Below, piece after piece: positions 1 through 64,000 of a DNA stretch of 64,000 bases. The position numbers and the translations under genes are program-made. Each line of letters opens with the position of its first letter. Position 1 is the stretch's first letter. Under the pieces are notes generated by a model, which saw only the letters and a program-made list of their open reading frames with translations, ran no database searches and was not told the DNA's origin. Source of the DNA: Halobaculum sp. MBLA0147 (lineage in GTDB: Archaea > Halobacteriota > Halobacteria > Halobacteriales > Haloferacaceae); the NCBI RefSeq assembly GCF_041361345.1, contig NZ_JBGKAD010000004.1, positions 124,001 through 188,000 of the forward strand, written 5' to 3'.

Positions 1-1
1 C

Positions 2-38
2 GTGCAACCCGGTTACTTTGCTGTGTCCCAGGTTGCAC
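2..38. repeat. 8-bp inverted repeat, 21-nt loop
   Basis: GTGCAACC at 2-9 is matched by its exact reverse complement at 31-38. It lies upstream of the first gene and could be a terminator of an upstream gene or an operator. The window edge prevents a decision. Confidence 0.35.
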
Positions 39-139
39 CGAATCCACACAAGGGGGACAGCCCTCACTTCAAATCGTTGCCCAACAGCACAGAAAATTTG
101 TACACGCAGCGGGTACCTGCCGCGTACCCAGGAGAAGAT

Positions 140-448
140 ATGTCACCCGACGATTCACCACCAGAAAACGCAGAGATTCGTCTCGAAATAAAGGACACCA
201 GAAAGGGCCATCTCCTCGCATACGCCGACATCGACGCAGACAAGGGAATGCGATCCATGACCGACCGCGAACGGGAAGCCCACGCTGATCTCGGGAACCT
301 GATCGGCAAATTTGATGAAGAGGCAGTGTCGCCTGGAGTTGTCGGGTACGTGATCGAGAATACTGAAGACGGCCTCGTGATCGAGTGGACATCCGAAGAA
401 GCCGAAAAGGCAGCGCACACTCAAGGCAGTAACAGCACTACAGACTAA
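140..448 (+). CDS. hypothetical acidic protein, 102 aa
   Basis: No family is recognised. The frame is open from position 2, but the ATG at 140 is preferred because a GGAG ribosome-binding motif sits at 131-134, five bases upstream. The protein is strongly acidic, as is usual for halophiles, with a central segment rich in Arg, Glu and Asp and a Gly-Val-Val-Gly-Tyr-Val strand near residue 70. There is no signal peptide or membrane segment. It is the first of three genes on this strand (140, 466, 687). Function unknown. Confidence 0.6.
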   Translation: MSPDDSPPENAEIRLEIKDTRKGHLLAYADIDADKGMRSMTDREREAHADLGNLIGKFDEEAVSPGVVGYVIENTEDGLVIEWTSEEAEKAAHTQGSNSTTD

Positions 449-465
449 CACTAACTACAACAAGA

Positions 466-690
466 ATGATAGAACTCAATCTAGAAGACGTGGATTCTTT
501 TCATATAGAACTGATCCTGACTACAGTATTTTTCTGTTTAGCATTGTTCGCTATTGGAGCGTTCGTGGGTGGGGACATAACCATCTTTTTTAAGTGGTTA
601 GCACTGTTCACACCTCCGCTGCTCCTGATCTTGGCCATGTTCTACATCACCCCAAGCAACAACTTCGGGGGAGGTGGCTGGAACCAGTGA
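466..690 (+). CDS. small two-helix membrane protein, 74 aa
   Basis: The protein has two hydrophobic helices, about residues 15-35 and 41-60, and a Gly-rich C-terminal tail (GGGGW). Its stop codon overlaps the GTG start of the next gene (GTGA at 687-690), which suggests translational coupling with a larger membrane zinc-ribbon protein. No family is recognised. A role as a partner of its neighbour is inferred only from the overlap. Confidence 0.6.
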   Translation: MIELNLEDVDSFHIELILTTVFFCLALFAIGAFVGGDITIFFKWLALFTPPLLLILAMFYITPSNNFGGGGWNQ

Positions 691-1280
691 CAACAAACAC
701 CACCGATGACTCGGAGGGTGCCCAGATCGCTGTCATGTTCGTACTGCCCTTCATGGCATATGCTTCTTTACTCCTGTCCAGACTTTTAAAGGGCGTATTT
801 TCTATCTTTGCGTCCATCTCTCAGAGTGAGTTTAGGCTTTTTCTAACCAGTGCTGCTGGGCTTGTGGTTGGCGCCATGATTGGCGGTCTATTACTCAGAG
901 TACCTGGCCGCAGACCGCTTGGCGGGCTGGCGCTTACCCTCAGGCTCCTCGCGAACGCGCACCGATATCCGGCAACCAAGTTTGGGCAAGCCACTCGAAC
1001 AACAACTAACGACTTTGACCGCCTCCCCCCAGAGGACTGGTGTATTAACTGCAACGCATCAGGTGATTACGTTTCAGGAGTTGAGCACCGCTACAGCAAA
1101 GAGCTTGTAGTAGCAGGCTTCCCTCTACTGACTCTCGAGGAAGGACGAATCGTCGAGTGTGACAAGTGCGCCGCCGCAGACGACGTAGAGTACAGTCTCC
1201 GAGCCAATACCAACGAGATCCCCTACAACACAGGCGGTACAACCGTCAAACCAGACCGAGTCGTCGAGGAAGAGACCTAG
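687..1280 (+). CDS. membrane protein with C-terminal zinc ribbon, 197 aa
   Basis: The start is GTG at 687, overlapping the previous stop. Two hydrophobic segments lie at about residues 11-32 and 47-66. A soluble C-terminal region follows with Cys-x2-Cys and a second Cys-x2-Cys about 35 residues later, which should bind one zinc ion. The protein at 9567-10205 has the same architecture and shares the pattern between the Cys pairs (Tyr-x-(Glu/Asp)-(Leu)-Val...Glu-Cys), so the two are probably divergent paralogues. The 3' end overlaps the convergent gene at 1277 by four bases. Biological role unknown. Confidence 0.65.
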   Translation: MTTNTTDDSEGAQIAVMFVLPFMAYASLLLSRLLKGVFSIFASISQSEFRLFLTSAAGLVVGAMIGGLLLRVPGRRPLGGLALTLRLLANAHRYPATKFGQATRTTTNDFDRLPPEDWCINCNASGDYVSGVEHRYSKELVVAGFPLLTLEEGRIVECDKCAAADDVEYSLRANTNEIPYNTGGTTVKPDRVVEEET

Positions 1281-1792
1281 TCTCTATACTCAGACCGCTC
1301 ATCCTCTGCCACCTGGGAAGCAATTTCCAGCTCACGAATCTGTTTGATACTCTCTCTGTACTGAGTATGAATCCGCCGCGTCATCCAGATATCCCACGTC
1401 CCGAGGGCTATGAAGACTCCACCGAGGAAGAGGCCTCTACTAGGTGGCAAAAGAAACGACCCAGACCCCCAACTGAAGTAGTACAGAGCCGGGAAGAAGA
1501 GCCCACATCCGGTGAGGAACAATACTCCCCCCTGTGAGTATCGTCGAAGTGTTGTCACGCGGTTGGTAGTGCTTTCTTGCTCACATCGCGAGTGAAGTCC
1601 GGGAGTAAACCGGTGATAGAGGCCCAGGCCAACCCAAATGGCACCAACCAGGGCACTGAACTCTGGCCCGATTATCAAGTTCGTAGAGGAGAACAGATAC
1701 TGAACAATAGAGATAGAAACAACAGAAATTCCACCAATGATGAGGATTCGAGCGATCGCATTATCCAGTCGACTTATCGTCGGATTGGCCAT
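1277..1792 (-). CDS. four-helix membrane protein, 171 aa
   Basis: Four hydrophobic helices are visible at about residues 13-35, 42-60, 86-106 and 116-136. A basic loop and a charged C-terminal tail of about 35 residues follow. I chose the ATG at 1792 because the hydrophobic domain begins just after it and an AT-rich stretch lies about 30 bp upstream. The frame stays open to 1864, and a one-base slip near 1888 would join it to the upstream gene. Family not recognised. Confidence 0.55.
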   Translation of the reverse strand: MANPTISRLDNAIARILIIGGISVVSISIVQYLFSSTNLIIGPEFSALVGAIWVGLGLYHRFTPGLHSRCEQESTTNRVTTLRRYSQGGVLFLTGCGLFFPALYYFSWGSGSFLLPPSRGLFLGGVFIALGTWDIWMTRRIHTQYRESIKQIRELEIASQVAEDERSEYRD

Positions 1793-2327
1793 CCCTGTGT
1801 GAGTGAAGATGTTCAAACAATAAGAACCTGCCGGGAGGGCGCTCTGCTGCCGCCAGGCCGACATGGCGATCGCAAGGACCCCACCGACCCCCGAGCGCCA
1901 CGGCGATCGCTACAGGTACTCGAGTGCCGACACCAAACTGGTCACTATAGAGGAGAGTAACTAGCGACCCGAGAATGCAGACCCGGCCCCACAAGCTCAG
2001 AGTGCCCCCAGTCCACCAATCACCGTGTTCCCCTCCTAAGGTGGTATCCGCTCCACTCTCAAGAGATGGATACGGCGACGACCGCTCCCCCGCGTACACG
2101 AAGACCTCAATCTCCTCGTCCTCGAAGGCAGGGTTCGTCGAAATGCTGTCGTTCAGCTTCGCTAATTCTTCAAGCCGCTGGTACGCTTCCTGCTCTGAAT
2201 CAACCGTCCCACACGTAGAAGCCACCTGATGAGGCGTCATCCCCATCGGGGCTTCCGACATCAACGTGTTCACCACTTCGAGGTCGGGAACCTGTGCTGT
2301 CTCGCGATAAGTCACATCACGTGACAT
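1761..2327 (-). CDS. HTH-like membrane protein, probably frameshifted at its 3' end
   Basis: Residues 15-80 look like a small winged-helix domain (a Thr-Pro-His-Gln-Val-Ala helix, then a Leu/Glu-rich recognition region). One hydrophobic helix follows at about 108-127, and a second begins at about 137. This second helix is cut off at residue 147, where the frame turns into an implausible Arg/His-rich tail. At 1888-1892 a run of five C lies on the + strand. A single-base slip there gives a continuous hydrophobic helix and an open frame into the 1277-1792 gene. The annotated C-terminus is therefore doubtful. GTG at 2330 is an alternative start. Confidence 0.45.
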   Translation of the reverse strand: MSRDVTYRETAQVPDLEVVNTLMSEAPMGMTPHQVASTCGTVDSEQEAYQRLEELAKLNDSISTNPAFEDEEIEVFVYAGERSSPYPSLESGADTTLGGEHGDWWTGGTLSLWGRVCILGSLVTLLYSDQFGVGTRVPVAIAVALGGRWGPCDRHVGLAAAERPPGRFLLFEHLHSHRDGQSDDKSTG

Positions 2328-2429
2328 CACTGATCCCCACGGCCGGAATGCACAAAGATGGTATCTACTGTTCAGGCTGTTTTACTATACAACGCTATCA
2401 ATGTGAACACTGCACGTCGGCCCGAGAAT

Positions 2430-2485
2430 TTCGCTCCACCGAATCAGATATTCACTGCAGCGAAGTCAGAGTTCGCTGCAGCGAA
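2430..2485. promoter_or_regulatory. array of three 14-bp palindromic sites at 21-bp spacing
   Basis: TTCGCTCCACCGAA (2430-2443), TTCACTGCAGCGAA (2451-2464) and TTCGCTGCAGCGAA (2472-2485) start exactly 21 bp apart. The third is a perfect palindrome and the others differ from it at one or two positions. The 21-bp step is two helical turns, so three dimers would bind the same DNA face. The array lies in the 340-bp gap between divergent genes (2327 on the minus strand, 2668 on the plus strand). It could be an operator or a partition/initiator iteron site. Confidence 0.7.
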
Positions 2486-2607
2486 CACCGCCCCAGCCGG
2501 AAACGCCAACAATCCCATCTTCTGAGAACTGCCATCTCTGAGGGTTTAGACCGGTTTATTCGCTCCTCTACACCGAAACAGACCATAACCATCTACCATC
2601 AAGATTG

Positions 2608-2622
2608 CAGTATACATATTTA
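2608..2622 (+). promoter_or_regulatory. candidate TATA box
   Basis: The AT-rich stretch TATACATATTTAC lies about 50 bp upstream of the gene at 2668. It would give a short 5' leader. No other clear promoter is seen in this gap on this strand. Confidence 0.35.
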
Positions 2623-2667
2623 CTAACATTCAACCACTCTTTTTGCCTTGGCTGACAATCCGACTAT

Positions 2668-3531
2668 ATGGCAACTGGCCAGCCATCTGTTGACATCAGA
2701 AAAGTACTCCCGAATGCGACCGACCCATCGTTTTATCACTCCATATCCTCGTGGACAACAAGTCAGGGACCAGACAACTGGCATGACGGATCAGCCCAGA
2801 CTGGTATGGACGCCTCAATGAAACTGTCCACTGCGAATGGCATTCTCTCAATACCAGAACTAAAGACCCCACAGTCAGATGCGGTCCTGGGCATAACCGA
2901 TAGTACAACCTCCGCCTCTGGGATCGCACAGCTTTGGCTGAGTTTCAACCCTAATCGAGAGTGGGCACGGGATGAGGGAGAAACAGTATCTCTCCGCGTT
3001 TCGTTTACGGAGAAAGGGGCTGCGACTGTTGCAGAAGGCCTTGCTGCGCTCGCTTCAGAACCCCGGCCAGCCGATAGTAGTACAAAGTCGGTAGCCTCTC
3101 TGGTTGAATCGCTTCTGGAAAATGCAGACACAGAGTCTTCCGACAGCGTTGAAGAGGCACCCCCGTCGGAGCTGTACAGTCTCGAGGTCGGTCTTGATAT
3201 TCCAGGCGTCACGTCCAACCCTGATTCATTTATTACCGACGGAGAAATGACCCTCAATATCGAGCACCCCGAGAGCAAAGACAGCGTAGCGGCGATCTCC
3301 CTGGATCATGATGTCAGCGGAAATGGAGAGTGGGGGAACGCTCAGTCTACAGTCGATGCAGAGGCGGTGCTTCCCCAAGAAGTGGCCGCAGGAGTTGCCC
3401 TTCGTCTTGCAGCTGAAACCGCTGCCGCCAGCCTTGACGACTGGACAACCTGGGAACTCCTGGGGATCGAAGAGAAAGAAGACGAGTCAGGGGTGGTTAG
3501 TGCTCTCTCGGAGAAGATCACATCCAACTGA
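2668..3531 (+). CDS. hypothetical protein, 287 aa
   Basis: The protein is acidic and soluble, with no signal peptide or membrane helix. It looks two-part. Residues 1-135 are mixed. Residues 165-220 look beta-rich, with alternating hydrophobic residues, and are separated from the first part by a Ser/Glu-rich linker. An Ala-rich helix lies near residue 240. No family is recognised. It is transcribed away from the triple-palindrome array, which may control it. Confidence 0.6.
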   Translation: MATGQPSVDIRKVLPNATDPSFYHSISSWTTSQGPDNWHDGSAQTGMDASMKLSTANGILSIPELKTPQSDAVLGITDSTTSASGIAQLWLSFNPNREWARDEGETVSLRVSFTEKGAATVAEGLAALASEPRPADSSTKSVASLVESLLENADTESSDSVEEAPPSELYSLEVGLDIPGVTSNPDSFITDGEMTLNIEHPESKDSVAAISLDHDVSGNGEWGNAQSTVDAEAVLPQEVAAGVALRLAAETAAASLDDWTTWELLGIEEKEDESGVVSALSEKITSN

Positions 3532-3629
3532 GACAGATCCCGCCCCAAGGACTATTTCTCTCCCTTACTGACTTGGAGATGAGGCAGTCCCGATGGAGCG
3601 CCAGCAGTGGCTGTCATCACGAGAAACCC

Positions 3630-4079
3630 ATGAGCAACCAGCCAGACTGGTATAAGCCAGCAGGATTCACTCACGACGGTACCAGAGTCGAGGTCATGGC
3701 CACGCACGGGTGTGATCACGGCGACGTGACAACCGTCTTCTCGATTAACGACGACAGCACCGTGTTTCACGCCGATAAGCACTGTCCACGGCTCCACCAG
3801 AGCGAGCCATCAGCTCCGAGTTGGGCAGACACGCCGATTCGGCACCTCCGCGCGCACACGCTCGAAGAGGTAATGACATCACCGACCGACCCTGTCAAGC
3901 CGTGCAGTCACAGCACCCAGTCGATCACAGCCCTCGCAGAGTCGATCATGCAGCAGCGGGATCTACACGAGGTGCAACTCCGGTACTTCGAGCCAGGAGA
4001 GCGCCGACAGAGCATCACGGTCGAACGAACCCCCAACGGCGTAGAAGCCGATGTCCACAGTGACATCACACGAGACTGA
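3630..4079 (+). CDS. hypothetical His/Cys-containing protein, 149 aa
   Basis: The frame opens at 3573, but ATG 3630 is preferred because the first 19 codons are atypical. Several His and Cys residues cluster between residues 25 and 60, including a Phe-His-Ala-Asp-Lys-His-Cys-Pro segment, so metal binding is possible. The C-terminal 50 residues form an amphipathic helix followed by a strand-like segment. It lies 35 bp upstream of an HNH nuclease gene and may be co-transcribed with it. Family not recognised. Confidence 0.55.
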   Translation: MSNQPDWYKPAGFTHDGTRVEVMATHGCDHGDVTTVFSINDDSTVFHADKHCPRLHQSEPSAPSWADTPIRHLRAHTLEEVMTSPTDPVKPCSHSTQSITALAESIMQQRDLHEVQLRYFEPGERRQSITVERTPNGVEADVHSDITRD

Positions 4080-4114
4080 ACCCTCACTGCAATGACCGCA
4101 GACCGAACTGATCC

Positions 4115-4723
4115 ATGACGAACCGAAACCTCACAACAACCCGCAAGCAGGTCTTCGGCGACGTCGAACCGGGAACAGAGTGCCGGATCTGCGGTCGCGA
4201 CGTCGACGACGGACGGCGGAAGACGTGTTCAGATTTCTGCGACAACCTGTTGACCGCGGTGATGGGGATGCTCAACTGGTCGTCGATCAGACGACGGATG
4301 ATCGACCGCGACGACGCAACCTGCCAAGGGTGCGGCTGGGACCGGCGGAGAGAGCAGACAGCGCGTGACCACATCCGCACTCTGATTGACGAAGCAGCCG
4401 GCCCACGACCCGAATCTCCTGATCTTGACGGCGATCACGAGAACTTCGACTGGAATACACACAGCAAGAAGATGCAGGCCTGGCGAGACCGTCGAGAAAA
4501 CGCCATCACCCGGTACGGTGATCCGGATGAACAGAGTCGCACACTCCACGTTGATCACATCACTCCGATCGCCGACGGCGGTCACCCGTACGATCCCGGA
4601 AACCTACAGACTCTCTGCTCCGAGTGCCACAGCGAGAAAACAGCTCGCGAAAACGAGAATCGGGATCAGACACCGAGTCGAGGGGAACTCAGCCGAAAAC
4701 TCACAGAGTTCGTCTCAGAGTAG
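4115..4723 (+). CDS. HNH endonuclease, 202 aa
   Basis: The protein has a C-terminal HNH nuclease core: His145-Val-Asp-His148, then Asn163, then Cys168-x2-Cys171-His172. Cys70-x2-Cys73 supplies the other half of the structural zinc site usual in this superfamily. An additional Cys-x2-Cys...Cys-x3-Cys ribbon lies at residues 23-42. Such stand-alone HNH proteins cleave DNA and occur in mobile introns, phages, restriction systems and plasmids. No methyltransferase partner is next to it, so a restriction role is not supported. The biological target is unknown. Confidence 0.8.
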   Translation: MTNRNLTTTRKQVFGDVEPGTECRICGRDVDDGRRKTCSDFCDNLLTAVMGMLNWSSIRRRMIDRDDATCQGCGWDRRREQTARDHIRTLIDEAAGPRPESPDLDGDHENFDWNTHSKKMQAWRDRRENAITRYGDPDEQSRTLHVDHITPIADGGHPYDPGNLQTLCSECHSEKTARENENRDQTPSRGELSRKLTEFVSE

Positions 4724-4867
4724 ACCCGCTCAATGAGTTTATACGCCCAGGGGGACGGCTGAGGTGGTATACAGCGGTGGTACGCAACCAGTGAGTTCAC
4801 ATACTGCATCTAGAGAAAGGTCAGCCGGCCCGTCACACAGACACATCACAGACACCAGAACCAGACA

Positions 4868-5257
4868 ATGTCTAGCTCAAACGACAGCGATACCGAGACA
4901 GCCAGTGAAGAAGAACCCCCAAGGATGAACTACCCCCCCTCCCCCGAGGTCAAAACCGTTGAGACAGAGAGCTCTGGGTTCGACACTCCCCGTAGCATCG
5001 AAGTAGAAATCGAGTACTATCCGAGTAAAGGGTATGCTGACAAAGTGACTGAAACTGTCTCCTTCCGCGTAGAGGGAGCAACAGCAGTCCTCTCTGACGT
5101 TAGGGGCAGCAGACGGCTTAGTGAACAACTGGTAGCCATCGTCACTGCCTGTGAGGGTGTCAAGGAGCATCCGATCATCAAAAACGTCGAAGGACTCAGT
5201 GAAGCCATCGGAGAAGCAGAAGACTTTATTAAAAAGTGTGAAAAAAGGAGTGAGTAG
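4868..5257 (+). CDS. hypothetical protein, 129 aa
   Basis: A disordered Ser/Glu/Pro-rich N-terminus (about 40 residues) precedes a small alpha/beta domain (residues 42-129) that ends in a Lys-rich helix. It is the first gene of a tight four-gene unit (4868, 5266, 5634, 5900) with gaps of eight bases or four-base overlaps, so the four are probably one operon. No family is recognised. Confidence 0.6.
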   Translation: MSSSNDSDTETASEEEPPRMNYPPSPEVKTVETESSGFDTPRSIEVEIEYYPSKGYADKVTETVSFRVEGATAVLSDVRGSRRLSEQLVAIVTACEGVKEHPIIKNVEGLSEAIGEAEDFIKKCEKRSE

Positions 5258-5265
5258 AGCTTACC

Positions 5266-5637
5266 ATGACAGACAGTCAGTCAGTCCCTGACCTCTACGC
5301 AGACAGAGGGGAAGAGAAGTTCGAGCCAGTTCTGACCGATGGTGAAGTGGAAGATAAAGAGTTACTCACCAGCGCCCTCTCCGAGACAACCCTAGTTGTC
5401 CTCGACATTACCGATCCAGTTGACGAGATGCCACCACAGACGGCTATCAAAGACGGAGTAGCAGCAAGCGGAGGGACAGCAGTGAAGCTTCGGCTAGAAA
5501 CCGACAAGGGAACAACTGAACGGACACTCCGCCCCTTTGAGGCGAAGAAGCTCGGTAAAGCGCTACTGGGGGTTGGACAACACGCCGAAGAAGCACAGGA
5601 GGAGATAGACAAGCGTAAAGAGGGTGAACCAGCATGA
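5266..5637 (+). CDS. hypothetical protein, 123 aa
   Basis: This is an acidic soluble protein with no recognised domain. The central part is strand-rich and the C-terminal 35 residues form a charged helix. It follows the previous gene by eight bases and overlaps the next by four (ATGA), which supports co-translation. Its fold outline (strands then helix) resembles the C-terminal part of its upstream neighbour, but the similarity is too weak to call a duplication. Confidence 0.6.
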   Translation: MTDSQSVPDLYADRGEEKFEPVLTDGEVEDKELLTSALSETTLVVLDITDPVDEMPPQTAIKDGVAASGGTAVKLRLETDKGTTERTLRPFEAKKLGKALLGVGQHAEEAQEEIDKRKEGEPA

Positions 5638-5903
5638 GCGTAACCGAGTCACCTGACTCCGAATCCTACCGAATCAACTGTCCAGACTGCGGGTGGACCA
5701 GTCAATGGTACTCCAAGTTTTCCGGAGAGCAAGCTGCGAAGGTAGACGCAGCACTGCACTACGTCGACAAGCACGACGGACTGATCCCAGACTCAGCACC
5801 ATTCGGAAAGAATCAGTGTCCGGGCTGTGGTGACATCCTGGGTCTCGATGACACCGCCAGTTGCTCAGAGTGTGGACACGTCCCAGAGGAGCACCGAGCA
5901 TGA
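5634..5903 (+). CDS. double zinc-ribbon protein, 89 aa
   Basis: The protein has Cys-x2-Cys-Gly-Trp at residues 16-21, a His-x3-His near 43-47, and then Cys-x2-Cys-Gly and Cys-x2-Cys-Gly-His in the C-terminal 30 residues. The latter pair forms a rubredoxin-like zinc ribbon. Small zinc proteins of this type are abundant in haloarchaea and many are of unknown function. ATGA overlaps with both neighbours indicate translational coupling. Confidence 0.65.
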   Translation: MSVTESPDSESYRINCPDCGWTSQWYSKFSGEQAAKVDAALHYVDKHDGLIPDSAPFGKNQCPGCGDILGLDDTASCSECGHVPEEHRA

Positions 5904-6136
5904 CTCACTCAGCCGACAGCGATCAGACAGACAGCCTCCCACTTGCCCACGGTGTAACCATGAGCCAGCGCATCTGGCCCGAGGGCAGCGGCGTCGTTCA
6001 CAACGAGGCTGATCCCTGCTCGTCAGCGCCGACCGACGTCCGCACAGACCTCCACACTGTCCCGGGTGACGGGAAGCGACTCTGTTCAGACTGTGAGTGG
6101 CCAGACGGCGCGAAGGCTGCACTAAAGAAGCGCTGA
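5900..6136 (+). CDS. small protein with single CxxC-like motif, 78 aa
   Basis: ATG 5900 overlaps the preceding stop. The protein has a Cys-Ser-x2-Pro segment and a Cys-x2-Cys-Glu-Trp near the C-terminus, a layout like a half zinc ribbon. It is the last gene of the four-gene unit and is followed by a gap with a repeat element. Function unknown. Confidence 0.55.
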   Translation: MTHSADSDQTDSLPLAHGVTMSQRIWPEGSGVVHNEADPCSSAPTDVRTDLHTVPGDGKRLCSDCEWPDGAKAALKKR

Positions 6137-6497
6137 CAGCACCGAGACAGGCCTAAGCAGTTTCATTCCGCATCCTGCAAGGGTTCCACCGCGTGAGGCA
6201 CGCCGTAGGTCAGCTCTCGTGACAGGCTCGTCTCGCGGGGCATATATCAACCAGACTTTTACTGTGTGGTCCAATATCGGTAGTTGACCCGGCGACGTGC
6301 CAGCGTCAACGGGTTATCATGGGTGTAAGCGAGACGGCCTGTCGACGCTACTACGTCGCCAGGGTCTCATGGAGTGAGATAGACAGTCCGGTGGCGTTGC
6401 ACCGCTGCCGGACATCCGCTCAATCAGTCACAGAAACCTCCACCAAGAGCCCACACTCCGGGAGATAGCCCAGGTTTTCCACCTCAATTACCGCCTG
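6137..6497. other. gene-free gap carrying repeat copy A
   Basis: No credible gene is visible in this 361-bp gap between convergent genes. It contains the 80-bp repeat copy A. A TATA-like CATATATC at 6241-6248 lies about 24 bp upstream of the repeat, so a short transcript starting at the repeat is possible but unproven. Confidence 0.5.
6265..6344 (+). repeat. 80-bp direct repeat, copy A
   Basis: This 80-bp block aligns without gaps to 10211-10290, with 73 of 80 positions identical by eye. Its inner part reads CGTGCCAGCGTCAACGGGTT in both copies. The copies sit on either side of metG and the gene-poor zone. A weaker partial match to its right end lies at 9369-9412. Confidence 0.8.
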
Positions 6498-8231
6498 TCA
6501 TCCGCTAAGGTTCTCAACGCGCTCTGCCTCGATCTTCTCGAACAGCTCCGTCGGCTCCGCGAGGTCGCCGGCCGGTGGCTCTAGGGCGGCGTCGGTCTCG
6601 ACGTCGTGGACGGATCCCGCCTCGCCGAGTTGGCTCCACAGCGTCTCGCTCTTGTCCGGACACACCGGCTCGAACAGCACCGCGATCGCCTTCGCGAGCT
6701 GGACGCAGTCGCCGATCACCTGCCGGGCGCGGGTCTCGTCGTCGTCGACGAGGTTCCACGGCTCCTCGCGCTGGATGTACTCGTTGCCGAACCGCGCGAG
6801 GTCGGTCGTCGCCTCCCCGACGGCGCGGATACTGTAGTCGTTCACCCCGCCCTCGAACGCCTCGATCGCGTCCGCGATCGCCTCGCGGACCTCGTCGGAC
6901 GGCTCGACCTCCGGAGCCGTCTCGAAATTCCGGTGGGCGAACAACAGCGAGCGGTAGAGGAAGTTGCCGACCGTGCCTACCAACTCCGTGTTCACGCGCT
7001 CGCGGAACTTCTCCCACGAGAAGTCCACGTCGCGCTGGAACGCCCCGTTCGTCGCGAGGTAGTAGCGTAACAGGTCCGGGTGGAACCCCTCTTCGAGGTA
7101 CTCGCTGGCCCACACTGCGTGGTCACGCGACGTCGAGAAGGCTTTCCCATCCAGAGTGAGGAATCCGCTAGCAAGGATTGCTCGCGGCTCTGTGTACCCG
7201 ACAGCACGTAGAAGAGCCGGCCAGAACACCGTGTGGTGTTGGATGATGTCGCGACCGATCACGTGAATAACCTCGCCACCCCGGTTGGGAACACTGATGT
7301 TGTCGGTGGGATCGCCAGCACGGTTCTCACCGCTGACAACAGATCCGTCGCTTGGAGCGCCCCATGCCTCAGCCCAGTCAAACGTGTCAGCTCCAACGCG
7401 CTCCGTGTACTGGCGCGTCGACGAGACGTACTCGATCGGTGCGTCGACCCAGACGTACAGAACCAGATCGTCCGCCTCGCCGTCGTCCGCAGGATAGTCA
7501 ACACCCCAGTCCAGATTCCGTGTGATACACCAGTCGCGAAGTTCCCCTTCGACCCACTCACGAGGCTGGTTCTGGGCGTTGTCTGTCCCTTCCAGACGAT
7601 CGAGGAACGCCGACAGGTACTCTTGGAATTCCGTCACCCGGAAAAACCGATGTACCTCATCGCGATACTCTGCCTGTGTCCCAGTAACAGTCGAAACAGG
7701 GTTTTGGACTTCTCCGGGTTCAAGATGCCGGCCGCACCCCTCATCACACTCATCACCACGTGCGTCCTCACCACAGTACGGACAGCTCCCCTCAACGAAC
7801 CGATCTGGGATGGACTGATCCGCCTGAGGGTCGTACGCGACAGGCACCTCACGTCGATAGATCAACCCTTGCTCCTCGAGCTCACGGACGAACGCTCGTG
7901 TGGTGGTATGGTTGATCGCATCATCTGTCGATCCGTAGTTGTCGAACCGGACACCAAACTCCTGGAATGTGGATCGGAAGTCCTGGTGATGGCGAGTAGC
8001 AAATGTCTCAGGAGCCTCCCCCTGAGAGTACGCCTCAGAGACAACCGCAGCACCGTGCATGTCAGACCCACATATGAACGCAGTTTGTTGCCCAACTGAA
8101 CGCAAAGAACGACTCAACACATCTCCACCGACGTAGGTCCGAAGGTGACCGATATGAAGGGGGCCGTTCGCATACGGGAGCCCACACGTCACGACAGCCG
8201 GATGATCAACTGGGTACTGATCTAACGCCAT
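6498..8231 (-). CDS. metG: methionyl-tRNA synthetase, mosaic
   Basis: This enzyme charges methionine onto tRNA-Met. The class I HIGH motif is at residues 26-29. A zinc knuckle has Cys150, Cys153, Cys162 and Cys166. The KMSKS-equivalent loop is K363-A-F-S-T-S-R369. The anticodon-binding helix bundle includes an Asn...Pro-Trp motif (Asn-Glu-Tyr...Glu-Glu-Pro-Trp). At 577 aa it lacks the C-terminal tRNA-binding domain found in some family members. Archaeal enzymes usually read KFSTS here; the first Lys of that motif appears as Ala. Base composition changes inside the gene at about 7140. Lines sampled on the 3' side are 62-75% GC with nearly all G/C third positions, and those on the 5' side are 52-58%. 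The two halves may have different origins. It may be an accessory second copy. Confidence 0.9.
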   Translation of the reverse strand: MALDQYPVDHPAVVTCGLPYANGPLHIGHLRTYVGGDVLSRSLRSVGQQTAFICGSDMHGAAVVSEAYSQGEAPETFATRHHQDFRSTFQEFGVRFDNYGSTDDAINHTTTRAFVRELEEQGLIYRREVPVAYDPQADQSIPDRFVEGSCPYCGEDARGDECDEGCGRHLEPGEVQNPVSTVTGTQAEYRDEVHRFFRVTEFQEYLSAFLDRLEGTDNAQNQPREWVEGELRDWCITRNLDWGVDYPADDGEADDLVLYVWVDAPIEYVSSTRQYTERVGADTFDWAEAWGAPSDGSVVSGENRAGDPTDNISVPNRGGEVIHVIGRDIIQHHTVFWPALLRAVGYTEPRAILASGFLTLDGKAFSTSRDHAVWASEYLEEGFHPDLLRYYLATNGAFQRDVDFSWEKFRERVNTELVGTVGNFLYRSLLFAHRNFETAPEVEPSDEVREAIADAIEAFEGGVNDYSIRAVGEATTDLARFGNEYIQREEPWNLVDDDETRARQVIGDCVQLAKAIAVLFEPVCPDKSETLWSQLGEAGSVHDVETDAALEPPAGDLAEPTELFEKIEAERVENLSG

Positions 8232-8579
8232 ACATCAGAGATTCCTCCCTGAGTAAATAAGCAAAAGGGGGCTGTGGGAAGCCCTAACACCCCGCCCAGT
8301 TATGCCTGAGTGTGTAATGTTGGAGGCACACTTCAGTACGCAGCTAGTTTAAAGAATATTTGGTTATCAACTGGGCTTGAGTATGCCTGTATCATTCACG
8401 TACCGACAACCGACGGCTCGTGTCCGCGAGATTAGCCGACCACCGGAGAGGCGCAGGAGTCGCCCAAGCCTCGTCTCCGGCTGCAGGAGACTCGTCGAAT
8501 CTCGCTACTCGGTGTCGGGCTCGCCGCCATCCACCGGCTACTCAAGCCCGTGGTCCCGCAGTACAGGTCGTCCCTGGTC
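8232..8579. other. gap with no convincing gene
   Basis: After metG's AT-rich upstream region (8232-8380, including TTTAAAGAATATTTGG near 8349), the DNA becomes GC-rich. Short frames on both strands are open only because of composition. I could not find a domain or a start with supporting signals. It may be decayed sequence. Confidence 0.4.
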
Positions 8580-8735
8580 TCACTCGCGTCGGCTACATCC
8601 TCCTCCCTCGTAACAGTTCAACGTGGAGTCGTTTCTTCTCCTCGCGGATTCGTCCCACTTCGCGAGAGGGTCCCCCGAAGACCCGTGTGGTTCGAACCCG
8701 TCAAGACCGGTCGGGCCAGTGTCGGTAACGGGCAC
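8580..8735 (-). CDS. possible small protein, 51 aa
   Basis: A GTG-initiated frame begins seven bases after the stop of the zinc-finger ORF at 8743-8895, with GAGGGT just upstream. The translation is plausible, with an acidic, Gly/Pro/Asp-rich first half followed by a Lys-Trp-Asp-Glu-x-Ala-Arg-Arg-Arg segment. It has no recognised family and is short, in GC-rich DNA, so it may be chance. Confidence 0.28.
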   Translation of the reverse strand: MPVTDTGPTGLDGFEPHGSSGDPLAKWDESARRRNDSTLNCYEGGGCSRRE

Positions 8736-8742
8736 ACCCTCG

Positions 8743-8895
8743 TTAGTCGCCGGAGGAGGAGAACACGCCGTCACCGGGCAGCGAGAGGTCGATCCTCTCG
8801 CAGGGGAGGCTGAAGTCGGCCGCTGAGTGGCTGGCGATGTGTTCGGCTTTCCATTTGTGTCCCCCGAGGTCTTCCTCGCAGACAGGACAGGTCAT
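8743..8895 (-). CDS. possible C2H2 zinc-finger miniprotein, 50 aa
   Basis: The predicted protein starts Met-Thr-Cys-Pro-Val-Cys and has the spacing Cys-x2-Cys-x12-His-x3-His, that of a classical C2H2 finger. Short single-finger proteins are common in haloarchaea. The frame is open further upstream to 9255, but that part looks non-coding. No promoter is evident. With the 51-aa ORF downstream it may form a two-gene unit. Confidence 0.42.
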   Translation of the reverse strand: MTCPVCEEDLGGHKWKAEHIASHSAADFSLPCERIDLSLPGDGVFSSSGD

Positions 8896-9534
8896 GAGCA
8901 CGAGCCCCCGATTCCCACCACCCGACATTATCGCGGCCGAATCATATGTCTCTCTCCCCGGTACTCCGGCGATGACAGTTCCCAGTGCCGTCGTCGCGGG
9001 CGAGTGCGTCGTGGCGCCGCCGAATCGGTCGTGGTCGCGAGTGACGGTGGCCACCTCCGCTACGTACGGCTGGCTACCGACCCGACCGAGACGGGCGTAC
9101 TGCCGGATGTCACCCCGAGCAGTAGAGGCGTCACGTCGGCTACTCCAGTGCCTTTGGATGAACGGCAGAGGGATGCCGTCCTCGATCTCGAAGCCGTCGG
9201 CGAGCACCTGGCGTGCCTCCGGTGGGGGTGCGCCACCCGGGGACCGCTCACGCACGGGCGATCCCCCCGAGAGTGTCCGCCGTCACGGGCGGTTCGACGA
9301 TACAGCTGTCGCTCGTGCCACCGGTTATCTTAAACCGGGGCGCGTACTCTCTCTTCATGCGGTGAGGTAGACGGCCCGTCGACGTCCCAGCGTCGCCGGG
9401 CTCACCCAGAGACATCATACGCACGTGTGATGTCCTGCTCAACCCTGCGCGACAGCCTGAGCGACGAGATTGCAGAGTCGCTAATCCGTCAAATGTCCTC
9501 GGTGATATAGACCCGAAACGACTAATGCGACGAG
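8896..9534. other. GC-rich gene-poor stretch
   Basis: Long overlapping open frames occur on both strands here, but this is expected in GC-rich DNA, and none shows a recognisable domain, signal or start. A partial copy (C) of the flanking repeat lies at 9369-9412. The stretch is best read as relic or non-coding DNA. Confidence 0.45.
9369..9412 (+). repeat. partial repeat copy C
   Basis: AGACGGCC(C/T)GTCGACG...CGTCGCC...CTCA matches the right end of copy A and the sequence just after it (6332-6373), with several mismatches and one gap. It is the third trace of the same element in this zone. Confidence 0.4.
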
Positions 9535-9560
9535 ACTATAATCAAGACCGACAGAGGTGA
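9535..9560 (+). promoter_or_regulatory. TATA box and RBS for the 9567 gene
   Basis: ACTATAATC at 9535-9543 is centred 28 bp before the ATG, and GAGGTGA occurs at 9554-9560. Both signals support the start at 9567. Confidence 0.6.
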
Positions 9561-9566
9561 CTAGTA

Positions 9567-10205
9567 ATGGACTGGGAAATGTTGAAAGCCTGGAATAGGT
9601 TTATTGTCAGGATGGTAGTATATTCGCTTAGCCTCCTGTTTAGCTACCGAGTCTGGCAACAAGGGCCGCCTGATATCACCCTTCAGAGTACTCTTCAGGT
9701 GGCGTGGGATGCGATGACAGCCGCTATTGGTGCTCTGTTGGGGCTTCTCAGTATCGTCCTCGTTGCCACTCTACTCACAGCCGTTGTTAGGGGTCTTGCT
9801 GACAAGCATGAGTATCCCTTCAAAAAGGTTGGTGTCGGACGACGAACCTGGACCGAGGACGATCGCGTAGATGACAACGCACGCTGTGTCCACTGTGGAC
9901 TAGACGACGACAGCAACGACGGCAAGGTTCACTGCTACGCCGAGGATCTCGTTCTCTTCAGTTTCGTCCTCTCAACGAGGTCATACGGCCAGACCTACGA
10001 ATGTACCCAGTGCGGCGAAGCCTCACCGGAAGAGTACGTCGCGCGACGCGACAAGCACGAGAGTGCCACCATCCGCGAGGGATCGCTCGGCGAACTCGAG
10101 GGAAGCAACGGAAAAGCGGAGACTGTGAACGGTCCCGCCGACGATAGGTGTGAAGAGAAGTTCTCCGCCGATGCTGTAGGAGGTACTCCAACTCAGCGTA
10201 AGTAG
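9567..10205 (+). CDS. membrane protein with zinc ribbon, 212 aa
   Basis: Two membrane helices lie at about residues 12-30 and 48-72. A cytoplasmic zinc-ribbon domain follows, with Cys-x2-Cys-Gly near 108-111 and Cys-x2-Cys-Gly about 40 residues later, and then an acidic, disordered tail. The architecture matches the protein at 687-1280, including the conserved spacing between the Cys pairs, so I consider them paralogues. Repeat copy B begins six bases after its stop codon. Function unknown. Confidence 0.65.
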   Translation: MDWEMLKAWNRFIVRMVVYSLSLLFSYRVWQQGPPDITLQSTLQVAWDAMTAAIGALLGLLSIVLVATLLTAVVRGLADKHEYPFKKVGVGRRTWTEDDRVDDNARCVHCGLDDDSNDGKVHCYAEDLVLFSFVLSTRSYGQTYECTQCGEASPEEYVARRDKHESATIREGSLGELEGSNGKAETVNGPADDRCEEKFSADAVGGTPTQRK

Positions 10206-10210
10206 TCAGA

Positions 10211-10290
10211 TGTGGTCCAATATCGGTACTTGAGCCGGCGGCGTGCCAGCGTCAACGGGTTATCATAGGTGGACGTGAGACGGCCTGTCG
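10211..10290 (+). repeat. 80-bp direct repeat, copy B
   Basis: This copy is ungapped relative to copy A (6265-6344) with seven mismatches. It lies immediately downstream of the zinc-ribbon membrane gene. The two copies bracket about 3.9 kb that contains metG and the GC-rich relic. Confidence 0.8.
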
Positions 10291-10627
10291 GCAGATCGTC
10301 GCAACAAGACGTCATCGACCTCTGATTGACTCTCACGCCAAAGAACCCGACCACTCACCACCTCACAACTCCGACGAAGCCTCCGTTCATCATGCCTCAC
10401 CTACACTTCCAGTCGCGGTATCACAACGATCGGCACCTGGGCCCCGTGTGCAATGAGCACCAGACGACCAGCGAGAACCCACTCTCACTCCGAGCCCAAG
10501 TGAGACGTCTAGTAGTTCCGTCTCTGTCTCGCTCTGACTTGGCATCACCCTCAATGCCGGCAGTGGTCAGTTCTCGATGGGGCAAGAGCGCCTGACACTC
10601 CAACCTAGAGTAGTCAGATGTAGATAA
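10291..10627. other. gap with no convincing gene
   Basis: The only open frame (from 10326) is Thr/Pro/His-rich without recognisable features or start signals. I see no RNA gene. Confidence 0.4.
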
Positions 10628-10786
10628 TCAGCCGGTACAGCCGAATTCCTGCCGTTTGAAGAACTCACGAAGAGGAGAGTGGGGTGCAGGATTTGATATA
10701 GCAGAATAGAGTTTAGCAGTTGCCAGAAACACCCACTGACCATCTGAATCGGGGGAAATCGGCACCTCAGAGACACGCAGTAACAC
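10628..10786 (-). CDS. possible small protein, 52 aa
   Basis: A GTG-started frame encodes a compact, balanced sequence with an aromatic/hydrophobic core (Gly-Gln-Trp-Val-Phe-Leu) and a basic C-terminal helix. Codon use looks like that of the neighbouring coding DNA rather than random. No homologue is recognised and no promoter is clear, so it may equally be the remnant of a larger gene. Confidence 0.3.
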   Translation of the reverse strand: MLLRVSEVPISPDSDGQWVFLATAKLYSAISNPAPHSPLREFFKRQEFGCTG

Positions 10787-10897
10787 TATGGGTTTTTTTG
10801 AAAAGACACAGTGCTCACCGCCGGGTCGCCGCCCTTGGGGACAGCAGATTCTCGACGTAGAGAACACGCCGTTGGTAGCCTTTCTACTAGCACCGGC

Positions 10898-10908
10898 CTT
10901 TATATGTC
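10898..10908 (+). promoter_or_regulatory. TATA box for the 10938 gene
   Basis: CTTTATATGTC lies 30-40 bp upstream of ATG 10938 and supports that start rather than the longer open frame from 10788. Confidence 0.55.
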
Positions 10909-10937
10909 TTTCTCTACTAGTAGAGGGTGGGCCCACA

Positions 10938-11501
10938 ATGATCGCCTACAAGTGCGCGAACGGTCACGTTCGCTCAGAATCAGACGAAACAGACGCCGCT
11001 GACGCCAAGCCAGAGCTCTGCCGCGAGTGCAACGCCCGACTCGTCAGCAAAATCGTTCCACTATTTGAGTGTGCGGAATGTGGAAACATCTGGGGGTACT
11101 CAGGCGACGCAGAATCCCCAACCTGCTCAGATTGCCGGAGTAAGCGGACAGCCCCGGTCAGATCGGAAGACGAGCGGGAGACCGTCGACAGCATCCGTGC
11201 CTCTGACTACCGACCAAGCGTCCACACTATTGATGATACGGTGCGTCATCAGCTCGGAGACGACCTCGCCACAACCGACCCTGGCCCTTGGAAGCAGACA
11301 ACCGGACCAGATGAACTCGTGTGGATCATCGAACAACGGGGGCACCACCGCGACGGAGGCGCTCCTGGCTACCTGATTCGTACGATCACCCCGTTGACCG
11401 GCGGCGTAGGGGAGTTTATTATCTCAGCGGCTAGGCTTGAGGAGATGATCGAGAACGATGACCTCAAACCGGCAGATATCGATACCAAAGCCCCGCAGTA
11501 G
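10938..11501 (+). CDS. double zinc-ribbon protein, 187 aa
   Basis: The N-terminal 75 residues contain a Cys-x3-His...Cys-x2-Cys ribbon and then Cys-x2-Cys-Gly...Cys-x2-Cys. The C-terminal 110 residues form an unrecognised alpha/beta region with an 'Asp-Glu-Leu-Val-Trp-Ile-Ile-Glu' strand and a Gly-rich turn. The promoter TATA box and the position of the first ribbon support the ATG at 10938. It is likely a nucleic-acid or protein-binding adaptor, but this is inferred only from the zinc ribbons. Confidence 0.6.
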   Translation: MIAYKCANGHVRSESDETDAADAKPELCRECNARLVSKIVPLFECAECGNIWGYSGDAESPTCSDCRSKRTAPVRSEDERETVDSIRASDYRPSVHTIDDTVRHQLGDDLATTDPGPWKQTTGPDELVWIIEQRGHHRDGGAPGYLIRTITPLTGGVGEFIISAARLEEMIENDDLKPADIDTKAPQ

Positions 11502-12131
11502 CGGACAGCACCGAACCTACAACACCACCAGAAGTAGAGAGGATATCACGGAGCTGGTTTCAGGCTCCGACGAAACGTCAAGGTCTACAGACCTGCTCCG
11601 TTCTGACGCGCAGCCAGCTCGTCGAGCGCGGCCGCAATCTCCTCTCGTGGTGCCCCCACGATCGACCCAACCCGCTCGGTTCTACGTCACTCGGGTCAGC
11701 AGGGTGAGCCTCAACGAACCGTTCAACCTCCCGGAGTACCTCGGGGTCTGGGTTAGGCACATGCTCAGGTCAGTACGCCAGCGGGAAAACGGCCTCGGCG
11801 GCTAGGGTGCAACCCATATCTTTGACTTTCAATCACCCACATCATAGCTAATGATTTAGACGGAATCGCCTTTGACTCGCACACCCTCGCTGTCGGGTAC
11901 TACGACACTCAAAATACGCAGGTCAAATCGAGAGTTTAGAGACGCTGTATATTCCACCGCTCTAAGAGCGTCTCGTCGTTGGGACCATCGACAACGTAGG
12001 ATGGACCCCATCCACCGACACCGTTACAGCAACTGGGAGGACGTAATCGGTTTTCCCCCTGAGTCCCAGTGATCGGATCCCAGTCCGTGTCTGGTCTCCA
12101 GAGATCCTGACGCCATCTTTCCATGCCTCAA
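11502..12131. other. gene-poor stretch with one broken gene
   Basis: Apart from the frameshifted winged-helix gene at 11585-11760, I see no supported feature. A short in-frame piece near 11850-11940 reads like protein but stops quickly, and may be a remnant. Confidence 0.4.
11585..11760 (-). pseudogene. frameshifted small winged-helix protein
   Basis: Starting with GTG at 11760, the frame encodes a Glu/Pro/Val-rich N-terminal helix up to a Ser-Gly-Leu-Gly-Arg-Ser turn. It then runs out of frame at a run of five C at about 11654-11658 (+ strand). Shifting by one base yields Val-Gly-Ala-Pro-Arg-Glu-Glu-Ile-Ala-Ala-Ala-Leu-Asp-Glu-Leu-Ala, a convincing recognition-helix region, then a stop at 11585. 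The intact product would be about 57 aa. This is either a genuine pseudogene or a homopolymer sequencing error. Confidence 0.5.
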
Positions 12132-12143
12132 ACTATTTATACC
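12132..12143 (+). promoter_or_regulatory. TATA box for the 12163 gene
   Basis: ACTATTTATACC is centred 25 bp before ATG 12163, the spacing expected for a leaderless haloarchaeal transcript. Confidence 0.65.
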
Positions 12144-12162
12144 AGCAGGGTCTGGGTGGACT

Positions 12163-13110
12163 ATGGATACACCTGCACGACAACCGGCCGACTCACCTGC
12201 ACCGATCGCAACCGACGGTGGTGTTACCGTCACCGACTCGGGACAGCTTGGTCAGACCGAGATCAGAGCACTGGCTAATGAGTACCGTGACGCTGTCCTC
12301 ACCAGTATGGGCGTCGTCGGTACATCCGATAAGCCGATCACCAGCCGAATCGGGAAGGAAATCCGCACCTACTCAACTGGAACTCCAAGTCCACACGACG
12401 GAGTGGACGACACAGGATGCGCCCCAGTGCTGTACGATACGAATCACGTCGACGTGGCTGACCGCATAGAGGGCCATCCGAGCGCAGAGTACACGACCTA
12501 CAGAAGAGGGCTCAGAGTGACATCGCGAGGGTCAAGGCCAGCAGACGCAATCGCTTGGGACACTGTTCCGACGCCAAGAGAAACCCGGATCGCGATGTAC
12601 CTGACACAGCTCAGTGAAGCCTGCCTTGCGACAAATCAGAACCCCATCGACTCCGAGTATGCCGCGACAGCAATCATAGATACGGTGTGGCCCCGTTACG
12701 CTCGTGATGGGGACATCTGGGTTGACACACGCGATGCCCCTAGCGTACACAAGGTCTGCCTGGCCGAATGTGTATCAGCTGTTACCGACCTGAACTCAAA
12801 GGGTGGTGTCTCGCCAGTCCGCATCGACAGGGACGTCGACGACGACAACGTGTACTGGCGGGTCGCCTCTGACGACTTCGTTGAGGAACTCGTGTCAACA
12901 GAAGGCTCTACCACCGCCGACCGACGGGTGTACTACGGCCCAATTGAACCCGAAAAGATCGACGCCGAAACGAGCGTTGCCGGCGAGATCACAGCAGAGG
13001 GCCCCGGGGGACATCACGTCGATACTCAAGTACTGACGATCCCCGAGGCACCGCGTCCTGAAGCCCTCCTCGACCTTCCAAGACCACCAGTTCGTTCCCC
13101 CAACACGTAG
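12163..13110 (+). CDS. hypothetical protein, 315 aa
   Basis: The protein is soluble and acidic. Residues 140-255 appear helical and then alpha/beta, with Cys at positions that do not form an obvious zinc motif. The last 60 residues are Pro-rich. A weak winged-helix outline is possible around residues 150-240 but I would not assign it. It precedes two overlapping genes that encode HTH proteins, separated from them by a 117-bp gap with three dyads. A role in replication or control of the plasmid is only suggested by position. Confidence 0.55.
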   Translation: MDTPARQPADSPAPIATDGGVTVTDSGQLGQTEIRALANEYRDAVLTSMGVVGTSDKPITSRIGKEIRTYSTGTPSPHDGVDDTGCAPVLYDTNHVDVADRIEGHPSAEYTTYRRGLRVTSRGSRPADAIAWDTVPTPRETRIAMYLTQLSEACLATNQNPIDSEYAATAIIDTVWPRYARDGDIWVDTRDAPSVHKVCLAECVSAVTDLNSKGGVSPVRIDRDVDDDNVYWRVASDDFVEELVSTEGSTTADRRVYYGPIEPEKIDAETSVAGEITAEGPGGHHVDTQVLTIPEAPRPEALLDLPRPPVRSPNT

Positions 13111-13133
13111 AGAACCAGTGTTGAGTAGACAAC

Positions 13134-13216
13134 TGATCAAGAACGTAGACTCTTGATCACCCTGCCACCAGTTATAGACACAGGCTATAAGTGGATATAG
13201 GTATAATCGATACCTA
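13134..13216. promoter_or_regulatory. cluster of three inverted repeats upstream of the HTH gene
   Basis: Three perfect dyads lie in 83 bp: TGATCAAGA/TCTTGATCA (13134-13142 and 13151-13159), TTATAG/CTATAA (13172-13177 and 13185-13190) and TAGGTAT/ATACCTA (13198-13204 and 13210-13216). The last ends ten bases before ATG 13227. They could be operators for the downstream HTH protein, with the first also acting as a terminator for the upstream gene. Confidence 0.6.
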
Positions 13217-13226
13217 GGTCAATAAG

Positions 13227-14243
13227 ATGGCGAAGAACACCAGTGAGTCAGACGAAACCGACAAGTATCGAGCCGATGACTGTACCGAACCTGCTGACCA
13301 GTTCGAAAAGGGAACCCCAGGCGACCTCAACGGTACTGAGGACGCTGTGAGGATCTACCGCGCCGCACCAGGGGAGTTCGTGTGTGCGTGGCGTGAAGAT
13401 GATCAGCACGTCGTTCGACTCATGGGCACCGAGCCGGGACAAGACTGGACACGGGCCTACCCCGCCCAGCGAACCCACGTCTTCCCAGGTGAGAAAATGT
13501 GGACCATCCCGGACAACTGGGAGCACCAGCTTACGATCCGGGGCGCTGACAGCAGAGCGTGGGACCTCTACCACATCCCCAAGTCGGGCGTTGATGTGAA
13601 GATCCTGAAGACCGACAACGTCCATCCGGCCGACGCGTGGGTTCAGGTCAAGACGGTCGGCGAGTTGAAGGTTGAGTGGGTCGGTTCCTGGCACTGGGAG
13701 AACACAAAAGCAGCCGTTGAGACCGCTCGCGAGATACACGGAGCCCACAGCCCGGTCGTCGACAGCATAGAGCAACTCAAGAAACTGAGCTATCGCGTTG
13801 AGCAAGAGTACGACGCCGCTGTAACTCCCCATGCAAAGGAGGGGCTCTTTGACTGCCTCGGACCAGGGAGAATGATGGATGGATGGACGTTCGACAACTG
13901 GAGGGTAGGGTGGACAGAGTCACTCGAGGAAGTTCTGCTAGAGGTCCTAGATGGCACGAGAGAGACCCGCAAAGCCGTTCAAGAGATCCTCATCAAAGAG
14001 GATGTGGTGTCAGTCTATCCAGAGGTCCGTCCGTCCATCATCAGTGAAGGACTCCCGGACGACTATCGGATTCGATCGCTGATTCAAGCTGGATGTAGCC
14101 CGAGCGAAGCTGTTGACTATCTCATAGCCAGATCGGACAGTCCCCACGACGTCACGCAAGCAGAGTGGGCTGATGAACGGCGGGTTTCCCAACCGACAGT
14201 GAGTGACAACATCCGGGCCGCGGAAGCTACGCTTGAAAAATGA
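13227..14243 (+). CDS. HTH protein, 338 aa
   Basis: The C-terminal 55 residues form a helix-turn-helix of the sigma-like/Trp-repressor type seen in haloarchaeal DNA-binding proteins: Ala-Glu-Trp-Ala-Asp-Glu-Arg-Arg-Val-Ser-Gln-Pro-Thr-Val-Ser-Asp-Asn. The preceding 280 residues are unrecognised, with many Trp residues. The start lies just downstream of three inverted repeats, so autoregulation is plausible. The stop overlaps the next gene (ATGA, 14240-14243), which indicates that the two proteins are made together. Confidence 0.65.
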   Translation: MAKNTSESDETDKYRADDCTEPADQFEKGTPGDLNGTEDAVRIYRAAPGEFVCAWREDDQHVVRLMGTEPGQDWTRAYPAQRTHVFPGEKMWTIPDNWEHQLTIRGADSRAWDLYHIPKSGVDVKILKTDNVHPADAWVQVKTVGELKVEWVGSWHWENTKAAVETAREIHGAHSPVVDSIEQLKKLSYRVEQEYDAAVTPHAKEGLFDCLGPGRMMDGWTFDNWRVGWTESLEEVLLEVLDGTRETRKAVQEILIKEDVVSVYPEVRPSIISEGLPDDYRIRSLIQAGCSPSEAVDYLIARSDSPHDVTQAEWADERRVSQPTVSDNIRAAEATLEK

Positions 14244-16249
14244 ACCGAGATACACGCAACCGGGACCTACACATGACGCTTTCAGATAAGAACGATGGAG
14301 GCGATGGAGAATCGACTAGACGCCGAGGGACCGGGTCTTGGTCTAACCTAGTTGTGGCTTACGACACATCAGAATATACATCGGACCCACTACCAGACAT
14401 CACGCTTGTTGGGTTATCAGGGAAGGAGGACACCAACATCACAAAGATGTTCAAGAATGACCCGAAGGCGTCACCCCTCGGTGCTGTTGGAGAGGGTTTC
14501 CTTAACAGGCTAGAGGAACAAACACCTGAGGATAGAACCCCCTCAGCAGTGGCCCTAGGGCCTGCTTATCCGGAGGCATACAGTACGCTCCCACGAGATT
14601 ACCGGAAGCAGTTGAAGTCCAAGCTCGCACCGATGCGGTGGACGCGGGCAGCTGAGCTCCGATCAGCACTTGGTCAATCGGAGGCGTGGACCGAGAGTGA
14701 ACTGTACACGGTAAATGGGTCCACCGTAGGCAGTAAGAGAGGAACTGCCTCAGAAGTAGACTACAGTGGAGACCTCAGCCACAAGAGGCTGATGAAGATC
14801 GTCCAACGACACCCAGAAGGGGTGACGGCAAGAATAGCGAGTAGGTACTTCGACTTCAGCAGACGCGTAGTGGGTCGGGCACTGAACAGACTCACAGAAG
14901 TAGGGGCAGTCGCGAAACGGGAGATGGCCCGATCGTCGACTATCTGGTATGACCCAGCTCTCAAGTATGCTAACCAGCAGTATGAGGGACACGACCCCCT
15001 CCTCTCACCCGAGAGTGAGGTTTTCCTGACGCAAGGGGGAGACCTAGCTAAAGGGCTGAAAAAGCTCGACAGAGACATCAGACAGTGGGTAACAGCGGCA
15101 ACACCAAGCGACGCACCTAGCAGGTACCATCTTGAACTCCTAGCCGAATTCCTCGGGCGCACTGACCTCTTCGATACCCCGTTCGAGCAGATGGTAACCG
15201 AGATCCAGAATCAACTGGATAATCTCGAAGGGGAGGCAGAGGAAAAGCACAAGGGTGTGATGCTTGATCGTGTACCTCGATTCTGGGAAGGTACGCCTGC
15301 CTGTGAGTACGGCGAAACGGCAGTTAACTCCCTTACCGATCTCCCAGCGGTCAGTGACCTCCCGTATGAATTACCGACTACTCCAGATCGCGTCGGAGAC
15401 ACTCCTGAGGAAATCGATAAATCCGAGATCAGGCACAACGTCATCGACGCTGATGCGATTCTGACAGCTATCCATCGTCTCCCGTCTGCGACAACAGCAA
15501 ACGAACTCTCCCGATTGTTGGACCGATCAAAAGGGGGTGTCAAAAACGCCCTTGATGATCTAGTAGAAGCGGGGCTCATCCAGGCCCGAGAGGGGAGTAA
15601 GAGTAGATTCGTCTACCCAACCCCAATGTCTGACATTCCGCACACTCTGGATCTCCCAACAGTTACGAACAGTAGAAATCTATTCCCAGGGGATCTCAGT
15701 ATCTTGTTCACCGATGCTGAGGTAGAGCTGTCCAAGTACACAGTCGAGACGACACCATCAAGTCGGCTGTCAGGAGCAGATGTGGACAAGCTTCTGTCGA
15801 TGAACCCGTATGCTGATGGACTTTGGGACGCCGACCCAGAGTGCCTCGGGTACGAGTATGAACCGGCACAAGAAGAACAAGAGAACTTCGGAGAGGGGCT
15901 ACCAGTCGGCAGCCTGATCTACTTAGTGAACGCCGTTTCTTCACAGGCAACTAAAGAACACTGTAGCAGTAGAACCTTCGAAAGGGGTCAGGCTGGTGTA
16001 ATTGACAACCACCTCAAGTCAGTAAGAGAAAAAGTACAGCCAGATCGAGAAGCATTCTTAAATGGGTTCAAGGAAAGGTATGAAAACAATGAACACAGGC
16101 CCCAGAGACGCACTATCTCACGTGATACTGCGTCAGGCTATATAAGCTCAATAGAAAATGGGAGCAGAAAACACAACCCTGAGGCCTACCAGTCTTACCT
16201 CAGACAAATCCTATTCGAGATGGCCGTTAAGGACAGCCCCCTAGCCTAA
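14240..16249 (+). CDS. large protein with two winged-helix domains, 669 aa
   Basis: Two winged-helix domains are visible at about residues 172-240 and 405-465, each with a helix-turn-helix and a basic wing ending in an aromatic strand. The N-terminal 100 residues and the C-terminal 180 residues are unrecognised; the latter is rich in basic residues. The protein is much larger than a simple repressor. With its translational coupling to another HTH protein, it could be a plasmid replication initiator or a partition/control factor. ATG 14273 is an alternative start. No nuclease or ATPase motif was found. Confidence 0.6.
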   Translation: MNRDTRNRDLHMTLSDKNDGGDGESTRRRGTGSWSNLVVAYDTSEYTSDPLPDITLVGLSGKEDTNITKMFKNDPKASPLGAVGEGFLNRLEEQTPEDRTPSAVALGPAYPEAYSTLPRDYRKQLKSKLAPMRWTRAAELRSALGQSEAWTESELYTVNGSTVGSKRGTASEVDYSGDLSHKRLMKIVQRHPEGVTARIASRYFDFSRRVVGRALNRLTEVGAVAKREMARSSTIWYDPALKYANQQYEGHDPLLSPESEVFLTQGGDLAKGLKKLDRDIRQWVTAATPSDAPSRYHLELLAEFLGRTDLFDTPFEQMVTEIQNQLDNLEGEAEEKHKGVMLDRVPRFWEGTPACEYGETAVNSLTDLPAVSDLPYELPTTPDRVGDTPEEIDKSEIRHNVIDADAILTAIHRLPSATTANELSRLLDRSKGGVKNALDDLVEAGLIQAREGSKSRFVYPTPMSDIPHTLDLPTVTNSRNLFPGDLSILFTDAEVELSKYTVETTPSSRLSGADVDKLLSMNPYADGLWDADPECLGYEYEPAQEEQENFGEGLPVGSLIYLVNAVSSQATKEHCSSRTFERGQAGVIDNHLKSVREKVQPDREAFLNGFKERYENNEHRPQRRTISRDTASGYISSIENGSRKHNPEAYQSYLRQILFEMAVKDSPLA

Positions 16250-16347
16250 CGAAGACAGAAAGGAAAAGGTCAGTGTTGACCATCCCAGGTACCTGAACCG
16301 GTTACATCACCACGAGAAGAACTCACGAGGGGAGTCTGCCTGTTGCC

Positions 16348-17163
16348 CTACCGATCAGCCAACCGCTCTTGAGCAACGGCCCCGAACTCCTCGATATCCA
16401 CTGTGGCTAGCTCGTCATCCTCGAGGAGCAGCCGAAGCCGAGGCCGTCCGACGTCAATCGGAACCTTGTCGGTCCCGATGAATCCGAGATCCTCAAGATT
16501 CGTCTTCGACCGCGAGAAGGTTGCTTTCGACGAGATACCAACATCCTCACCGGCTTTTGAGATGTCGTACAGAAGTCCCTCGTTACGTGCAGTGAGCAAC
16601 AGCAACAGCTCGACCTCGGTGACAGTGTCGTCACCGACGACATCCATGTGGCCCAGCACGGTTTCAAAGTCTGAACGGACCTCCTCACCGACTTGCTCTT
16701 CGATACCAGCAAGAGCCCGACTCAGTGCTGGAGTTCGAAGAGAAAACTCGTCACGCACGCCGAAGGAATCACTGCACGTATCAGCAAATGTTTGGACAAT
16801 CTCAGAGTCGGAGGCAGGAAGTGCAGCGAACGGTCCACCTGTCTCATCTACGACCCCGAAAAGGGCATCATCACTAACCACTCCTGCAGTCCGGACTGTG
16901 GGGTCAGCAACGTACAGTGAGACTATCCCGGCCTCCACGTGCTCAGCCAGGTACGACGAGGGAAGGAAGTTGCTCCGAACTTCCTTCAGACTCTCATCAG
17001 TGGCCACAACATGCAGTGTCTCAGGGAGTTCCCCAGCGTCGAGTGTGGATAAGGACTCCAGAAGTTCAGGGGACGGATTAGTGAGGTAGGTCTCCCCACT
17101 GACCTGATCGAACATGGTTCTCAACAGATCGTCTCTACTTTCGGCTGTTACTTCTTCTGGCAT
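16348..17163 (-). CDS. TbsP-type transcriptional regulator (DUF5821 family)
   Basis: The sequence follows the haloarchaeal DUF5821/TbsP family, whose Haloferax volcanii member co-regulates glucose-responsive genes with TrmB. It has an N-terminal sensor-like domain with the Asn-Pro-Ser-Pro motif, a central Glu-Phe-Ser-Leu-Arg-Thr-Pro segment, and a C-terminal winged helix containing Ala-Thr-Phe-Ser-Arg-Ser-Lys and Val-Gly-Arg-Pro-Arg-Leu. The ATG at 17163 fits the family's N-terminus. An upstream ATG at 17241 would add a Cys-rich extension, and a TATA-like region about 25 bp before it makes that start possible. It is likely an accessory paralogue on this replicon. Target genes are unknown. Confidence 0.8.
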   Translation of the reverse strand: MPEEVTAESRDDLLRTMFDQVSGETYLTNPSPELLESLSTLDAGELPETLHVVATDESLKEVRSNFLPSSYLAEHVEAGIVSLYVADPTVRTAGVVSDDALFGVVDETGGPFAALPASDSEIVQTFADTCSDSFGVRDEFSLRTPALSRALAGIEEQVGEEVRSDFETVLGHMDVVGDDTVTEVELLLLLTARNEGLLYDISKAGEDVGISSKATFSRSKTNLEDLGFIGTDKVPIDVGRPRLRLLLEDDELATVDIEEFGAVAQERLADR

Positions 17164-17224
17164 ACACGAACATCTACAGTGGTTACGGTACTTACAACTG
17201 TCGTGTGCCCCAACCTCATTGACA

Positions 17225-17239
17225 GATATCTCTGATATC
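17225..17239. promoter_or_regulatory. paired GATATC half-sites
   Basis: GATATC-TCT-GATATC lies between the TATA-like region (about 17256-17275) and the preferred start of the TbsP-type regulator. It is a candidate autoregulatory operator. Confidence 0.4.
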
Positions 17240-17369
17240 AAATGTTCTAGATCGGTAAATCATATTATCTGTTTATCGGACTAAAAGGCATGGACTAGAG
17301 TACCGCCAACCCGAGTACGCTAGCAGATAGCAACAGGAAGCCCGATCACTCTGAATAGCCCACAGTAGG

Positions 17370-18041
17370 TTACCGGAATCGGTCGATCGCTGATGACACA
17401 GCGTCGAAACTTCTGCCTGTGACACGGCTTCCGTTCACAAAGATCGCTGGAGTGCCGTCGACGCCAGCTTGCTGGCCAGCCTCTTTATCGCGTCTAACCA
17501 CTGGACGATACACGTCTCCTTTTGCGGCCTGGATCGCCTCGCACGGCTCGGTGTCGGCTTGTTCGGCTCCAGCTCCTACCGTGTCCAGCGAAAAGCTCTC
17601 CTGGTTCTGATACACCTTGTCAGCGTACAGGAAGAACGCCTTCCCTCCGCCCGTTGTCGCCACTGAACGGCCAGCACTGGCTGCCTTCCACGCCCAGTCT
17701 CGGACAGGGATCGGGAAGTCATGGTGTTCATACCGGATGGTCCCCAGAGGAAGGTACTCGTCGATGATCCGGGGCAACACCTCGAGTGAAAACGTCGCAC
17801 AGTGGGGACACGAAAAGTCCTCCCACACCTGGATCACGACGTTCGCGTCTGTCTGCGAGGGCCCGAGTGCCGGTGTCGGAGCCGACGATACACTCGACTC
17901 AGGAGCGCTCTCGCAGTCGTAGGAACTCCCTCCTTGGCCGAGACATCCGGCGCTCGCACTCAATCCTCCAACAACTGTCCCAGTAGTCGCGAGTACCTGC
18001 CGTCGCGATAGTCTGTTCGGTTGACTGGTCGCGCGCTCCAT
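17370..18041 (-). CDS. Tat-exported DsbA-like lipoprotein, 223 aa
   Basis: A twin-Arg signal (Arg-Leu-Ser-Arg-Arg-Gln-Val-Leu, residues 10-17) is followed by a lipobox ending at Cys33, so the mature protein should be Tat-exported and lipid-anchored outside the cell. A thioredoxin-fold DsbA domain has Cys78-Pro-His-Cys81 as its active site and a Gly-Thr-Pro cis-proline loop near residue 197. The family oxidises or isomerises disulfides in exported proteins. The surface proteins of the right half include Cys-containing examples that could be clients, but that is inference. It is divergent from the ParB-like gene across a strong inverted repeat. Confidence 0.85.
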   Translation of the reverse strand: MERATSQPNRLSRRQVLATTGTVVGGLSASAGCLGQGGSSYDCESAPESSVSSAPTPALGPSQTDANVVIQVWEDFSCPHCATFSLEVLPRIIDEYLPLGTIRYEHHDFPIPVRDWAWKAASAGRSVATTGGGKAFFLYADKVYQNQESFSLDTVGAGAEQADTEPCEAIQAAKGDVYRPVVRRDKEAGQQAGVDGTPAIFVNGSRVTGRSFDAVSSAIDRFR

Positions 18042-18090
18042 ACCGTCGTTTCCTCTCAAACACACTTAACAGTCATCTCCTGGCTGCGCC

Positions 18091-18138
18091 GAGCTAACCA
18101 ACGCACCCCCCCACGAAACAGAGAGTGTTGGTTAGCTC
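18091..18138. repeat. 12-bp perfect inverted repeat, 24-nt loop
   Basis: GAGCTAACCAAC (18091-18102) and GTTGGTTAGCTC (18127-18138) are exact reverse complements. The repeat lies in the gap between the divergent DsbA-like and ParB-like genes. This suggests a shared operator, although a structured RNA or mobile-element ends are alternatives. Confidence 0.65.
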
Positions 18139-18239
18139 ACTCAATCGCGTCACTCCGAATCGCTCCCCAATCCAAGCGAGTCAGATAGATGTTTAACCAC
18201 CCGTGGACGATGAATATCTGACGGCCTCCCGATCAACTC

Positions 18240-18989
18240 ATGACTGGCACCCGAGGAGCAGACGGCAAGCTCATCTCACACGGAACCGTTGTTGTCGACA
18301 CTGAATCGTCCCTATCGAAGCGCTGGATCTGCATTTCGACGCCGCCACAATTCTCGATCGCCGAGTGGACACTTGCTCAAGACGATCACTCAGTCGCGTC
18401 CAGACATCCATCGTACGACCCGGACGAGGACATCGCACTCGTCGTCGACGAGACCACGTTCATAGAGACGATTCCATACTACACTGGCAGCACCTACATC
18501 ACACCGACTGACGCGAGCAGTCTCCTGCCGCGCTTCTCCGCTGTTCCAGTCTCTCGGCTCAAACGGGTCGGTGTGTTGCGGCCGGTACCGATCCCGACGT
18601 CCACAATCCTGCCGAACCGCTATCACAGGCAGCAATACTCCGTTTCCGATCAAAAGGACCTGATCGACAGCATCGAGCCTGGTGGAGATCCCAACAAGCC
18701 ACCGCTTCTCTTCCCGCAAAGCACTGATCCCCCACGGTTCGAGCTCCTCGACGGCCACAAGCGCGTGTGGGCAGCTGCTGTCGTCGAGAATGAGACTATC
18801 ACCTGCAACGTGATGTACGGCAGTGAACGACGAGCTATCCGCGAGTGGGCCTACGAACACTGCACGAAATACCCACAGCCTACGCGGGAGGCCGTCATCC
18901 AGCAAATGGCCGAGGACTTCGAGCGCGTCAATGAGTTGGTCCCGAACTGGGTAGATGTCTCGACGGCAGTTGACCGCTCACACCCGTGA
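18240..18989 (+). CDS. ParB-like domain protein, 249 aa
   Basis: The segment from about residue 130 to 200 fits the ParB/sulfiredoxin fold: a predicted helix after Val-Ser-Asp-Gln-Lys-Asp-Leu, a variable loop, then Leu-Leu-Asp-Gly-His-Lys-Arg (169-175), equivalent to the Asn/Asp-Gly-His-(His/Lys)-Arg motif of the superfamily, followed by an Ala-rich helix. The first 100 residues are unrecognised. ParB-like proteins act in partition or as nucleases/regulators. No ParA/SegA-type ATPase is in the window, so a partition role is not established. Confidence 0.55.
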   Translation: MTGTRGADGKLISHGTVVVDTESSLSKRWICISTPPQFSIAEWTLAQDDHSVASRHPSYDPDEDIALVVDETTFIETIPYYTGSTYITPTDASSLLPRFSAVPVSRLKRVGVLRPVPIPTSTILPNRYHRQQYSVSDQKDLIDSIEPGGDPNKPPLLFPQSTDPPRFELLDGHKRVWAAAVVENETITCNVMYGSERRAIREWAYEHCTKYPQPTREAVIQQMAEDFERVNELVPNWVDVSTAVDRSHP

Positions 18990-19032
18990 GAACACTTGCA
19001 GGCCGGTGTGGCCAGGTCAGATCACCGATGGG

Positions 19033-20361
19033 CTAGGACGTTTGATCAGAGACATCTGCCATGTCTTCTTCGAGCGCCCTGACAGTCTCGCTGATCTCAT
19101 CTGCCATCTCCCGCTGTTTGTCAGTCGCCGTAGCCGTCTGCTCAACGGCTGCCACGAGGTCATCACTTTGTTCAGCAACAGTATCAACCATGCTGGCGAC
19201 CTCTTCGGCGCTGGCAGCTTGGTCGCCAGTCGCGTTCGCGATCTCTGAAAGCCCGTCGCTCACCTCAGTGATGGCGGCTTCGATTTCTGCTTGGTTACTC
19301 TCCACATCCTCAATCTCACTCGCAATCTCACTCACTGCTTCGTTCGAGGCCTCGACGCGATCCACAGTTGTCACAGCCGTTTCGCGAACCTCCTCGACGA
19401 TGTCTTCGATCTCTTCGGCCCGCTCCTTGCTCTCTTCAGCGAGGTTCTTCACCTCGTCTGCGACAACAGCGAACCCGTCACCACCCCGATCCACACGTGC
19501 CGCTTCGATGTTCGCGTTCAACGCCAGCATGTTCGTCTGATCTGCGATGTCGTCGATCACTGTCACCACCTCGCTGATCTCGTCGACGCGTTCACCAAGC
19601 CGGCGAGTATCGGCAGCCACATCCTCAGCCTGTACCGCGACATCTTCAACCGACTCTGCCGTCTCACGTGCTGACTGCGCGCTCTCCGCGGTCAATTGTT
19701 CGGCCGTCTCAGCCTGACTCGAGACAGCATCAGCCGTTGAGGCGATCTCTTCGACAGTCGCTGAGAATGTCGCGACTTCCTGTTGGACATCCTGGATGCT
19801 CTCGGACTGAACAGCGGCCGTCTCAGCGGCTGTCTCTGATTGTTCAGCTGCCGTCGACGCGGCAGTCCGGAAAGCTTCAACGGACCCTTCCACGTCCTCA
19901 GCCATCCGCTCTTGGAGCGTCTCGATTTCCTGACGTTGCTCAACGAACGATGTCACCTGGTTAAGCACCTCCACTCCCCCGACAACCGTTCCATCCGGAG
20001 CCGTGATCGGAACCGCCAATGCACGAGCGTGCTCAGTCGTCCCCTTAGGCGTCTCTGCCGACCGAACTGTTTCCTCTCGGATCGGCTCCCCAGTCCGTAG
20101 CACGGTCTCAACGAGCGTCTCGTCTTCCCCCTCGGTGCCGAACAACTCGTATGCACCCATCCCTTCGGCCTTCTCACCCGGCACTCCCATCAGGTCACTC
20201 GCAGCGTCGTTCCAGAGTGTGATGATACCTGAGCCATCAACGACGAACGCAGGCTCAGGAAACTGTGACACAAGCAGCTCGAACGAGCGCCGCCAATCCA
20301 TTCCATCTGCCTCAGAACCCGACACGAGGTCTGCTGCAGTCGCTTCTGTTGGAGCAGCCAT
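19033..20361 (-). CDS. soluble PAS-MCP transducer, 442 aa
   Basis: ATG 20361 begins a protein with no membrane helix. A PAS domain lies at about residues 22-135 ([13 protein letters not shown]). A long coiled coil follows, with the conserved signalling tip at 274-301 ([10 protein letters not shown]...Gly-Phe-Ala-Val-Val-Ala). It should bind CheW/CheA and report a cytoplasmic signal, such as redox or an internal metabolite, to the archaellum. The long Gln/Glu/Ala-rich coiled coil contains likely methylation sites. A chemoreceptor on an accessory replicon suggests host behaviour is altered by plasmid content. Confidence 0.88.
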
Positions 20362-20467
20362 ACCCGTCTTCACGTTCCGAAAAGGAAGACTCCTACGTCT
20401 GCTACCGCTGCCCACACTCACCCCGCCCCCGGTGACACCACTCACCAACTGGGTGGTCTACCCCGTG

Positions 20468-20590
20468 CCCGGTGTTCTGAACACACCCCTCGTGGCCAGT
20501 GTTCTTGCTCGTAGTGATTTGAGCACCAGTACAATCACCTACCACCCCCGTGGCCAGTGTTTCGCCCACCCACCGCATAGCCAGTGTTCT
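20468..20590 (+). repeat. four GGCCAGTGTTCT-like direct repeats
   Basis: The repeats read CCCGGTGTTCT (20468-20478), GTGGCCAGTGTTCT (20492-20505), GTGGCCAGTGTTTC (20550-20563) and ATAGCCAGTGTTCT (20577-20590). All have the same orientation and irregular spacing. They share AGTGTT with the origin boxes and are candidate initiator or regulator sites. Confidence 0.5.
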
Positions 20591-20628
20591 GACGCGAACT
20601 ATCTCTCCCATCAGACGACCCCAGTGCG

Positions 20629-20656
20629 CCCCCCACACACCACTTTGCGAGTGTTA
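20629..20656 (+). repeat. outlying origin-box copy
   Basis: CCACTTTGCGAGTGTTAG, preceded by a C/A-rich run, matches the core of the two large origin boxes exactly. It lies beyond the 3' end of orc1, about 1.4 kb from the main origin. Confidence 0.65.
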
Positions 20657-20752
20657 GGCCTCCGCAGTACAGCGATTAATCCGAACTCGGGGACACACAG
20701 TCCGATCCACCTGTGAAGGATGAGAGCCAGAAATCCAAACAGGGACAATCGG

Positions 20753-21967
20753 CTACTCTTCAGCAAGTGATGGCCCAGCAGTGGCATCGCGGAGGCGATC
20801 GTCGGCCCGCAACGCATTGACCACCAAATCAATATCGATGTTCAGGCTATATTCATACCGGCGGCCACCTGCCTTCCCCTGATTATCATCGGTTGTTTCG
20901 ATAAAGCTCTTCATCGCCAGCTTGTTCAGTCGGTTGAGAACAGTCCGCTCTGACTTGACCGTCGCATCCACCTGCCCGCACACTTTTTCATAAATCCCGT
21001 AAATCTCCTGCCGGCGTGCTGGTGCTCGGTCAGCCTTTTCCAGAGCAGTAACTGCATATAACACAATGTGGCTCTGTGTCGGGAGATCACGAAGTTCCTG
21101 CTCGATCACAGACTCCTCAACCAACCGCTGTGCTTCTCTCACATGGTCGTCAGTCACCTCAGACGCTCCCTGTCGACGGGCTAGCGTCCCTGCCTTATGT
21201 AGGATATCGATCGCGTGGCGCGCAGACCCAGTGTCTTGACCCGCAAGCGCGCCTGCCAACTCAATCACTCCATCATCAATCGCTCCCGGGTAGAACGCCT
21301 CGTCTGCACGTTGTTCCAAGATTGCTCCTAGCTCGTCCGCATCGTATGGCCCGAACCGAATCTCGAACTCACACAGTGTCGACGTCACACGAGGGGACAG
21401 GCCGTCGCGATACCTGAAGTCGTTACAGATCCCGATCAACCCCACGTGTGTTTCCTCCAGATTCCCAATTGACTCCGCCCGCGGGATCTGATACAGCAGC
21501 GAATCATCTTCGCCCAACGAGTCGATTTCGTCCAGCACAACCACCACGTGCGTTGCCTCACAACTCTCGATTTCTTCCCATAGGAACTCATATACTCGGC
21601 TCGTCGAATGCCCAGTCGACGAGATCTCCTCAGACGATGACCGGAACGTGTTGACAAGCTGTGTGACAACGTCATACGACGACCGGTCACGGCAGTTCAC
21701 CCAAATGGTCTCGAGATCAACATCATCATACTCCTCGGTAGCGTCTTTTAATTCTCCCAAGACGATCTGGGTCGCGTCAGTTTTGCCAACCCCCGTATCG
21801 CCATACACGAAGATATTCTGAGGAACCGACGCATTTGCGATCGGCTGAAGCGCCTGGATGTAATCTTGTCGTTCCTCCTCACGCTCCATGAGCTCGTCTG
21901 GGGTATAAGAGTCGCGGAGGACGTGCTCGGACCGAAAGATATCGCTATCCCGGCTGAAGGGCTCCAT
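20753..21967 (-). CDS. orc1: Orc1/Cdc6 replication initiator, 404 aa
   Basis: This is an AAA+ initiator that binds origin boxes and loads the MCM helicase. The Walker A motif Gly-Asp-Thr-Gly-Val-Gly-Lys-Thr is at residues 56-63 and Walker B (Val-Val-Leu-Asp-Glu-Ile-Asp) at about 143-149. A sensor-2 region with Gly-Ser-Ala-Arg-His-Ala follows, and then a C-terminal winged helix from about residue 295. Haloarchaea typically have many orc1/cdc6 genes, each next to its own origin. The gene's 5' end faces the inverted-repeat region at 22031-22508, so it very likely recognises that origin. Confidence 0.92.
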   Translation of the reverse strand: MEPFSRDSDIFRSEHVLRDSYTPDELMEREEERQDYIQALQPIANASVPQNIFVYGDTGVGKTDATQIVLGELKDATEEYDDVDLETIWVNCRDRSSYDVVTQLVNTFRSSSEEISSTGHSTSRVYEFLWEEIESCEATHVVVVLDEIDSLGEDDSLLYQIPRAESIGNLEETHVGLIGICNDFRYRDGLSPRVTSTLCEFEIRFGPYDADELGAILEQRADEAFYPGAIDDGVIELAGALAGQDTGSARHAIDILHKAGTLARRQGASEVTDDHVREAQRLVEESVIEQELRDLPTQSHIVLYAVTALEKADRAPARRQEIYGIYEKVCGQVDATVKSERTVLNRLNKLAMKSFIETTDDNQGKAGGRRYEYSLNIDIDLVVNALRADDRLRDATAGPSLAEE

Positions 21968-22071
21968 GCCAGCACCGAATATCTAGAGCGGGTTAACTCT
22001 ACCGACACGCCTTTCGAAAACCCACCCCATTTCGTGTGTTTCGAGTGTTCCCGTAATCACGGTTTCTTTAT

Positions 22072-22104
22072 AAACACCCCCACACCCCACTTTGCGAGTG
22101 TTAG
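22072..22104 (+). repeat. origin box, left arm (33 bp)
   Basis: It contains the core CCACTTTGCGAGTGTTAG and a C-rich upstream part. It is the exact reverse complement of 22426-22458. Confidence 0.8.
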
Positions 22105-22425
22105 CGGTGAGAACGGTGGGGTGGGGGGAACCCACCGCAACACATAGTAGATAAAGACAGGATGAACCCCAACCGTGAAACATCAGATTACGGATAAGGA
22201 GCACTCTACTGTGGATACAGCAGTGCCACTACCGGCAACAACAACAACAATAACAACATTTATAATAACGTGTTGTAGAAGGGCGGTAACTACAGCAGTT
22301 CCCTCCCCCTTCGCGATGATACTTCATCCACACCAGCAACTGGTACAGGTCTTCTACACGCCATTATCGTCTTTCACCCCGATATACAGGTGGCAGGGTC
22401 AACCCCCCACCCCTCTTCGACGAGA

Positions 22426-22458
22426 CTAACACTCGCAAAGTGGGGTGTGGGGGTGTTT
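22426..22458 (-). repeat. origin box, right arm (33 bp)
   Basis: This is the exact reverse complement of 22072-22104, so the two arms point toward each other across the AT-rich segment. Confidence 0.8.
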
Positions 22459-22481
22459 TTAACTAATCCCGGAAACCGGCA

Positions 22482-22508
22482 ACACTCGAAACACTCGAAA
22501 CACTCGAA
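22482..22508 (-). repeat. three tandem 9-bp repeats ACACTCGAA
   Basis: There are three exact, directly adjacent copies. Two near-copies in opposite orientation lie at 22031-22049, so the origin is symmetrical for these short motifs as well. Confidence 0.75.
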
Positions 22509-22583
22509 ACGGTGGTAGGCACGTCCGTCACTAGGAGACGCCCGACTACATTTGACGCTCCCACCACTAAGAGCCCACAGACG

Positions 22584-22838
22584 ATGACGCGGACGACACT
22601 CCCCGCTGAACGAGCCTCCTGCCCGCGGTGCGGTGCAGACATCGAGTTCCAATCAGCCACAGCACAGATCACGTGTACAGGGTGTGATCGCTGGGCTATC
22701 TTGCATACTCCCGACCCGGCGAACGCCTTAGCGTCGTTCAGCTTTACAGAGATCGTTGAGACAGCGCGTGACCATACTGACGACTGCGTCTGCCTCGCCT
22801 GCCGATACGTTGAGAACGAAGCTCCAGGGTACGGGTGA
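22584..22838 (+). CDS. zinc-ribbon protein, 84 aa
   Basis: The protein has Cys-x2-Cys-Gly near residue 13, Cys-x2-Cys-Asp about 20 residues later, and a C-terminal Cys-x-Cys-x2-Cys. The ATG at 22584 is chosen because upstream codons overlap the origin region. It lies between the origin and the DNA polymerase gene. A role in replication is possible from position but not shown by sequence. Confidence 0.55.
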   Translation: MTRTTLPAERASCPRCGADIEFQSATAQITCTGCDRWAILHTPDPANALASFSFTEIVETARDHTDDCVCLACRYVENEAPGYG

Positions 22839-22918
22839 CCGGCTTGTGGTCCGTCCCCAAGGCACTCGGCCCCGTCCACCGGGAGAGAAGCCATTTTGAA
22901 GACAGGATGACCACTTCT

Positions 22919-22935
22919 CGAGTGTTTCACACTCG
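22919..22935. repeat. CGAGTGT-TTC-ACACTCG dyad
   Basis: This perfect seven-base dyad is built from the same CGAGTGT core as the origin boxes, so it may be an extra Orc1 contact. Confidence 0.5.
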
Positions 22936-22946
22936 TACTCCACCAA

Positions 22947-23018
22947 TTTCATTTCGAAAAAGGTGTGTGGGTCCCCCGCACCACGTCAGTCTCATTTTCA
23001 TTTCGAAAAAGGTGTGTG
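22947..23018 (+). repeat. two 23-bp direct repeats containing TTTCGAAA
   Basis: TTTCATTTCGAAAAAGGTGTGTG occurs as two exact 23-bp copies, at 22947-22969 and 22996-23018, 49 bp apart. They share an inner TTTCGAAA palindrome. They are candidate iterons next to the origin. Confidence 0.65.
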
Positions 23019-23052
23019 TGCATACGCTCGCAGATTGACACCCCATCGCTAA

Positions 23053-23092
23053 GACGCCGCAGCAGGGGTGAACATCCTGCTAACCGGGCGTC
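23053..23092. terminator. two-tier hairpin between convergent genes
   Basis: An outer stem GACGCC/GGCGTC (23053-23058 and 23087-23092) encloses an inner stem AGCAGG/CCTGCT (23061-23066 and 23076-23081). Its position between the convergent zinc-ribbon and polymerase genes fits a bidirectional terminator or a structured RNA. Confidence 0.4.
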
Positions 23093-23151
23093 CCGCCTGC
23101 GGTGAAGTGCGAACGTCGAGCCCTCCGGTCCACAAGTTCGTGTGCGGGGCC

Positions 23152-25374
23152 TCAGTAGCTCGCCAGTTGCACATCATGCCCGTCTGCTAGCCGATCTTCA
23201 ATGTCCTCTACGGTGATCCCGACCGCTGACAGAACGCTCGCTACAGCACGCACCAGCCGCCGTCGGTACTCGTCGCGATCAATCGGGGCCGATCCACCCA
23301 GCTCACCCAGCAGTCTAACCGCGTCGACAGTCTGCCTCTCGTGGTCGCTGATCACGTACGCGATGTCCTGCCCTGGGTGGACATCGCGCCCGCGGTCGTG
23401 AGCGCGCTGGAGCGCCAGCACCGTCGGCGTGGCATGTGAGTACGCTTCGAACGGCTTCGATACCCGCTCAGTGATCACCAGCTCCTCGGCCGGCACGTCG
23501 CCGGCCTCGAGCCGCTCTAGCGCCGTCGCGACCCGCCGGAGCACCTCGTCGACGGCCGCGTCCGCCTCCATCATCCCGATACACTCACGTTGCACCTCAT
23601 CAATCCACGCACACGTTGAGCGCTGCCGACACTCTACCCCCCGGATCTTGTACTCGTCTTCCCCAGCTCGCTTCCCGTAGTACCGAGTCAGCGCCCCAGC
23701 CTCTCCGTCTCGCGTCGTGCAGAACGCCACCCAGTCGAATCCGCCCTCGTACTCCAGCGGGATCTCAGTCGCGATCGACACCTCCTGGGCGATCTCCGGC
23801 AGCGGCCGCTGTTCAGTGTCAGGCCGCGGCGTCACCCAGATCGAGTCGATGATCCCGTGGAGCACGCGCCACCCACCATCCTCAAGCGCCGTCTTCGCCT
23901 CCAGAAGTACGTCGCGAGCGTAGGCGTTGATCGCTTCGTGGACCTCAATCCGGCCGAACTTCGCGTGAGAGAACGCCTGGTACCCGTACGCCGTCACCAA
24001 GACCCACTTCAGCGCACTCGCGCGTCCCTCAAGCCGCGATCGCTCGCCTGCCGACACCTCCTCACTATCAAGCCGGTCCTTCAGCTGGTCGCGTTCGTCG
24101 ATCAGCGGTTCGAGCACATCGGGCAGGACGCCATCGTCTGGACACAAAGTGTACCCCAGCTCAGGCACATCACGGCCACCGTGGCACTGACATCGCACCG
24201 TTTCTGGCGAGAGGTTCTCCCGGACAATCAGATTCGGGAACATCGACCCGAAGTCGAGCTCGTGGACGTCCTCGTGGACCCCCACAGACGGCGACAATGT
24301 GAGCCCGCCGCGGTCGGCCGCCTGGAGCGTCCGCGCCGATTTGAACCCCTCTGGCCGCCACGCACGCCACTGCACAAGGACATCACGCTCCACCGCCTCC
24401 CGGATCTGCAAGGCTGTGAACACCGCGCCCGCCGACGCCCACGCGAGTTCCTCCAGCGGTTTCCCCGTTCGCTCAACGAGATCGAGACACCCCGCGAGGT
24501 TCGTCTCCTCTAGCAGGAACGAGTTCGACCGATCAATGACGACACGGCCGGGGACTGTGAACCGCGCTGGACTGTACTCGCGCTGCCCGTACGACGAATA
24601 CGTCGACGCCGCAGCAACCTCTCGTACGCCGTCACCATCCGTCGGCACGCCATCCTGACGCCCCAGAGGGAGCGTCACACCGGCCTCTGCTGCCACCGCC
24701 TCAAGCTCCCGCAACACCGCCCCACCGTCCACGACTAGCACGTCCGGGTCGCCGTCGCGAAGGATCGATGCCACGCGGCCAAGCACTTCCTCGACGCTCC
24801 CCGAGATAGTCGTCTGTCGAGCACACGCCGTCGCGATTGCATCACTCCCCGTCACGGCAGGCGACATACTGAGCGTGATCCCCGTCTCGCGATCACCAAG
24901 TGCTGTCTCGTCGACGCCGAGCGCGACAACGCGAAGCGGTCGCGACGGCGTCACGGATACCTCTGTCTCGAGTGCCACGCGGAACTGCGGGCTCAAGTCG
25001 ATATTGAACGGCCGGTACGGCCGCTGCCCTGGTGGTCCGTGGGACTCAATCCACTCCCCAACCCCCTCTGTACGATGCTCACAATCTACTGCCAATCGCA
25101 GTACTGGCTGGTCAACACAGCGATACCCCGGCTGGCGCCAAACAATAGTTGATTCTCTCACAGCTGGATGGGCTTCTGCTGCCTGTGAAAGGTCGTGAAG
25201 ATCACCAACGACCGCCGACATGTCTGGATTCCTTTGCTCTACCCCCCTACGGCTCACCGCATACACCACAGGGTCACAGTTCTCTCGAACAGTTGCTGAA
25301 GCACCGCCAGTATATTTGTCTCCGTCCACAGCCCATGCTACAGGACCATCTCGACTCCAGTCGGCAGTCAGCAT
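23152..25374 (-). CDS. family B DNA polymerase, accessory type
   Basis: ATG 25374 is preferred because GGAGGT lies nine bases upstream; an upstream ATG at 25428 is possible. Polymerase motif A (Glu-Leu-Asp-Phe-Gly-Ser-Met-Phe-Pro) is at about residues 372-380, motif B (Lys...Ala-Tyr-Gly-Tyr) at 456-465, and motif C reads His-Gly-Ile-Ile-Asp-Ser at 507-512. Motif C therefore keeps only the second of the usual two Asp residues. In well-studied family B enzymes that second Asp, with the motif A Asp, binds the catalytic metals, so activity is still possible. Standard Asp-Ile-Glu exonuclease motifs were not found, so proofreading may be lost. Such polymerases are common on haloarchaeal plasmids and viruses. 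It sits next to the origin. Confidence 0.85.
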   Translation of the reverse strand: MLTADWSRDGPVAWAVDGDKYTGGASATVRENCDPVVYAVSRRGVEQRNPDMSAVVGDLHDLSQAAEAHPAVRESTIVWRQPGYRCVDQPVLRLAVDCEHRTEGVGEWIESHGPPGQRPYRPFNIDLSPQFRVALETEVSVTPSRPLRVVALGVDETALGDRETGITLSMSPAVTGSDAIATACARQTTISGSVEEVLGRVASILRDGDPDVLVVDGGAVLRELEAVAAEAGVTLPLGRQDGVPTDGDGVREVAAASTYSSYGQREYSPARFTVPGRVVIDRSNSFLLEETNLAGCLDLVERTGKPLEELAWASAGAVFTALQIREAVERDVLVQWRAWRPEGFKSARTLQAADRGGLTLSPSVGVHEDVHELDFGSMFPNLIVRENLSPETVRCQCHGGRDVPELGYTLCPDDGVLPDVLEPLIDERDQLKDRLDSEEVSAGERSRLEGRASALKWVLVTAYGYQAFSHAKFGRIEVHEAINAYARDVLLEAKTALEDGGWRVLHGIIDSIWVTPRPDTEQRPLPEIAQEVSIATEIPLEYEGGFDWVAFCTTRDGEAGALTRYYGKRAGEDEYKIRGVECRQRSTCAWIDEVQRECIGMMEADAAVDEVLRRVATALERLEAGDVPAEELVITERVSKPFEAYSHATPTVLALQRAHDRGRDVHPGQDIAYVISDHERQTVDAVRLLGELGGSAPIDRDEYRRRLVRAVASVLSAVGITVEDIEDRLADGHDVQLASY

Positions 25375-25550
25375 TTCCGTTCGACCTCCGGCTTCCCCTC
25401 TGGCATAAGCAGAGGTTCGACCCGACATCAGAAAGTCCTGATCGGGGTCTTTCCGGGTTTCCGGGAATACAGAAACAACCAGTTACTACCCGCAGCAGTC
25501 CAGTTCAGGCTGGTTGATGGATTTCCGAATGAACGGTGAGGCCCCCAAGC

Positions 25551-28500
25551 CTAGAACGGTTGGGCACCAGTCGGAATCCCTGGCGCAGTCGGCGGCCCCA
25601 TGTCTGACCCATCATCAGACCCTGACGTGGTGTCAGACGCCCCGTCACCGGACCCTGTTCCGTCTGACCCATCCGACAGCGGTGACGTGACCTGGTCGAT
25701 CACGTCTGCCAGGTCAGCGACATCCTTCCCACCGTCTGGACCACTGTAGTCCGTCGTGTCGTCAACGCCTCCATCCCCACCATCGATCCCGTCAGAGATC
25801 CCGTCATACGGATCATCAACCTGCTTCTTCTTCACCTCGTCAGGACACCCGTCCAGATCGTTGAACCCGTTATCTGTCTCTGCCTGTGTCGGACACTTGT
25901 CGTCTCTATCGGGGATCCCGTCACTGTCCCAGTCCGTCTCTGGCTTCCCGTCGGGGGAAACGGGGTTGGGCTCGAACGAGTCTTCGTCTTCAGGAGTGAC
26001 CGGGGCCACGTCTGCCTGATCGTTTACACCGTCATCGTCTGTGTCCGGATCAGTAGCAGACGTCGGCATGAGCTCCACCTCTCGACCGTCCAGTAGCCCG
26101 TCTCCGTCAGTGTCTGCGACGTCGACTTCCGTCGGGCCATTATACTCGCGTACGTCTTTGAGTCCGTCATTGTCGATGTCAAGGTCTTTCGAGATGTCCA
26201 CCTGTCCACGGATGATCATCGCATCACCCGTGTTCTTGACATCAGTAAGTGTCGCGGTCACCGTTCGGGGCCGCGCAGAGACCGAACTCGGATCAGGGTC
26301 GATGATCCCCGTGTTTCCTGTCTGCCGGGCCACGTTTTGGAACTCAACGCTACCCCACTCCGAGGAATCGCCGCTGATCCGTACCTGCGTTGTGACGTAC
26401 GCACTTGCTGGATCATCAGAGAACGATACTGACGCAGAGGGCCGGGCTAGGACTTCTACGTCCTTTTCTAACGTCGTTCGACCATCCGGTCCATCAATAG
26501 TGACACTGACAGTCCACGTTCCAGGAGTCGGCATTGGCAGTGTCTGCGTTGGAGCTGTGCTCCCTCCAACAGAGTAGAAGCCACCACCCTCACGTTCGTA
26601 GCTCCAGTCGACGATATCGTCTGTATAGTCCAGCGCAAGGTTCGTATTCACCACAGTGAACTGTGGCGGGGTGGTCGCAGACGCCAGTACGGTGCTAGGC
26701 CCCCTCAGTTGTGCTGCTATACTGCCACCTCCTGTCCCGCCACCAGGGCCGTCACCGCCACCGTCACCAGGACCATCACCGGGATCAGGAACCGTCCCCG
26801 AACCATCGGGTACCGACACGACCGTAGTTGCAGACGCACTCTTCTGCGGGTTCCCACTGTCCTTGACAGTCACTCTGAACTTGTAAGTCCCCGGCGAGGT
26901 GAACTCAATACTCGTTTGCGGAGACCCAGGAGACGCAATGCTGACAGCCGACGCGTCGCCGCTAACCACCGACCAGCTGTAATCAACGATTGAACCATCA
27001 GGGTCGCTGGCTTGGGCTGTCAGTGTGGTTGACACACTCCCACTGTCCAACTCAGGTGTCCGGGTATCACCCGTAATTGACACTGTCGGAACCTGGTTCG
27101 TCGACTCGACAACTTTGATCGTCACTGTCTTCGATGCGGCCTTCCCCTCATTGTCAGTGACTATCAACTTGAAGGTGTACTCACCTGGATCAGAGAAGAT
27201 CAGGGGAGTAACGCCTTCATTCGGAGTGGCGATCGTCGCTGAACTCGGCCCGCTGATCAGCTGCCACTGATAGGAACTCACGGATCCGTCAGGATCATTC
27301 GAACCCGTGGCGACTGCTGTCGTCGACGCGGTTCCATCCGGACCGAGTACCACCGTCTTCCGCACACTCACACGGGGGACGGGAGCTAGATTTTCAACCC
27401 CCTCATACTCATCGTCGACGATATCACCGTAACTTGGATTCGCGGTGATGGTTTCCGAGACGGTGGTCCCAGAAGACTGATAGGTAACCTTGAATTTCGC
27501 AGATGCAACACCACCGCTGGTGTTGATTGCGTCTGTAGACCTCGCTTCAGCTGAAGCCATATCGGTCCCGTTTGTGACTACAACGAACGACCCGACGACG
27601 CCTTCAGTGTTCTCAAGGACAACCTTCCCCTCTCCAGTCCCCAGTCCAACATCAAGTGGACTGTCTTTGCCAACGATTGTTCCTTCAACAAAGTTGAACT
27701 TCAGCCCCTGTTCGACAGGCCGGGTGACGCTGTTCCCCTCATCATCTCGAATGACGATCGACCCCTGGGTTTTGTCCTCCTCAAGAGAGATCCACTCAGG
27801 CCCGCTGCGAGTGTCAAAGACAATACGCAGAGGTCGGTCGTTCTTTGCCAAGGGGAGCGAGTGAGTCCCCACAGTCAAGACAAACTCTGAGAGCTCCCCT
27901 CGCTTCGTCAGAGTGATAGCACTATCACTCCCGCCAGTCGGCATGTCAGCCGCAGTTGTAGTCAGGTTGTTGTTGAACGTCCGTACTCGATCCACCTTCT
28001 CGGTGTACGTCTCATTGACCATCCGGGTTTTTTGAACCACCTTCGTCTTAGTGACCTCTCTGTAGCCGGACTTATTGACAGTCTTTGTGACGTACTCCTC
28101 CTGATATTTCAGAATTTCAACACTCCGGCTTTGCTCCTCACAGTCATTGTGGAGGATAGTCTGCCACTCATCGCAGTCTCTTCTGTAATAGTTCACCTCA
28201 GTTTTTCTATTCGAGTTGCCTTCATCCCACGTTGTAGTGAGGTCGGATATGCTGAACCAACCATATGGGTACCCAACTCGCAAATCCTTTGATAGGCCAG
28301 CCCAATCGCGAAGGTTCCTCGCGTCCCGTTCATCGATAGATGGCCCCTTCCAGTTATTCCAGCCAGCGGGATAGTCGTAACTATACTTCCGAGTTTGCCA
28401 ACCAAGATATTTATCGGTCTTAGTCACCTCCCGAACCTGCTTCTGCTCTTGCCACGTCTGCCACTCTGTTGTAGTGTAGTTGACGGTGGCATCATACGTT

Positions 28501-29192
28501 TCCTCAACCTTTCTTGTCTTCTCCACGGTTACTTCTACTGTCTTCTTTTGGGTAAGATTGAGTGTGTTATAATCGTCTTTATCGCCGGTGAGACTCACTA
28601 CGGTTGCAGGTGACGTGTCCTCAGTAACTGGCACGACGCTCGTCGCCTGCCCAGCGCGGTCCTGCTGCTCAGAGATAGATTCGATAACAGCGAGAACCTC
28701 ACGTCGAGTCTCGTTGTCCAGAGAATTGAATGTCTCACTCTTTCGAAGAGGCGCAGCTGATTCGCCGTCAGCACGTTTTAACAGCTTTCGCACAGCCGAG
28801 CGGTTACCGACACCGTTTGGCCCGAACCGACGCCCTTCTCTGTCACCGGTCGCTTCCCCTTCGTTCAAGAACTCACGAAGGCCGGATACCTCATCCGCAA
28901 GCCCGCGGCCGGCAAAGAGCCGCGCACCTCGCGCGTTTTGCCTCTCCCTGGCATCCTCCTCGAGTTCACCATCAACGGGCTCGGAAGATCCAGTAGTCTC
29001 AGAAAGTGCCTCTGACCCTTCGATCGACTCCTTAAGCGACGACTTGATTTGATCGCTTGAACCACTTGGGCTGACGCGTTGGGTTGGCGAGGATAGCCCC
29101 GCATGTGGAATCACAGTTGCGGAGGCAACCACGAGCAACGCAACCAACACCACGCCAGCCGCTGTCGCGTTGCCGCGTCGCTCTGACATCAT
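25551..29192 (-). CDS. giant secreted surface protein with PKD and TSP3 repeats, 1213 aa
   Basis: An N-terminal hydrophobic segment (residues 12-30) serves as signal or membrane anchor. Residues 210-420 are rich in Thr, Lys and aromatic residues with repeated Val-Thr-Lys-Thr patterns. Two PKD-like Ig domains follow at about 640-820 (Ser-Asp-Pro-Asp-Gly-Ser-(Val/Ile) motifs), then a Gly/Asp linker and another Ig-like domain. Several thrombospondin type 3 calcium-binding repeats (Asp-x-Asp-x-Asp-Gly) lie at about 1030-1125, before a Gly/Ser/Asp-rich tail. No C-terminal sorting signal is visible. It is likely an extracellular stalk or adhesin. GTG/ATG choice at 29192 or 29189 is uncertain. It lies next to a pilin gene on the same strand. 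Confidence 0.8.
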   Translation of the reverse strand: MMSERRGNATAAGVVLVALLVVASATVIPHAGLSSPTQRVSPSGSSDQIKSSLKESIEGSEALSETTGSSEPVDGELEEDARERQNARGARLFAGRGLADEVSGLREFLNEGEATGDREGRRFGPNGVGNRSAVRKLLKRADGESAAPLRKSETFNSLDNETRREVLAVIESISEQQDRAGQATSVVPVTEDTSPATVVSLTGDKDDYNTLNLTQKKTVEVTVEKTRKVEETYDATVNYTTTEWQTWQEQKQVREVTKTDKYLGWQTRKYSYDYPAGWNNWKGPSIDERDARNLRDWAGLSKDLRVGYPYGWFSISDLTTTWDEGNSNRKTEVNYYRRDCDEWQTILHNDCEEQSRSVEILKYQEEYVTKTVNKSGYREVTKTKVVQKTRMVNETYTEKVDRVRTFNNNLTTTAADMPTGGSDSAITLTKRGELSEFVLTVGTHSLPLAKNDRPLRIVFDTRSGPEWISLEEDKTQGSIVIRDDEGNSVTRPVEQGLKFNFVEGTIVGKDSPLDVGLGTGEGKVVLENTEGVVGSFVVVTNGTDMASAEARSTDAINTSGGVASAKFKVTYQSSGTTVSETITANPSYGDIVDDEYEGVENLAPVPRVSVRKTVVLGPDGTASTTAVATGSNDPDGSVSSYQWQLISGPSSATIATPNEGVTPLIFSDPGEYTFKLIVTDNEGKAASKTVTIKVVESTNQVPTVSITGDTRTPELDSGSVSTTLTAQASDPDGSIVDYSWSVVSGDASAVSIASPGSPQTSIEFTSPGTYKFRVTVKDSGNPQKSASATTVVSVPDGSGTVPDPGDGPGDGGGDGPGGGTGGGSIAAQLRGPSTVLASATTPPQFTVVNTNLALDYTDDIVDWSYEREGGGFYSVGGSTAPTQTLPMPTPGTWTVSVTIDGPDGRTTLEKDVEVLARPSASVSFSDDPASAYVTTQVRISGDSSEWGSVEFQNVARQTGNTGIIDPDPSSVSARPRTVTATLTDVKNTGDAMIIRGQVDISKDLDIDNDGLKDVREYNGPTEVDVADTDGDGLLDGREVELMPTSATDPDTDDDGVNDQADVAPVTPEDEDSFEPNPVSPDGKPETDWDSDGIPDRDDKCPTQAETDNGFNDLDGCPDEVKKKQVDDPYDGISDGIDGGDGGVDDTTDYSGPDGGKDVADLADVIDQVTSPLSDGSDGTGSGDGASDTTSGSDDGSDMGPPTAPGIPTGAQPF

Positions 29193-29326
29193 TAAACCCG
29201 CCTATAACGGGGACCAATATCAAAGCTTCCATCTAGACAAACGCACACACACACTCTGACCCCCAGCCTACCAAAGAAGTCTAGCCTCGAAAGCCACATC
29301 AGCAATCCCGACGAATAGCAGTACCG

Positions 29327-29917
29327 TTACTGGACAGTGATAGTCTGTTCCCCGATGACCTCACCTGACTCGATGTGCTTAATCGTCACACGGAATTGTG
29401 ACCCACTAGCCATTGTCGAGCTGGCGTCGGAACTGCCCTCCTGGATCATCATTCGATCACCAGACGTGAACTGCGCCTGGGTGTCGTAAGACTGTCCATT
29501 CAGGACGATGGATAAACCGCCTGAACTGAAGGCACTGCCTTCTCCGGTGTTCGTGTCGATGTCACCGCTCTGTCCGGAGAACTGTGCCACAAGTGCGTTG
29601 GACTCGGGTCGGCGGATCTCGATGATGACCTCGTCCATTGCGAGATCGGCACCGCCGGTGTGGTCGATCTGGATCAGGCTCTGACCGCTGTCACCTGTCT
29701 GACCATCGGGCCCATCCGCGACAGCCAACGATGCTTGTGGAGCACTCGACGTGATGCCACCGCCAAGGCCGAACACGAAGGCACCGATCGTGCCGCCGGC
29801 AGCAACAACGATGATGATGAACACGATCACACCGACAACGTTCGAGACAGCCCTGTCGGTATCGATACAACTTGTAAGCTCGGTCCACCGGTCGTGGAGG
29901 TGTGTGCGAACGCTCAT
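29327..29917 (-). CDS. type IV pilin-like protein, 196 aa
   Basis: The N-terminus has the archaeal prepilin pattern: Asp-Arg-Ala-Val-Ser-Asn-Val-Val-Gly followed by a long uninterrupted hydrophobic helix (about residues 26-52). A beta-rich extracellular domain of about 130 residues follows. It should be cleaved by the prepilin peptidase PibD and assembled or anchored as a pilus subunit. The ATG at 29917 gives the usual short basic leader. It is separated from the main pilin row (50072-53752) by 20 kb and may be a major or alternative subunit for the same machine. Confidence 0.85.
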   Translation of the reverse strand: MSVRTHLHDRWTELTSCIDTDRAVSNVVGVIVFIIIVVAAGGTIGAFVFGLGGGITSSAPQASLAVADGPDGQTGDSGQSLIQIDHTGGADLAMDEVIIEIRRPESNALVAQFSGQSGDIDTNTGEGSAFSSGGLSIVLNGQSYDTQAQFTSGDRMMIQEGSSDASSTMASGSQFRVTIKHIESGEVIGEQTITVQ

Positions 29918-29942
29918 AGCTCTCTGTGAATCCCGGAGACAT

Positions 29943-30007
29943 CGAAGGATTGATTGGACAATCCTTCGGTTCCACACATGGGGATAACGGTGCCAGCCGT
30001 GGCACCG
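29943..30007. promoter_or_regulatory. two tandem hairpins upstream of the pilin gene
   Basis: CGAAGGATTG/CAATCCTTCG (29943-29952 and 29959-29968, six-base loop) and CGGTGCCA/TGGCACCG (29988-29995 and 30000-30007, four-base loop) are perfect dyads. They lie in the divergent region between the pilin gene and the membrane protein gene at 30174. They may control pilin mRNA or bind regulators. Confidence 0.55.
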
Positions 30008-30173
30008 AGGCGCTCCCCTGTGAGGGATTCTCCGGGTTACATACGTGTGCTATCCGATTCCTCAAAAGCCTAGCGACTTACCGTCGCAACTGCAGTGTTC
30101 TCTCACATGATGGTGGTGTGTGGGTCAGCCACGCGGAAGTTTAAGTGCGGAGCGCAAGTACGAGGGGTGCAAA

Positions 30174-31070
30174 ATGACAGGCCTCCCCGATAGAGAGTAT
30201 ATGCAGCGGACCGACGACGAGTTTGAGTATGATACGCGCACGCTCGTCGACACCGCCCCAGAGACGCTCGACCGAGTTGCTGATCAGAAGAACTCACAGC
30301 AGAGCCGGAGGGGGCGGGAGTCGTATGAGGGTGCTCTCTCGGCTGGCACCGCCTCGTCAACGGCCTCAACCAGCACGGACCCGGCTTCGAACTCGTCACC
30401 AGAGTCTCCTGTGGCTGTCCCAGGATGGGCAGCTGGGTTATCGGTGGCTGATCTGGTCAGTGTCGTTGCCAGCCGCGCGCGAATCCTCAAAATACTCGTC
30501 ATCCTTGCGGCGTCACTTGCGACGTCGTTTCTCATGCTTCCACGCGTCCTGTACTGGGGCTTCCTCGCACTCAGCATCAAGGGTGCTGCTGTCCGCCGCC
30601 GACCAGCGAGTCCCCTCGATAGCCCTTTCGTGATGCTCAAAGCCGGCGCTTCATTCCTCATGAAGACTGCTGGCTGGCTCATCGTCGCCGGGTTCATCGG
30701 CTTCGTCGCCGCCGGACTGGTTGGTACCGTGTCCACGCTCGGGGGCTTCGTTGTATTCGGCGGGGCCGTGCTCGTCACTGCCTACGTCACACCAGCGATC
30801 CTCGTTCGCCAAATCAGAACCGGGTCGATGGCAGAGGCAGTTGGACGCGACACGCTCACAGCGATCCGGAGCCGATCGTACTTCCTGACGTGGGTCGCCG
30901 CTGCACCGCTCCAGCTGGCGGTGTTCGGCCTGAACGCAGTTGGCTACATTCCAGTGATCGGATTCATTGGGACGCTGATCTTCCCAATCACAGCGCTCTG
31001 TCAGGCAGTGATCGCAACCGCGTTCGCGCTCAAGACACCGGGACTGGCATCAGAGTTCGCCAGTCTGTGA
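30174..31070 (+). CDS. polytopic membrane protein, DUF4013-like, 298 aa
   Basis: A disordered Ser/Thr/Asp-rich N-terminus (about 90 residues) precedes about six hydrophobic helices between residues 105 and 290, with a repeated Gly-Phe-Ile-Gly motif. The overall pattern resembles DUF4013-type haloarchaeal membrane proteins, but I am not certain. ATG 30174 follows GAGGGGTG at a suitable distance. It starts the rightward gene series leading to the helicase. Its role is unknown; it could be a membrane scaffold of the surface apparatus. Confidence 0.6.
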   Translation: MTGLPDREYMQRTDDEFEYDTRTLVDTAPETLDRVADQKNSQQSRRGRESYEGALSAGTASSTASTSTDPASNSSPESPVAVPGWAAGLSVADLVSVVASRARILKILVILAASLATSFLMLPRVLYWGFLALSIKGAAVRRRPASPLDSPFVMLKAGASFLMKTAGWLIVAGFIGFVAAGLVGTVSTLGGFVVFGGAVLVTAYVTPAILVRQIRTGSMAEAVGRDTLTAIRSRSYFLTWVAAAPLQLAVFGLNAVGYIPVIGFIGTLIFPITALCQAVIATAFALKTPGLASEFASL

Positions 31071-31116
31071 TTCCCATACCTAGTTCGTCACCACCACTTC
31101 CCATCCTTCACGACCG

Positions 31117-31467
31117 ATGACCGACTCACCACGTACACAACTCCGACTCGACGAATCATTCACCTCACACAGTGACGCACCCGAACGAGTTCATGATGAT
31201 CGCATCCAGCCGTCGGACTCTGTACCGACCACGTCAACCGACACGCAGCCCCACGAGACACCGTGCACCGGATGTGCACGCACCATCACGAGCATCAGTA
31301 CACGCTCCGTGTGTCTCGTCTGCACGCTGTTGATCGCGAGACTCGACCTCGCACGGGGCGAGTTTCAGCAGGGCCAGCTTGTCGAGCACTGCCTCACAAC
31401 GTACGGCCGTGAACACGTCGAAACCGTCCTCGAAGATGCTACCGCACTGACCAAGCAGGAAAGCTAA
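31117..31467 (+). CDS. small zinc-ribbon protein, 116 aa
   Basis: A disordered N-terminus of 45 residues is followed by Cys-x2-Cys...Cys-x2-Cys (about 50-69), then a helical C-terminus with a Leu-Glu-Asp-Ala-Thr segment. It lies 46 bp after the membrane protein gene and 43 bp before the helicase gene, in the same direction, so it is probably co-transcribed with them. Function unknown. Confidence 0.6.
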   Translation: MTDSPRTQLRLDESFTSHSDAPERVHDDRIQPSDSVPTTSTDTQPHETPCTGCARTITSISTRSVCLVCTLLIARLDLARGEFQQGQLVEHCLTTYGREHVETVLEDATALTKQES

Positions 31468-31510
31468 ATCCCCACCAGAAATACACTGACACACGCTCTC
31501 ACCCAGACAT

Positions 31511-33922
31511 ATGAGTGCAAACCTCCCCCCGACCGTCAGCTGGCTCCCATCGTGGAAGAACACGACTGACCAGATCGTTCATCACGAAGTCTTCCCGGAG
31601 ACATCCGCCACCCTCACATCCATCAGACTCCACCCCCTCATCGCACAGCGACTCGACGAACGTGGGTTCTCCGGCCTGTATCAGCACCAGGCAGATGCCA
31701 TCCGAGCCATCAGGGACGGGACGAGCACTGTCGTCGCGACGCCGACAGCCTCTGGGAAGAGCCTCACGTATGTGATCCCAGCGCTCGAAGCGGCGCTTGA
31801 ACACGACAGTTCAACGCTGTACATCGCGCCCACGCGCGCCCTCATCAACGACCAGGCAGCTACCTTCCGCAACTACGCCGAGGATCTCGATCCCAATCGA
31901 ACAATCACTGTGGGTGAGTACACTGGATCGACACCGACGGACCGGCGTCGAGAGATCCGACAGTCGCCGCCGGATATCCTCCTCACGACGCCGGATATGC
32001 TACACAACTCACTTCTACCGTACTCGATTGACGGCCCGTGGAGTGACCTGCTAGCAGACCTCGCCTATGTTGTCGTCGACGAAGTCCACCAATTCCGTGG
32101 CGTGTTCGGATCACACGTTTCCAACATCTTCCGCCGGCTACAGCGCCTGTGTGACACAGGCACTCTGGACACCGATCCACAGTTCATCTGTGCCTCAGCG
32201 ACGATCGGGAATCCAGTCGAACATGCGAGCGCCGTCACGGGGTGCTGTCCGGACGAGTTTACGCTCATCAACACCGATACGAGTGAATCAGGTCGCCAAG
32301 ACTGGGTGTTGTGGCAGCCACCGTTGAAAGACCGCGGTGATGACGCTACCGACACGAACACCCGCGTCTCAAATCATCAAGCATCACTCGACCTCTTCCT
32401 AGAGTTTCTCGGCCGAGGTTATCAGACACTCGTGTTCACGAATGCCCGGCAGACAGCAGAGCAGTACGTCGATCAAGCCCGTCAACGCGCTGCCAATGCA
32501 CCGGGACTCCCGGCAGAGGACGCAATCGCCAGTTATCACTCCCACCTCCCAGACGAGACTCGGACAACAATCGAACACCAACTTCGAAACGGGGAAGTCG
32601 TCGGCGCGTGGACAACCAGCGCCCTCGAAGTCGGTGTTGACATTGGATCGCTCGACATCGTCATCCTCGACGGGTATCCAGGAACCAAGATGGAGACATT
32701 TCAGCGTGGGGGGCGGGCAGGCCGCGGGACAGATGACAGCGCTGTGGTCCTAGTCGGCTCTGACGACCCGCTCGACGAGTACATCATGGAGAACCCGACG
32801 AGCCTCTTCCAAGGGGATGCCGAAAAGGCGGCCGTCAACAACGAGAACAGTGCCATCCAGCCCGATCACCTCCAGTCTGCTGCTGCCGAGGTCCCCCTGA
32901 CAGAGAGTGACGCTACGTGGTTCGGTGACTCCCTTGCTGGCCAGCTTGATGAACTCACAGATACCTCGCCACTCACTCGTGTTGATACCAAAACACGAAC
33001 TGACTACCGGTGGCCAGATGAAGTAGATACGACACCACACTACGACTTCTCTATCAGGTCAATCGCAGATGACAACATTATCGTCGCGGACAGGACACAG
33101 ATTGACGACCCCGACACCGAACTTGACGCTGATAGCGACGGAGTCATCACCACAATAAGTCGGAACGAGGCAATCCGCGACACCCACCCCGGTGCGATTT
33201 ACTACTCAAACGGCCAGAAGTACCGCATCACCGACGCCGACTATGATAATGAACAGGTACTCGCCGTCCCACTCGACGACACAGAGTCCTACACAGCCAG
33301 CTTGACAGAACACTCCATCTCCATCCAGGCAACTCGCGAGACCATCCACATCGGCGGGGTGTTCGACACAGAGATCACACTCGCCGATGTCTCCGTCGCC
33401 CGTGAGTTCAACGGGTATCTCGAGTACGCGTACCAAAACGACCCTGACCCTGACCGTATAGGTATTGACGATCTAGAAACACACATCCCCTCATACACGT
33501 ATAATACGACGGCTCTCTCACTGTCTCTCTCCGAGAAAGCGACTGCATCCATCGAAGAGAAGCTGGGCGATCCGGACCTCCTCGGTGCCGGGCTCCACGC
33601 AGCCCAACATACACTGACCAGCCAGTTCCCGGTCAACTACCTGTGTGACCGACGTGACATCAGTGGGATCACGAGTCATCACCATCCGGACACAGGAACT
33701 GCAACACTGTTCATCCACGACACGCATCCGGGTGGAGCCGGCCTCTGTGACCAGGCGTTTGAGGATATCAAAGCAATTCTTGATCAGAGTCTCACACGCA
33801 TCGAGACCTGTTCGTGTACGACTGGGTGTCCGACCTGTATCCATCATCCTCATTGTCGCACTGGAAACGACAATCTCCACAAAGACGGCGGCTACGTAGT
33901 GCTTCAGGCACTCAAAAAGTAG
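31511..33922 (+). CDS. MrfA/Hrq1-like SF2 helicase with DUF1998 domain, 803 aa
   Basis: SF2 helicase motifs are in order: Thr-Pro-Thr-Ala-Ser-Gly-Lys-Ser (77-84), Asp-Glu-Val-His (190-193), Ser-Ala-Thr (229-231) and Gln-Arg-Gly-Gly-Arg-Ala-Gly-Arg (398-405). The C-terminus carries the DUF1998/MZB zinc module, with Cys767, Cys769, Cys773, Cys776 and Cys782 spaced as Cys-x-Cys-x3-Cys-x2-Cys-x5-Cys. Members include bacterial MrfA and yeast Hrq1, 3'-5' helicases in DNA damage and crosslink repair. Relatives also occur in defence and mobile-element loci. Its presence among surface-system genes suggests a role in processing plasmid DNA, but repair is equally possible. Confidence 0.88.
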   Translation: MSANLPPTVSWLPSWKNTTDQIVHHEVFPETSATLTSIRLHPLIAQRLDERGFSGLYQHQADAIRAIRDGTSTVVATPTASGKSLTYVIPALEAALEHDSSTLYIAPTRALINDQAATFRNYAEDLDPNRTITVGEYTGSTPTDRRREIRQSPPDILLTTPDMLHNSLLPYSIDGPWSDLLADLAYVVVDEVHQFRGVFGSHVSNIFRRLQRLCDTGTLDTDPQFICASATIGNPVEHASAVTGCCPDEFTLINTDTSESGRQDWVLWQPPLKDRGDDATDTNTRVSNHQASLDLFLEFLGRGYQTLVFTNARQTAEQYVDQARQRAANAPGLPAEDAIASYHSHLPDETRTTIEHQLRNGEVVGAWTTSALEVGVDIGSLDIVILDGYPGTKMETFQRGGRAGRGTDDSAVVLVGSDDPLDEYIMENPTSLFQGDAEKAAVNNENSAIQPDHLQSAAAEVPLTESDATWFGDSLAGQLDELTDTSPLTRVDTKTRTDYRWPDEVDTTPHYDFSIRSIADDNIIVADRTQIDDPDTELDADSDGVITTISRNEAIRDTHPGAIYYSNGQKYRITDADYDNEQVLAVPLDDTESYTASLTEHSISIQATRETIHIGGVFDTEITLADVSVAREFNGYLEYAYQNDPDPDRIGIDDLETHIPSYTYNTTALSLSLSEKATASIEEKLGDPDLLGAGLHAAQHTLTSQFPVNYLCDRRDISGITSHHHPDTGTATLFIHDTHPGGAGLCDQAFEDIKAILDQSLTRIETCSCTTGCPTCIHHPHCRTGNDNLHKDGGYVVLQALKK

Positions 33923-33928
33923 CTTTGG

Positions 33929-35062
33929 TCACTGATCTAGAACCACACTCGTATTCACTTGATCCCGGAACCAGAGTGCCCCTCGAGCTGTTCCAACAAC
34001 TCGGATCTCCCCTGCAGGAACTCGGGCCTCAGTTGACAGCGGTGAACTGCTGATCCGCACCTCTCCATCTACGATTCCTACAAAAACAGTTTCGTTAGAG
34101 AACTCTCCACGTACAGACGTGAATTGAGTCTGATTGATGATCGCAAGCTGGCTCCCCTGGGGAGCCCTCCCTGAAATGGAAACAGCCATTCCCCCGCCTC
34201 TGTCGGCAACTCGATAGGATACAGTGACAGGATCGCCAGTAAGGGGACCAGTACGAACAGCTCCCTCAACAGCCTGTCGTACACCAGATGAGACAGCGAA
34301 TGTTGACCCGTCAACAGTCCCTGTGAGTGATACCTGCCGAATCACTCCTTCTTGGTTGATTACAAGTGTTCCATTCACATCGGTGCTACTCTGGAGTCCC
34401 ACACGGAGATCGCCCGGTGCTACTTGAAAGTCCTGTAGACGATACACTGCAACGCGTTCCCCATCACGAAGGCCGACCCTACTAAACTCCCATCCACCCA
34501 GTCGGCTAGCGTCAACAAACACCTCAGACCGAAGGACCAATCGAACAAACTCACGCTGATCAGCTGAGTGACGCCAAAGCCGGTCACTCGACTGCGAAGA
34601 CGGAGCGAACTGAGCAATACCCTGCCCGTTTGAAAGTCGGTACTGAAGAAGACCGGCAGGAGATTGGGATCGAGCAGAAAGGCCACCCTCTCCGACTGAT
34701 GCAGTAATACTGCGCGACGTCACTGGCTTCCCGTCAGAAATGAACCGGTACGTGTAATTACCAGACATCAGGTGGTTGATCGTCGACGCGCCTACACGGC
34801 TATCGACACCATCAGCGGAAGCGCCAACCGGGAATACAAACGAAAGGTCAGCAGTAGCCGTAGCTTCAGTTGAACTTGACACCGGTGTTTGCGTCTCGGG
34901 CTGCTTAGCAGATCTTTCCGCTTCAGTCTCCCCCGGAGTTTCCGATGTTCCCGATTCAGTTGTGACAGTCCCTGGCGTAGAACTGTCGTCGCCGACTAGA
35001 CCCCCACACCCGGCACTCAAAACAATAAGTGATGCGACTAGTACGGCTTGCAGCCGACTCAT
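33929..35062 (-). CDS. haloarchaeal lipoprotein, 377 aa
   Basis: A hydrophobic signal ends in a lipobox (Leu-Ser-Ala-Gly-Cys, Cys19), followed by a Ser/Thr/Glu-rich linker and a beta-rich C-terminal domain. It resembles the lipoprotein at 37491-38408 in layout, including a 'Val-Ile-Arg-(Lys/Gln)-(Leu/Val)-(Glu/Ser)' strand near the end. The two flank the TSP3 peptidase-like gene on the opposite strand. It is probably anchored on the outer face of the membrane. Function unknown. Confidence 0.7.
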   Translation of the reverse strand: MSRLQAVLVASLIVLSAGCGGLVGDDSSTPGTVTTESGTSETPGETEAERSAKQPETQTPVSSSTEATATADLSFVFPVGASADGVDSRVGASTINHLMSGNYTYRFISDGKPVTSRSITASVGEGGLSARSQSPAGLLQYRLSNGQGIAQFAPSSQSSDRLWRHSADQREFVRLVLRSEVFVDASRLGGWEFSRVGLRDGERVAVYRLQDFQVAPGDLRVGLQSSTDVNGTLVINQEGVIRQVSLTGTVDGSTFAVSSGVRQAVEGAVRTGPLTGDPVTVSYRVADRGGGMAVSISGRAPQGSQLAIINQTQFTSVRGEFSNETVFVGIVDGEVRISSSPLSTEARVPAGEIRVVGTARGALWFRDQVNTSVVLDQ

Positions 35063-35145
35063 AGGTAGCCGTTCCGCCTACAGCAATAAAAAGGAAACTG
35101 TATATGTAGGAGGAGTTTGTACCTGCAGATACAACTGGCAGTAAC

Positions 35146-37494
35146 ATGGTTCGACTCACAAACGTAGCCATAGGAATTGGACTGTGCATCTTCCTGATCG
35201 CTTCACTTGGCCAGGTTGCACAGGCAGCCCCTCCCGGAACATCCAGCGAAGTGAATGTCACTGTCTCCGGAACAGGATCGACTACAGGAAGTGAGAATGA
35301 GATAGTGTATAGGTTAACAATAACCGTGCCCAAGGGCCAGGGAGAAATTAATCTGCGAGTCGCTAATTGGGAAGACCCAATAAAGACGCCCGGAGAGAAC
35401 ATCAAGACCGTCACACGGGGACCACTAAGTACGGTTATATCCATAGATGGAAAGAAGGGTAAAACAACTAACCATACAGCGGTAGTCCCGGTGAAGGTTT
35501 TCTCGAGTGGAAACAATATAGACTCTGAACCAAAGGTAGTGCCAACCCCGGTCGTTGAACCTCTCAAGGACCGAAGCAACCTAACTGTAACAGAAGAGTA
35601 TAGCCTCTCTGGAGTGGACAACTACTACATGAGCTCTGGCTCAGCGTTTATCGGAAATTATGAAACTAAGTCATTCAACGAAGGGGGTGTTAATATCACG
35701 GTAGTAAAAAGTTCAAAGGCAGAAAATGAATCTCTCAACTATGGAACTAAACGGATGAGAGGACTCGGCGCTGCATTTGCATGGTACATGTCGAATGTCA
35801 CCGAAATAGATATATTCGTAGTTCCAAACAGAGGATTTAAAACCTCGGTGGTCAACCGAAGACTGGATAGAAAAAAGTCATCATTCATTTTCACTGGAGA
35901 GAATGGTCAGTTTAATTCAATCATAGCAGAGAACACACACATAGCTACAGACCACTACTATACCCCGAAGGTCAGATGGCTCACTGAAGCTTGGGACGGG
36001 TATTACAGAAACATAATCGACGGCTACTACGCTTCCGATAATGGCAGTTACCACTATAACCCCGATTCTTTGGATGATAATACACACTACTACGAGTCAG
36101 CCGATCTCACTAGTCAATCTCGGTCGAGGTTTGCTGACTATACCAAAGGACGGGTGCTTCTGGGACACATCCACTACCGAATTCACAAAAAGACAAACGG
36201 CAAAAAAGGCATCACTGACGTATTCAGACGACTGAACACGAAGCGGAGAGTGAACTACCAGTCATTAAAGAAGGCGATAAAGGCTGAGACAGGTGTTGTA
36301 CTCGGGGCTCAGTTCAGACGGTGGATGAACGGTCAAGGAATGCCGGACCCGAAAGGGAATACTACTACGTACGCTCTCCCCAAGGCATTCTATACAAACA
36401 AATTCGACATTGACGGCGACGGGGTCCCGTTCCGAACTGAGCACGAACTCGGCTCGGACTGGACAAGAGAGGACACCGACAATGACGGTCTCGACGACGA
36501 CGACGAACTCCGAAAGTACAACACCTCGCTTACCCAGGCCGACACTGATGGCGACGGTCTTGACGATCGATTCGAAGCCATCGGGATGGAGCAAAAGCAC
36601 GGATTCACACTTGATCCGGCCTCAAACGACACCGATAATGACGGGTTGAGCGACGGCAAAGAGCTGCGGCTCAACGAATCAGGCGGAGTTTCACCCATCA
36701 TCCCTGACAGTGACAGTGATGGACTCACAGACGGGGAAGAAGTAAAACAGTACAACACGTCGCCAACCAACCCCGACTCGGACAGTGACTCTCTTGAAGA
36801 CGGGAAGGAAATCACCCTCAGTACGGACCCGAAAGATCCTGATTCCGACGGTGACGGTATCAAGGATGGACGCGAGACCGAGGGTGATGGTCTCACACCA
36901 ATCACTGGCGTCCGGACGGACCCAACAGCGGTTGATACGGACAATGACGGAATGAACGATCTGGCGGAGATCAAAGCCGGACGTGACCCAGCTGGCTACG
37001 ATCTAGACAACGATGGGATCAACGACACCCGCGAGATCGAGCTCGGCCTCCTCCCTAACAAAACCGACACCGATGGCGATGGGCTTAGTGACCCCCGAGA
37101 ATTGAATCTCTCAACAAACGCCACACTTCCGGATACAGATGATGATGGTCTTGAAGACGGACGCGAGGTGAAACTGGGAACAAACCCAACTGCTGTTGAC
37201 ACCGACAATGATGGTCTTACCGACGGTGAAGAGGTAGATAAGTATGGAACCGACCCAACGCTAAAAGATACAGACGGAGATGGGATTCCAGACGGGAAGG
37301 AAGTGACCAGCAACACAGACCCACTAGAGAAGGACTCAGATGATGATGGGACCCCAGACGGCCTCGGAGAAGGGTACGAAAAACAACCGACAGTGACAGA
37401 CACAGAACAAACAGCAACACGAGGGCCCGGCTTCACAATGGTCACAGGAGCTGCAGCAGTTGTCGTTATGATACTAATCCATAGACGACACTAG
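35146..37494 (+). CDS. peptidase-like TSP3 surface protein with PGF-CTERM, 782 aa
   Basis: A signal peptide (residues 5-28) is followed by a region resembling the M1/M61-type gluzincin fold. The expected His-Glu-x-x-His helix reads Ala261-Glu-Asn-Thr-His265, and a Trp-Leu-Thr-Glu281 motif follows 13 residues later, where the third zinc ligand belongs. The downstream pattern Tyr-x-Lys-Gly-x2-Leu-Leu...Thr-Asn-Gly-Lys-Lys also fits that family. Residues 412-745 hold about a dozen calcium-binding TSP3 repeats (Asp-x-Asp-x-Asp-Gly). The C-terminus ends Pro-Gly-Phe (761-763), a hydrophobic helix and Arg-Arg, a PGF-CTERM signal for archaeosortase. The first zinc His is lost, so it is probably an inactive binding protein. 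Confidence 0.75.
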   Translation: MVRLTNVAIGIGLCIFLIASLGQVAQAAPPGTSSEVNVTVSGTGSTTGSENEIVYRLTITVPKGQGEINLRVANWEDPIKTPGENIKTVTRGPLSTVISIDGKKGKTTNHTAVVPVKVFSSGNNIDSEPKVVPTPVVEPLKDRSNLTVTEEYSLSGVDNYYMSSGSAFIGNYETKSFNEGGVNITVVKSSKAENESLNYGTKRMRGLGAAFAWYMSNVTEIDIFVVPNRGFKTSVVNRRLDRKKSSFIFTGENGQFNSIIAENTHIATDHYYTPKVRWLTEAWDGYYRNIIDGYYASDNGSYHYNPDSLDDNTHYYESADLTSQSRSRFADYTKGRVLLGHIHYRIHKKTNGKKGITDVFRRLNTKRRVNYQSLKKAIKAETGVVLGAQFRRWMNGQGMPDPKGNTTTYALPKAFYTNKFDIDGDGVPFRTEHELGSDWTREDTDNDGLDDDDELRKYNTSLTQADTDGDGLDDRFEAIGMEQKHGFTLDPASNDTDNDGLSDGKELRLNESGGVSPIIPDSDSDGLTDGEEVKQYNTSPTNPDSDSDSLEDGKEITLSTDPKDPDSDGDGIKDGRETEGDGLTPITGVRTDPTAVDTDNDGMNDLAEIKAGRDPAGYDLDNDGINDTREIELGLLPNKTDTDGDGLSDPRELNLSTNATLPDTDDDGLEDGREVKLGTNPTAVDTDNDGLTDGEEVDKYGTDPTLKDTDGDGIPDGKEVTSNTDPLEKDSDDDGTPDGLGEGYEKQPTVTDTEQTATRGPGFTMVTGAAAVVVMILIHRRH

Positions 37495-38408
37495 CGAGCC
37501 CATCTTGGCGGAGTGACAGTCACTGTCCCCAATTCAGAGATCATCTGCGTTATCCTGACTTCTGCGACTTGGTCACCCCGAACAGCGGTGATCGATATCT
37601 CTAATTTACGGATGACACCTCTGGAGTCGACAGAGACCGTAGCTTCTGCCGCAGCAAGGTCAGTAGTCGCGTTTCTAGTGAACCCGATGTCCTGATCAAG
37701 AAGCGAAGCCAATGGGTGGCTAGGCCGATATGCGCTCTTTAATGATGGCTCCTGAAGACCATACACTGTCACACTGACCCCACCAACGGAAGACGTTCCC
37801 TGCTGAGCAAAGGTTGCCCCCCGTAGATATTTCATCGGTCCCTCAACCACAGATTGCGGAGTAGTGTAGCCAGGCATCGCGACTGGGGACACTTCGCCAA
37901 CCTGTCGAGACCCATCTGATTGGTACACAGCAGAAACACCACGATTTCCAACAACCCACGAGTGGATCGACTCTACACCACCTTCATCGCGAAGCGATGA
38001 AGACCGGTAGACTCCACGAATAGTATTGTTAGAAAGGTTGACGTTAGATATGTATGACCGAGAGTACGGGTCATCACCAACAGCAGCCTGAAGACCCACC
38101 TGCATTTTGAACGTTTTGCGGGAATGTAGTGCACGCTTATTTTGACGGACCAGAGTAGACTGAGCTACACCAACATCAGGAAGCGCCGTCATCGTCGGTG
38201 TTTGTCGATTACCCGGCTCAGGGATATCAGTGGATTCTCGTGTCTCAGTCGATGATGAAAGAGCAGTCTCACTTGCTAGTGAAGATGTCTGTGAAGGTGA
38301 ATCTGTTGTAGGTGTTGAAGATGGCGACGACGGTCCCGGTGCAGGTCCGCCAGCTCCGCACCCGGCGAGGAGGACGATAGCTGCGACTGTGATGATGCTC
38401 CAGCGCAT
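37491..38408 (-). CDS. haloarchaeal lipoprotein, possibly DUF7537-type, 305 aa
   Basis: ATG 38408 gives a normal lipoprotein signal (Leu-Leu-Ala-Gly-Cys, Cys17). A Ser/Thr/Pro-rich linker precedes a beta-rich domain that ends with Gly-Val-Ile-Arg-Lys...Val-Thr-Val-Thr-Pro-Pro-Arg-Trp, an ending I associate with haloarchaeal DUF7537 lipoproteins. Its stop overlaps the stop of the TSP3 gene by four bases (convergent). Upstream codons in the open frame are rejected because the signal peptide starts here. It is likely a paralogue of the lipoprotein at 33929-35062. Confidence 0.7.
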   Translation of the reverse strand: MRWSIITVAAIVLLAGCGAGGPAPGPSSPSSTPTTDSPSQTSSLASETALSSSTETRESTDIPEPGNRQTPTMTALPDVGVAQSTLVRQNKRALHSRKTFKMQVGLQAAVGDDPYSRSYISNVNLSNNTIRGVYRSSSLRDEGGVESIHSWVVGNRGVSAVYQSDGSRQVGEVSPVAMPGYTTPQSVVEGPMKYLRGATFAQQGTSSVGGVSVTVYGLQEPSLKSAYRPSHPLASLLDQDIGFTRNATTDLAAAEATVSVDSRGVIRKLEISITAVRGDQVAEVRITQMISELGTVTVTPPRWAR

Positions 38409-38543
38409 ATTAGTCCCACACACTACACCGCTGTTAAACCCTTCACATTTACTATCGAAGGCACGCAGGCAGAAACACACACGTTGAGCCGACCACAGTA
38501 TAGACACTGTTTTGAGACTGGACTCTGATGGACATGTACGAGT

Positions 38544-40568
38544 ATGGCAGAGCATCAGCAACTGGTTGATGGCGATACTCTTACTGACCGAGGCCGAGAT
38601 ATCGTGTATTCGTCTCTCCCGGACGTGATCGATAACCCCCGTGATATCACGGAGTACGGCTTTCGCGACTACTATGACCTCCTCGGGGTTGCCCCGTCAG
38701 CCACTGCTGACGAGATCAATACAGCGTTTCGGGAAGCGGTTTTAATCTTCCACCCACGGAGATCGGACTTCGAGTACGCTCGGGACATCTTCGATCAGTT
38801 ACAGACAGGGCGCGACATTCTGACAGACGAAGTAGATCCCCCGCAAGGGACCTCGTCACGTGAGGCATACGACACACTCGGACACTATCGGTATTTGCTT
38901 GAATCGTCGATCAACATCGAGATCGGGTATGATGTCGAGTATACACCAGTTGATACGTCGCGGACTCTCGCATCACACCCATTGCTAGAAGGAGCTCAGG
39001 AGGTGAAGGACGGCACAGAGTCTACTGAATACCCCACAGCAGAGAGTGAACAGCGGGCTGACGACACGCCGCAGCCCAGTGGACAGGCGGACACACAGTC
39101 GACCGCAACTCAGTCCTCACCAGCAGACACGACCGCACAGAGACAAGCAGAGCCCGGTGAAACTCAAGAACCTGATTCCGGCGGTTCCACACCCGACGAG
39201 GAAACTCCATCTCCGTCTCAGGGTGACGGCAGTGCCAGTCCTTCGGACGACACGGACCCGTCAACTGTCCAGCACGCGGCGATGCGCGAGGCGGAGGGAG
39301 ACACACAACAGTCTCGGTCTCGGTCGGATACTGGTGGGGAATCGTCCCGAGTATCGGCATCTGATGATACTGGACCGGACACGAGATCGTCGCCAGCCCA
39401 GACGCTTGGTGGACGAGAGGCACCACCTGAGTCGCAACAGGACGATACGTCGTCGGTTCAGCGCACACCACACGGGACGGCTGCAACGGGCGCTGGTCGG
39501 TCCACAACTACCTCCCAGGGGCAGTCATCAACCACACGACGAGATTCAGTCGGGACACCACAGGGAAGCGCCTCACCAAACCCAGGGAGCGTGACAGCTC
39601 AGGCGGCAGCCCGCCAAGCGGCCAGTACAGCCCATCCATTCGGAACGCCAGTGACGACATCACGTAAGCCGTTGCTCTCGCCGAAGGAGGACGAACGAGC
39701 GATCGACGATGATCAAGAGCAACTGACAAATGGCGCGATCTACCAAACTCCGTCCGAGATTGATCCGACGGCACAGGGCGTCTCTGGCCTCTCACTTGCG
39801 AAACTAATCCGTCGCCGCCTCATCTACTCAGCCGGGGGCGGTGCACTACTCGGTGCAGTCTTGTCGATTCTCGAGGCCATCCGTATCCTCCCGACGACAG
39901 CGGTCACTGGGGTTCTCCTCGTTTTTGGCGCGGTGGTATTCGCCCTCCGCTATCGTCGGTTGCAGGATCGATCAGTAATCGAACTCCACTGGACAGCGAC
40001 GGATAGCGACCGACTTGTCTCGCAGCCACAACTCGGGCTGTTTGCGGTCGGTGGTGTCGGCCTCGCAAATCTCCTACCGCTGGTGACAGTTCGGGCACAT
40101 CCGTGGACATGGGCAGTGATGGAATTGGTCGCGCCGAGTCAAAACGTCGGTACGCCGTTCCTCACCCAGGGGACACTCGGGATGCCCAGTGTGACAGCGG
40201 CGCTCAACTTTGGCGGGGCACTGCTCACGCTCTTGGCAGTGCCGGCTGGAGTCCTGACGATACACTATCCAGCGATGCAGGTGTGGCAACAGTACTCCCC
40301 GGTCGATCCAGTCGGGGGCCCAACACCACTCCGAGTGATTCGCTATCCGTGGATCACTGAGGGCTTTCTTGCGTCTGGGGCAGCTGCTGTTGCCGTGGTT
40401 GCGAGTTATGTGATTGCGCCGGTCTGGACTGGTATCCAGCCTTCACCGCGGATTGCCCGGTCTCTGGTCGGTATGACTGGCCCGCTCACGACTGGGGCGA
40501 TCGTGAGTGTTCTCAGCACTCTCCTCGTTGCTGTAGTGCTCACTGCGGCCCGTACCGTCGAGTCCTAG
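38544..40568 (+). CDS. membrane J-domain protein, 674 aa
   Basis: Residues 40-110 match a J-domain (Asp-Tyr-Tyr-Asp-Leu-Leu-Gly-Val...Ile-Asn-x2-Phe-Arg-Glu-Ala). The Hsp70-stimulating His-Pro-Asp is replaced by His70-Pro-Arg72. A Ser/Thr/Gln/Asp-rich disordered region of about 250 residues follows, then about six membrane helices (about 430-670). J-domain proteins normally recruit DnaK/Hsp70. With the Asp lost this may only be a structural docking domain. It is first in a rightward run with the zinc-finger, RecA-like, PilB and PilC genes, suggesting a role in assembling the machine. Confidence 0.75.
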   Translation: MAEHQQLVDGDTLTDRGRDIVYSSLPDVIDNPRDITEYGFRDYYDLLGVAPSATADEINTAFREAVLIFHPRRSDFEYARDIFDQLQTGRDILTDEVDPPQGTSSREAYDTLGHYRYLLESSINIEIGYDVEYTPVDTSRTLASHPLLEGAQEVKDGTESTEYPTAESEQRADDTPQPSGQADTQSTATQSSPADTTAQRQAEPGETQEPDSGGSTPDEETPSPSQGDGSASPSDDTDPSTVQHAAMREAEGDTQQSRSRSDTGGESSRVSASDDTGPDTRSSPAQTLGGREAPPESQQDDTSSVQRTPHGTAATGAGRSTTTSQGQSSTTRRDSVGTPQGSASPNPGSVTAQAAARQAASTAHPFGTPVTTSRKPLLSPKEDERAIDDDQEQLTNGAIYQTPSEIDPTAQGVSGLSLAKLIRRRLIYSAGGGALLGAVLSILEAIRILPTTAVTGVLLVFGAVVFALRYRRLQDRSVIELHWTATDSDRLVSQPQLGLFAVGGVGLANLLPLVTVRAHPWTWAVMELVAPSQNVGTPFLTQGTLGMPSVTAALNFGGALLTLLAVPAGVLTIHYPAMQVWQQYSPVDPVGGPTPLRVIRYPWITEGFLASGAAAVAVVASYVIAPVWTGIQPSPRIARSLVGMTGPLTTGAIVSVLSTLLVAVVLTAARTVES

Positions 40569-40869
40569 CCCACTCAATCGCGTCGTGAGAGATCACATCG
40601 GATGCTCAAAACCTCGTTGACAACTGAAACTGTGAGGGTTCACTCACCCTCAGTCACGCAGTCCCGTTCTACTGCCGGCACGAACTGCAAACGATCTGTA
40701 TGGTTTTGATCGACCCCTCCCAACCACTAGATTCTCCGCCTGGTTATCACACATCTGCCACCCACCCACAAGAACTATCAGACATCACCGTCATTCGTAT
40801 ATACGCACACATCAGACACCATGCAAAGCCCACTGTTCCCCCCAGTGAGGCCTTTCCAAGCCCTAACAC
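40569..40869. other. intergenic gap with a hairpin
   Basis: This 301-bp gap has no credible gene. A TGAGGGT/ACCCTCA hairpin lies at 40633-40652, and a TATA-like CGTATATACGC at 40796-40806 lies about 65 bp before the next gene. Confidence 0.5.
40633..40652 (+). terminator. hairpin after the J-domain gene
   Basis: A perfect seven-bp stem TGAGGGT/ACCCTCA with a six-base loop lies 64 bp after the stop codon. It may end transcription of the J-domain gene. No T-run follows, so confidence is moderate. Confidence 0.4.
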
Positions 40870-43500
40870 ATGGCAAAGAGTCCACGCCACTCAGATCCCG
40901 AGGACAACTGCGATAGCGATAGCGATCAGCCTCAGTCCGTGACTTCTCAAGATTCATCGGCCACTCCAGCATCGGCAGTGGATAAACTCGCTGCCGTCGT
41001 CGCCGCGCTCACCGATAGCGAATACCCTCTCGGCGAGAGCGTCCAGGCGGCGTTGACGTACAGCACTCCGACAGACCAAGCGGAGGCACTCGGCATCAAC
41101 GTGTGGTCATGTCCGGCGTGTGGAGAGACGGCATCCTCAGTCGACGATATTCTCGGCCATTTCGCCGCTAACGACGACGATCACCCCCATGAGTCTGAAG
41201 CGATGTTCAACGCTCCACTGAGGGGGCTCAAGGATGACGTCGTCGTGGCCGTCCTCGTCCCACCTGACCGTCTGCCGACGCCGGTCCTCCTCCCAGCAGT
41301 CAATCATAAGGACCGAGACGACCCGGTCGTTCTGTATGGGGAGTTCCTCCACCGGACGCTATCCCCGTTCCCGCCGACTGAGACGAACCCGTTCTCTGCA
41401 GCGGTCCCAGCGCAGGCTGACTACATCGAGACACATGTCGCAGCAAAGTTGGATGACGCACTTGAGGGGATGAGTGCGCTCCTGACAGCGACACAACTCT
41501 CACCGAGTACAGACACAGCTCGCACACTTGCTGACCTCCTTGACGCCGGTCGGAATCGCCTTGAGAATGATCAGCCACTTCGCGAGTACGCCGACATAGA
41601 CAAGGACGCGATTCCTGCGATTGAATCCGAGAAAGGAACAGAGACCGAGGCGACCGCAGGGACGCTCACTGATACTACGGACACAGGACCCGGTCCAGAC
41701 ACTAGTGCGGACAACACAGACGCCGCTCCCGAGGCAGGCGCAGGTGACGCAGCAGCATCTCAACACATGGCAACCGAATCCACTTCATCCTCACAAGAGG
41801 CAGAGGACCCAGACATGTCCGATTCATCGACCGACAACACCACCGGCGAGACACCCGCAGATGAGACTAATACCAGCGCCGACACAGACGAGTTGAACCA
41901 CTGGGGGTACGAGTGTGAGACCCTGTTGTGCCCGTTCTGCGAGCAGTCCGTGACGGCAGATCCAGTCTCACTTGGCCGCCATCTCAAGAAGGCGCTCCGA
42001 CGTGACCACACTGATGTCACAGCCACCTCTGGAGAGCTTGAGTTCTCCGAAGAAGTGTTCGGCGGAGTCCACCGAGTAACACTCCCGAATACCCCCGAAG
42101 CGGCGTTTACAGGCTACGACGCAGACGGTAGTCTCCAGGTCCTCGTCACGCTAGCAAACCCACTCCAAGAGCCAGCCGATATGGCCGATCTCGGCCGCGG
42201 CGACTTCAATTGGGAGGCTCACCCACCGGAAGCTCACCCAGAAGGGAGCGCTCTCACGGCGCCACCGCAGTACAAGGCATATGAGAACGGTGAGTTCACA
42301 ACCACACAGGATTCGGAACAGACGTTTGAGTGTCCGACCTGTGGTGACCGACGAGAGTACCATCCGCTGATCACGCACATCATGCGATCCGGCGATCACG
42401 ATGTCAACCCCCACGTTCGCACACTGCAAGGGTATAGTGATGAGGACGGACTTGGGGGTGCGGCGCTGCCAAACCCGTTCCGAGCAGAGGCAGGGGCGCG
42501 GCCAGTACTCAGGTGGGACGCCGACACCATCACGGCAGAGATCAATACAGATGCCGAAATCGCGCCGTCTGCGACCCCCTATCCAGGCCGCGACACCGTC
42601 GACAGGCATCCCCGCACCGAGTTCATCACACTCTCACGTCGAGATGACACCACTCCCGACCCAGACAGCGAAGAAACCACTCCCGACGAAGACCCCACAG
42701 ATGAGGGCGGGCAAGAGACACTCGACGACGTCGCGGAGTCAACTGACGGGACAGAGGGCGCACATGCTACGGATGCGCCCGGCAGCACCACGGGAGAGCC
42801 TGACCGAACAGATGAACACGTCGCGGCAAACGCGCTACTCGCTCGCGACAGCCTGATGGTACACGACGGGTTCACCGGTCCGAACGCACCCACACTGGCG
42901 ACTGCCGCTGAGGCCGCCGATCTCCCAGAGGTGTTCGTCGAGACGAAACATCAAGAGCTCACGGGTGATGCACTCGACGATCACTTCGATCCAGAGTTGG
43001 TGGCGGACCTGCGGGAAGAGATCGCAGATGTGACCGCCAACAGCTCACCGATCGAATCAACTGCGCCCCCGATGGAGTCACTCCCGGATGGGATTGACTC
43101 GTTCGACTCCCTCAAACACAAACTTGGAGAGATCCGCGATGTCAACCGAAAGGAGTCAGAGACAACGGAGGCGGCAGGCGGTGCGGCAGCCCAGACCGTG
43201 GTTGACACGGACTCTGATACGCAACCCACTGCAACCGCTGCGGGACACGCCCAGTCGACCGAATCAACCACCAACACAGAGACATCGGCGACAGGCCAGC
43301 AAGACAGTGCCGCCCAGACGAAGGAAGACCCCGTCAGATCGGGCGACGACCGGCTTCAGGATGCAATCGAGACAGCTGAGCGCCTCCTGACGATGGCGGA
43401 GGACAAGCAAGGGATGAGTGATGAGCGCCTGCAGGATGTTGGAAAGGCAGAAGCGAGTGTTCTCAACGCAGTCCTCGATCAACTCAAAGAAGAGCCCTGA
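40870..43500 (+). CDS. triple zinc-finger acidic protein, 876 aa
   Basis: Three separated Cys-x2-Cys...His-x(n)-His modules are visible at about residues 80-106, 350-382 and 485-515. Each begins Cys-Pro-x-Cys and ends in a His-rich segment after a predicted helix, so they are repeated modules. They are embedded in strongly acidic, disordered Thr/Asp/Glu-rich linkers (270-345 and 590-660), and a helical region follows at 780-876. No enzyme motif is present. It could be a scaffold or DNA-binding factor for the PilB-PilC machine downstream. The family is not recognised. Confidence 0.65.
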   Translation: MAKSPRHSDPEDNCDSDSDQPQSVTSQDSSATPASAVDKLAAVVAALTDSEYPLGESVQAALTYSTPTDQAEALGINVWSCPACGETASSVDDILGHFAANDDDHPHESEAMFNAPLRGLKDDVVVAVLVPPDRLPTPVLLPAVNHKDRDDPVVLYGEFLHRTLSPFPPTETNPFSAAVPAQADYIETHVAAKLDDALEGMSALLTATQLSPSTDTARTLADLLDAGRNRLENDQPLREYADIDKDAIPAIESEKGTETEATAGTLTDTTDTGPGPDTSADNTDAAPEAGAGDAAASQHMATESTSSSQEAEDPDMSDSSTDNTTGETPADETNTSADTDELNHWGYECETLLCPFCEQSVTADPVSLGRHLKKALRRDHTDVTATSGELEFSEEVFGGVHRVTLPNTPEAAFTGYDADGSLQVLVTLANPLQEPADMADLGRGDFNWEAHPPEAHPEGSALTAPPQYKAYENGEFTTTQDSEQTFECPTCGDRREYHPLITHIMRSGDHDVNPHVRTLQGYSDEDGLGGAALPNPFRAEAGARPVLRWDADTITAEINTDAEIAPSATPYPGRDTVDRHPRTEFITLSRRDDTTPDPDSEETTPDEDPTDEGGQETLDDVAESTDGTEGAHATDAPGSTTGEPDRTDEHVAANALLARDSLMVHDGFTGPNAPTLATAAEAADLPEVFVETKHQELTGDALDDHFDPELVADLREEIADVTANSSPIESTAPPMESLPDGIDSFDSLKHKLGEIRDVNRKESETTEAAGGAAAQTVVDTDSDTQPTATAAGHAQSTESTTNTETSATGQQDSAAQTKEDPVRSGDDRLQDAIETAERLLTMAEDKQGMSDERLQDVGKAEASVLNAVLDQLKEEP

Positions 43501-43552
43501 TCCAAGGGGACACATTTGGGCGGCCTCTCGTCTCGCTAGTATCGATTCCGGA

Positions 43553-43561
43553 CTTTTTATG
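43553..43561 (+). promoter_or_regulatory. TATA box upstream of the RecA-like gene
   Basis: CTTTTTATG lies 40-48 bp upstream of ATG 43601, within an otherwise GC-balanced gap. Confidence 0.45.
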
Positions 43562-43600
43562 TGGCACGACGCAGTGACTCTGGTTAACTAAGTGGTCAGG

Positions 43601-45202
43601 ATGGCAGGGGATAATCAATCGACAAGTCTCATCCAAGGCGGCGCTGGGACACACGTCAGTCCATTCGTTGTCCCGGCCGACGGCGAATCTGCGTCAGAGC
43701 CAGACCGGTTTTCACCAGACCTCACCGATAAGCCGTGGCGGTCGCTCACGTCAGCCACCGTGACAAGCGCTGCGACTCAGCCGAAGTCGTCGACACAGAC
43801 CTCAAGCCACGTTGCTGCTTCACACCAGGGCGATCACTCGCGGTATCTTGTCTCTGACTCACCACCAGCTCGGTCCACAGGCCCCTCGGGGCAGAGCAAA
43901 GCTCTAGTGATCCCCAGTGACATGGACACACCAGCCGTTACAGCGACACCAGGCCGTCCGTCACACGTGGTGACACCAACTGGCACACTACTGGTGACAG
44001 ATGGCGGAACTAGGCAGAGCGCTTTCTGTGCACCCACAGGTAAATCACGGAATTCCCACTGCGGGCCCGCAAGACGTTTCCACCCTGATACACAACGACT
44101 CACTACGACAGATCCAGTAGCATCCAGAGAAATGTCCGTAGATCCACATCCACAGTCACCATCGCTCTTGCCAGTCCAGGTTTTCGCCGATCTCCCCGAA
44201 GTTACCCCGGACAACCTACCAGTCCCACAGGACGACGAAACGAATCCCGCAGCACAGGAGACACCGACACAGGCGCCTGCGCGGACATCTGACCGTGATC
44301 AGACGGTCATCGATACAACAGATACCGAAGGTCCAGCCAGCCCGCCTGCACCGACAGAAAGCAGCACAGGACCCAGCCAACAGCGGGAGTCCGTTTTGAA
44401 GCACGAGGCAGAACAGCATCTGCCCCCGTCGTTCAATGTCTCGGAGACGCTACCTACAACAACAGACGGTGGAGGGGAGCTGGAGGTTGACGATGCCACG
44501 CGGGAGCCAGAACTGGCGCAGCCTAGTGGTGACACGACAACCGCGATGCGGCCTGCCGAGGAGCCAACACAAGACGCCTTTCAGACGAGCCTCAACCAAC
44601 TCAACAACACGTTCAAACGGGGCGGGCTAGAGCCGGGGTCGATTGTGTTCATCTCTGGTGATGACCCAGCGGGAGACCTCCTACACAGGTTTGTCCCTGA
44701 AGACGGGTCGATGCTGTACTTCTCTGCCGGCGCCACCGAACATCAAGTGACGACACGGCACAGTGCAATCGTCGACTCACTGACGTCCCTGTCGGTCCAC
44801 TCAGTCCTTGAAGAAGCTGATCCAGTCGAGACCATCTCCAGCATCGCAGAACAGACAGTGACGTCCGAGAGTGTCATCGCAATCTCACCGCTTGATCTTC
44901 TCGATCTGTCAAAACAGAACATCGCACGACTCGCCCAGCGACTTCACCGCGTCGCTGAGGCTACAGGCTCGGTCGTGCTAATGCACGAACTGGACGATAG
45001 TGGGGTTGCGAAGAAGGTACTCGACGGCCAGGCGTCGCTCACGTTGCGCGTGATCCCACACCACGACTCACAAGCCCCGGCTGAACTCCTGATTCAAGGA
45101 TACGGCCCGCAGTATGCGATCCAAGGAGACAGCATCACAGCCTTCGAGATCGATGAAGAGGCCTATCGGCTCACTACCAACCGAGACATCGCGAATCTCT
45201 GA
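43601..45202 (+). CDS. RecA-fold protein without a canonical P-loop, 533 aa
   Basis: The first 320 residues are disordered (Thr/Pro/Gln/Asp-rich). The C-terminal 205 residues look like a RecA/KaiC-fold domain: Gly-Leu-Glu-Pro-Gly-Ser-Ile-Val-Phe-Ile-Ser-Gly, where a P-loop should follow, but the sequence is Asp-Asp-Pro-Ala-Gly-Asp with no Gly-Lys-Thr/Ser. A Val-Val-Leu-Met-His-Glu strand resembles a Walker B position. In archaella, FlaH/ArlH is a RecA-fold partner of the ArlI motor. This protein lies upstream of a PilB-type ATPase, so a similar accessory role is plausible. GTG at 43592 is an alternative start. Confidence 0.6.
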   Translation: MAGDNQSTSLIQGGAGTHVSPFVVPADGESASEPDRFSPDLTDKPWRSLTSATVTSAATQPKSSTQTSSHVAASHQGDHSRYLVSDSPPARSTGPSGQSKALVIPSDMDTPAVTATPGRPSHVVTPTGTLLVTDGGTRQSAFCAPTGKSRNSHCGPARRFHPDTQRLTTTDPVASREMSVDPHPQSPSLLPVQVFADLPEVTPDNLPVPQDDETNPAAQETPTQAPARTSDRDQTVIDTTDTEGPASPPAPTESSTGPSQQRESVLKHEAEQHLPPSFNVSETLPTTTDGGGELEVDDATREPELAQPSGDTTTAMRPAEEPTQDAFQTSLNQLNNTFKRGGLEPGSIVFISGDDPAGDLLHRFVPEDGSMLYFSAGATEHQVTTRHSAIVDSLTSLSVHSVLEEADPVETISSIAEQTVTSESVIAISPLDLLDLSKQNIARLAQRLHRVAEATGSVVLMHELDDSGVAKKVLDGQASLTLRVIPHHDSQAPAELLIQGYGPQYAIQGDSITAFEIDEEAYRLTTNRDIANL

Positions 45203-45295
45203 GACCGTTACTCCCCTCAGGAACTCACATCTGCGGCACCGCTACTGCGGATCACACGATCAGACGGAGACTGAAGTCACAGACACCAACCAGCC

Positions 45296-45306
45296 GATTT
45301 ATACGC
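45296..45306 (+). promoter_or_regulatory. TATA box for pilB-like gene
   Basis: GATTTATACGC is centred 30 bp upstream of ATG 45331, and is the likely promoter of the PilB-PilC-pilin gene row. Confidence 0.6.
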
Positions 45307-45330
45307 TCCTAGCACACATACGGAAGCAAG

Positions 45331-47958
45331 ATGTCATCGGATTCGAGAGGCAACGCCACCCAGCGACGAGACACGTCTCGACAGGAACAGCGGGCAGTCC
45401 ACGGGACGGCACACGGGATTCACTACAATGGAGTGATATACGGAATCCCCGAAGATGTCAGTGATCACTTCTTTACAATCACCGCCGATGAAGCAGACCA
45501 GTTCGAAAACTTCGATATCGGCGAACAAACACTCACCACCCAAGAAGACCTCGAACACGCGATTCCTGACGAGGATAAACCTCGACTCAGAGAGCGGGAG
45601 CGGTACTGGGTGAACAAACCCTACGCTTTCGTCGTGATCTGTGAGGACCGGATCACAGAAGAATTCCGGTACTTCGTCATTGAACCGGCGCTGACCGAGA
45701 CCCAGCGCCAAGCAAAAGACTTCCTCTCATCGAAAGCGCGGTCGGCACTCGAGACTGACGAACTCGATATGGACGCCTCGCCGAAGGAGCGTGCCCGCGC
45801 GCTCCGCACGCAGGTCCTCCAGCTACTGCGCCGGTATCAGATGATTGACCGGGCTAACTGGAACAAGAGTTCCGGGGTGCAGGACTTCGAGGACCTCCTC
45901 CAGATTTATCGTGATGACTCGGCGAGCTTCTCAACACGGCTCCAGACTATCGCGGGGCACCTCCTTGACGGCGGCAACCCGACACTGTCTCAGACCACGA
46001 AAGAAGCACTCATCCATACACTCGAACGGCAAGCCTCGTCAGCGATCGGTCCATCAAGCGACATCGACGACGTTGCGTACCCGACACACGACGACGGCTC
46101 AGTCGTCCAGTTCAACCGGACAGATGTGTCTCGGATCATGCACTACCTGATTCGGGACAACATCGGATTCGGCAAGCTTGAAGCGATCTTCCAAGACGAG
46201 CTAGTTGAAGACATCCACGTGTCCGGCTATAACTCGAATGTACTCGTGTCGCTTGGCCGCCAATACGAGGGCGACGTGATCACAAACGTGGAATTCGGGC
46301 AGGCAGATCTCGACTCGTGGATTCAAACGAACGCCGAGGCAGCAGGAAAGGGAATCTCACGTCAAGACCCCACAGTTGACGCGGAACTCTCTGATGGCTC
46401 TCGCGTGAAACTGACCTTGGGCGAGGAGATCACCGACGGTGGCTCAAACTTCACGATCCGGAAGTTCTCGGAAGTCCCCCACACGCCGGTGGACCTCGTC
46501 TGTTGGGACACCTTCTCGCTTGACGAGATGGCGTATCTCTGGCTCATGGTCGAACAGGGCGCGAACATCATCGTCGCTGGGGGAACTGCCAGTGGGAAGA
46601 CGACGACGCTCAACGCACTGTCGCTGTTCGTCGACGCTCGCGAAAAGGTGCTCTCAATCGAAGACACGCGGGAGATCGAGATTCCACACGTCCACTGGAC
46701 AAAGTACGTCACTCGCGAAGGGAGTGCGAGCGCAAGCACAGACACAATCGGCCACGGCGATCTCGTCAAAGGCGCACTCCGCGAACGCCCAAACAACATC
46801 ATCCTCGGCGAAGTGCGTGACGAGGAGGCGACGGACCACCTATTCGAAGCAATGAGTACTGGCCACCGAGGGTTGACGACGTTCCACGCTGACAGTGCCC
46901 AGACACTGGTCAACCGATTTATCGACAATTACAACGTCGCCCCCTCGCAGGTGCCGACGCTCGACCTCCTTATCATCCAGTCTGAGGTGACGATGGACGG
47001 GCAGAGCGTTCGGCGCGCAGAGCGCATTCAAGAGGTGTCTCAGGTGTCGACTGAAGGCGATCAGAAAACGCTCAAAGGCGATGAGCCGTTCTACTGGACT
47101 CCAACTGAGGGGCACGTTCCCAACGACCTTGACACAGACCTGATGGCAGAGGTCCGCGAACATCGAGGCTGGACGCAAGAGGGGCTGGAGAAAGAACTCG
47201 AAACCAGAAAGGCAGTCCTCGCGTACCTGATCGACAACGACATTCGCTCGTATCAGGACGTGGCCGCGGCACTCCAAGGCTACACATTCGCACAAGAGAG
47301 CTTGCTCGGGGAGATCGGCGCTGGGACATTCGCTGACTCGGTCGACATGCTCCACAACTTGCAGTATATCGATATTGACATCCCGGAGAGCAAAGAAGCG
47401 AAGACAGAGCGGCCAGAAGACGACGAGATCAAACAAACTGCGAAGACTGTCCTCAACGAGAACGAAGAGATGCTGTCCGCAGCTGCCAGTGTAGCCGGCG
47501 ACGGGTTCGATCCTGTCGTCGACGAGGTCACTGGTCGGATGCGCGAGGACCTTCGCGCTCGCCACGCCACCAGAAAGACACCACATCAAGAAGAGCCCAC
47601 AGCGGAGAGCGATGATGGGGGGACACAGCCGGCCGACGATCCCGGCCAGCTCGAAGCCGACCACCGCCCAGAACCAACAGGCCGGCTTGATGATCAAATA
47701 GTAGCGGAAGCCGACGACGAGGCAACGACCGCCACCCAGCGCGAAAATGGTCATGCATCGGCTGACACCTCGTCCGATACCAACGGCGCCACCGAGGCAG
47801 TGGCCGGCGCGGGTACCAACGGGGCACAGTCATCGAGCGCGGCTAACAACGGGCACGAGTCGGACACGACGGCTGATACAGAAGAAATCGTTGAGGCGAA
47901 CAGCGAGGAGGCAACTGAGAACGCTGACGCTGATAGACCTGATCCCAATGGCAACTGA
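45331..47958 (+). CDS. PilB/GspE-type secretion ATPase, 875 aa
   Basis: This is a type II/IV secretion hexameric ATPase that powers assembly of archaeal type IV pili. Walker A is Gly-Gly-Thr-Ala-Ser-Gly-Lys-Thr-Thr (417-425), the Asp box includes Ser-Ile-Glu-Asp-Thr-Arg-Glu (442-448), Walker B is Ile-Ile-Leu-Gly-Glu-Val-Arg (490-496), and the His box contains Thr-Phe-His-Ala (517-520). A long N-terminal domain (1-240) and a C-terminal acidic, disordered tail (about 120 residues) extend beyond the core. The reading frame overlaps the start of the membrane platform gene by 11 bases. This is a strong family assignment. Confidence 0.93.
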   Translation: MSSDSRGNATQRRDTSRQEQRAVHGTAHGIHYNGVIYGIPEDVSDHFFTITADEADQFENFDIGEQTLTTQEDLEHAIPDEDKPRLRERERYWVNKPYAFVVICEDRITEEFRYFVIEPALTETQRQAKDFLSSKARSALETDELDMDASPKERARALRTQVLQLLRRYQMIDRANWNKSSGVQDFEDLLQIYRDDSASFSTRLQTIAGHLLDGGNPTLSQTTKEALIHTLERQASSAIGPSSDIDDVAYPTHDDGSVVQFNRTDVSRIMHYLIRDNIGFGKLEAIFQDELVEDIHVSGYNSNVLVSLGRQYEGDVITNVEFGQADLDSWIQTNAEAAGKGISRQDPTVDAELSDGSRVKLTLGEEITDGGSNFTIRKFSEVPHTPVDLVCWDTFSLDEMAYLWLMVEQGANIIVAGGTASGKTTTLNALSLFVDAREKVLSIEDTREIEIPHVHWTKYVTREGSASASTDTIGHGDLVKGALRERPNNIILGEVRDEEATDHLFEAMSTGHRGLTTFHADSAQTLVNRFIDNYNVAPSQVPTLDLLIIQSEVTMDGQSVRRAERIQEVSQVSTEGDQKTLKGDEPFYWTPTEGHVPNDLDTDLMAEVREHRGWTQEGLEKELETRKAVLAYLIDNDIRSYQDVAAALQGYTFAQESLLGEIGAGTFADSVDMLHNLQYIDIDIPESKEAKTERPEDDEIKQTAKTVLNENEEMLSAAASVAGDGFDPVVDEVTGRMREDLRARHATRKTPHQEEPTAESDDGGTQPADDPGQLEADHRPEPTGRLDDQIVAEADDEATTATQRENGHASADTSSDTNGATEAVAGAGTNGAQSSSAANNGHESDTTADTEEIVEANSEEATENADADRPDPNGN

Positions 47959-50071
47959 TGACTCAAACACCGTCGGTGCAGAACTCCAGCCAGTCTCGAA
48001 AGACGAGGCGCGGACAGCCGGTACGACTGGCGTCGCGAGTGCCTTCCTCGACTTCACTGGCCGCGTGTTTTATCCGCTCTACACGCTTCTCGAGCCATTC
48101 CAGCAACAACAGATCGAGAGCTGTCGAACCGGTCTTCAACAGGCCAACATTTCTGAACCAGTCGAGTTGTACATTTCCCGCAACCTCGGGACGGGAGCGA
48201 TCATCGGGATCGTCCTTGGACTACTCAGTGGCCTCGGGTCAGCAGTGTTCATGGCAACGAGCGGCGGACTGAGTGTCTCAGCAACTGGCTGGACGTGGCT
48301 TCCCACAGTGACGGCAGGGTCATCAGGCGGCATCCTCTCTGCGATCCTCGTCGCGAAGGGGGCAGTTGTGGTACTCCTCGTTGCTCTGTTCGGTGGCCTC
48401 ACCGGAGGCGTCCTCGGTCTGTTGTACGCGTACCGTCATCCGGCGTCTGTTGCTGAGACTCGCGAACAGGAGATTGACCGCCTGATGCCGTACGCGGTCG
48501 CGTATATGTATTCGCTCTCGGTTCAAGGGGAAGACACCGTCCGTCTGTTCAGGTCGATGGCGACATCTGAGGACATCTTCGGCGAGATCGCTGTCGAGTT
48601 CCAGCGTATCCTCGCCGACGCAGAGTACATGAACGAGCCGTATACTGAGGGCCTGAAGACAATTTCCAAACAAACACCGCACCCCCGGTTCGGACAGTTC
48701 CTGTCCGACTTCCTCACGCGGATCAACAGTGGTGGCTCGATCGAGAACTTCCTGGAACAGCAGAAGGACAAGATGCTGGAGCGGACAGCTCAACAGCAGG
48801 AACAGCAACTTGAACAGATTGAGCAGATCGGCGTGGCGTTCTCGGCCGCCTCAATCGCACCGGGGATCGGTGCCGTGATGATCGGACTGTTGATCAGCAC
48901 CGGAACACTCCCTGTGCCGGTGTTCTTTGTGATCTTCATGCTCCCGCTGATCGTCTCGGTGTTCTTCATCTTGATCATCGACGTGATCCGGCCCGATGCG
49001 AACGCGAACAGTCAGATCGAGATTCCTGACTCGCTGAAGGAGACTGACATCGACGGGGTGACGCCCCGTGGTGATGCTCCGGGGGACGTCCAGACGACCG
49101 GGATCGTCGGGTCCTACAGTGACGCGTCTGGGACAATCGACGACCTGTTCTCGCGGATCGAGAAGTCTGAACGCCGCTACAGAGTAACGCGAGTCCTCCG
49201 TGAGCCGAAAGCCTTCTTCACCGACTATCCGACGCTCTCAGTCATCCCGATGCTCGCGCTCCTTATCCCGTACTTCATCACCGGGAACAGCATCGGCCTG
49301 TTCAATATCGGTGTTCCGTCGGGGAACGGCTTCGCATGGGTCACGGGCCTTCTGGTTGTCCCCTACATCGTTCTCACGGCCCCGCTGCTCGTGTTCACGA
49401 AACTCAAGAAGCGGAAAGAGTACGACGTGAAAACGAACATGACCGAGCACCTCCGGATGATAGCGACGTTCAACGACGCTGGCCAGTCTGTACCGGAGGC
49501 AATCAAACACACGGCCCAACAGGGGACCGGCCAGTTCGCGAAGGACCTGCAAGAAGTGTACAACAAGAGCCGGTTCAACCGGACGCTTGGCCGGGCGCTC
49601 ATTGAGTTCGCGAACAAATACGACGATGCCTCAATCGCGCGCCGGATCGAACTGATGCGAGAAGCTATGGACGCGAGCGACCGCATCACAGATGTCCTGA
49701 ACACACTCGCGTCTGTGTCTGAGACACAGGACCGGCTCCGAAACCAGCGGGTGTCGAAACTGCAGTCGCAAGTGATCGTGATCTCAATCGTCACTGTTGT
49801 CGTGACTGCGATTCTTGCGTTCACGACGATGTTCTTCCTCCCACAGATTCTGGGGGCGTTCTCGTTTGGAGTCTCGGGCTTCTCGCAGGGGCCGACAGAC
49901 ATCAAGCTGTACGCGTTCTGGTTCTACGCTGGCTCGGTCTCGAACGCGGTAGGAACCGGGGCGCTGTGCGGCTGGCTAAGGTACGAATCGCTGAAGGAGG
50001 GAACACCCTACACGATCGCCTATCTGATCATCACCGTCCTCCTCTGGGCAGGGGTGTACCAGGTGATCTGA
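47948..50071 (+). CDS. PilC/TadC-type membrane platform protein, 707 aa
   Basis: This protein carries two copies of the T2SSF module (about residues 165-300 and 495-625), each with conserved cytoplasmic helices and Gly-rich motifs. The copies are separated and flanked by clusters of membrane helices, about ten in total. It is the inner platform that works with PilB to push pilin subunits out of the membrane. The ATG at 47948 lies inside the end of the pilB-like gene, indicating translational coupling. The preceding open frame is rejected because it overlaps the ATPase in another frame. Confidence 0.9.
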   Translation: MATDDSNTVGAELQPVSKDEARTAGTTGVASAFLDFTGRVFYPLYTLLEPFQQQQIESCRTGLQQANISEPVELYISRNLGTGAIIGIVLGLLSGLGSAVFMATSGGLSVSATGWTWLPTVTAGSSGGILSAILVAKGAVVVLLVALFGGLTGGVLGLLYAYRHPASVAETREQEIDRLMPYAVAYMYSLSVQGEDTVRLFRSMATSEDIFGEIAVEFQRILADAEYMNEPYTEGLKTISKQTPHPRFGQFLSDFLTRINSGGSIENFLEQQKDKMLERTAQQQEQQLEQIEQIGVAFSAASIAPGIGAVMIGLLISTGTLPVPVFFVIFMLPLIVSVFFILIIDVIRPDANANSQIEIPDSLKETDIDGVTPRGDAPGDVQTTGIVGSYSDASGTIDDLFSRIEKSERRYRVTRVLREPKAFFTDYPTLSVIPMLALLIPYFITGNSIGLFNIGVPSGNGFAWVTGLLVVPYIVLTAPLLVFTKLKKRKEYDVKTNMTEHLRMIATFNDAGQSVPEAIKHTAQQGTGQFAKDLQEVYNKSRFNRTLGRALIEFANKYDDASIARRIELMREAMDASDRITDVLNTLASVSETQDRLRNQRVSKLQSQVIVISIVTVVVTAILAFTTMFFLPQILGAFSFGVSGFSQGPTDIKLYAFWFYAGSVSNAVGTGALCGWLRYESLKEGTPYTIAYLIITVLLWAGVYQVI

Positions 50072-50674
50072 ATGACTCGCGGCAACTCACTTTTCGACCG
50101 AAGAGAGCACCCTTCCGAAGAGAGGGGGATCGCCTCAATGCTCGAGTTTGCGATGGCCGTCGTTATCCTCTCAGGAGCGATGTTGCTCGCGGTGACTGTC
50201 CTCGCTACAAACGGCGCTTCCACAGCCAACGACGATACCGCCCCACAGCAAATAGGCTTTCGAGGTGCTGACGCTCTCAGTGACGACCTCCTCGTGCCGA
50301 CAGCAAACGAGCCAGGCATCGATCACGAGTGTGCCGACGCGTACTTCAGCAGCGAGACAGATACTGGGCAAGCAGGCCGATGTGGCTTCGACCAAGCGCT
50401 CGACAGCTCACCACACGACTTCGTCCGGAGTACACTCGGCGTAGCGCCACAGTACAACGCAAACGTAACGCTGCGGGCTGATGGCTCAGTCGTCGAAACT
50501 GACCTGGACGACGACGGGACGCCCACACGGTTTGCGCTTGGACCTGAACCCGCACGTCCAGACCGTGTCTCGATCGGCGTTCGAAAAACCGTGTTCGGCG
50601 ACGATGTGCTTCCACAAGATGATCCCGACGTCGTCGAGATCCACGTTACTGTCTGGAGGGACTACGGACAATGA
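50072..50674 (+). CDS. pilin-like protein 1, 200 aa
   Basis: The start codon immediately follows the platform gene's stop. A short leader ending Glu-Arg-Gly-Ile-Ala-Ser precedes a hydrophobic helix (residues 22-45), the architecture of an archaeal prepilin or minor pseudopilin. The external domain contains two Cys residues (about 86 and 103) that could form a disulfide. It overlaps the next gene by four bases. It is the first of five consecutive pilin-like genes. Confidence 0.75.
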   Translation: MTRGNSLFDRREHPSEERGIASMLEFAMAVVILSGAMLLAVTVLATNGASTANDDTAPQQIGFRGADALSDDLLVPTANEPGIDHECADAYFSSETDTGQAGRCGFDQALDSSPHDFVRSTLGVAPQYNANVTLRADGSVVETDLDDDGTPTRFALGPEPARPDRVSIGVRKTVFGDDVLPQDDPDVVEIHVTVWRDYGQ

Positions 50675-51372
50675 GTGACGATAGACAGTCGTGGTGGCTC
50701 ACTCGGGAAGACCGCGGCGCGTTATGGATTCCACGTGCAATTCTCGCAGCGGGGATCATCATTGGGGCAGTCTTCCTCGTCGCGAGCGGGGAGATCACAC
50801 AGCGGTCGTCCCAAGCCGAGGAACTAGAGCAAGAGAAGTTGAGTCGCCAAGCCGAAGACATCATTACCATTCTTGACGCCACGAACCGGTTAGCGACAGA
50901 AGGCGGCTCCCCCGGCTTCGTCCTGTACTGGAACGCACGCGAAATCAGGTTCATCAATAGCCATATCGATGATCCGGGAGACGACTACTACACGACGCTT
51001 GAAAATTCCCCCAATAATCCCCTCCGTCCTGTGCTGCAGAAGACGCTCGGACCAGAGGCCGTCGGAGTCAACATCCACGTCCGGTACCAGACAGGTGACG
51101 GAACGCTGAATCGCACCCGAGTCCTGTATCAAGGCCCACCCGGCCAGAACGCAGTCCGGGAATCGCGCAACATCCTACTGTCCGACGACGTGACTCCGAC
51201 GCTCGGTGGAACCTCGAGCGATGGCGACGCCTGCACACTCGGCGAGATGGGAGGAAGCACCGGCACTGGCACGAACGGCTGCACCGATAAAGCGTTCTAT
51301 GCACCAGATGCAAGCCCGAATTCCTCCGTCTACAACGCGATTCGGGTCCAGATCACGATTTGGGAAACATGA
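50671..51372 (+). CDS. pilin-like protein 2, 233 aa
   Basis: The N-terminal Asp-Arg-Gly-Ala-Leu-Trp-Ile-Pro segment leads into a hydrophobic helix (about 18-42) and then a coiled-coil stretch rich in Gln/Glu, as seen in pseudopilins. Cys residues near 200-220 may form a disulfide. ATGA overlaps on both sides support tight co-expression. It may be a minor tip subunit. Confidence 0.7.
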   Translation: MSDDRQSWWLTREDRGALWIPRAILAAGIIIGAVFLVASGEITQRSSQAEELEQEKLSRQAEDIITILDATNRLATEGGSPGFVLYWNAREIRFINSHIDDPGDDYYTTLENSPNNPLRPVLQKTLGPEAVGVNIHVRYQTGDGTLNRTRVLYQGPPGQNAVRESRNILLSDDVTPTLGGTSSDGDACTLGEMGGSTGTGTNGCTDKAFYAPDASPNSSVYNAIRVQITIWET

Positions 51373-51971
51373 CAAAGAGCACCGCGAAGACCTCACGGGA
51401 GGAGAAGAGGGAGGAGAACCCGGCAGCCAGACAGCCGACTCGCCCGTCAACGTGGTTCTCCGACACAGATCGGGCGGTGAGCGAGATTTCGAGTTACGCG
51501 ATCCAACTCTCGCTGATCGTGTTTCTCCTTGGTGGGTTTGTGACTGCTGCCGGAGCTGGTGCGAATTTCCAAACAGAGGTTCAAAAAGAGAACACACTGC
51601 AAGAAGTCGGACAGGACATCTCGTCGCAGATTCAGTTCGTCGACCGGCTCGCTCGCGAGAGCGCGAACACTGGTGTGATCCGGCAGCGTGTCGTCACACC
51701 AGATCGGGTCGGAGACAACGGCTATACGATCGAAGTCCTCTCGCCGAGCGACGCGACATCTGACTCTCGGTGTGAAGGGGCCGCGACAGCATCGACAGTC
51801 GGCTGTATCATTGTCTATCAGGGCACGGAAGCGTCGACCGATGTCAAAATCAAGACCTACTACCAAGTCGCACCAGGAACTGACGTCCAGACAACAACAC
51901 TGACCGGCGGAGATATCATCATCACACGGCCCGCGGATGCCAGCCAACCGATTGAGCTCACCAACGGGTGA
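51369..51971 (+). CDS. pilin-like protein 3, 200 aa
   Basis: ATG 51369 overlaps the previous stop. Asp-Thr-Asp-Arg-Ala-Val-Ser-Glu-Ile-Ser precedes a hydrophobic helix (about 38-60), a classic archaeal prepilin processing site with a long basic leader of about 34 residues. The soluble domain is beta-rich with a Cys pair near 132 and 142. It is part of the five-gene pilin row. Confidence 0.8.
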   Translation: MTKSTAKTSREEKREENPAARQPTRPSTWFSDTDRAVSEISSYAIQLSLIVFLLGGFVTAAGAGANFQTEVQKENTLQEVGQDISSQIQFVDRLARESANTGVIRQRVVTPDRVGDNGYTIEVLSPSDATSDSRCEGAATASTVGCIIVYQGTEASTDVKIKTYYQVAPGTDVQTTTLTGGDIIITRPADASQPIELTNG

Positions 51972-51978
51972 TTCACCA

Positions 51979-52863
51979 ATGCTAGACCTCCCATCACGGC
52001 TGACACGCCTCCACACTGACGAGCGCGGTGTCCAGAACATCGTCGGCTACAGTCTCCTGATCTTGATTGTTCTCGGTGGATCGAGTCTCGGTCTCGTCGC
52101 CACAGCCGAGCAACTGACAGCTGGTGAGCGCCAGACGAAGACCACGAAGATCGAGACCAACATCAACCTCGTACGGGGCGACGGGATCGACATCGTCCAG
52201 GGCGCTCCCTACCGCCGTGTGAACTTCGAGGGCGTCGACGGCGAACTCCGGTTTGGAGGCACCGAGGAACTCGAAGTGCGCGCATCGGGTGGCGATGTGA
52301 ACATCACACAGGCAGCTACCGCCAATTTCACCACCCGACTCGTCGAGTACCGGTTCGACCCGCAACAAGCCGACGAAGCCATCTACCGGACTGGGTTCGG
52401 GCTCCGGACCAAACAGTTCGAGAACAGCGAGAACGCGCTCGTCCAGACGCAACCTGTCATGCAGACTGGAAACAGACGCACCGTTTTGATCCTCCCCCAG
52501 TACCGTCGTATCACCGACGCGTCTGCGTCCATCGGCTTCACACAGGTCTCTCAGGTCCCAATCACGCTCTCCCGCCGGAACGCGGGAACTGTGAGCCAGC
52601 TCGCGACGACAGATGACGGCTCGACAACGGTGATGAGCGGGAACATCACTGTCGACGAGACGCCGCGACAGAACGCCTGGGTCCGCTACTTCAAATCGAG
52701 CCCCCAGTTCACAGCCAAAGACGGGCCAGATGCCGATACAACCGCTGAATACGTCGAAGACTGGGACGGCGATGGGACACCGGAAGTCCGCGCGCACTTC
52801 GAATCAACGCGGCTGTTCATCCGCTTCGCGCAAATCGGAGTCGAACTCGATGCACGGCTGTGA
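51979..52863 (+). CDS. pilin-like protein 4, 294 aa
   Basis: ATG 51979 follows the previous stop by seven bases. The leader ends Asp-Glu-Arg-Gly-Val-Gln-Asn-Ile-Val-Gly, and a hydrophobic helix occupies about 20-42. A larger external domain (about 250 residues) is strand-rich. A hairpin 50 bp downstream may reduce transcription of the next gene. Confidence 0.75.
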   Translation: MLDLPSRLTRLHTDERGVQNIVGYSLLILIVLGGSSLGLVATAEQLTAGERQTKTTKIETNINLVRGDGIDIVQGAPYRRVNFEGVDGELRFGGTEELEVRASGGDVNITQAATANFTTRLVEYRFDPQQADEAIYRTGFGLRTKQFENSENALVQTQPVMQTGNRRTVLILPQYRRITDASASIGFTQVSQVPITLSRRNAGTVSQLATTDDGSTTVMSGNITVDETPRQNAWVRYFKSSPQFTAKDGPDADTTAEYVEDWDGDGTPEVRAHFESTRLFIRFAQIGVELDARL

Positions 52864-52913
52864 CCACCGCACAGGTTAGTTCACCGGGAGAGTTCCTCGC
52901 CAGATTCCAACCC

Positions 52914-52941
52914 CCGAGAGCGCCCATGTGGCGGCTCTCGG
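52914..52941 (+). terminator. GC-rich hairpin between pilin genes 4 and 5
   Basis: CCGAGAGC/GCTCTCGG (52914-52921 and 52934-52941) is an eight-bp stem with a partly paired loop. It lies in the only large gap (124 bp) of the pilin row and could attenuate transcription. Confidence 0.45.
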
Positions 52942-52987
52942 CAGGTAGACGAAGAACATAACACGGCCACACGCATACCACGACCCA

Positions 52988-53752
52988 ATGAACCCGGTTT
53001 CTCACCTCTCTCAAACAGATCGGGCTGTGTCGAACGTCGTCGCAGCGCTCATCCTCCTTCTTATCACAACGTTCCTCGTCGCAGCAGGCGGATCGGCCGT
53101 TACAGAGTTCAACAAGGACACCGCCGCTGTCAGCACTGAGACGATGGAAAACGATATGGAACAGTTTGAGGGAGCAGTTCACGAAGCAGCAGCGTCTGAA
53201 GCCGGCGGGAGCCGAGTCGAGATCGCACGTGGGGCAGAGGCAGGGCAGGGAGCGTTCACCATCCAACAGGTCTCAGCAGCCTCTGTAACGATCGACGGTA
53301 ACGTCGCGTTCAACACCACGACCGGACGGGTGATCGGCGAGAGCCCGAACGGGGGCGTCGTCGTCTACGAGATGGGCGCCGTGTTCGCGAGGACACCTGA
53401 CGGCTCAGTTGAGATGGTTGATCCCCCGCGGATGGCGTTTGTGAACACAACGAACAACCGACCGTCAGTCACCGTCCCACTCTATACTCTTGAGACACAG
53501 GGGCCGATTGGCGGGACAGTGACAGTCCGGCGAACGAGTCCGCCAGACGAGACAGACAGCGTCTACGCAAACACGTTCTTCTCCCTCTCGATCCAATCAC
53601 CATTCTATGCGGAGTGGGCCGAATACTTCCGCGCGTCAGCGCCGAACGCGAACATCCTCGTCTTCCCAGATCAACAGGTCGCCCGTATCAGTATCACAAC
53701 TGGAGACGGAACCTACGTCCATATCAACGAGTACGACCTCATTGTCCAATAG
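52988..53752 (+). CDS. pilin-like protein 5, 254 aa
   Basis: Thr-Asp-Arg-Ala-Val-Ser-Asn-Val-Val-Ala leads directly into a hydrophobic helix (about 16-40), nearly the same motif as in the pilin at 29327-29917. The external domain is beta-rich and ends in strands rich in Val and Ile, as in large haloarchaeal pilins. It is a strong candidate for an alternative major subunit. Confidence 0.8.
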   Translation: MNPVSHLSQTDRAVSNVVAALILLLITTFLVAAGGSAVTEFNKDTAAVSTETMENDMEQFEGAVHEAAASEAGGSRVEIARGAEAGQGAFTIQQVSAASVTIDGNVAFNTTTGRVIGESPNGGVVVYEMGAVFARTPDGSVEMVDPPRMAFVNTTNNRPSVTVPLYTLETQGPIGGTVTVRRTSPPDETDSVYANTFFSLSIQSPFYAEWAEYFRASAPNANILVFPDQQVARISITTGDGTYVHINEYDLIVQ

Positions 53753-53865
53753 GACCGCCCAAAGGCCCAGACAAACCGCCCTTCTGGACTATTAGTACAG
53801 GCCATCCCTGACCCGACACCAACTCCCCATGTGGAGCTATCAACCACGATAACCGAAAACACGGC

Positions 53866-53874
53866 ATTTATACT
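53866..53874 (+). promoter_or_regulatory. TATA box for the 53897 gene
   Basis: ATTTATACT is centred about 27 bp upstream of ATG 53897, which favours that start over the ATG at 53885. Confidence 0.5.
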
Positions 53875-53896
53875 GCTGTGACGAATGGTTGGATAT

Positions 53897-55321
53897 ATGT
53901 CAGACAGGCGGAGGGGGGAAACAAGCTGGCTCCCGTTTGTTCGGGCGTCGGATGCGGAAGTGGTGATTGCTGGAAGTGACTTACGCGTGGCGAGTCAACT
54001 GTCAGACGCAGTTCGCGATGCACATCCAGGCGTCTCAACGAGGACACTCACTGATCTATCGTCTGTCGATTCGTATGTGGTCAAAAACAGCCCACAGGCG
54101 CTGATAACCACACACACGCTGTCACAAGCGGACGCTGCCACGTTCATCGAGAATCTGCGAGACCGTGACGCTACGATGGGGGTGATTGTCTGCGCTCCAG
54201 ATCTAGAGCCGGCAGCCGTCGACGAGATCCGAGCTCGTCCGAACACGACAGTGATCCAGGAGACCCCGCTTCAACCATCAACACAGAACCGCGTGGTGGC
54301 TGCGCTCACAGGAGTCCTAAAGGACGCACAAGTGATTGAGTCCTCGATCCACACGGAGGCAGTTCTCGATCAACTGTCGCGCTCACTCGCGATCCTTGAC
54401 AGCGACAATTCGTTCAAAGCGGTCCGAGAAACGTTCGCCGACCTCTACAATCTCCAGCCAGCCGAAATTCGCGGCTCACACTGGTCTGATATCTTCAACT
54501 GGGAATTTGGTGTCGAAACACCAACCCCCTCAGAGTTGCTTGATGGCGACCCTGAGTGGCAAGGCCCGCTCTTTGGCCCACGCGGAGATGGAACCTTCTT
54601 CCTCCACGACGCACACTTGATCAGGCTCCCGACGCTGGGGATCGTCCTCTCGACGCAACCCGACCCACGGCGAGTGTTCGAACAGGCTTGGGAACGCACG
54701 ACCCCGCCGGGCCGTGAGGAAGCAACAGAAGCTCAACCTCCACGGAACCAACTCCCGAACGGGATCTACGGGGCCCCGACATCTCGCGCCTACCTGCCAG
54801 CTGTTGTCCACACCGAGGACCCTGATGTCTCTCGAATCTATCTGCCAGAAGTTCCGGAAGACCGCCCCCACCCAGCCGTGAATGCACGGGACAGCGCCTC
54901 GGGGACGTTCGATTCTGGGATCAGATCAGTTGACGAATCCACCCATCCAAGTCCAACCGAGCCGCAGGCTGACGATGATGGACCACCAACTGCAAACGAG
55001 GTTGACCGCACCAAGTACCGCCCACACCGCGACTTGATGCTCACTCCTGCACCACTGCGAGACTTCCTCTCTCCAGAGAACAACGACATCGATGCCACTG
55101 TCCGCCGGTTCAAAGACTGGTTAGAGGGTGCTGATTCCGTCGTCTCGCACGAAGACGAGACGTTCAATATCCGGCCAGTCACCTCAGCTCGTCAAGAAGT
55201 GATCACAGCGAACCCTGTCGTGATCAACCGGTCGCTCGATGGCGTCGCTGGAACGTATCTCGCATTCCAACCAGCAGCCCCGGACACCACTATCGAGTCA
55301 GTTCCTGTATCCCCCGAGTAG
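53897..55321 (+). CDS. receiver-like/PAS-like protein, 474 aa
   Basis: Residues 18-140 have the alternating strand-helix pattern of a response-regulator receiver domain (Ala-Glu-Val-Val-Ile-Ala-Gly-Ser-Asp...Val-Ile-Val-Cys-Ala-Pro). At the phospho-Asp strand it reads Ala-Leu-Ile-Thr-Thr-His-Thr, so the phospho-Asp is missing. A PAS-like domain follows at about 155-260. The remaining 210 residues are disordered, then a small alpha/beta C-terminus. It is likely a pseudo-receiver that integrates a signal for the pilus system. The family is not recognised. Confidence 0.55.
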   Translation: MSDRRRGETSWLPFVRASDAEVVIAGSDLRVASQLSDAVRDAHPGVSTRTLTDLSSVDSYVVKNSPQALITTHTLSQADAATFIENLRDRDATMGVIVCAPDLEPAAVDEIRARPNTTVIQETPLQPSTQNRVVAALTGVLKDAQVIESSIHTEAVLDQLSRSLAILDSDNSFKAVRETFADLYNLQPAEIRGSHWSDIFNWEFGVETPTPSELLDGDPEWQGPLFGPRGDGTFFLHDAHLIRLPTLGIVLSTQPDPRRVFEQAWERTTPPGREEATEAQPPRNQLPNGIYGAPTSRAYLPAVVHTEDPDVSRIYLPEVPEDRPHPAVNARDSASGTFDSGIRSVDESTHPSPTEPQADDDGPPTANEVDRTKYRPHRDLMLTPAPLRDFLSPENNDIDATVRRFKDWLEGADSVVSHEDETFNIRPVTSARQEVITANPVVINRSLDGVAGTYLAFQPAAPDTTIESVPVSPE

Positions 55322-55425
55322 CAGACTCCCCCTCGTCCGGCAGCCACCACGTCGCAAGCGGTCCAGCACACCTCTCCGCGATGGGCAACGGTTTTCATCC
55401 TACTCCGGTTACCCAGACGTAGCAC

Positions 55426-57804
55426 ATGGCGAGCCCGAACTCCTCACAATCACAGCCGTGGGCCTCTCAGTCCGAACTCGTCTCTCTCGCGTTTCCATAT
55501 GCCAATCCGTATCCGGCACAACAGTCGGGAATCTCGACAACACTCGACGTGGTGGGAGACAGGGGCTACCATTTGATCGAAGGTGCATGTGGCACCGGGA
55601 AGACACTCCTCGCACTGACAGCTGCGGTCGCACTGATGCGGTCGAAGCAGACCCCGATCCAACGAACGCTCGTGGTCACCAACATGAAACAGCAGATCAG
55701 AGCGTTCGAATCCGATATCGAAGCGATCAACGACAGTCTGGCAGATGCCCGCGATACATCCCCACTTCCAGCGCACGAGAAACAACTCCGGCCAGTGCAG
55801 AGTATTACAGCCGTCGGAAAAGCAGATCTCTGTCCCCTCGTTGCGAGTGGGGCGTCGTCACCGCAATCGATCTACGACGACTGTTCAACCCTCCAGGCGA
55901 ACACGAACCAACTCATCAGTGAGGCCTACAGTGGCGTCGAACGGCAGATGGTCGCAACCAAACTTCAAGAGGACGCCATCTCTGAAGACACGCCCTCATG
56001 GCCAGCTGACCGGCCAGACGACCACGCTGCAACCAGGGAGGCAATGCGGTTCGGGGGAATGCCAGATGAACACGACGATACGAAGTACTGTGCCTACTAC
56101 GCCGGCTACAAATCAGGAGAGAGCCCGCCACCCGGCGGGTCGAGTCGTCCGGTCACGAGACCTCAAGACATCGTGAACGAGTCGGTCGAGCAAGGAACGT
56201 GCCCACATGAGGGACTGAAACAGAGCGTCCGAGGCAACGACATCGTGATCGGAAACTACGCTCATGCGTTCAACCCCGACGTCATAAATGGGTTGACTGA
56301 CAAGGTCATCGAGTCAACAACGCTTCTGATCGTCGACGAAGCACACGAGCTCATCCCCTCGCTCAGGGATATGGCAAGCCGGAAAGTTCCGTTCTGGAAA
56401 CTCAGAAAGGCCGGAGAACAGACCGACGCACTGGTCAACGAAATAGAAACCAGGGTGAACGGCACTTTCGGAGACCCCCTATTAAACAGCCTTGGAAGAA
56501 GCCGAGCACATCCAGGCGGCTTCAGGACTTTCGCAAAATCAGGTACGCTTCTCCCAAGTGAGTTAGGAGACTGGGTTCAGTCGAGACTGAACCACCCCGA
56601 GGAAGATGAACTAACGCCTAATGAACACAGAACACTCTCTCTTCAAGACCCCACAGAAGCGGAGACGGATCTTGTATCTGAGTGGCTAGCGGAAAACCAG
56701 ATGGATACGGTCGCGTGGGGCGACGGACGATACTATGGCGAGACAATCGACCGCTTCCTCACGGAATACGCTGATATTAACCCACCGTTCGCCACATCAG
56801 AGGTCGGCCAGCTATTCGAGCTGTGGGCCAACGGCGGGAACATGAACTACCACCGAACAGTGACTCTCACGCCGCGATCGAATCCGCCACAGAATCCATC
56901 GTTTGAATGGCAGCGAACGCACCGGGCCGCACTCGAGATCAACAACACGCTCCCACGCTCTCGCGTCCTCTCCCAACTCGAAGAGTTCGGCGGCGGTGTG
57001 CTGATGTCGGCAACCCTCTCTCCATTCTGGGTCTTCGAAAGCGAGATCGGGAAGTCAATCATCGACCGCCCGATCGAAACCTCACAGTACACGCTGCCGT
57101 TCCCACCTGAAAACCGGTCCACACTGTTCGTCGGCTCGGAAGCGTTCACGTACGAGAATCGAGGCAGCCACACCGAGTACGACCCACATCCATCGACGAC
57201 ACTACCACAAGCGCGAGCTGATGTCGTCGAGGCAGCCCGTGGCCTTGTCTCCAATACCCCAGGGAACGTCCTCCTAGCCCTGCCGTCGTACGGGGAAGCT
57301 GACTGGCTCGGAACGTACCTCGAGCGGAGTGGAGCCATCACCAAGCCAGTCCTCGTTGACGAGTCATCATCCCAAGCCGAAACAGAACAACTCAAAGAGC
57401 GGTTCTTCACCGGCGGCCCGAAAGTACTGACCACATCGATGCGAGGCACACTCACGACGGGCGTCAACTACGAAGGCGACAAGCTCGCAGCGGCGGCCGT
57501 GATTGGGATACCCGTCGACAATCCGTCCGATGAACTGAACAAAGCTATCCAAGCGGTGTATGAGGAGGAGTTCGACGCTGGATTCAACCTTGCGTTCATC
57601 CCACCAGCGGTGCGGATGGCCCGACAAGCGATCGGACGTGTCATCCGGAAAGACGACGATGTCGGGATCAGGGCCTTCATCGACAGCCGGTATTCCGACC
57701 CGACGTATCAGGCCTATATCCCCCAGTCGGTCTGCGAGAACGGAGTCCCTGTTTCGCCTGACGCAGTTGATGATCAGGTCGCGTCGTTCTGGCAAACGCA
57801 CTGA
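55426..57804 (+). CDS. Rad3/XPD-like helicase with Fe-S Cys, 792 aa
   Basis: This is an SF2 helicase of the XPD/Rad3/DinG group: Walker A Gly-Ala-Cys-Gly-Thr-Gly-Lys-Thr (53-60) and Asp-Glu-Ala-His (304-307), with Gln-Ala-Ile-Gly-Arg-Val-Ile-Arg near residue 724. Cys136, Cys153, Cys222 and Cys259 lie between motifs Ia and II, the position of the 4Fe-4S cluster ligands in XPD. The family unwinds DNA 5' to 3' in repair or replication. Codon use in about 56280-56660 is more AT-rich than the rest, within a region between helicase motifs. The gene is 104 bp downstream of the receiver-like gene. Confidence 0.88.
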   Translation: MASPNSSQSQPWASQSELVSLAFPYANPYPAQQSGISTTLDVVGDRGYHLIEGACGTGKTLLALTAAVALMRSKQTPIQRTLVVTNMKQQIRAFESDIEAINDSLADARDTSPLPAHEKQLRPVQSITAVGKADLCPLVASGASSPQSIYDDCSTLQANTNQLISEAYSGVERQMVATKLQEDAISEDTPSWPADRPDDHAATREAMRFGGMPDEHDDTKYCAYYAGYKSGESPPPGGSSRPVTRPQDIVNESVEQGTCPHEGLKQSVRGNDIVIGNYAHAFNPDVINGLTDKVIESTTLLIVDEAHELIPSLRDMASRKVPFWKLRKAGEQTDALVNEIETRVNGTFGDPLLNSLGRSRAHPGGFRTFAKSGTLLPSELGDWVQSRLNHPEEDELTPNEHRTLSLQDPTEAETDLVSEWLAENQMDTVAWGDGRYYGETIDRFLTEYADINPPFATSEVGQLFELWANGGNMNYHRTVTLTPRSNPPQNPSFEWQRTHRAALEINNTLPRSRVLSQLEEFGGGVLMSATLSPFWVFESEIGKSIIDRPIETSQYTLPFPPENRSTLFVGSEAFTYENRGSHTEYDPHPSTTLPQARADVVEAARGLVSNTPGNVLLALPSYGEADWLGTYLERSGAITKPVLVDESSSQAETEQLKERFFTGGPKVLTTSMRGTLTTGVNYEGDKLAAAAVIGIPVDNPSDELNKAIQAVYEEEFDAGFNLAFIPPAVRMARQAIGRVIRKDDDVGIRAFIDSRYSDPTYQAYIPQSVCENGVPVSPDAVDDQVASFWQTH

Positions 57805-57819
57805 TCTGAGAACACCACC

Positions 57820-58344
57820 TCACAGCGTCATCAGCACAAGCCCGACACCGCTAAGGCCAGCAGCCCCACCAATCAGCATCCCAAGCGTGTTCAGGCGATT
57901 ACTCGCTGCCGTCGTCCACTCAAGTGCATACGTCTCACTCCGAAGCGGCCACAAGACCGGAATCCCCTGTTTTGAGACGACATCGGCGGCGAGGTGGATC
58001 GCCACACCAACGGTCCCCGCCAGAAACCCAGTAATCGCGAGAACCGGGATGAAGAACTCCCCGACAGGATTCCACGTGGCAGGAATGATGTCACTCAAGA
58101 GCAGTCCAACGACACTGTAGAACACCCCATAGCAGAGGCCAAACGCAACAGCGCCGCCGAGCGAGTGCAGTCGGCCGCGATGCGTCGCGAACGGGAGATT
58201 CCGATCAGCGTCTGGAATCCGGGCCGCGCTCACGATGACGAATCCTGCAGCCAATCCGAGTAATGGCACTCCAGCGACGATCATAACTGACGCGATCAAG
58301 ATACCAATCCCTGTCGACAGCGACTGATGGCCAATTCCAAGCAT
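57820..58344 (-). CDS. YdjM/DUF457-type membrane metal hydrolase-like protein, 174 aa
   Basis: Four membrane helices frame the signature of the family: His-Arg-Gly-Arg-Leu-His-Ser-Leu near residue 55-62 and His-Leu-Ala-Ala-Asp (about 117-121), followed by Leu-Trp-Pro-Leu. In characterised or predicted relatives these residues bind a metal. The physiological substrate is not known. It is transcribed opposite to the genes on either side and lies just before the VirB2-like gene. Confidence 0.8.
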   Translation of the reverse strand: MLGIGHQSLSTGIGILIASVMIVAGVPLLGLAAGFVIVSAARIPDADRNLPFATHRGRLHSLGGAVAFGLCYGVFYSVVGLLLSDIIPATWNPVGEFFIPVLAITGFLAGTVGVAIHLAADVVSKQGIPVLWPLRSETYALEWTTAASNRLNTLGMLIGGAAGLSGVGLVLMTL

Positions 58345-58449
58345 CCTACCCGGGTGTATGGACTGACACCAGAAGTTTCTTTTTCACAGAGAATAACGTG
58401 GGTGATGAGACACCTACAAGACGGGGGACCCCCACCCCGAGAGACACCC

Positions 58450-58902
58450 ATGTCACACGATACACACCCCATCGTCCGCAGGATGAAACACGCAGTCTCC
58501 CCACGTGCTGTCACAACGTGGGCTCAAACCCTAGTGATCGCAGCCGGCGTGCTCATCGCGATTGACCCGGCACTCGCAGCTGCAGGATTCATCGAGAACC
58601 TTCGACAAACCCTCAACACCTGGGAGTCGTGGGCCTCTATCCTCCTGGCCAGTCTGTTGACGTTCGGCTCACTCGTGAGTGGCGGCAAAGACCTCGTGTC
58701 GATTATGCTCTCGTCTGAGGGCGGGCAAGACCCCATCCAGGCAATGGGGAAACTCACCTTCGGCATTCTTCTCGCCGCGGTGATTTCAAAGTGGCCGACC
58801 ATCTCCGACCGGATCGAGCAATCGGTCGCGTTGAACAACGCTAGCGGCGCGATCATGCCGGTCAACGAGGAACTGATCACGGTCGTCACCACGTTCCTCT
58901 AG
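58450..58902 (+). CDS. small membrane protein of VirB2/TrbC-like topology, 150 aa
   Basis: A hydrophobic segment with an Ala-x-Ala-Ala-Ala-Gly end (about residues 25-46) is followed by an amphipathic helix, a second hydrophobic helix (about 60-80), a polar turn with Gly-Gly-Gln-Asp, and a third helix (about 95-112). A signal followed by two membrane helices is the layout of VirB2/TrbC pilins of type IV secretion systems. Sequence similarity alone is too weak to be certain. It is followed after four bases by a secreted protein gene, and 2.3 kb later by a TrbL/VirB6-like gene. Confidence 0.6.
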   Translation: MSHDTHPIVRRMKHAVSPRAVTTWAQTLVIAAGVLIAIDPALAAAGFIENLRQTLNTWESWASILLASLLTFGSLVSGGKDLVSIMLSSEGGQDPIQAMGKLTFGILLAAVISKWPTISDRIEQSVALNNASGAIMPVNEELITVVTTFL

Positions 58903-58906
58903 GGCA

Positions 58907-60934
58907 GTGGTTCCACGACGGCTCGCCCTCTGTGGAGTAGTAATTGTCGTCCTTCTCCTTACCGCGACGACGACCGCGACAATCGCTCCTGCTGATACAC
59001 CGGTAGACGATCAGTTCCAACCACCACGGGCAGATCTCACGGAGCTTCCCATCGACCGAACAGTGTATCAACTGCTCTGGGGGCTCACTGCGGTAGCAGA
59101 TCCTCAGCTACTCCCCTACGGGCCGCAACTCACGACAACCGGTGGAAACTCTCAAACGCTTGACTTTCTCCCCTTCTTCAGCCCGATTGGACAGGGATCA
59201 GCGGCATACAATAGTTACACATACGCCAACACAGAGAACACGTCAAGATCCACGAGCGTAAGGCCACTTGGAGCAGAGTATATAAATGGGGTCTACATTA
59301 AGCGACAATACGCTTGGATCGACGGATTTGATTCAGGGGTTCTATACCACACAGAGAGCGGAGTCAAACGTGTTGTCGATGTCCGCAAGAACCCACAGGT
59401 TCGTGTGATGGCCGACTATCGGGTTGAAGAACCCACGACCGACACTCCTGAAAACCCGACTCCAGGGGCTGAACGTACTATCGAGGATGTCACCGAGGTG
59501 ACGGCAAGAACTGAAATCAGGCTCAACGGGAACACGATAGATACACGCGTAAACCCAGATCCAACTTTCAGCGTCCCTGTGACTGCGTTTGGAAGCGATA
59601 ACACTGTTCGATTCATACATAATATCTCGGCTACAGTTACCGTTACTACCCAACAGTACACCTGCGTACAACGGGCCGATCCAGAGCCTGATCCACAGCC
59701 AGGTACCCCATCAAACGGAACTAGTGAAAACAGCAGTAGCACTGCCACTCCGACCCCGGACTCAACAGCGTCACCCGCCCCGACAGAAACAGTAGATGAG
59801 CCATCTGGACCGCCGAGGTGTATCGAGTATGGCTGGGAGACAACGAACTCCTCCAAGTTCAGCTTTACTCAGGACACATCTGATACTCTGACCTTCAGGT
59901 CGTACAGTCCAGAACGCCCTCGCGCAGCAATCATCAGCTATCAGAACCAACCGCAGGCATACCTCCTCGTAGACCCACCAGACGGCGCAACTGCGATCGA
60001 AACGGCAGACCAGCGGATTCTCGATCTCCCGTATGGGGTCGTTCGAACACGGGACGCTATCAACGCGCGAACCGTTCTTCATACCCCCAGCGGGGAAATT
60101 CGGAATCCACAGGAGCCACCGACTCCAGTTGACCGTCACCTGTATCCGAAACAGGATGAAGCAATCTTGACATTGAAAACCGGAGTCTCCCAAAGCGGCG
60201 TCGTCTCTCCACAAGTGATTGGCACCGGTGATGAAGAGACACTCTCGCCCGCACGGGGGTACTTTCCGCAGTGGGCGCCCTACTCCGAGCCGACAACTGC
60301 AGACTCGTATGTCGTCCGAATCCCCCCAGGAATCACAGAGATCATACTGACGCAGGGCTTGCAGTACAGGACACCGTTCGGCCTGATCAACACCTCCGTC
60401 GACCGAGCCGGGCAGGTGAGAGATCCCGTCGTCAGCGTCAACACAACCGAACAACAGAACTCAGATCAGGTGAAGTTCACCGTCTATCCTCGGACACAGG
60501 GAGGAGATCTGATCACCACCTACGACCGAATCCTTGAGATTGAGGTTCGTATCAACGGGACAACGTACACCACCGGGAACACTCGAGGTGGCGAGCCGTT
60601 CACGTTCTACGTCAACCAGTCCCGATACGGCGGCGAACCGATGACAGTCAAGCTTGACGGAGACGGGGTCCCATCACCGCAAGCACTCGCAGCACCGAGT
60701 CGGTTCGGACACGAAGGAGTCCGCTACACCACTACAACTAAACAGGTCTTCGTGCCAGCAACTCAGACGTGGGGAGTCTTCACCGCCCGCGTCCTGACAC
60801 TCGCCGAGCTCATTTGGTCAGGATTTGGCCCAGCAGCAGCAACAGCAGGCTTCATGCTCGTCCTCATTGAACTTATGACACCACTCAACCCGTTCACAAC
60901 CGTCGTGACCGCAATACTTGACATCGTGAACTGA
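58907..60934 (+). CDS. secreted membrane-anchored surface protein, 675 aa
   Basis: A GTG start four bases after the previous stop encodes a signal peptide (about 5-25). A large extracellular region of beta-rich segments is interrupted by a Ser/Thr/Pro linker at about 265-300. A C-terminal hydrophobic helix at about 635-655 anchors it in the membrane. Two Cys near 250 and 304 flank the linker. No known domain is recognised. Its coupling with the VirB2-like gene suggests a structural component of the same apparatus. Confidence 0.65.
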   Translation: MVPRRLALCGVVIVVLLLTATTTATIAPADTPVDDQFQPPRADLTELPIDRTVYQLLWGLTAVADPQLLPYGPQLTTTGGNSQTLDFLPFFSPIGQGSAAYNSYTYANTENTSRSTSVRPLGAEYINGVYIKRQYAWIDGFDSGVLYHTESGVKRVVDVRKNPQVRVMADYRVEEPTTDTPENPTPGAERTIEDVTEVTARTEIRLNGNTIDTRVNPDPTFSVPVTAFGSDNTVRFIHNISATVTVTTQQYTCVQRADPEPDPQPGTPSNGTSENSSSTATPTPDSTASPAPTETVDEPSGPPRCIEYGWETTNSSKFSFTQDTSDTLTFRSYSPERPRAAIISYQNQPQAYLLVDPPDGATAIETADQRILDLPYGVVRTRDAINARTVLHTPSGEIRNPQEPPTPVDRHLYPKQDEAILTLKTGVSQSGVVSPQVIGTGDEETLSPARGYFPQWAPYSEPTTADSYVVRIPPGITEIILTQGLQYRTPFGLINTSVDRAGQVRDPVVSVNTTEQQNSDQVKFTVYPRTQGGDLITTYDRILEIEVRINGTTYTTGNTRGGEPFTFYVNQSRYGGEPMTVKLDGDGVPSPQALAAPSRFGHEGVRYTTTTKQVFVPATQTWGVFTARVLTLAELIWSGFGPAAATAGFMLVLIELMTPLNPFTTVVTAILDIVN

Positions 60935-61210
60935 TCCTTGTCCGACGCCTGTCCTGAGTTCTCTGTGATTCTACCCCTATCGGTTGCAGCCCTCTATACT
61001 GGCCGATATGGTCCTAGAACAAGCACTTAGAACGTCTGGACTGGCTGATTAGGCAGTAGAGGACTCGACGAGCGTCTTACCAATCACACACGGCGGCGGC
61101 TTCAAACTGATTGGTAAGACGTTAGCGGCCGGGTTACTGGCCGTGGAACGACTGCTAGCGAAAGGGGAAAATCATATGATGGTACACTGACAACGGGGTA
61201 GCAATACGCC
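60935..61210. other. intergenic gap with inverted repeats
   Basis: No gene is visible. The gap holds the 14-bp inverted repeat at 61073-61121 and an ATCATATGAT palindrome at 61171-61180, about 30-40 bp before the TrbL/VirB6-like start. Both are candidate control sites. Confidence 0.5.
61073..61121. repeat. 14-bp perfect inverted repeat, 21-nt loop
   Basis: CGTCTTACCAATCA (61073-61086) and TGATTGGTAAGACG (61108-61121) are exact reverse complements. The repeat lies between the surface-protein gene and the TrbL/VirB6-like gene and could be a terminator, an operator or a structured RNA. Confidence 0.7.
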
Positions 61211-64000
61211 ATGCCGAGAGAGACACGTCTCTCCACCCAAACCACCTTCACCGGAATCATCGTCATCCTCCTTGCTCTGGCCCCAGCGCACGCCGCGGCC
61301 GTCCAACCAGCACCAGGGATCACAAGCACCACCGGTCAACACTCACTTGCTCCGGACCCTGGAGCAGCCAGTGGTTGGGAAGAGACACGGCCAAACCAAC
61401 GAGACACACCAACTCCCACAGGCACCGCAACGAATACTACCCAAAATTCGACAGGAGGTGGGTTCTTATCCGGCCTCGGAAAGTTTCTCGATAACCAACC
61501 AAAAGTCAGCATCAATCTCGCACAGGGCTTTCAGGCCGGTATCCTCGGGCTTGTTACGAGTGGAGGTGCAACACTCAAAAATCAATTGTACACAGCACTA
61601 GTGTGTGTCGGGCTCACCACCCCGAATTACGCCGATACTCAGCCATTTACCTCGGAACTTCCCTCAAACCCCTACTGCAGCACACTAGTCAACTTCGGTG
61701 GTGTCGACTTAGGCGCACACCAACTATTCATCATTCTGGGCTTATCGCTAGTATCGATCTACTCGATGTTTGAGATCACCCGCCTGTGGATCCGCGGAGC
61801 CGCATCAGAACTCCCACTGGTTGCGATCAAAACAGGCCTCGCGATGATCTTTGTTAAAAACCCCGACATCACGTGGGACCTCGCTGTCGGGCTGGTCAGT
61901 TCTCTCGTAGGCGCCTTCCTCCCGTCGACGGGCTCTCAAGTGAATCAACTCGGAAGCGTCATCGGTGTATCCTCACTGAACCCTCTCATCAACGCCGCGT
62001 TCCTTCCAATATTCATATTGAAGTCTGTCCTGCTCATTTTGCTGTTCTTCGCTTTCCTAGCGAATGTCATTCGATTCGTTGGAATGATCTTCCTATACTA
62101 CCTCTGGCCGCTCCTCATCGTCAAGTGGATAGCACCGGGTAACATCCCAGTGGTAGACTCGTTCTTGAGCGGAACAGAACGTCTCGTCCCGTTCCTGTAC
62201 TACCCGCTATTCCCAGCTCTCGCAGTCGGCTTTACCATATCGCTTCAAGTGAGCGTGGGTGGAGGGGTGTTTAACACTGGGGTGATCAAACCCGCCCTCG
62301 CCGACATCGTCGGCACGATCGCCCTCTGTGCAGGAACGTACGCTGGTCTCAAAGCCAGCATGGCAGGCAAGATCGTACTCAAAGGCATGAAGGCAGCCGG
62401 CACTGTCGCACTGACCGCCGGGGCAGGATTCGCGCTCGGTGGGGCAGGAGGGGCCGTCCGGGGCCTTTCAATGGGCTCCCGATATGGATCTACAGCTGGC
62501 GTTTTAGCTGGCGCTGACGAGGGTCGGAGACAGAGGGAGGGTCTCGCAGGAGCACTGTTCGAAGACGATGAAGGAGTATTCCAAGAAGACGATAATGAGC
62601 CGGAAACTGCGAACGATATGGCAGGGCTACTGACCGATGAAGATGAAGGTCTCCCGGGTGATGAAGACCCCACAGATGAAGCAGCAGACCGCGACGACGA
62701 TCTCACAGGCGACTTCAACGACCTCAACGGACTGACCAGTGACTTCGAAGAGGATACCCCTGAAGACCAAATCGACCCACGGACAACGGATACGGACCGC
62801 TCACCTGGTCGTCCTGAAGACGACTCGAGAAGCATTGTCGATTCGATTCGAGACACGCTCTCTGACATCACTGGTGGGAGTGGCGTTGAAATCGATCCAG
62901 AAGAGCCGATCTCCGCAGCGGGGTTAGACGATGATGAACTCAGAAAAAAGATGCAAAAACACCCAGCCTATCCGGACCCTCCAGAGGACGAAGACCCCCA
63001 TGAACTACTGAACGATCCGGATTATAAAGACGGTATTGATAAAGGAATGATCGGGTGGGGATTAGGAGGTCGTGAGCATACACCCGAGGATCCTCCCCAG
63101 GGAGAACAGCCGCAAGATGATTCACTACAGAGAGAACCCCGACAGAAAAAGACAGGAGCAAGGGAACCCGAGCAAGAGGAGGAGCCCCCAGTGGGTGACG
63201 AAAAAGGCACAGGTCAAGACCGTACGAGACCTGACCAGCACACAACTAGCGTGGGAGACAGACCAACACCCACCGCAGTAGATGACAACATCGGCGACGG
63301 TAAGGACACGACTCAGGGGGGATACACAACAATGGCAGATAAACCCGATCCTGAAGCCACATTCGGGCATATGGAGCAAAATCTCCCACTTGACCAGGTC
63401 GAAACTGATGCTGACAAGGAGATGGCTCAGCACTTTGCCAGTCAGGGTCACGATGGGAGGGGCACCATCGAAACAACGACTGATGATGGGACAGAAGTGA
63501 TCCTTGGACAAAATGGCGTTATCCTTGCCGCTGATGACGCATCCACTTGGTCTCAAGGAAAGCTACGAGTCAATAAAGACGGGGAACGCGTTCACGCAGA
63601 CCCAAAGGACTACGAACGGATCTCGATGAACTATGCCGGCAACACAGAGGCCAATACGGGTGAACTGCGCCAACAGTACAAAGACCACATCGAGGCCATT
63701 GGCGGGAATCCAGATGAAGTTGTCTTCAGAGACACTGATATCGGCGTTCATGACGTGACGAATGACAGATGGGTACGAGTCAGCCAGAACACATATCCTT
63801 CTGCGTACGGAGAGGTGGAAGGATCTGGGGGAGGTAAGAAGTGGACGATAGACCCCGACAAGCACACGCTCCCGTATGAGGCAGTTGCAGAATTCCAGAG
63901 CGACATCGCGGGAGGGCAGATCAGCAGCTGGAAAGACCTCCGTAAGGCTTCGGACAACGGGCAGGTCGAAATGGACGTCCCATCAGGGGTGTCAGGATTT
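61211..64000 (+). CDS. TrbL/VirB6-like polytopic membrane protein, partial, at least 930 aa
   Basis: From ATG 61211 the frame stays open to the end of the window. A signal-like helix (about 13-32) is followed by a Thr/Gly-rich spacer and seven or more hydrophobic segments between about residues 95 and 415. This includes a dense cluster with Leu-Leu-Phe-Phe-Ala-Phe-Leu and Tyr-Tyr-Leu-Trp-Pro-Leu-Leu-Ile-Val. An acidic, Asp/Glu/Pro-rich domain then continues to the window edge, with a more globular segment from about residue 735. This resembles the channel components TrbL/VirB6 of type IV secretion systems, which have a membrane core and a variable tail. I infer that it is a central channel; no conjugation test is possible here. 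The C-terminus lies outside the window. Confidence 0.7.
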   Translation, partial: MPRETRLSTQTTFTGIIVILLALAPAHAAAVQPAPGITSTTGQHSLAPDPGAASGWEETRPNQRDTPTPTGTATNTTQNSTGGGFLSGLGKFLDNQPKVSINLAQGFQAGILGLVTSGGATLKNQLYTALVCVGLTTPNYADTQPFTSELPSNPYCSTLVNFGGVDLGAHQLFIILGLSLVSIYSMFEITRLWIRGAASELPLVAIKTGLAMIFVKNPDITWDLAVGLVSSLVGAFLPSTGSQVNQLGSVIGVSSLNPLINAAFLPIFILKSVLLILLFFAFLANVIRFVGMIFLYYLWPLLIVKWIAPGNIPVVDSFLSGTERLVPFLYYPLFPALAVGFTISLQVSVGGGVFNTGVIKPALADIVGTIALCAGTYAGLKASMAGKIVLKGMKAAGTVALTAGAGFALGGAGGAVRGLSMGSRYGSTAGVLAGADEGRRQREGLAGALFEDDEGVFQEDDNEPETANDMAGLLTDEDEGLPGDEDPTDEAADRDDDLTGDFNDLNGLTSDFEEDTPEDQIDPRTTDTDRSPGRPEDDSRSIVDSIRDTLSDITGGSGVEIDPEEPISAAGLDDDELRKKMQKHPAYPDPPEDEDPHELLNDPDYKDGIDKGMIGWGLGGREHTPEDPPQGEQPQDDSLQREPRQKKTGAREPEQEEEPPVGDEKGTGQDRTRPDQHTTSVGDRPTPTAVDDNIGDGKDTTQGGYTTMADKPDPEATFGHMEQNLPLDQVETDADKEMAQHFASQGHDGRGTIETTTDDGTEVILGQNGVILAADDASTWSQGKLRVNKDGERVHADPKDYERISMNYAGNTEANTGELRQQYKDHIEAIGGNPDEVVFRDTDIGVHDVTNDRWVRVSQNTYPSAYGEVEGSGGGKKWTIDPDKHTLPYEAVAEFQSDIAGGQISSWKDLRKASDNGQVEMDVPSGVSGF

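Follow-up and report, generated by a model that had tools for sequence, protein, structure and literature searches.

The window, a 64,000-nucleotide stretch of DNA from Halobaculum sp. MBLA0147, lies on an extrachromosomal contig of 226.5 kb (contig C4) that encodes ParA and Orc1/Cdc6; the Orc1/Cdc6 gene (20753-21967 in window coordinates) is in keeping with the view of the initial annotation that this is a replicon with its own origin. All of the components named in that annotation are present as open frames in 29327-64000. They fall into a type IV pilus (T4P) block that ends at 53752 and a type IV secretion system (T4SS) block that begins at 58447, about 5 kb apart on one contig. The initial annotation had described a single 35-kb run; its parts are all there, but a listing of gene gaps shows one minus-strand gene and gaps of 100-130 bp between the modules, which splits these genes into two or more distinct runs and rules out one unbroken operon.

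The pilus block encodes a PilB pilus assembly ATPase (45331..47958, plus strand) that matches PF00437 (E 8e-30) and PDB 2oap (E 4.5e-75), has an intact Walker A motif (GGTASGKT) and has afGspE and FlaI as solved relatives. Its closest relatives found are 36-41% identical, and the viral contigs searched held no close relative. The PilC platform protein (47948..50071, plus strand) matches PF00482 in two stretches (E 1e-18) and is 29% identical to a Salinibaculum PilC; its open frame begins at 47747, which probably lies upstream of the true start. Pilin-like genes follow on the plus strand, with matches to DUF7287 (50072..50674; PF23958, E 2e-8), DUF7288 (50671..51372; PF23959, E 3e-22), DUF7266 (51369..51971; PF23928, E 1e-10) and, twice, DUF7289 (51979..52863; PF23960, E 4e-9; and 52988..53752; PF23960, E 1e-9, with a weak Pilin_N match). 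A type IV pilin on the minus strand (29327..29977, with a likely start at 29917) scores above the cut-off for PF07790 Pilin_N (E 1e-9) and is 36% identical to pilin S17860 of a Salinibaculum plasmid. In all six pilin-like proteins, a site of DRAVS, ERG or DRG type precedes an N-terminal hydrophobic segment. Profiles and N-terminal signal sites confirm the six pilin-like genes, the PilB-type ATPase and the PilC-type platform first annotated here. With PilB, PilC and, linked to them, pilin-like genes bearing class III signal sites, the block qualifies as a haloarchaeal T4P cassette.

The core of this cassette and the order PilB-PilC-DUF7288-DUF7266 are common to chromosomal clusters. In front of PilB, an open frame at 43592..45202 (plus strand) stands where the initial annotation had placed a RecA-fold protein; the position holds, and the fold is suggested by weak similarity to S17835 (24% identity across 147 aa, E 2e-4). 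S17835 is a DUF7125 protein that precedes PilB on the Salinibaculum plasmid, and the window frame is its counterpart by position. The PilB3-C3 and PilB1-C1 systems of Haloferax volcanii likewise combine PilB and PilC with pilin-type partners, but these are host adhesion systems, whereas the window cassette lies on a plasmid-like contig (PMC6491452).

Pfam matches also confirm the two SF2 helicases, the J-domain protein and the TSP3 protein reported at the locus. The MrfA/Hrq1-type DEAD helicase (31511..33922, plus strand; PF00270, PF09369, PF22982) has relatives in 72 plasmid records, many at 41-43%, and is probably a neighbour and not a machine part. Also neighbours are a TSP3-repeat surface protein (35146..37494, plus strand; PF18884, seven repeats), whose hydrophobic segments mark an N-terminal signal and a C-terminal anchor, and a J-domain membrane protein (38544..40568, plus strand; PF00226, E 6e-10) with about five hydrophobic segments. 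Between the modules lie a PAS-like protein (53885..55321, plus strand; weak PF08448), an XPD/DinG-type helicase (55426..57804, plus strand; PF13307, E 3e-27), and a YdjM-family membrane protein (57820..58344, minus strand; PF04307, E 3e-13). Among archaeal plasmids, the XPD helicase has relatives in just three hosts, Halococcus dombrowskii, Salinibaculum KK48 and Haloferax larsenii. The YdjM relative S17745 (E 5e-5) is encoded in Salinibaculum in the interval from VirB4 to VirD4.

The T4SS block opens with a VirB2-like candidate pilin (58447..58902, plus strand), identified by topology and position in an open frame from 58327, with 58447 as the likely start. It has the VirB2/TrbC topology proposed for 58327-58902 (a signal-like segment and two hydrophobic helices), yet gave no profile or hhalign match, and its structure model has a pLDDT of 52. 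Next is a 675-aa two-anchor ectodomain protein (58907..60934, plus strand) with N- and C-terminal hydrophobic segments, by position the counterpart of a protein of about 600 aa encoded next after VirB2 in the T4SS of other haloarchaea; sequence homology between the two was not found, and neither the 675-aa protein nor the ectodomain family matched any structure in the PDB. The large VirB6/TrbL-like frame starts at 61211 as annotated, leaves the window and ends at C4:188525 (plus strand). Its 1104-aa membrane protein aligns with the haloarchaeal VirB6 family (hhalign probability 84%, E 7e-6) and matches no Pfam family.

Past the window edge, the contig encodes a VirB3/VirB4-N protein. Other haloarchaeal loci have a relative of it upstream of their VirB4, which we count in favour of a conjugation-type system. 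A VirB4 ATPase lies 1.8 kb past the edge (C4:189813-192902); it matches NCBIfam VirB4 models (E 1e-31 and 5e-29, below their narrow equivalog cut-offs) and the VirB4 structure PDB 4ag5 (E 2e-23), and its Walker A motif is intact (GDIGAGKS). No close relative of this VirB4 was found in genome contigs or viral contigs. At 7.9 kb past the edge is a VirD4-like coupling protein of 3375 aa (C4:195926-206053) that scores above the cut-off for TraG-D_C and below the family cut-off for TIGR03743 TraD (E 9e-11); its C part is primase-like (DNAG_N, E 1.5e-5, just under cut-off). A bPH2 membrane protein also belongs to the block. Judged by sequence, the locus has both the VirB4-type ATPase and the VirD4-type coupling protein of a conjugative T4SS, in keeping with the initial annotation's prediction of DNA transfer. 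That annotation had pointed beyond position 64000 for VirB4, VirD4 and a relaxase; the two ATPases are there, but the relaxase was not found, as PF03432, PF08751 and PF01076, representing three MOB families, are absent from the whole genome. We conclude that the downstream block is probably a divergent conjugation-type T4SS and a probable DNA-transfer machine.

Comparable gene sets occur on other haloarchaeal elements. Haloarcula sp. JP-L23 (CP050017.1, CP050016.1) has T4SS_pilin-like, Ig-like, VirB6-like, VirB4 and VirD4 proteins in one run; unlike the window element, this plasmid cassette includes a relaxase (PF03432, above cut-off), and it has no T4P within 20 kb. Integrated haloarchaeal elements bearing fsx1 also carry VirB4 and TraG/VirD4 on a mobile element, and the available part of the report on them mentions no T4P (PMC9259645). 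Pilus and T4SS blocks usually occur apart in relatives: among the matches listed, PilB was within 100 kb of VirB4 at none of 30 VirB4 loci (26 genomes), and about 20 further VirB4 neighbourhoods had no T4P nearby. T4SS lacking a pilus cassette are found in Natronosalvus, Halorientalis, Haladaptatus, Haloarcula JP-L23 and many more loci, and pilus cassettes lacking a nearby T4SS on pHME505, in Halobaculum halophilum and on pHLAC01. The initial annotation's statement that such parts are normally separate stands for haloarchaeal relatives, but not in general, since pairs are known from IncI plasmids and PAPI-1 (PMC12857230) and from Ups/Ced (PMC9905601).

The only other replicon seen with both blocks is the 560-kb plasmid of Salinibaculum sp. 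KK48 (NZ_CP129994.1), where T4P and T4SS have the same order and direction, about 7-9 kb apart. The order VirB2, ectodomain protein, VirB6, VirB3, VirB4, VirD4 is found again there, and the Salinibaculum VirB2 falls just under the cut-off for PF18895 T4SS_pilin (E 5e-5). The XPD helicase, RPA, TFB and MrfA have relatives on this plasmid too. It differs in that RadA, Topo VI B and other genes separate its blocks, and its proteins are 20-38% identical to their window counterparts. In a PilB tree, neither the window PilB nor that of Salinibaculum groups with the closest PilB proteins from chromosomes and plasmids, and the tree gives neither of the two a firm place. A common T4P-T4SS ancestor for the two elements was considered and rejected on the VirB4 tree, which places their VirB4 proteins in different clades (that of the window on a long branch).

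The initial annotation had joined pilus and secretion parts into one hybrid machine. We reject a single hybrid operon because the genes are spaced by gaps, YdjM lies among them on the minus strand, and the blocks occur separately elsewhere. More loosely, the PilB/PilC motor, with an ATPase of the VirB11 superfamily, would drive or retract the VirB2-like pilus or work with VirB4 and VirB6. The modules do adjoin, the T4SS block showed no VirB11 gene of its own, and VirB11 profiles match PilB (TIGR02788, E 6e-33); these matches, however, reflect the whole ATPase superfamily, and the archaellum ATPase FlaI scores far better. Moreover, PilB, PilC and the pilin-like genes make up a T4P cassette resembling chromosomal ones, T4SS relatives occur with no PilB nearby, and plasmid comparison shows the two sets carried independently, which largely counts against a hybrid. 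We consider this reading very improbable, and marginally more so the further step by which the motor would provide a VirB11-like function and work the T4SS pilus as a previously undescribed archaeal conjugation machine. A better, though still tentative, alternative is that the element is a mosaic megaplasmid on which two unrelated modules meet by chance, a conjugation-type T4SS beside an ordinary adhesion pilus with no transfer role. The negative VirB4 neighbourhoods and the plasmid-borne cassettes away from any T4SS argue for it. So does a rough estimate that takes each 3.5-Mb genome to have about two PilB matches and counts about 50 VirB4 loci, by which roughly one PilB would lie within 20 kb of a VirB4 by chance against two seen; on this count, adjacency by itself is not beyond chance. 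Against it stand the shared order, direction and companion genes on the Salinibaculum replicon, whose VirB4 belongs to a different clade, and the functional T4P-T4SS pairs of R64 and PAPI-1 (PMC12857230). It is unlikely that the T4SS instead serves Ced-like DNA import or protein delivery into neighbouring cells: the failure to find a relaxase would fit, as would the standing of Ups pili and Ced import as the best-studied archaeal T4P/T4SS pair (PMC9905601), but DNA export is what a VirD4-type coupling protein carrying primase-like domains would suit, and Thermococcus pT33-3, also archaeal, needs its plasmid-borne VirB4/VirD4 for conjugation and has no recognised relaxase (PMC12857230).

We favour, at about even confidence for the whole, a large haloarchaeal plasmid or plasmid-like element with two adjoining but distinct modules, a conjugation-type T4SS and a standard haloarchaeal pilus set possibly related to mating, as on IncI plasmid R64. 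The VirB4 and VirD4 profile matches, the T4P-T4SS order in Salinibaculum, and the IncI, PAPI-1 and Ups/Ced precedents support this reading; the missing relaxase families, the minus-strand gene and gaps between the modules, the assignment of VirB2 and the 675-aa protein by topology and position, and the many T4SS loci with no nearby T4P weigh against it. IncI plasmids such as R64 pair a Dot/Icm-like conjugative T4SS with a T4P that raises transfer in liquid (PMC12857230). As in R64-like plasmids, both modules here are on one replicon; the window proteins, however, are archaeal and of other families, and the role of the pilus is predicted. The Ups/Ced systems of Sulfolobales also join an archaeal T4P with VirB2-, VirB6- and VirB4-like parts for DNA exchange (PMC9905601, PMC11868833), but are UV-induced host systems that import DNA, whereas the window blocks lie together on an extrachromosomal contig that also encodes a VirD4-like protein.

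If the modules are linked in this way, PilB and PilC would build pili that hold donor and recipient together, with a prepilin peptidase from the host. VirB4 would power assembly of a channel for transfer out of the VirB2-, VirB3- and VirB6-like parts. VirD4 would recruit plasmid DNA and drive it through the channel, and synthesis of the complementary strand may be primed by the primase-like part of VirD4. Such a pairing may promote the spread of the element. Haloarchaeal conjugation has been little studied, and a T4SS review from 2025 covers only crenarchaeal plasmids and Thermococcus pT33-3 in its section on archaea (PMC12857230). The T4P/T4SS pairing, already known from a few bacterial mobile elements, is here archaeal, and a nearly complete haloarchaeal T4SS set adjoining a pilus cassette offers a testable case of whether pili aid archaeal mating and, in the same element, of how DNA moves without a recognised relaxase.

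Contig NZ_JBGKAD010000004.1 (C4; 226,510 bases) belongs to a haloarchaeal assembly of 4.29 Mb in six contigs, and the window spans C4:124001-188000. Because the very first bases of C4 are a start codon and its ends show no terminal overlap, the contig may represent a complete circle that has been rotated. It also looks like an independent replicon, since it encodes Orc1/Cdc6 (window positions 20753-21967), ParA, and PolB. Features that we noted on C4 include a methionyl-tRNA synthetase gene on this plasmid-like contig (window 6498-8231), a family B DNA polymerase (window 23152-25428) with relatives on 120 plasmid records and 43-47% identity to many haloarchaeal plasmid relatives, and a surface protein of 1213 aa that contains PKD domains (window 25551-29192) and flanks the region studied here. 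The stretch C4:209071-213342 is G+C-rich (69% in the 210-220 kb bin), and several small proteins encoded within it resemble diverged copies of one family.

The initial annotation had proposed a hybrid pilus/VirB machine at 29327-64000, and all the genes that it named are present as open frames. The type IV pilus (T4P) block holds, on the plus strand, PilB (45331-47958), whose best likeness among solved structures is to archaeal GspE and FlaI, and PilC (47948-50071; plus strand), which overlaps the PilB end; these two and four pilin-like genes (DUF7287, DUF7288, DUF7266, and DUF7289) overlap or nearly touch one another. A second DUF7289 protein follows the four at 52988 (plus strand), and a separate Pilin_N pilin lies on the opposite (minus) strand at 29327. 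The RecA-fold protein noted in the initial annotation (43592-45202) is possibly the counterpart of a DUF7125 protein that precedes PilB on the 560-kb plasmid of Salinibaculum KK48 (NZ_CP129994.1), a relative of which also precedes PilB on the haloarchaeal plasmid pHME505. Since chromosomal clusters in three other haloarchaea share its core and gene order, the pilus block is a T4P cassette of the ordinary haloarchaeal kind.

A PAS-like gene, an XPD-type helicase gene, and a minus-strand YdjM gene lie between the pilus block and the type IV secretion system (T4SS) block. Based on position and topology only, a VirB2-like candidate (58447-58902; plus strand) and a 675-aa two-anchor protein (58907-60934; plus strand) are putative first members of the T4SS block, followed by a VirB6-like open reading frame that begins at 61211 on the plus strand and runs out of the window. 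Beyond the window edge we identified a protein of 387 aa (C4:188645) whose N-terminus is VirB3-like, and both of the ATPases that the initial annotation had suggested seeking past 64000: VirB4 (C4:189813-192902) and a 3375-aa VirD4-like protein (C4:195926-206053), with a bPH2 membrane protein gene and then a minus-strand gene between them. From sequence comparisons, the assignment of VirB4 is firm, that of VirD4 good, and that of VirB6 moderate. In several T4SS loci of haloarchaea, the VirB2-like gene is followed by one for a two-anchor ectodomain protein of ~600 aa; these proteins form a conserved family (members at L017:36801-38810, L100:13654-15489, and L102:9963-11792) that showed no match to solved structures.

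The C part of the C4 VirD4-like protein shows a primase-like DNAG_N match just under the cut-off, and its 3211-aa relative in Halobaculum marinum shows a weak Pox_D5 match. Giant VirD4-like proteins of 2400-3400 aa are encoded at C4:195926-206053, L104:19950-29585, and L103:19947-27170; no T4SS genes are annotated within ~20 kb of the giant VirD4-like genes of Halobaculum marinum and Halorubrum salinarum. The relaxase that the initial annotation had also suggested seeking did not appear, with families PF03432, PF08751, and PF01076 absent from the whole genome. In this the C4 element differs from the cassette of Haloarcula JP-L23, where plasmids carry, between VirB4 and VirD4, a gene for a short relaxase that is MobA/VirD2-like (L018:23069-23686; L019:23060-23659); PF03432 scored above its cut-off in the single copy that was tested. 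Archaeal conjugative plasmids have been described as having no recognizable relaxase.

The Salinibaculum KK48 plasmid also carries both blocks, with a T4P cassette followed in the same direction by VirB2, an ectodomain protein, VirB6, VirB3, VirB4-N, VirB4, YdjM, and VirD4. Its VirB2 gene starts 8.6 kb past the DUF7289 gene that closes the PilB run and 6.5 kb past a further DUF7289-like gene, and the PilB-to-VirB2 distance is 16 kb (from the PilB start) compared to 13 kb in the window. The VirB4 proteins of the two replicons fall in different clades (tree support 100/100), and the T4P-T4SS pair is therefore seen with two T4SS lineages. This plasmid (stretches L017, L049, and L131) additionally encodes its own DNA polymerase, thymidylate synthase, dihydrofolate reductase, RecB-helicase, Topo VI B, RadA, NucS, primase, and Hsp70, a gene set that we liken to that of a giant virus or a Borg-type element.

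The main rival explanation is that the T4P and T4SS blocks are independent neighbors. By a rough estimate, about one pair within 20 kb is expected by chance among ~50 VirB4 loci, so the two pairs seen would not be significant by number. No T4P genes were found near the closest VirB4 relatives of Salinibaculum (~60% identical; five genomes) in stretches of 13 to 80 kb, nor any T4SS within 20 kb of the T4P genes on pHME505 and the Halobaculum halophilum and pHLAC01 plasmids; on pHLAC01, a VirD4-like gene lies ~100 kb from the T4P genes. Comparing listed positions by eye, with PilB matches listed to ~E 1e-89 and weaker paralogues outside the comparison, we found a listed PilB within 100 kb on the same contig at 0 of 30 VirB4 loci (26 genomes). 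It is unlikely that the T4P and T4SS parts form a single hybrid machine, as the initial annotation had proposed from their co-location.

IncI plasmids provide a model for a conjugation-type T4SS with a neighboring T4P, and PAPI-1 and Ups/Ced are further precedents for T4P together with T4SS (PMC12857230, PMC9905601). DNA transfer by the C4 element, the direction of that transfer, and the role of the pilus are points that we infer; in the simplest view of our analysis, the element would comprise a conjugation-type T4SS and a neighboring T4P that may help mating.
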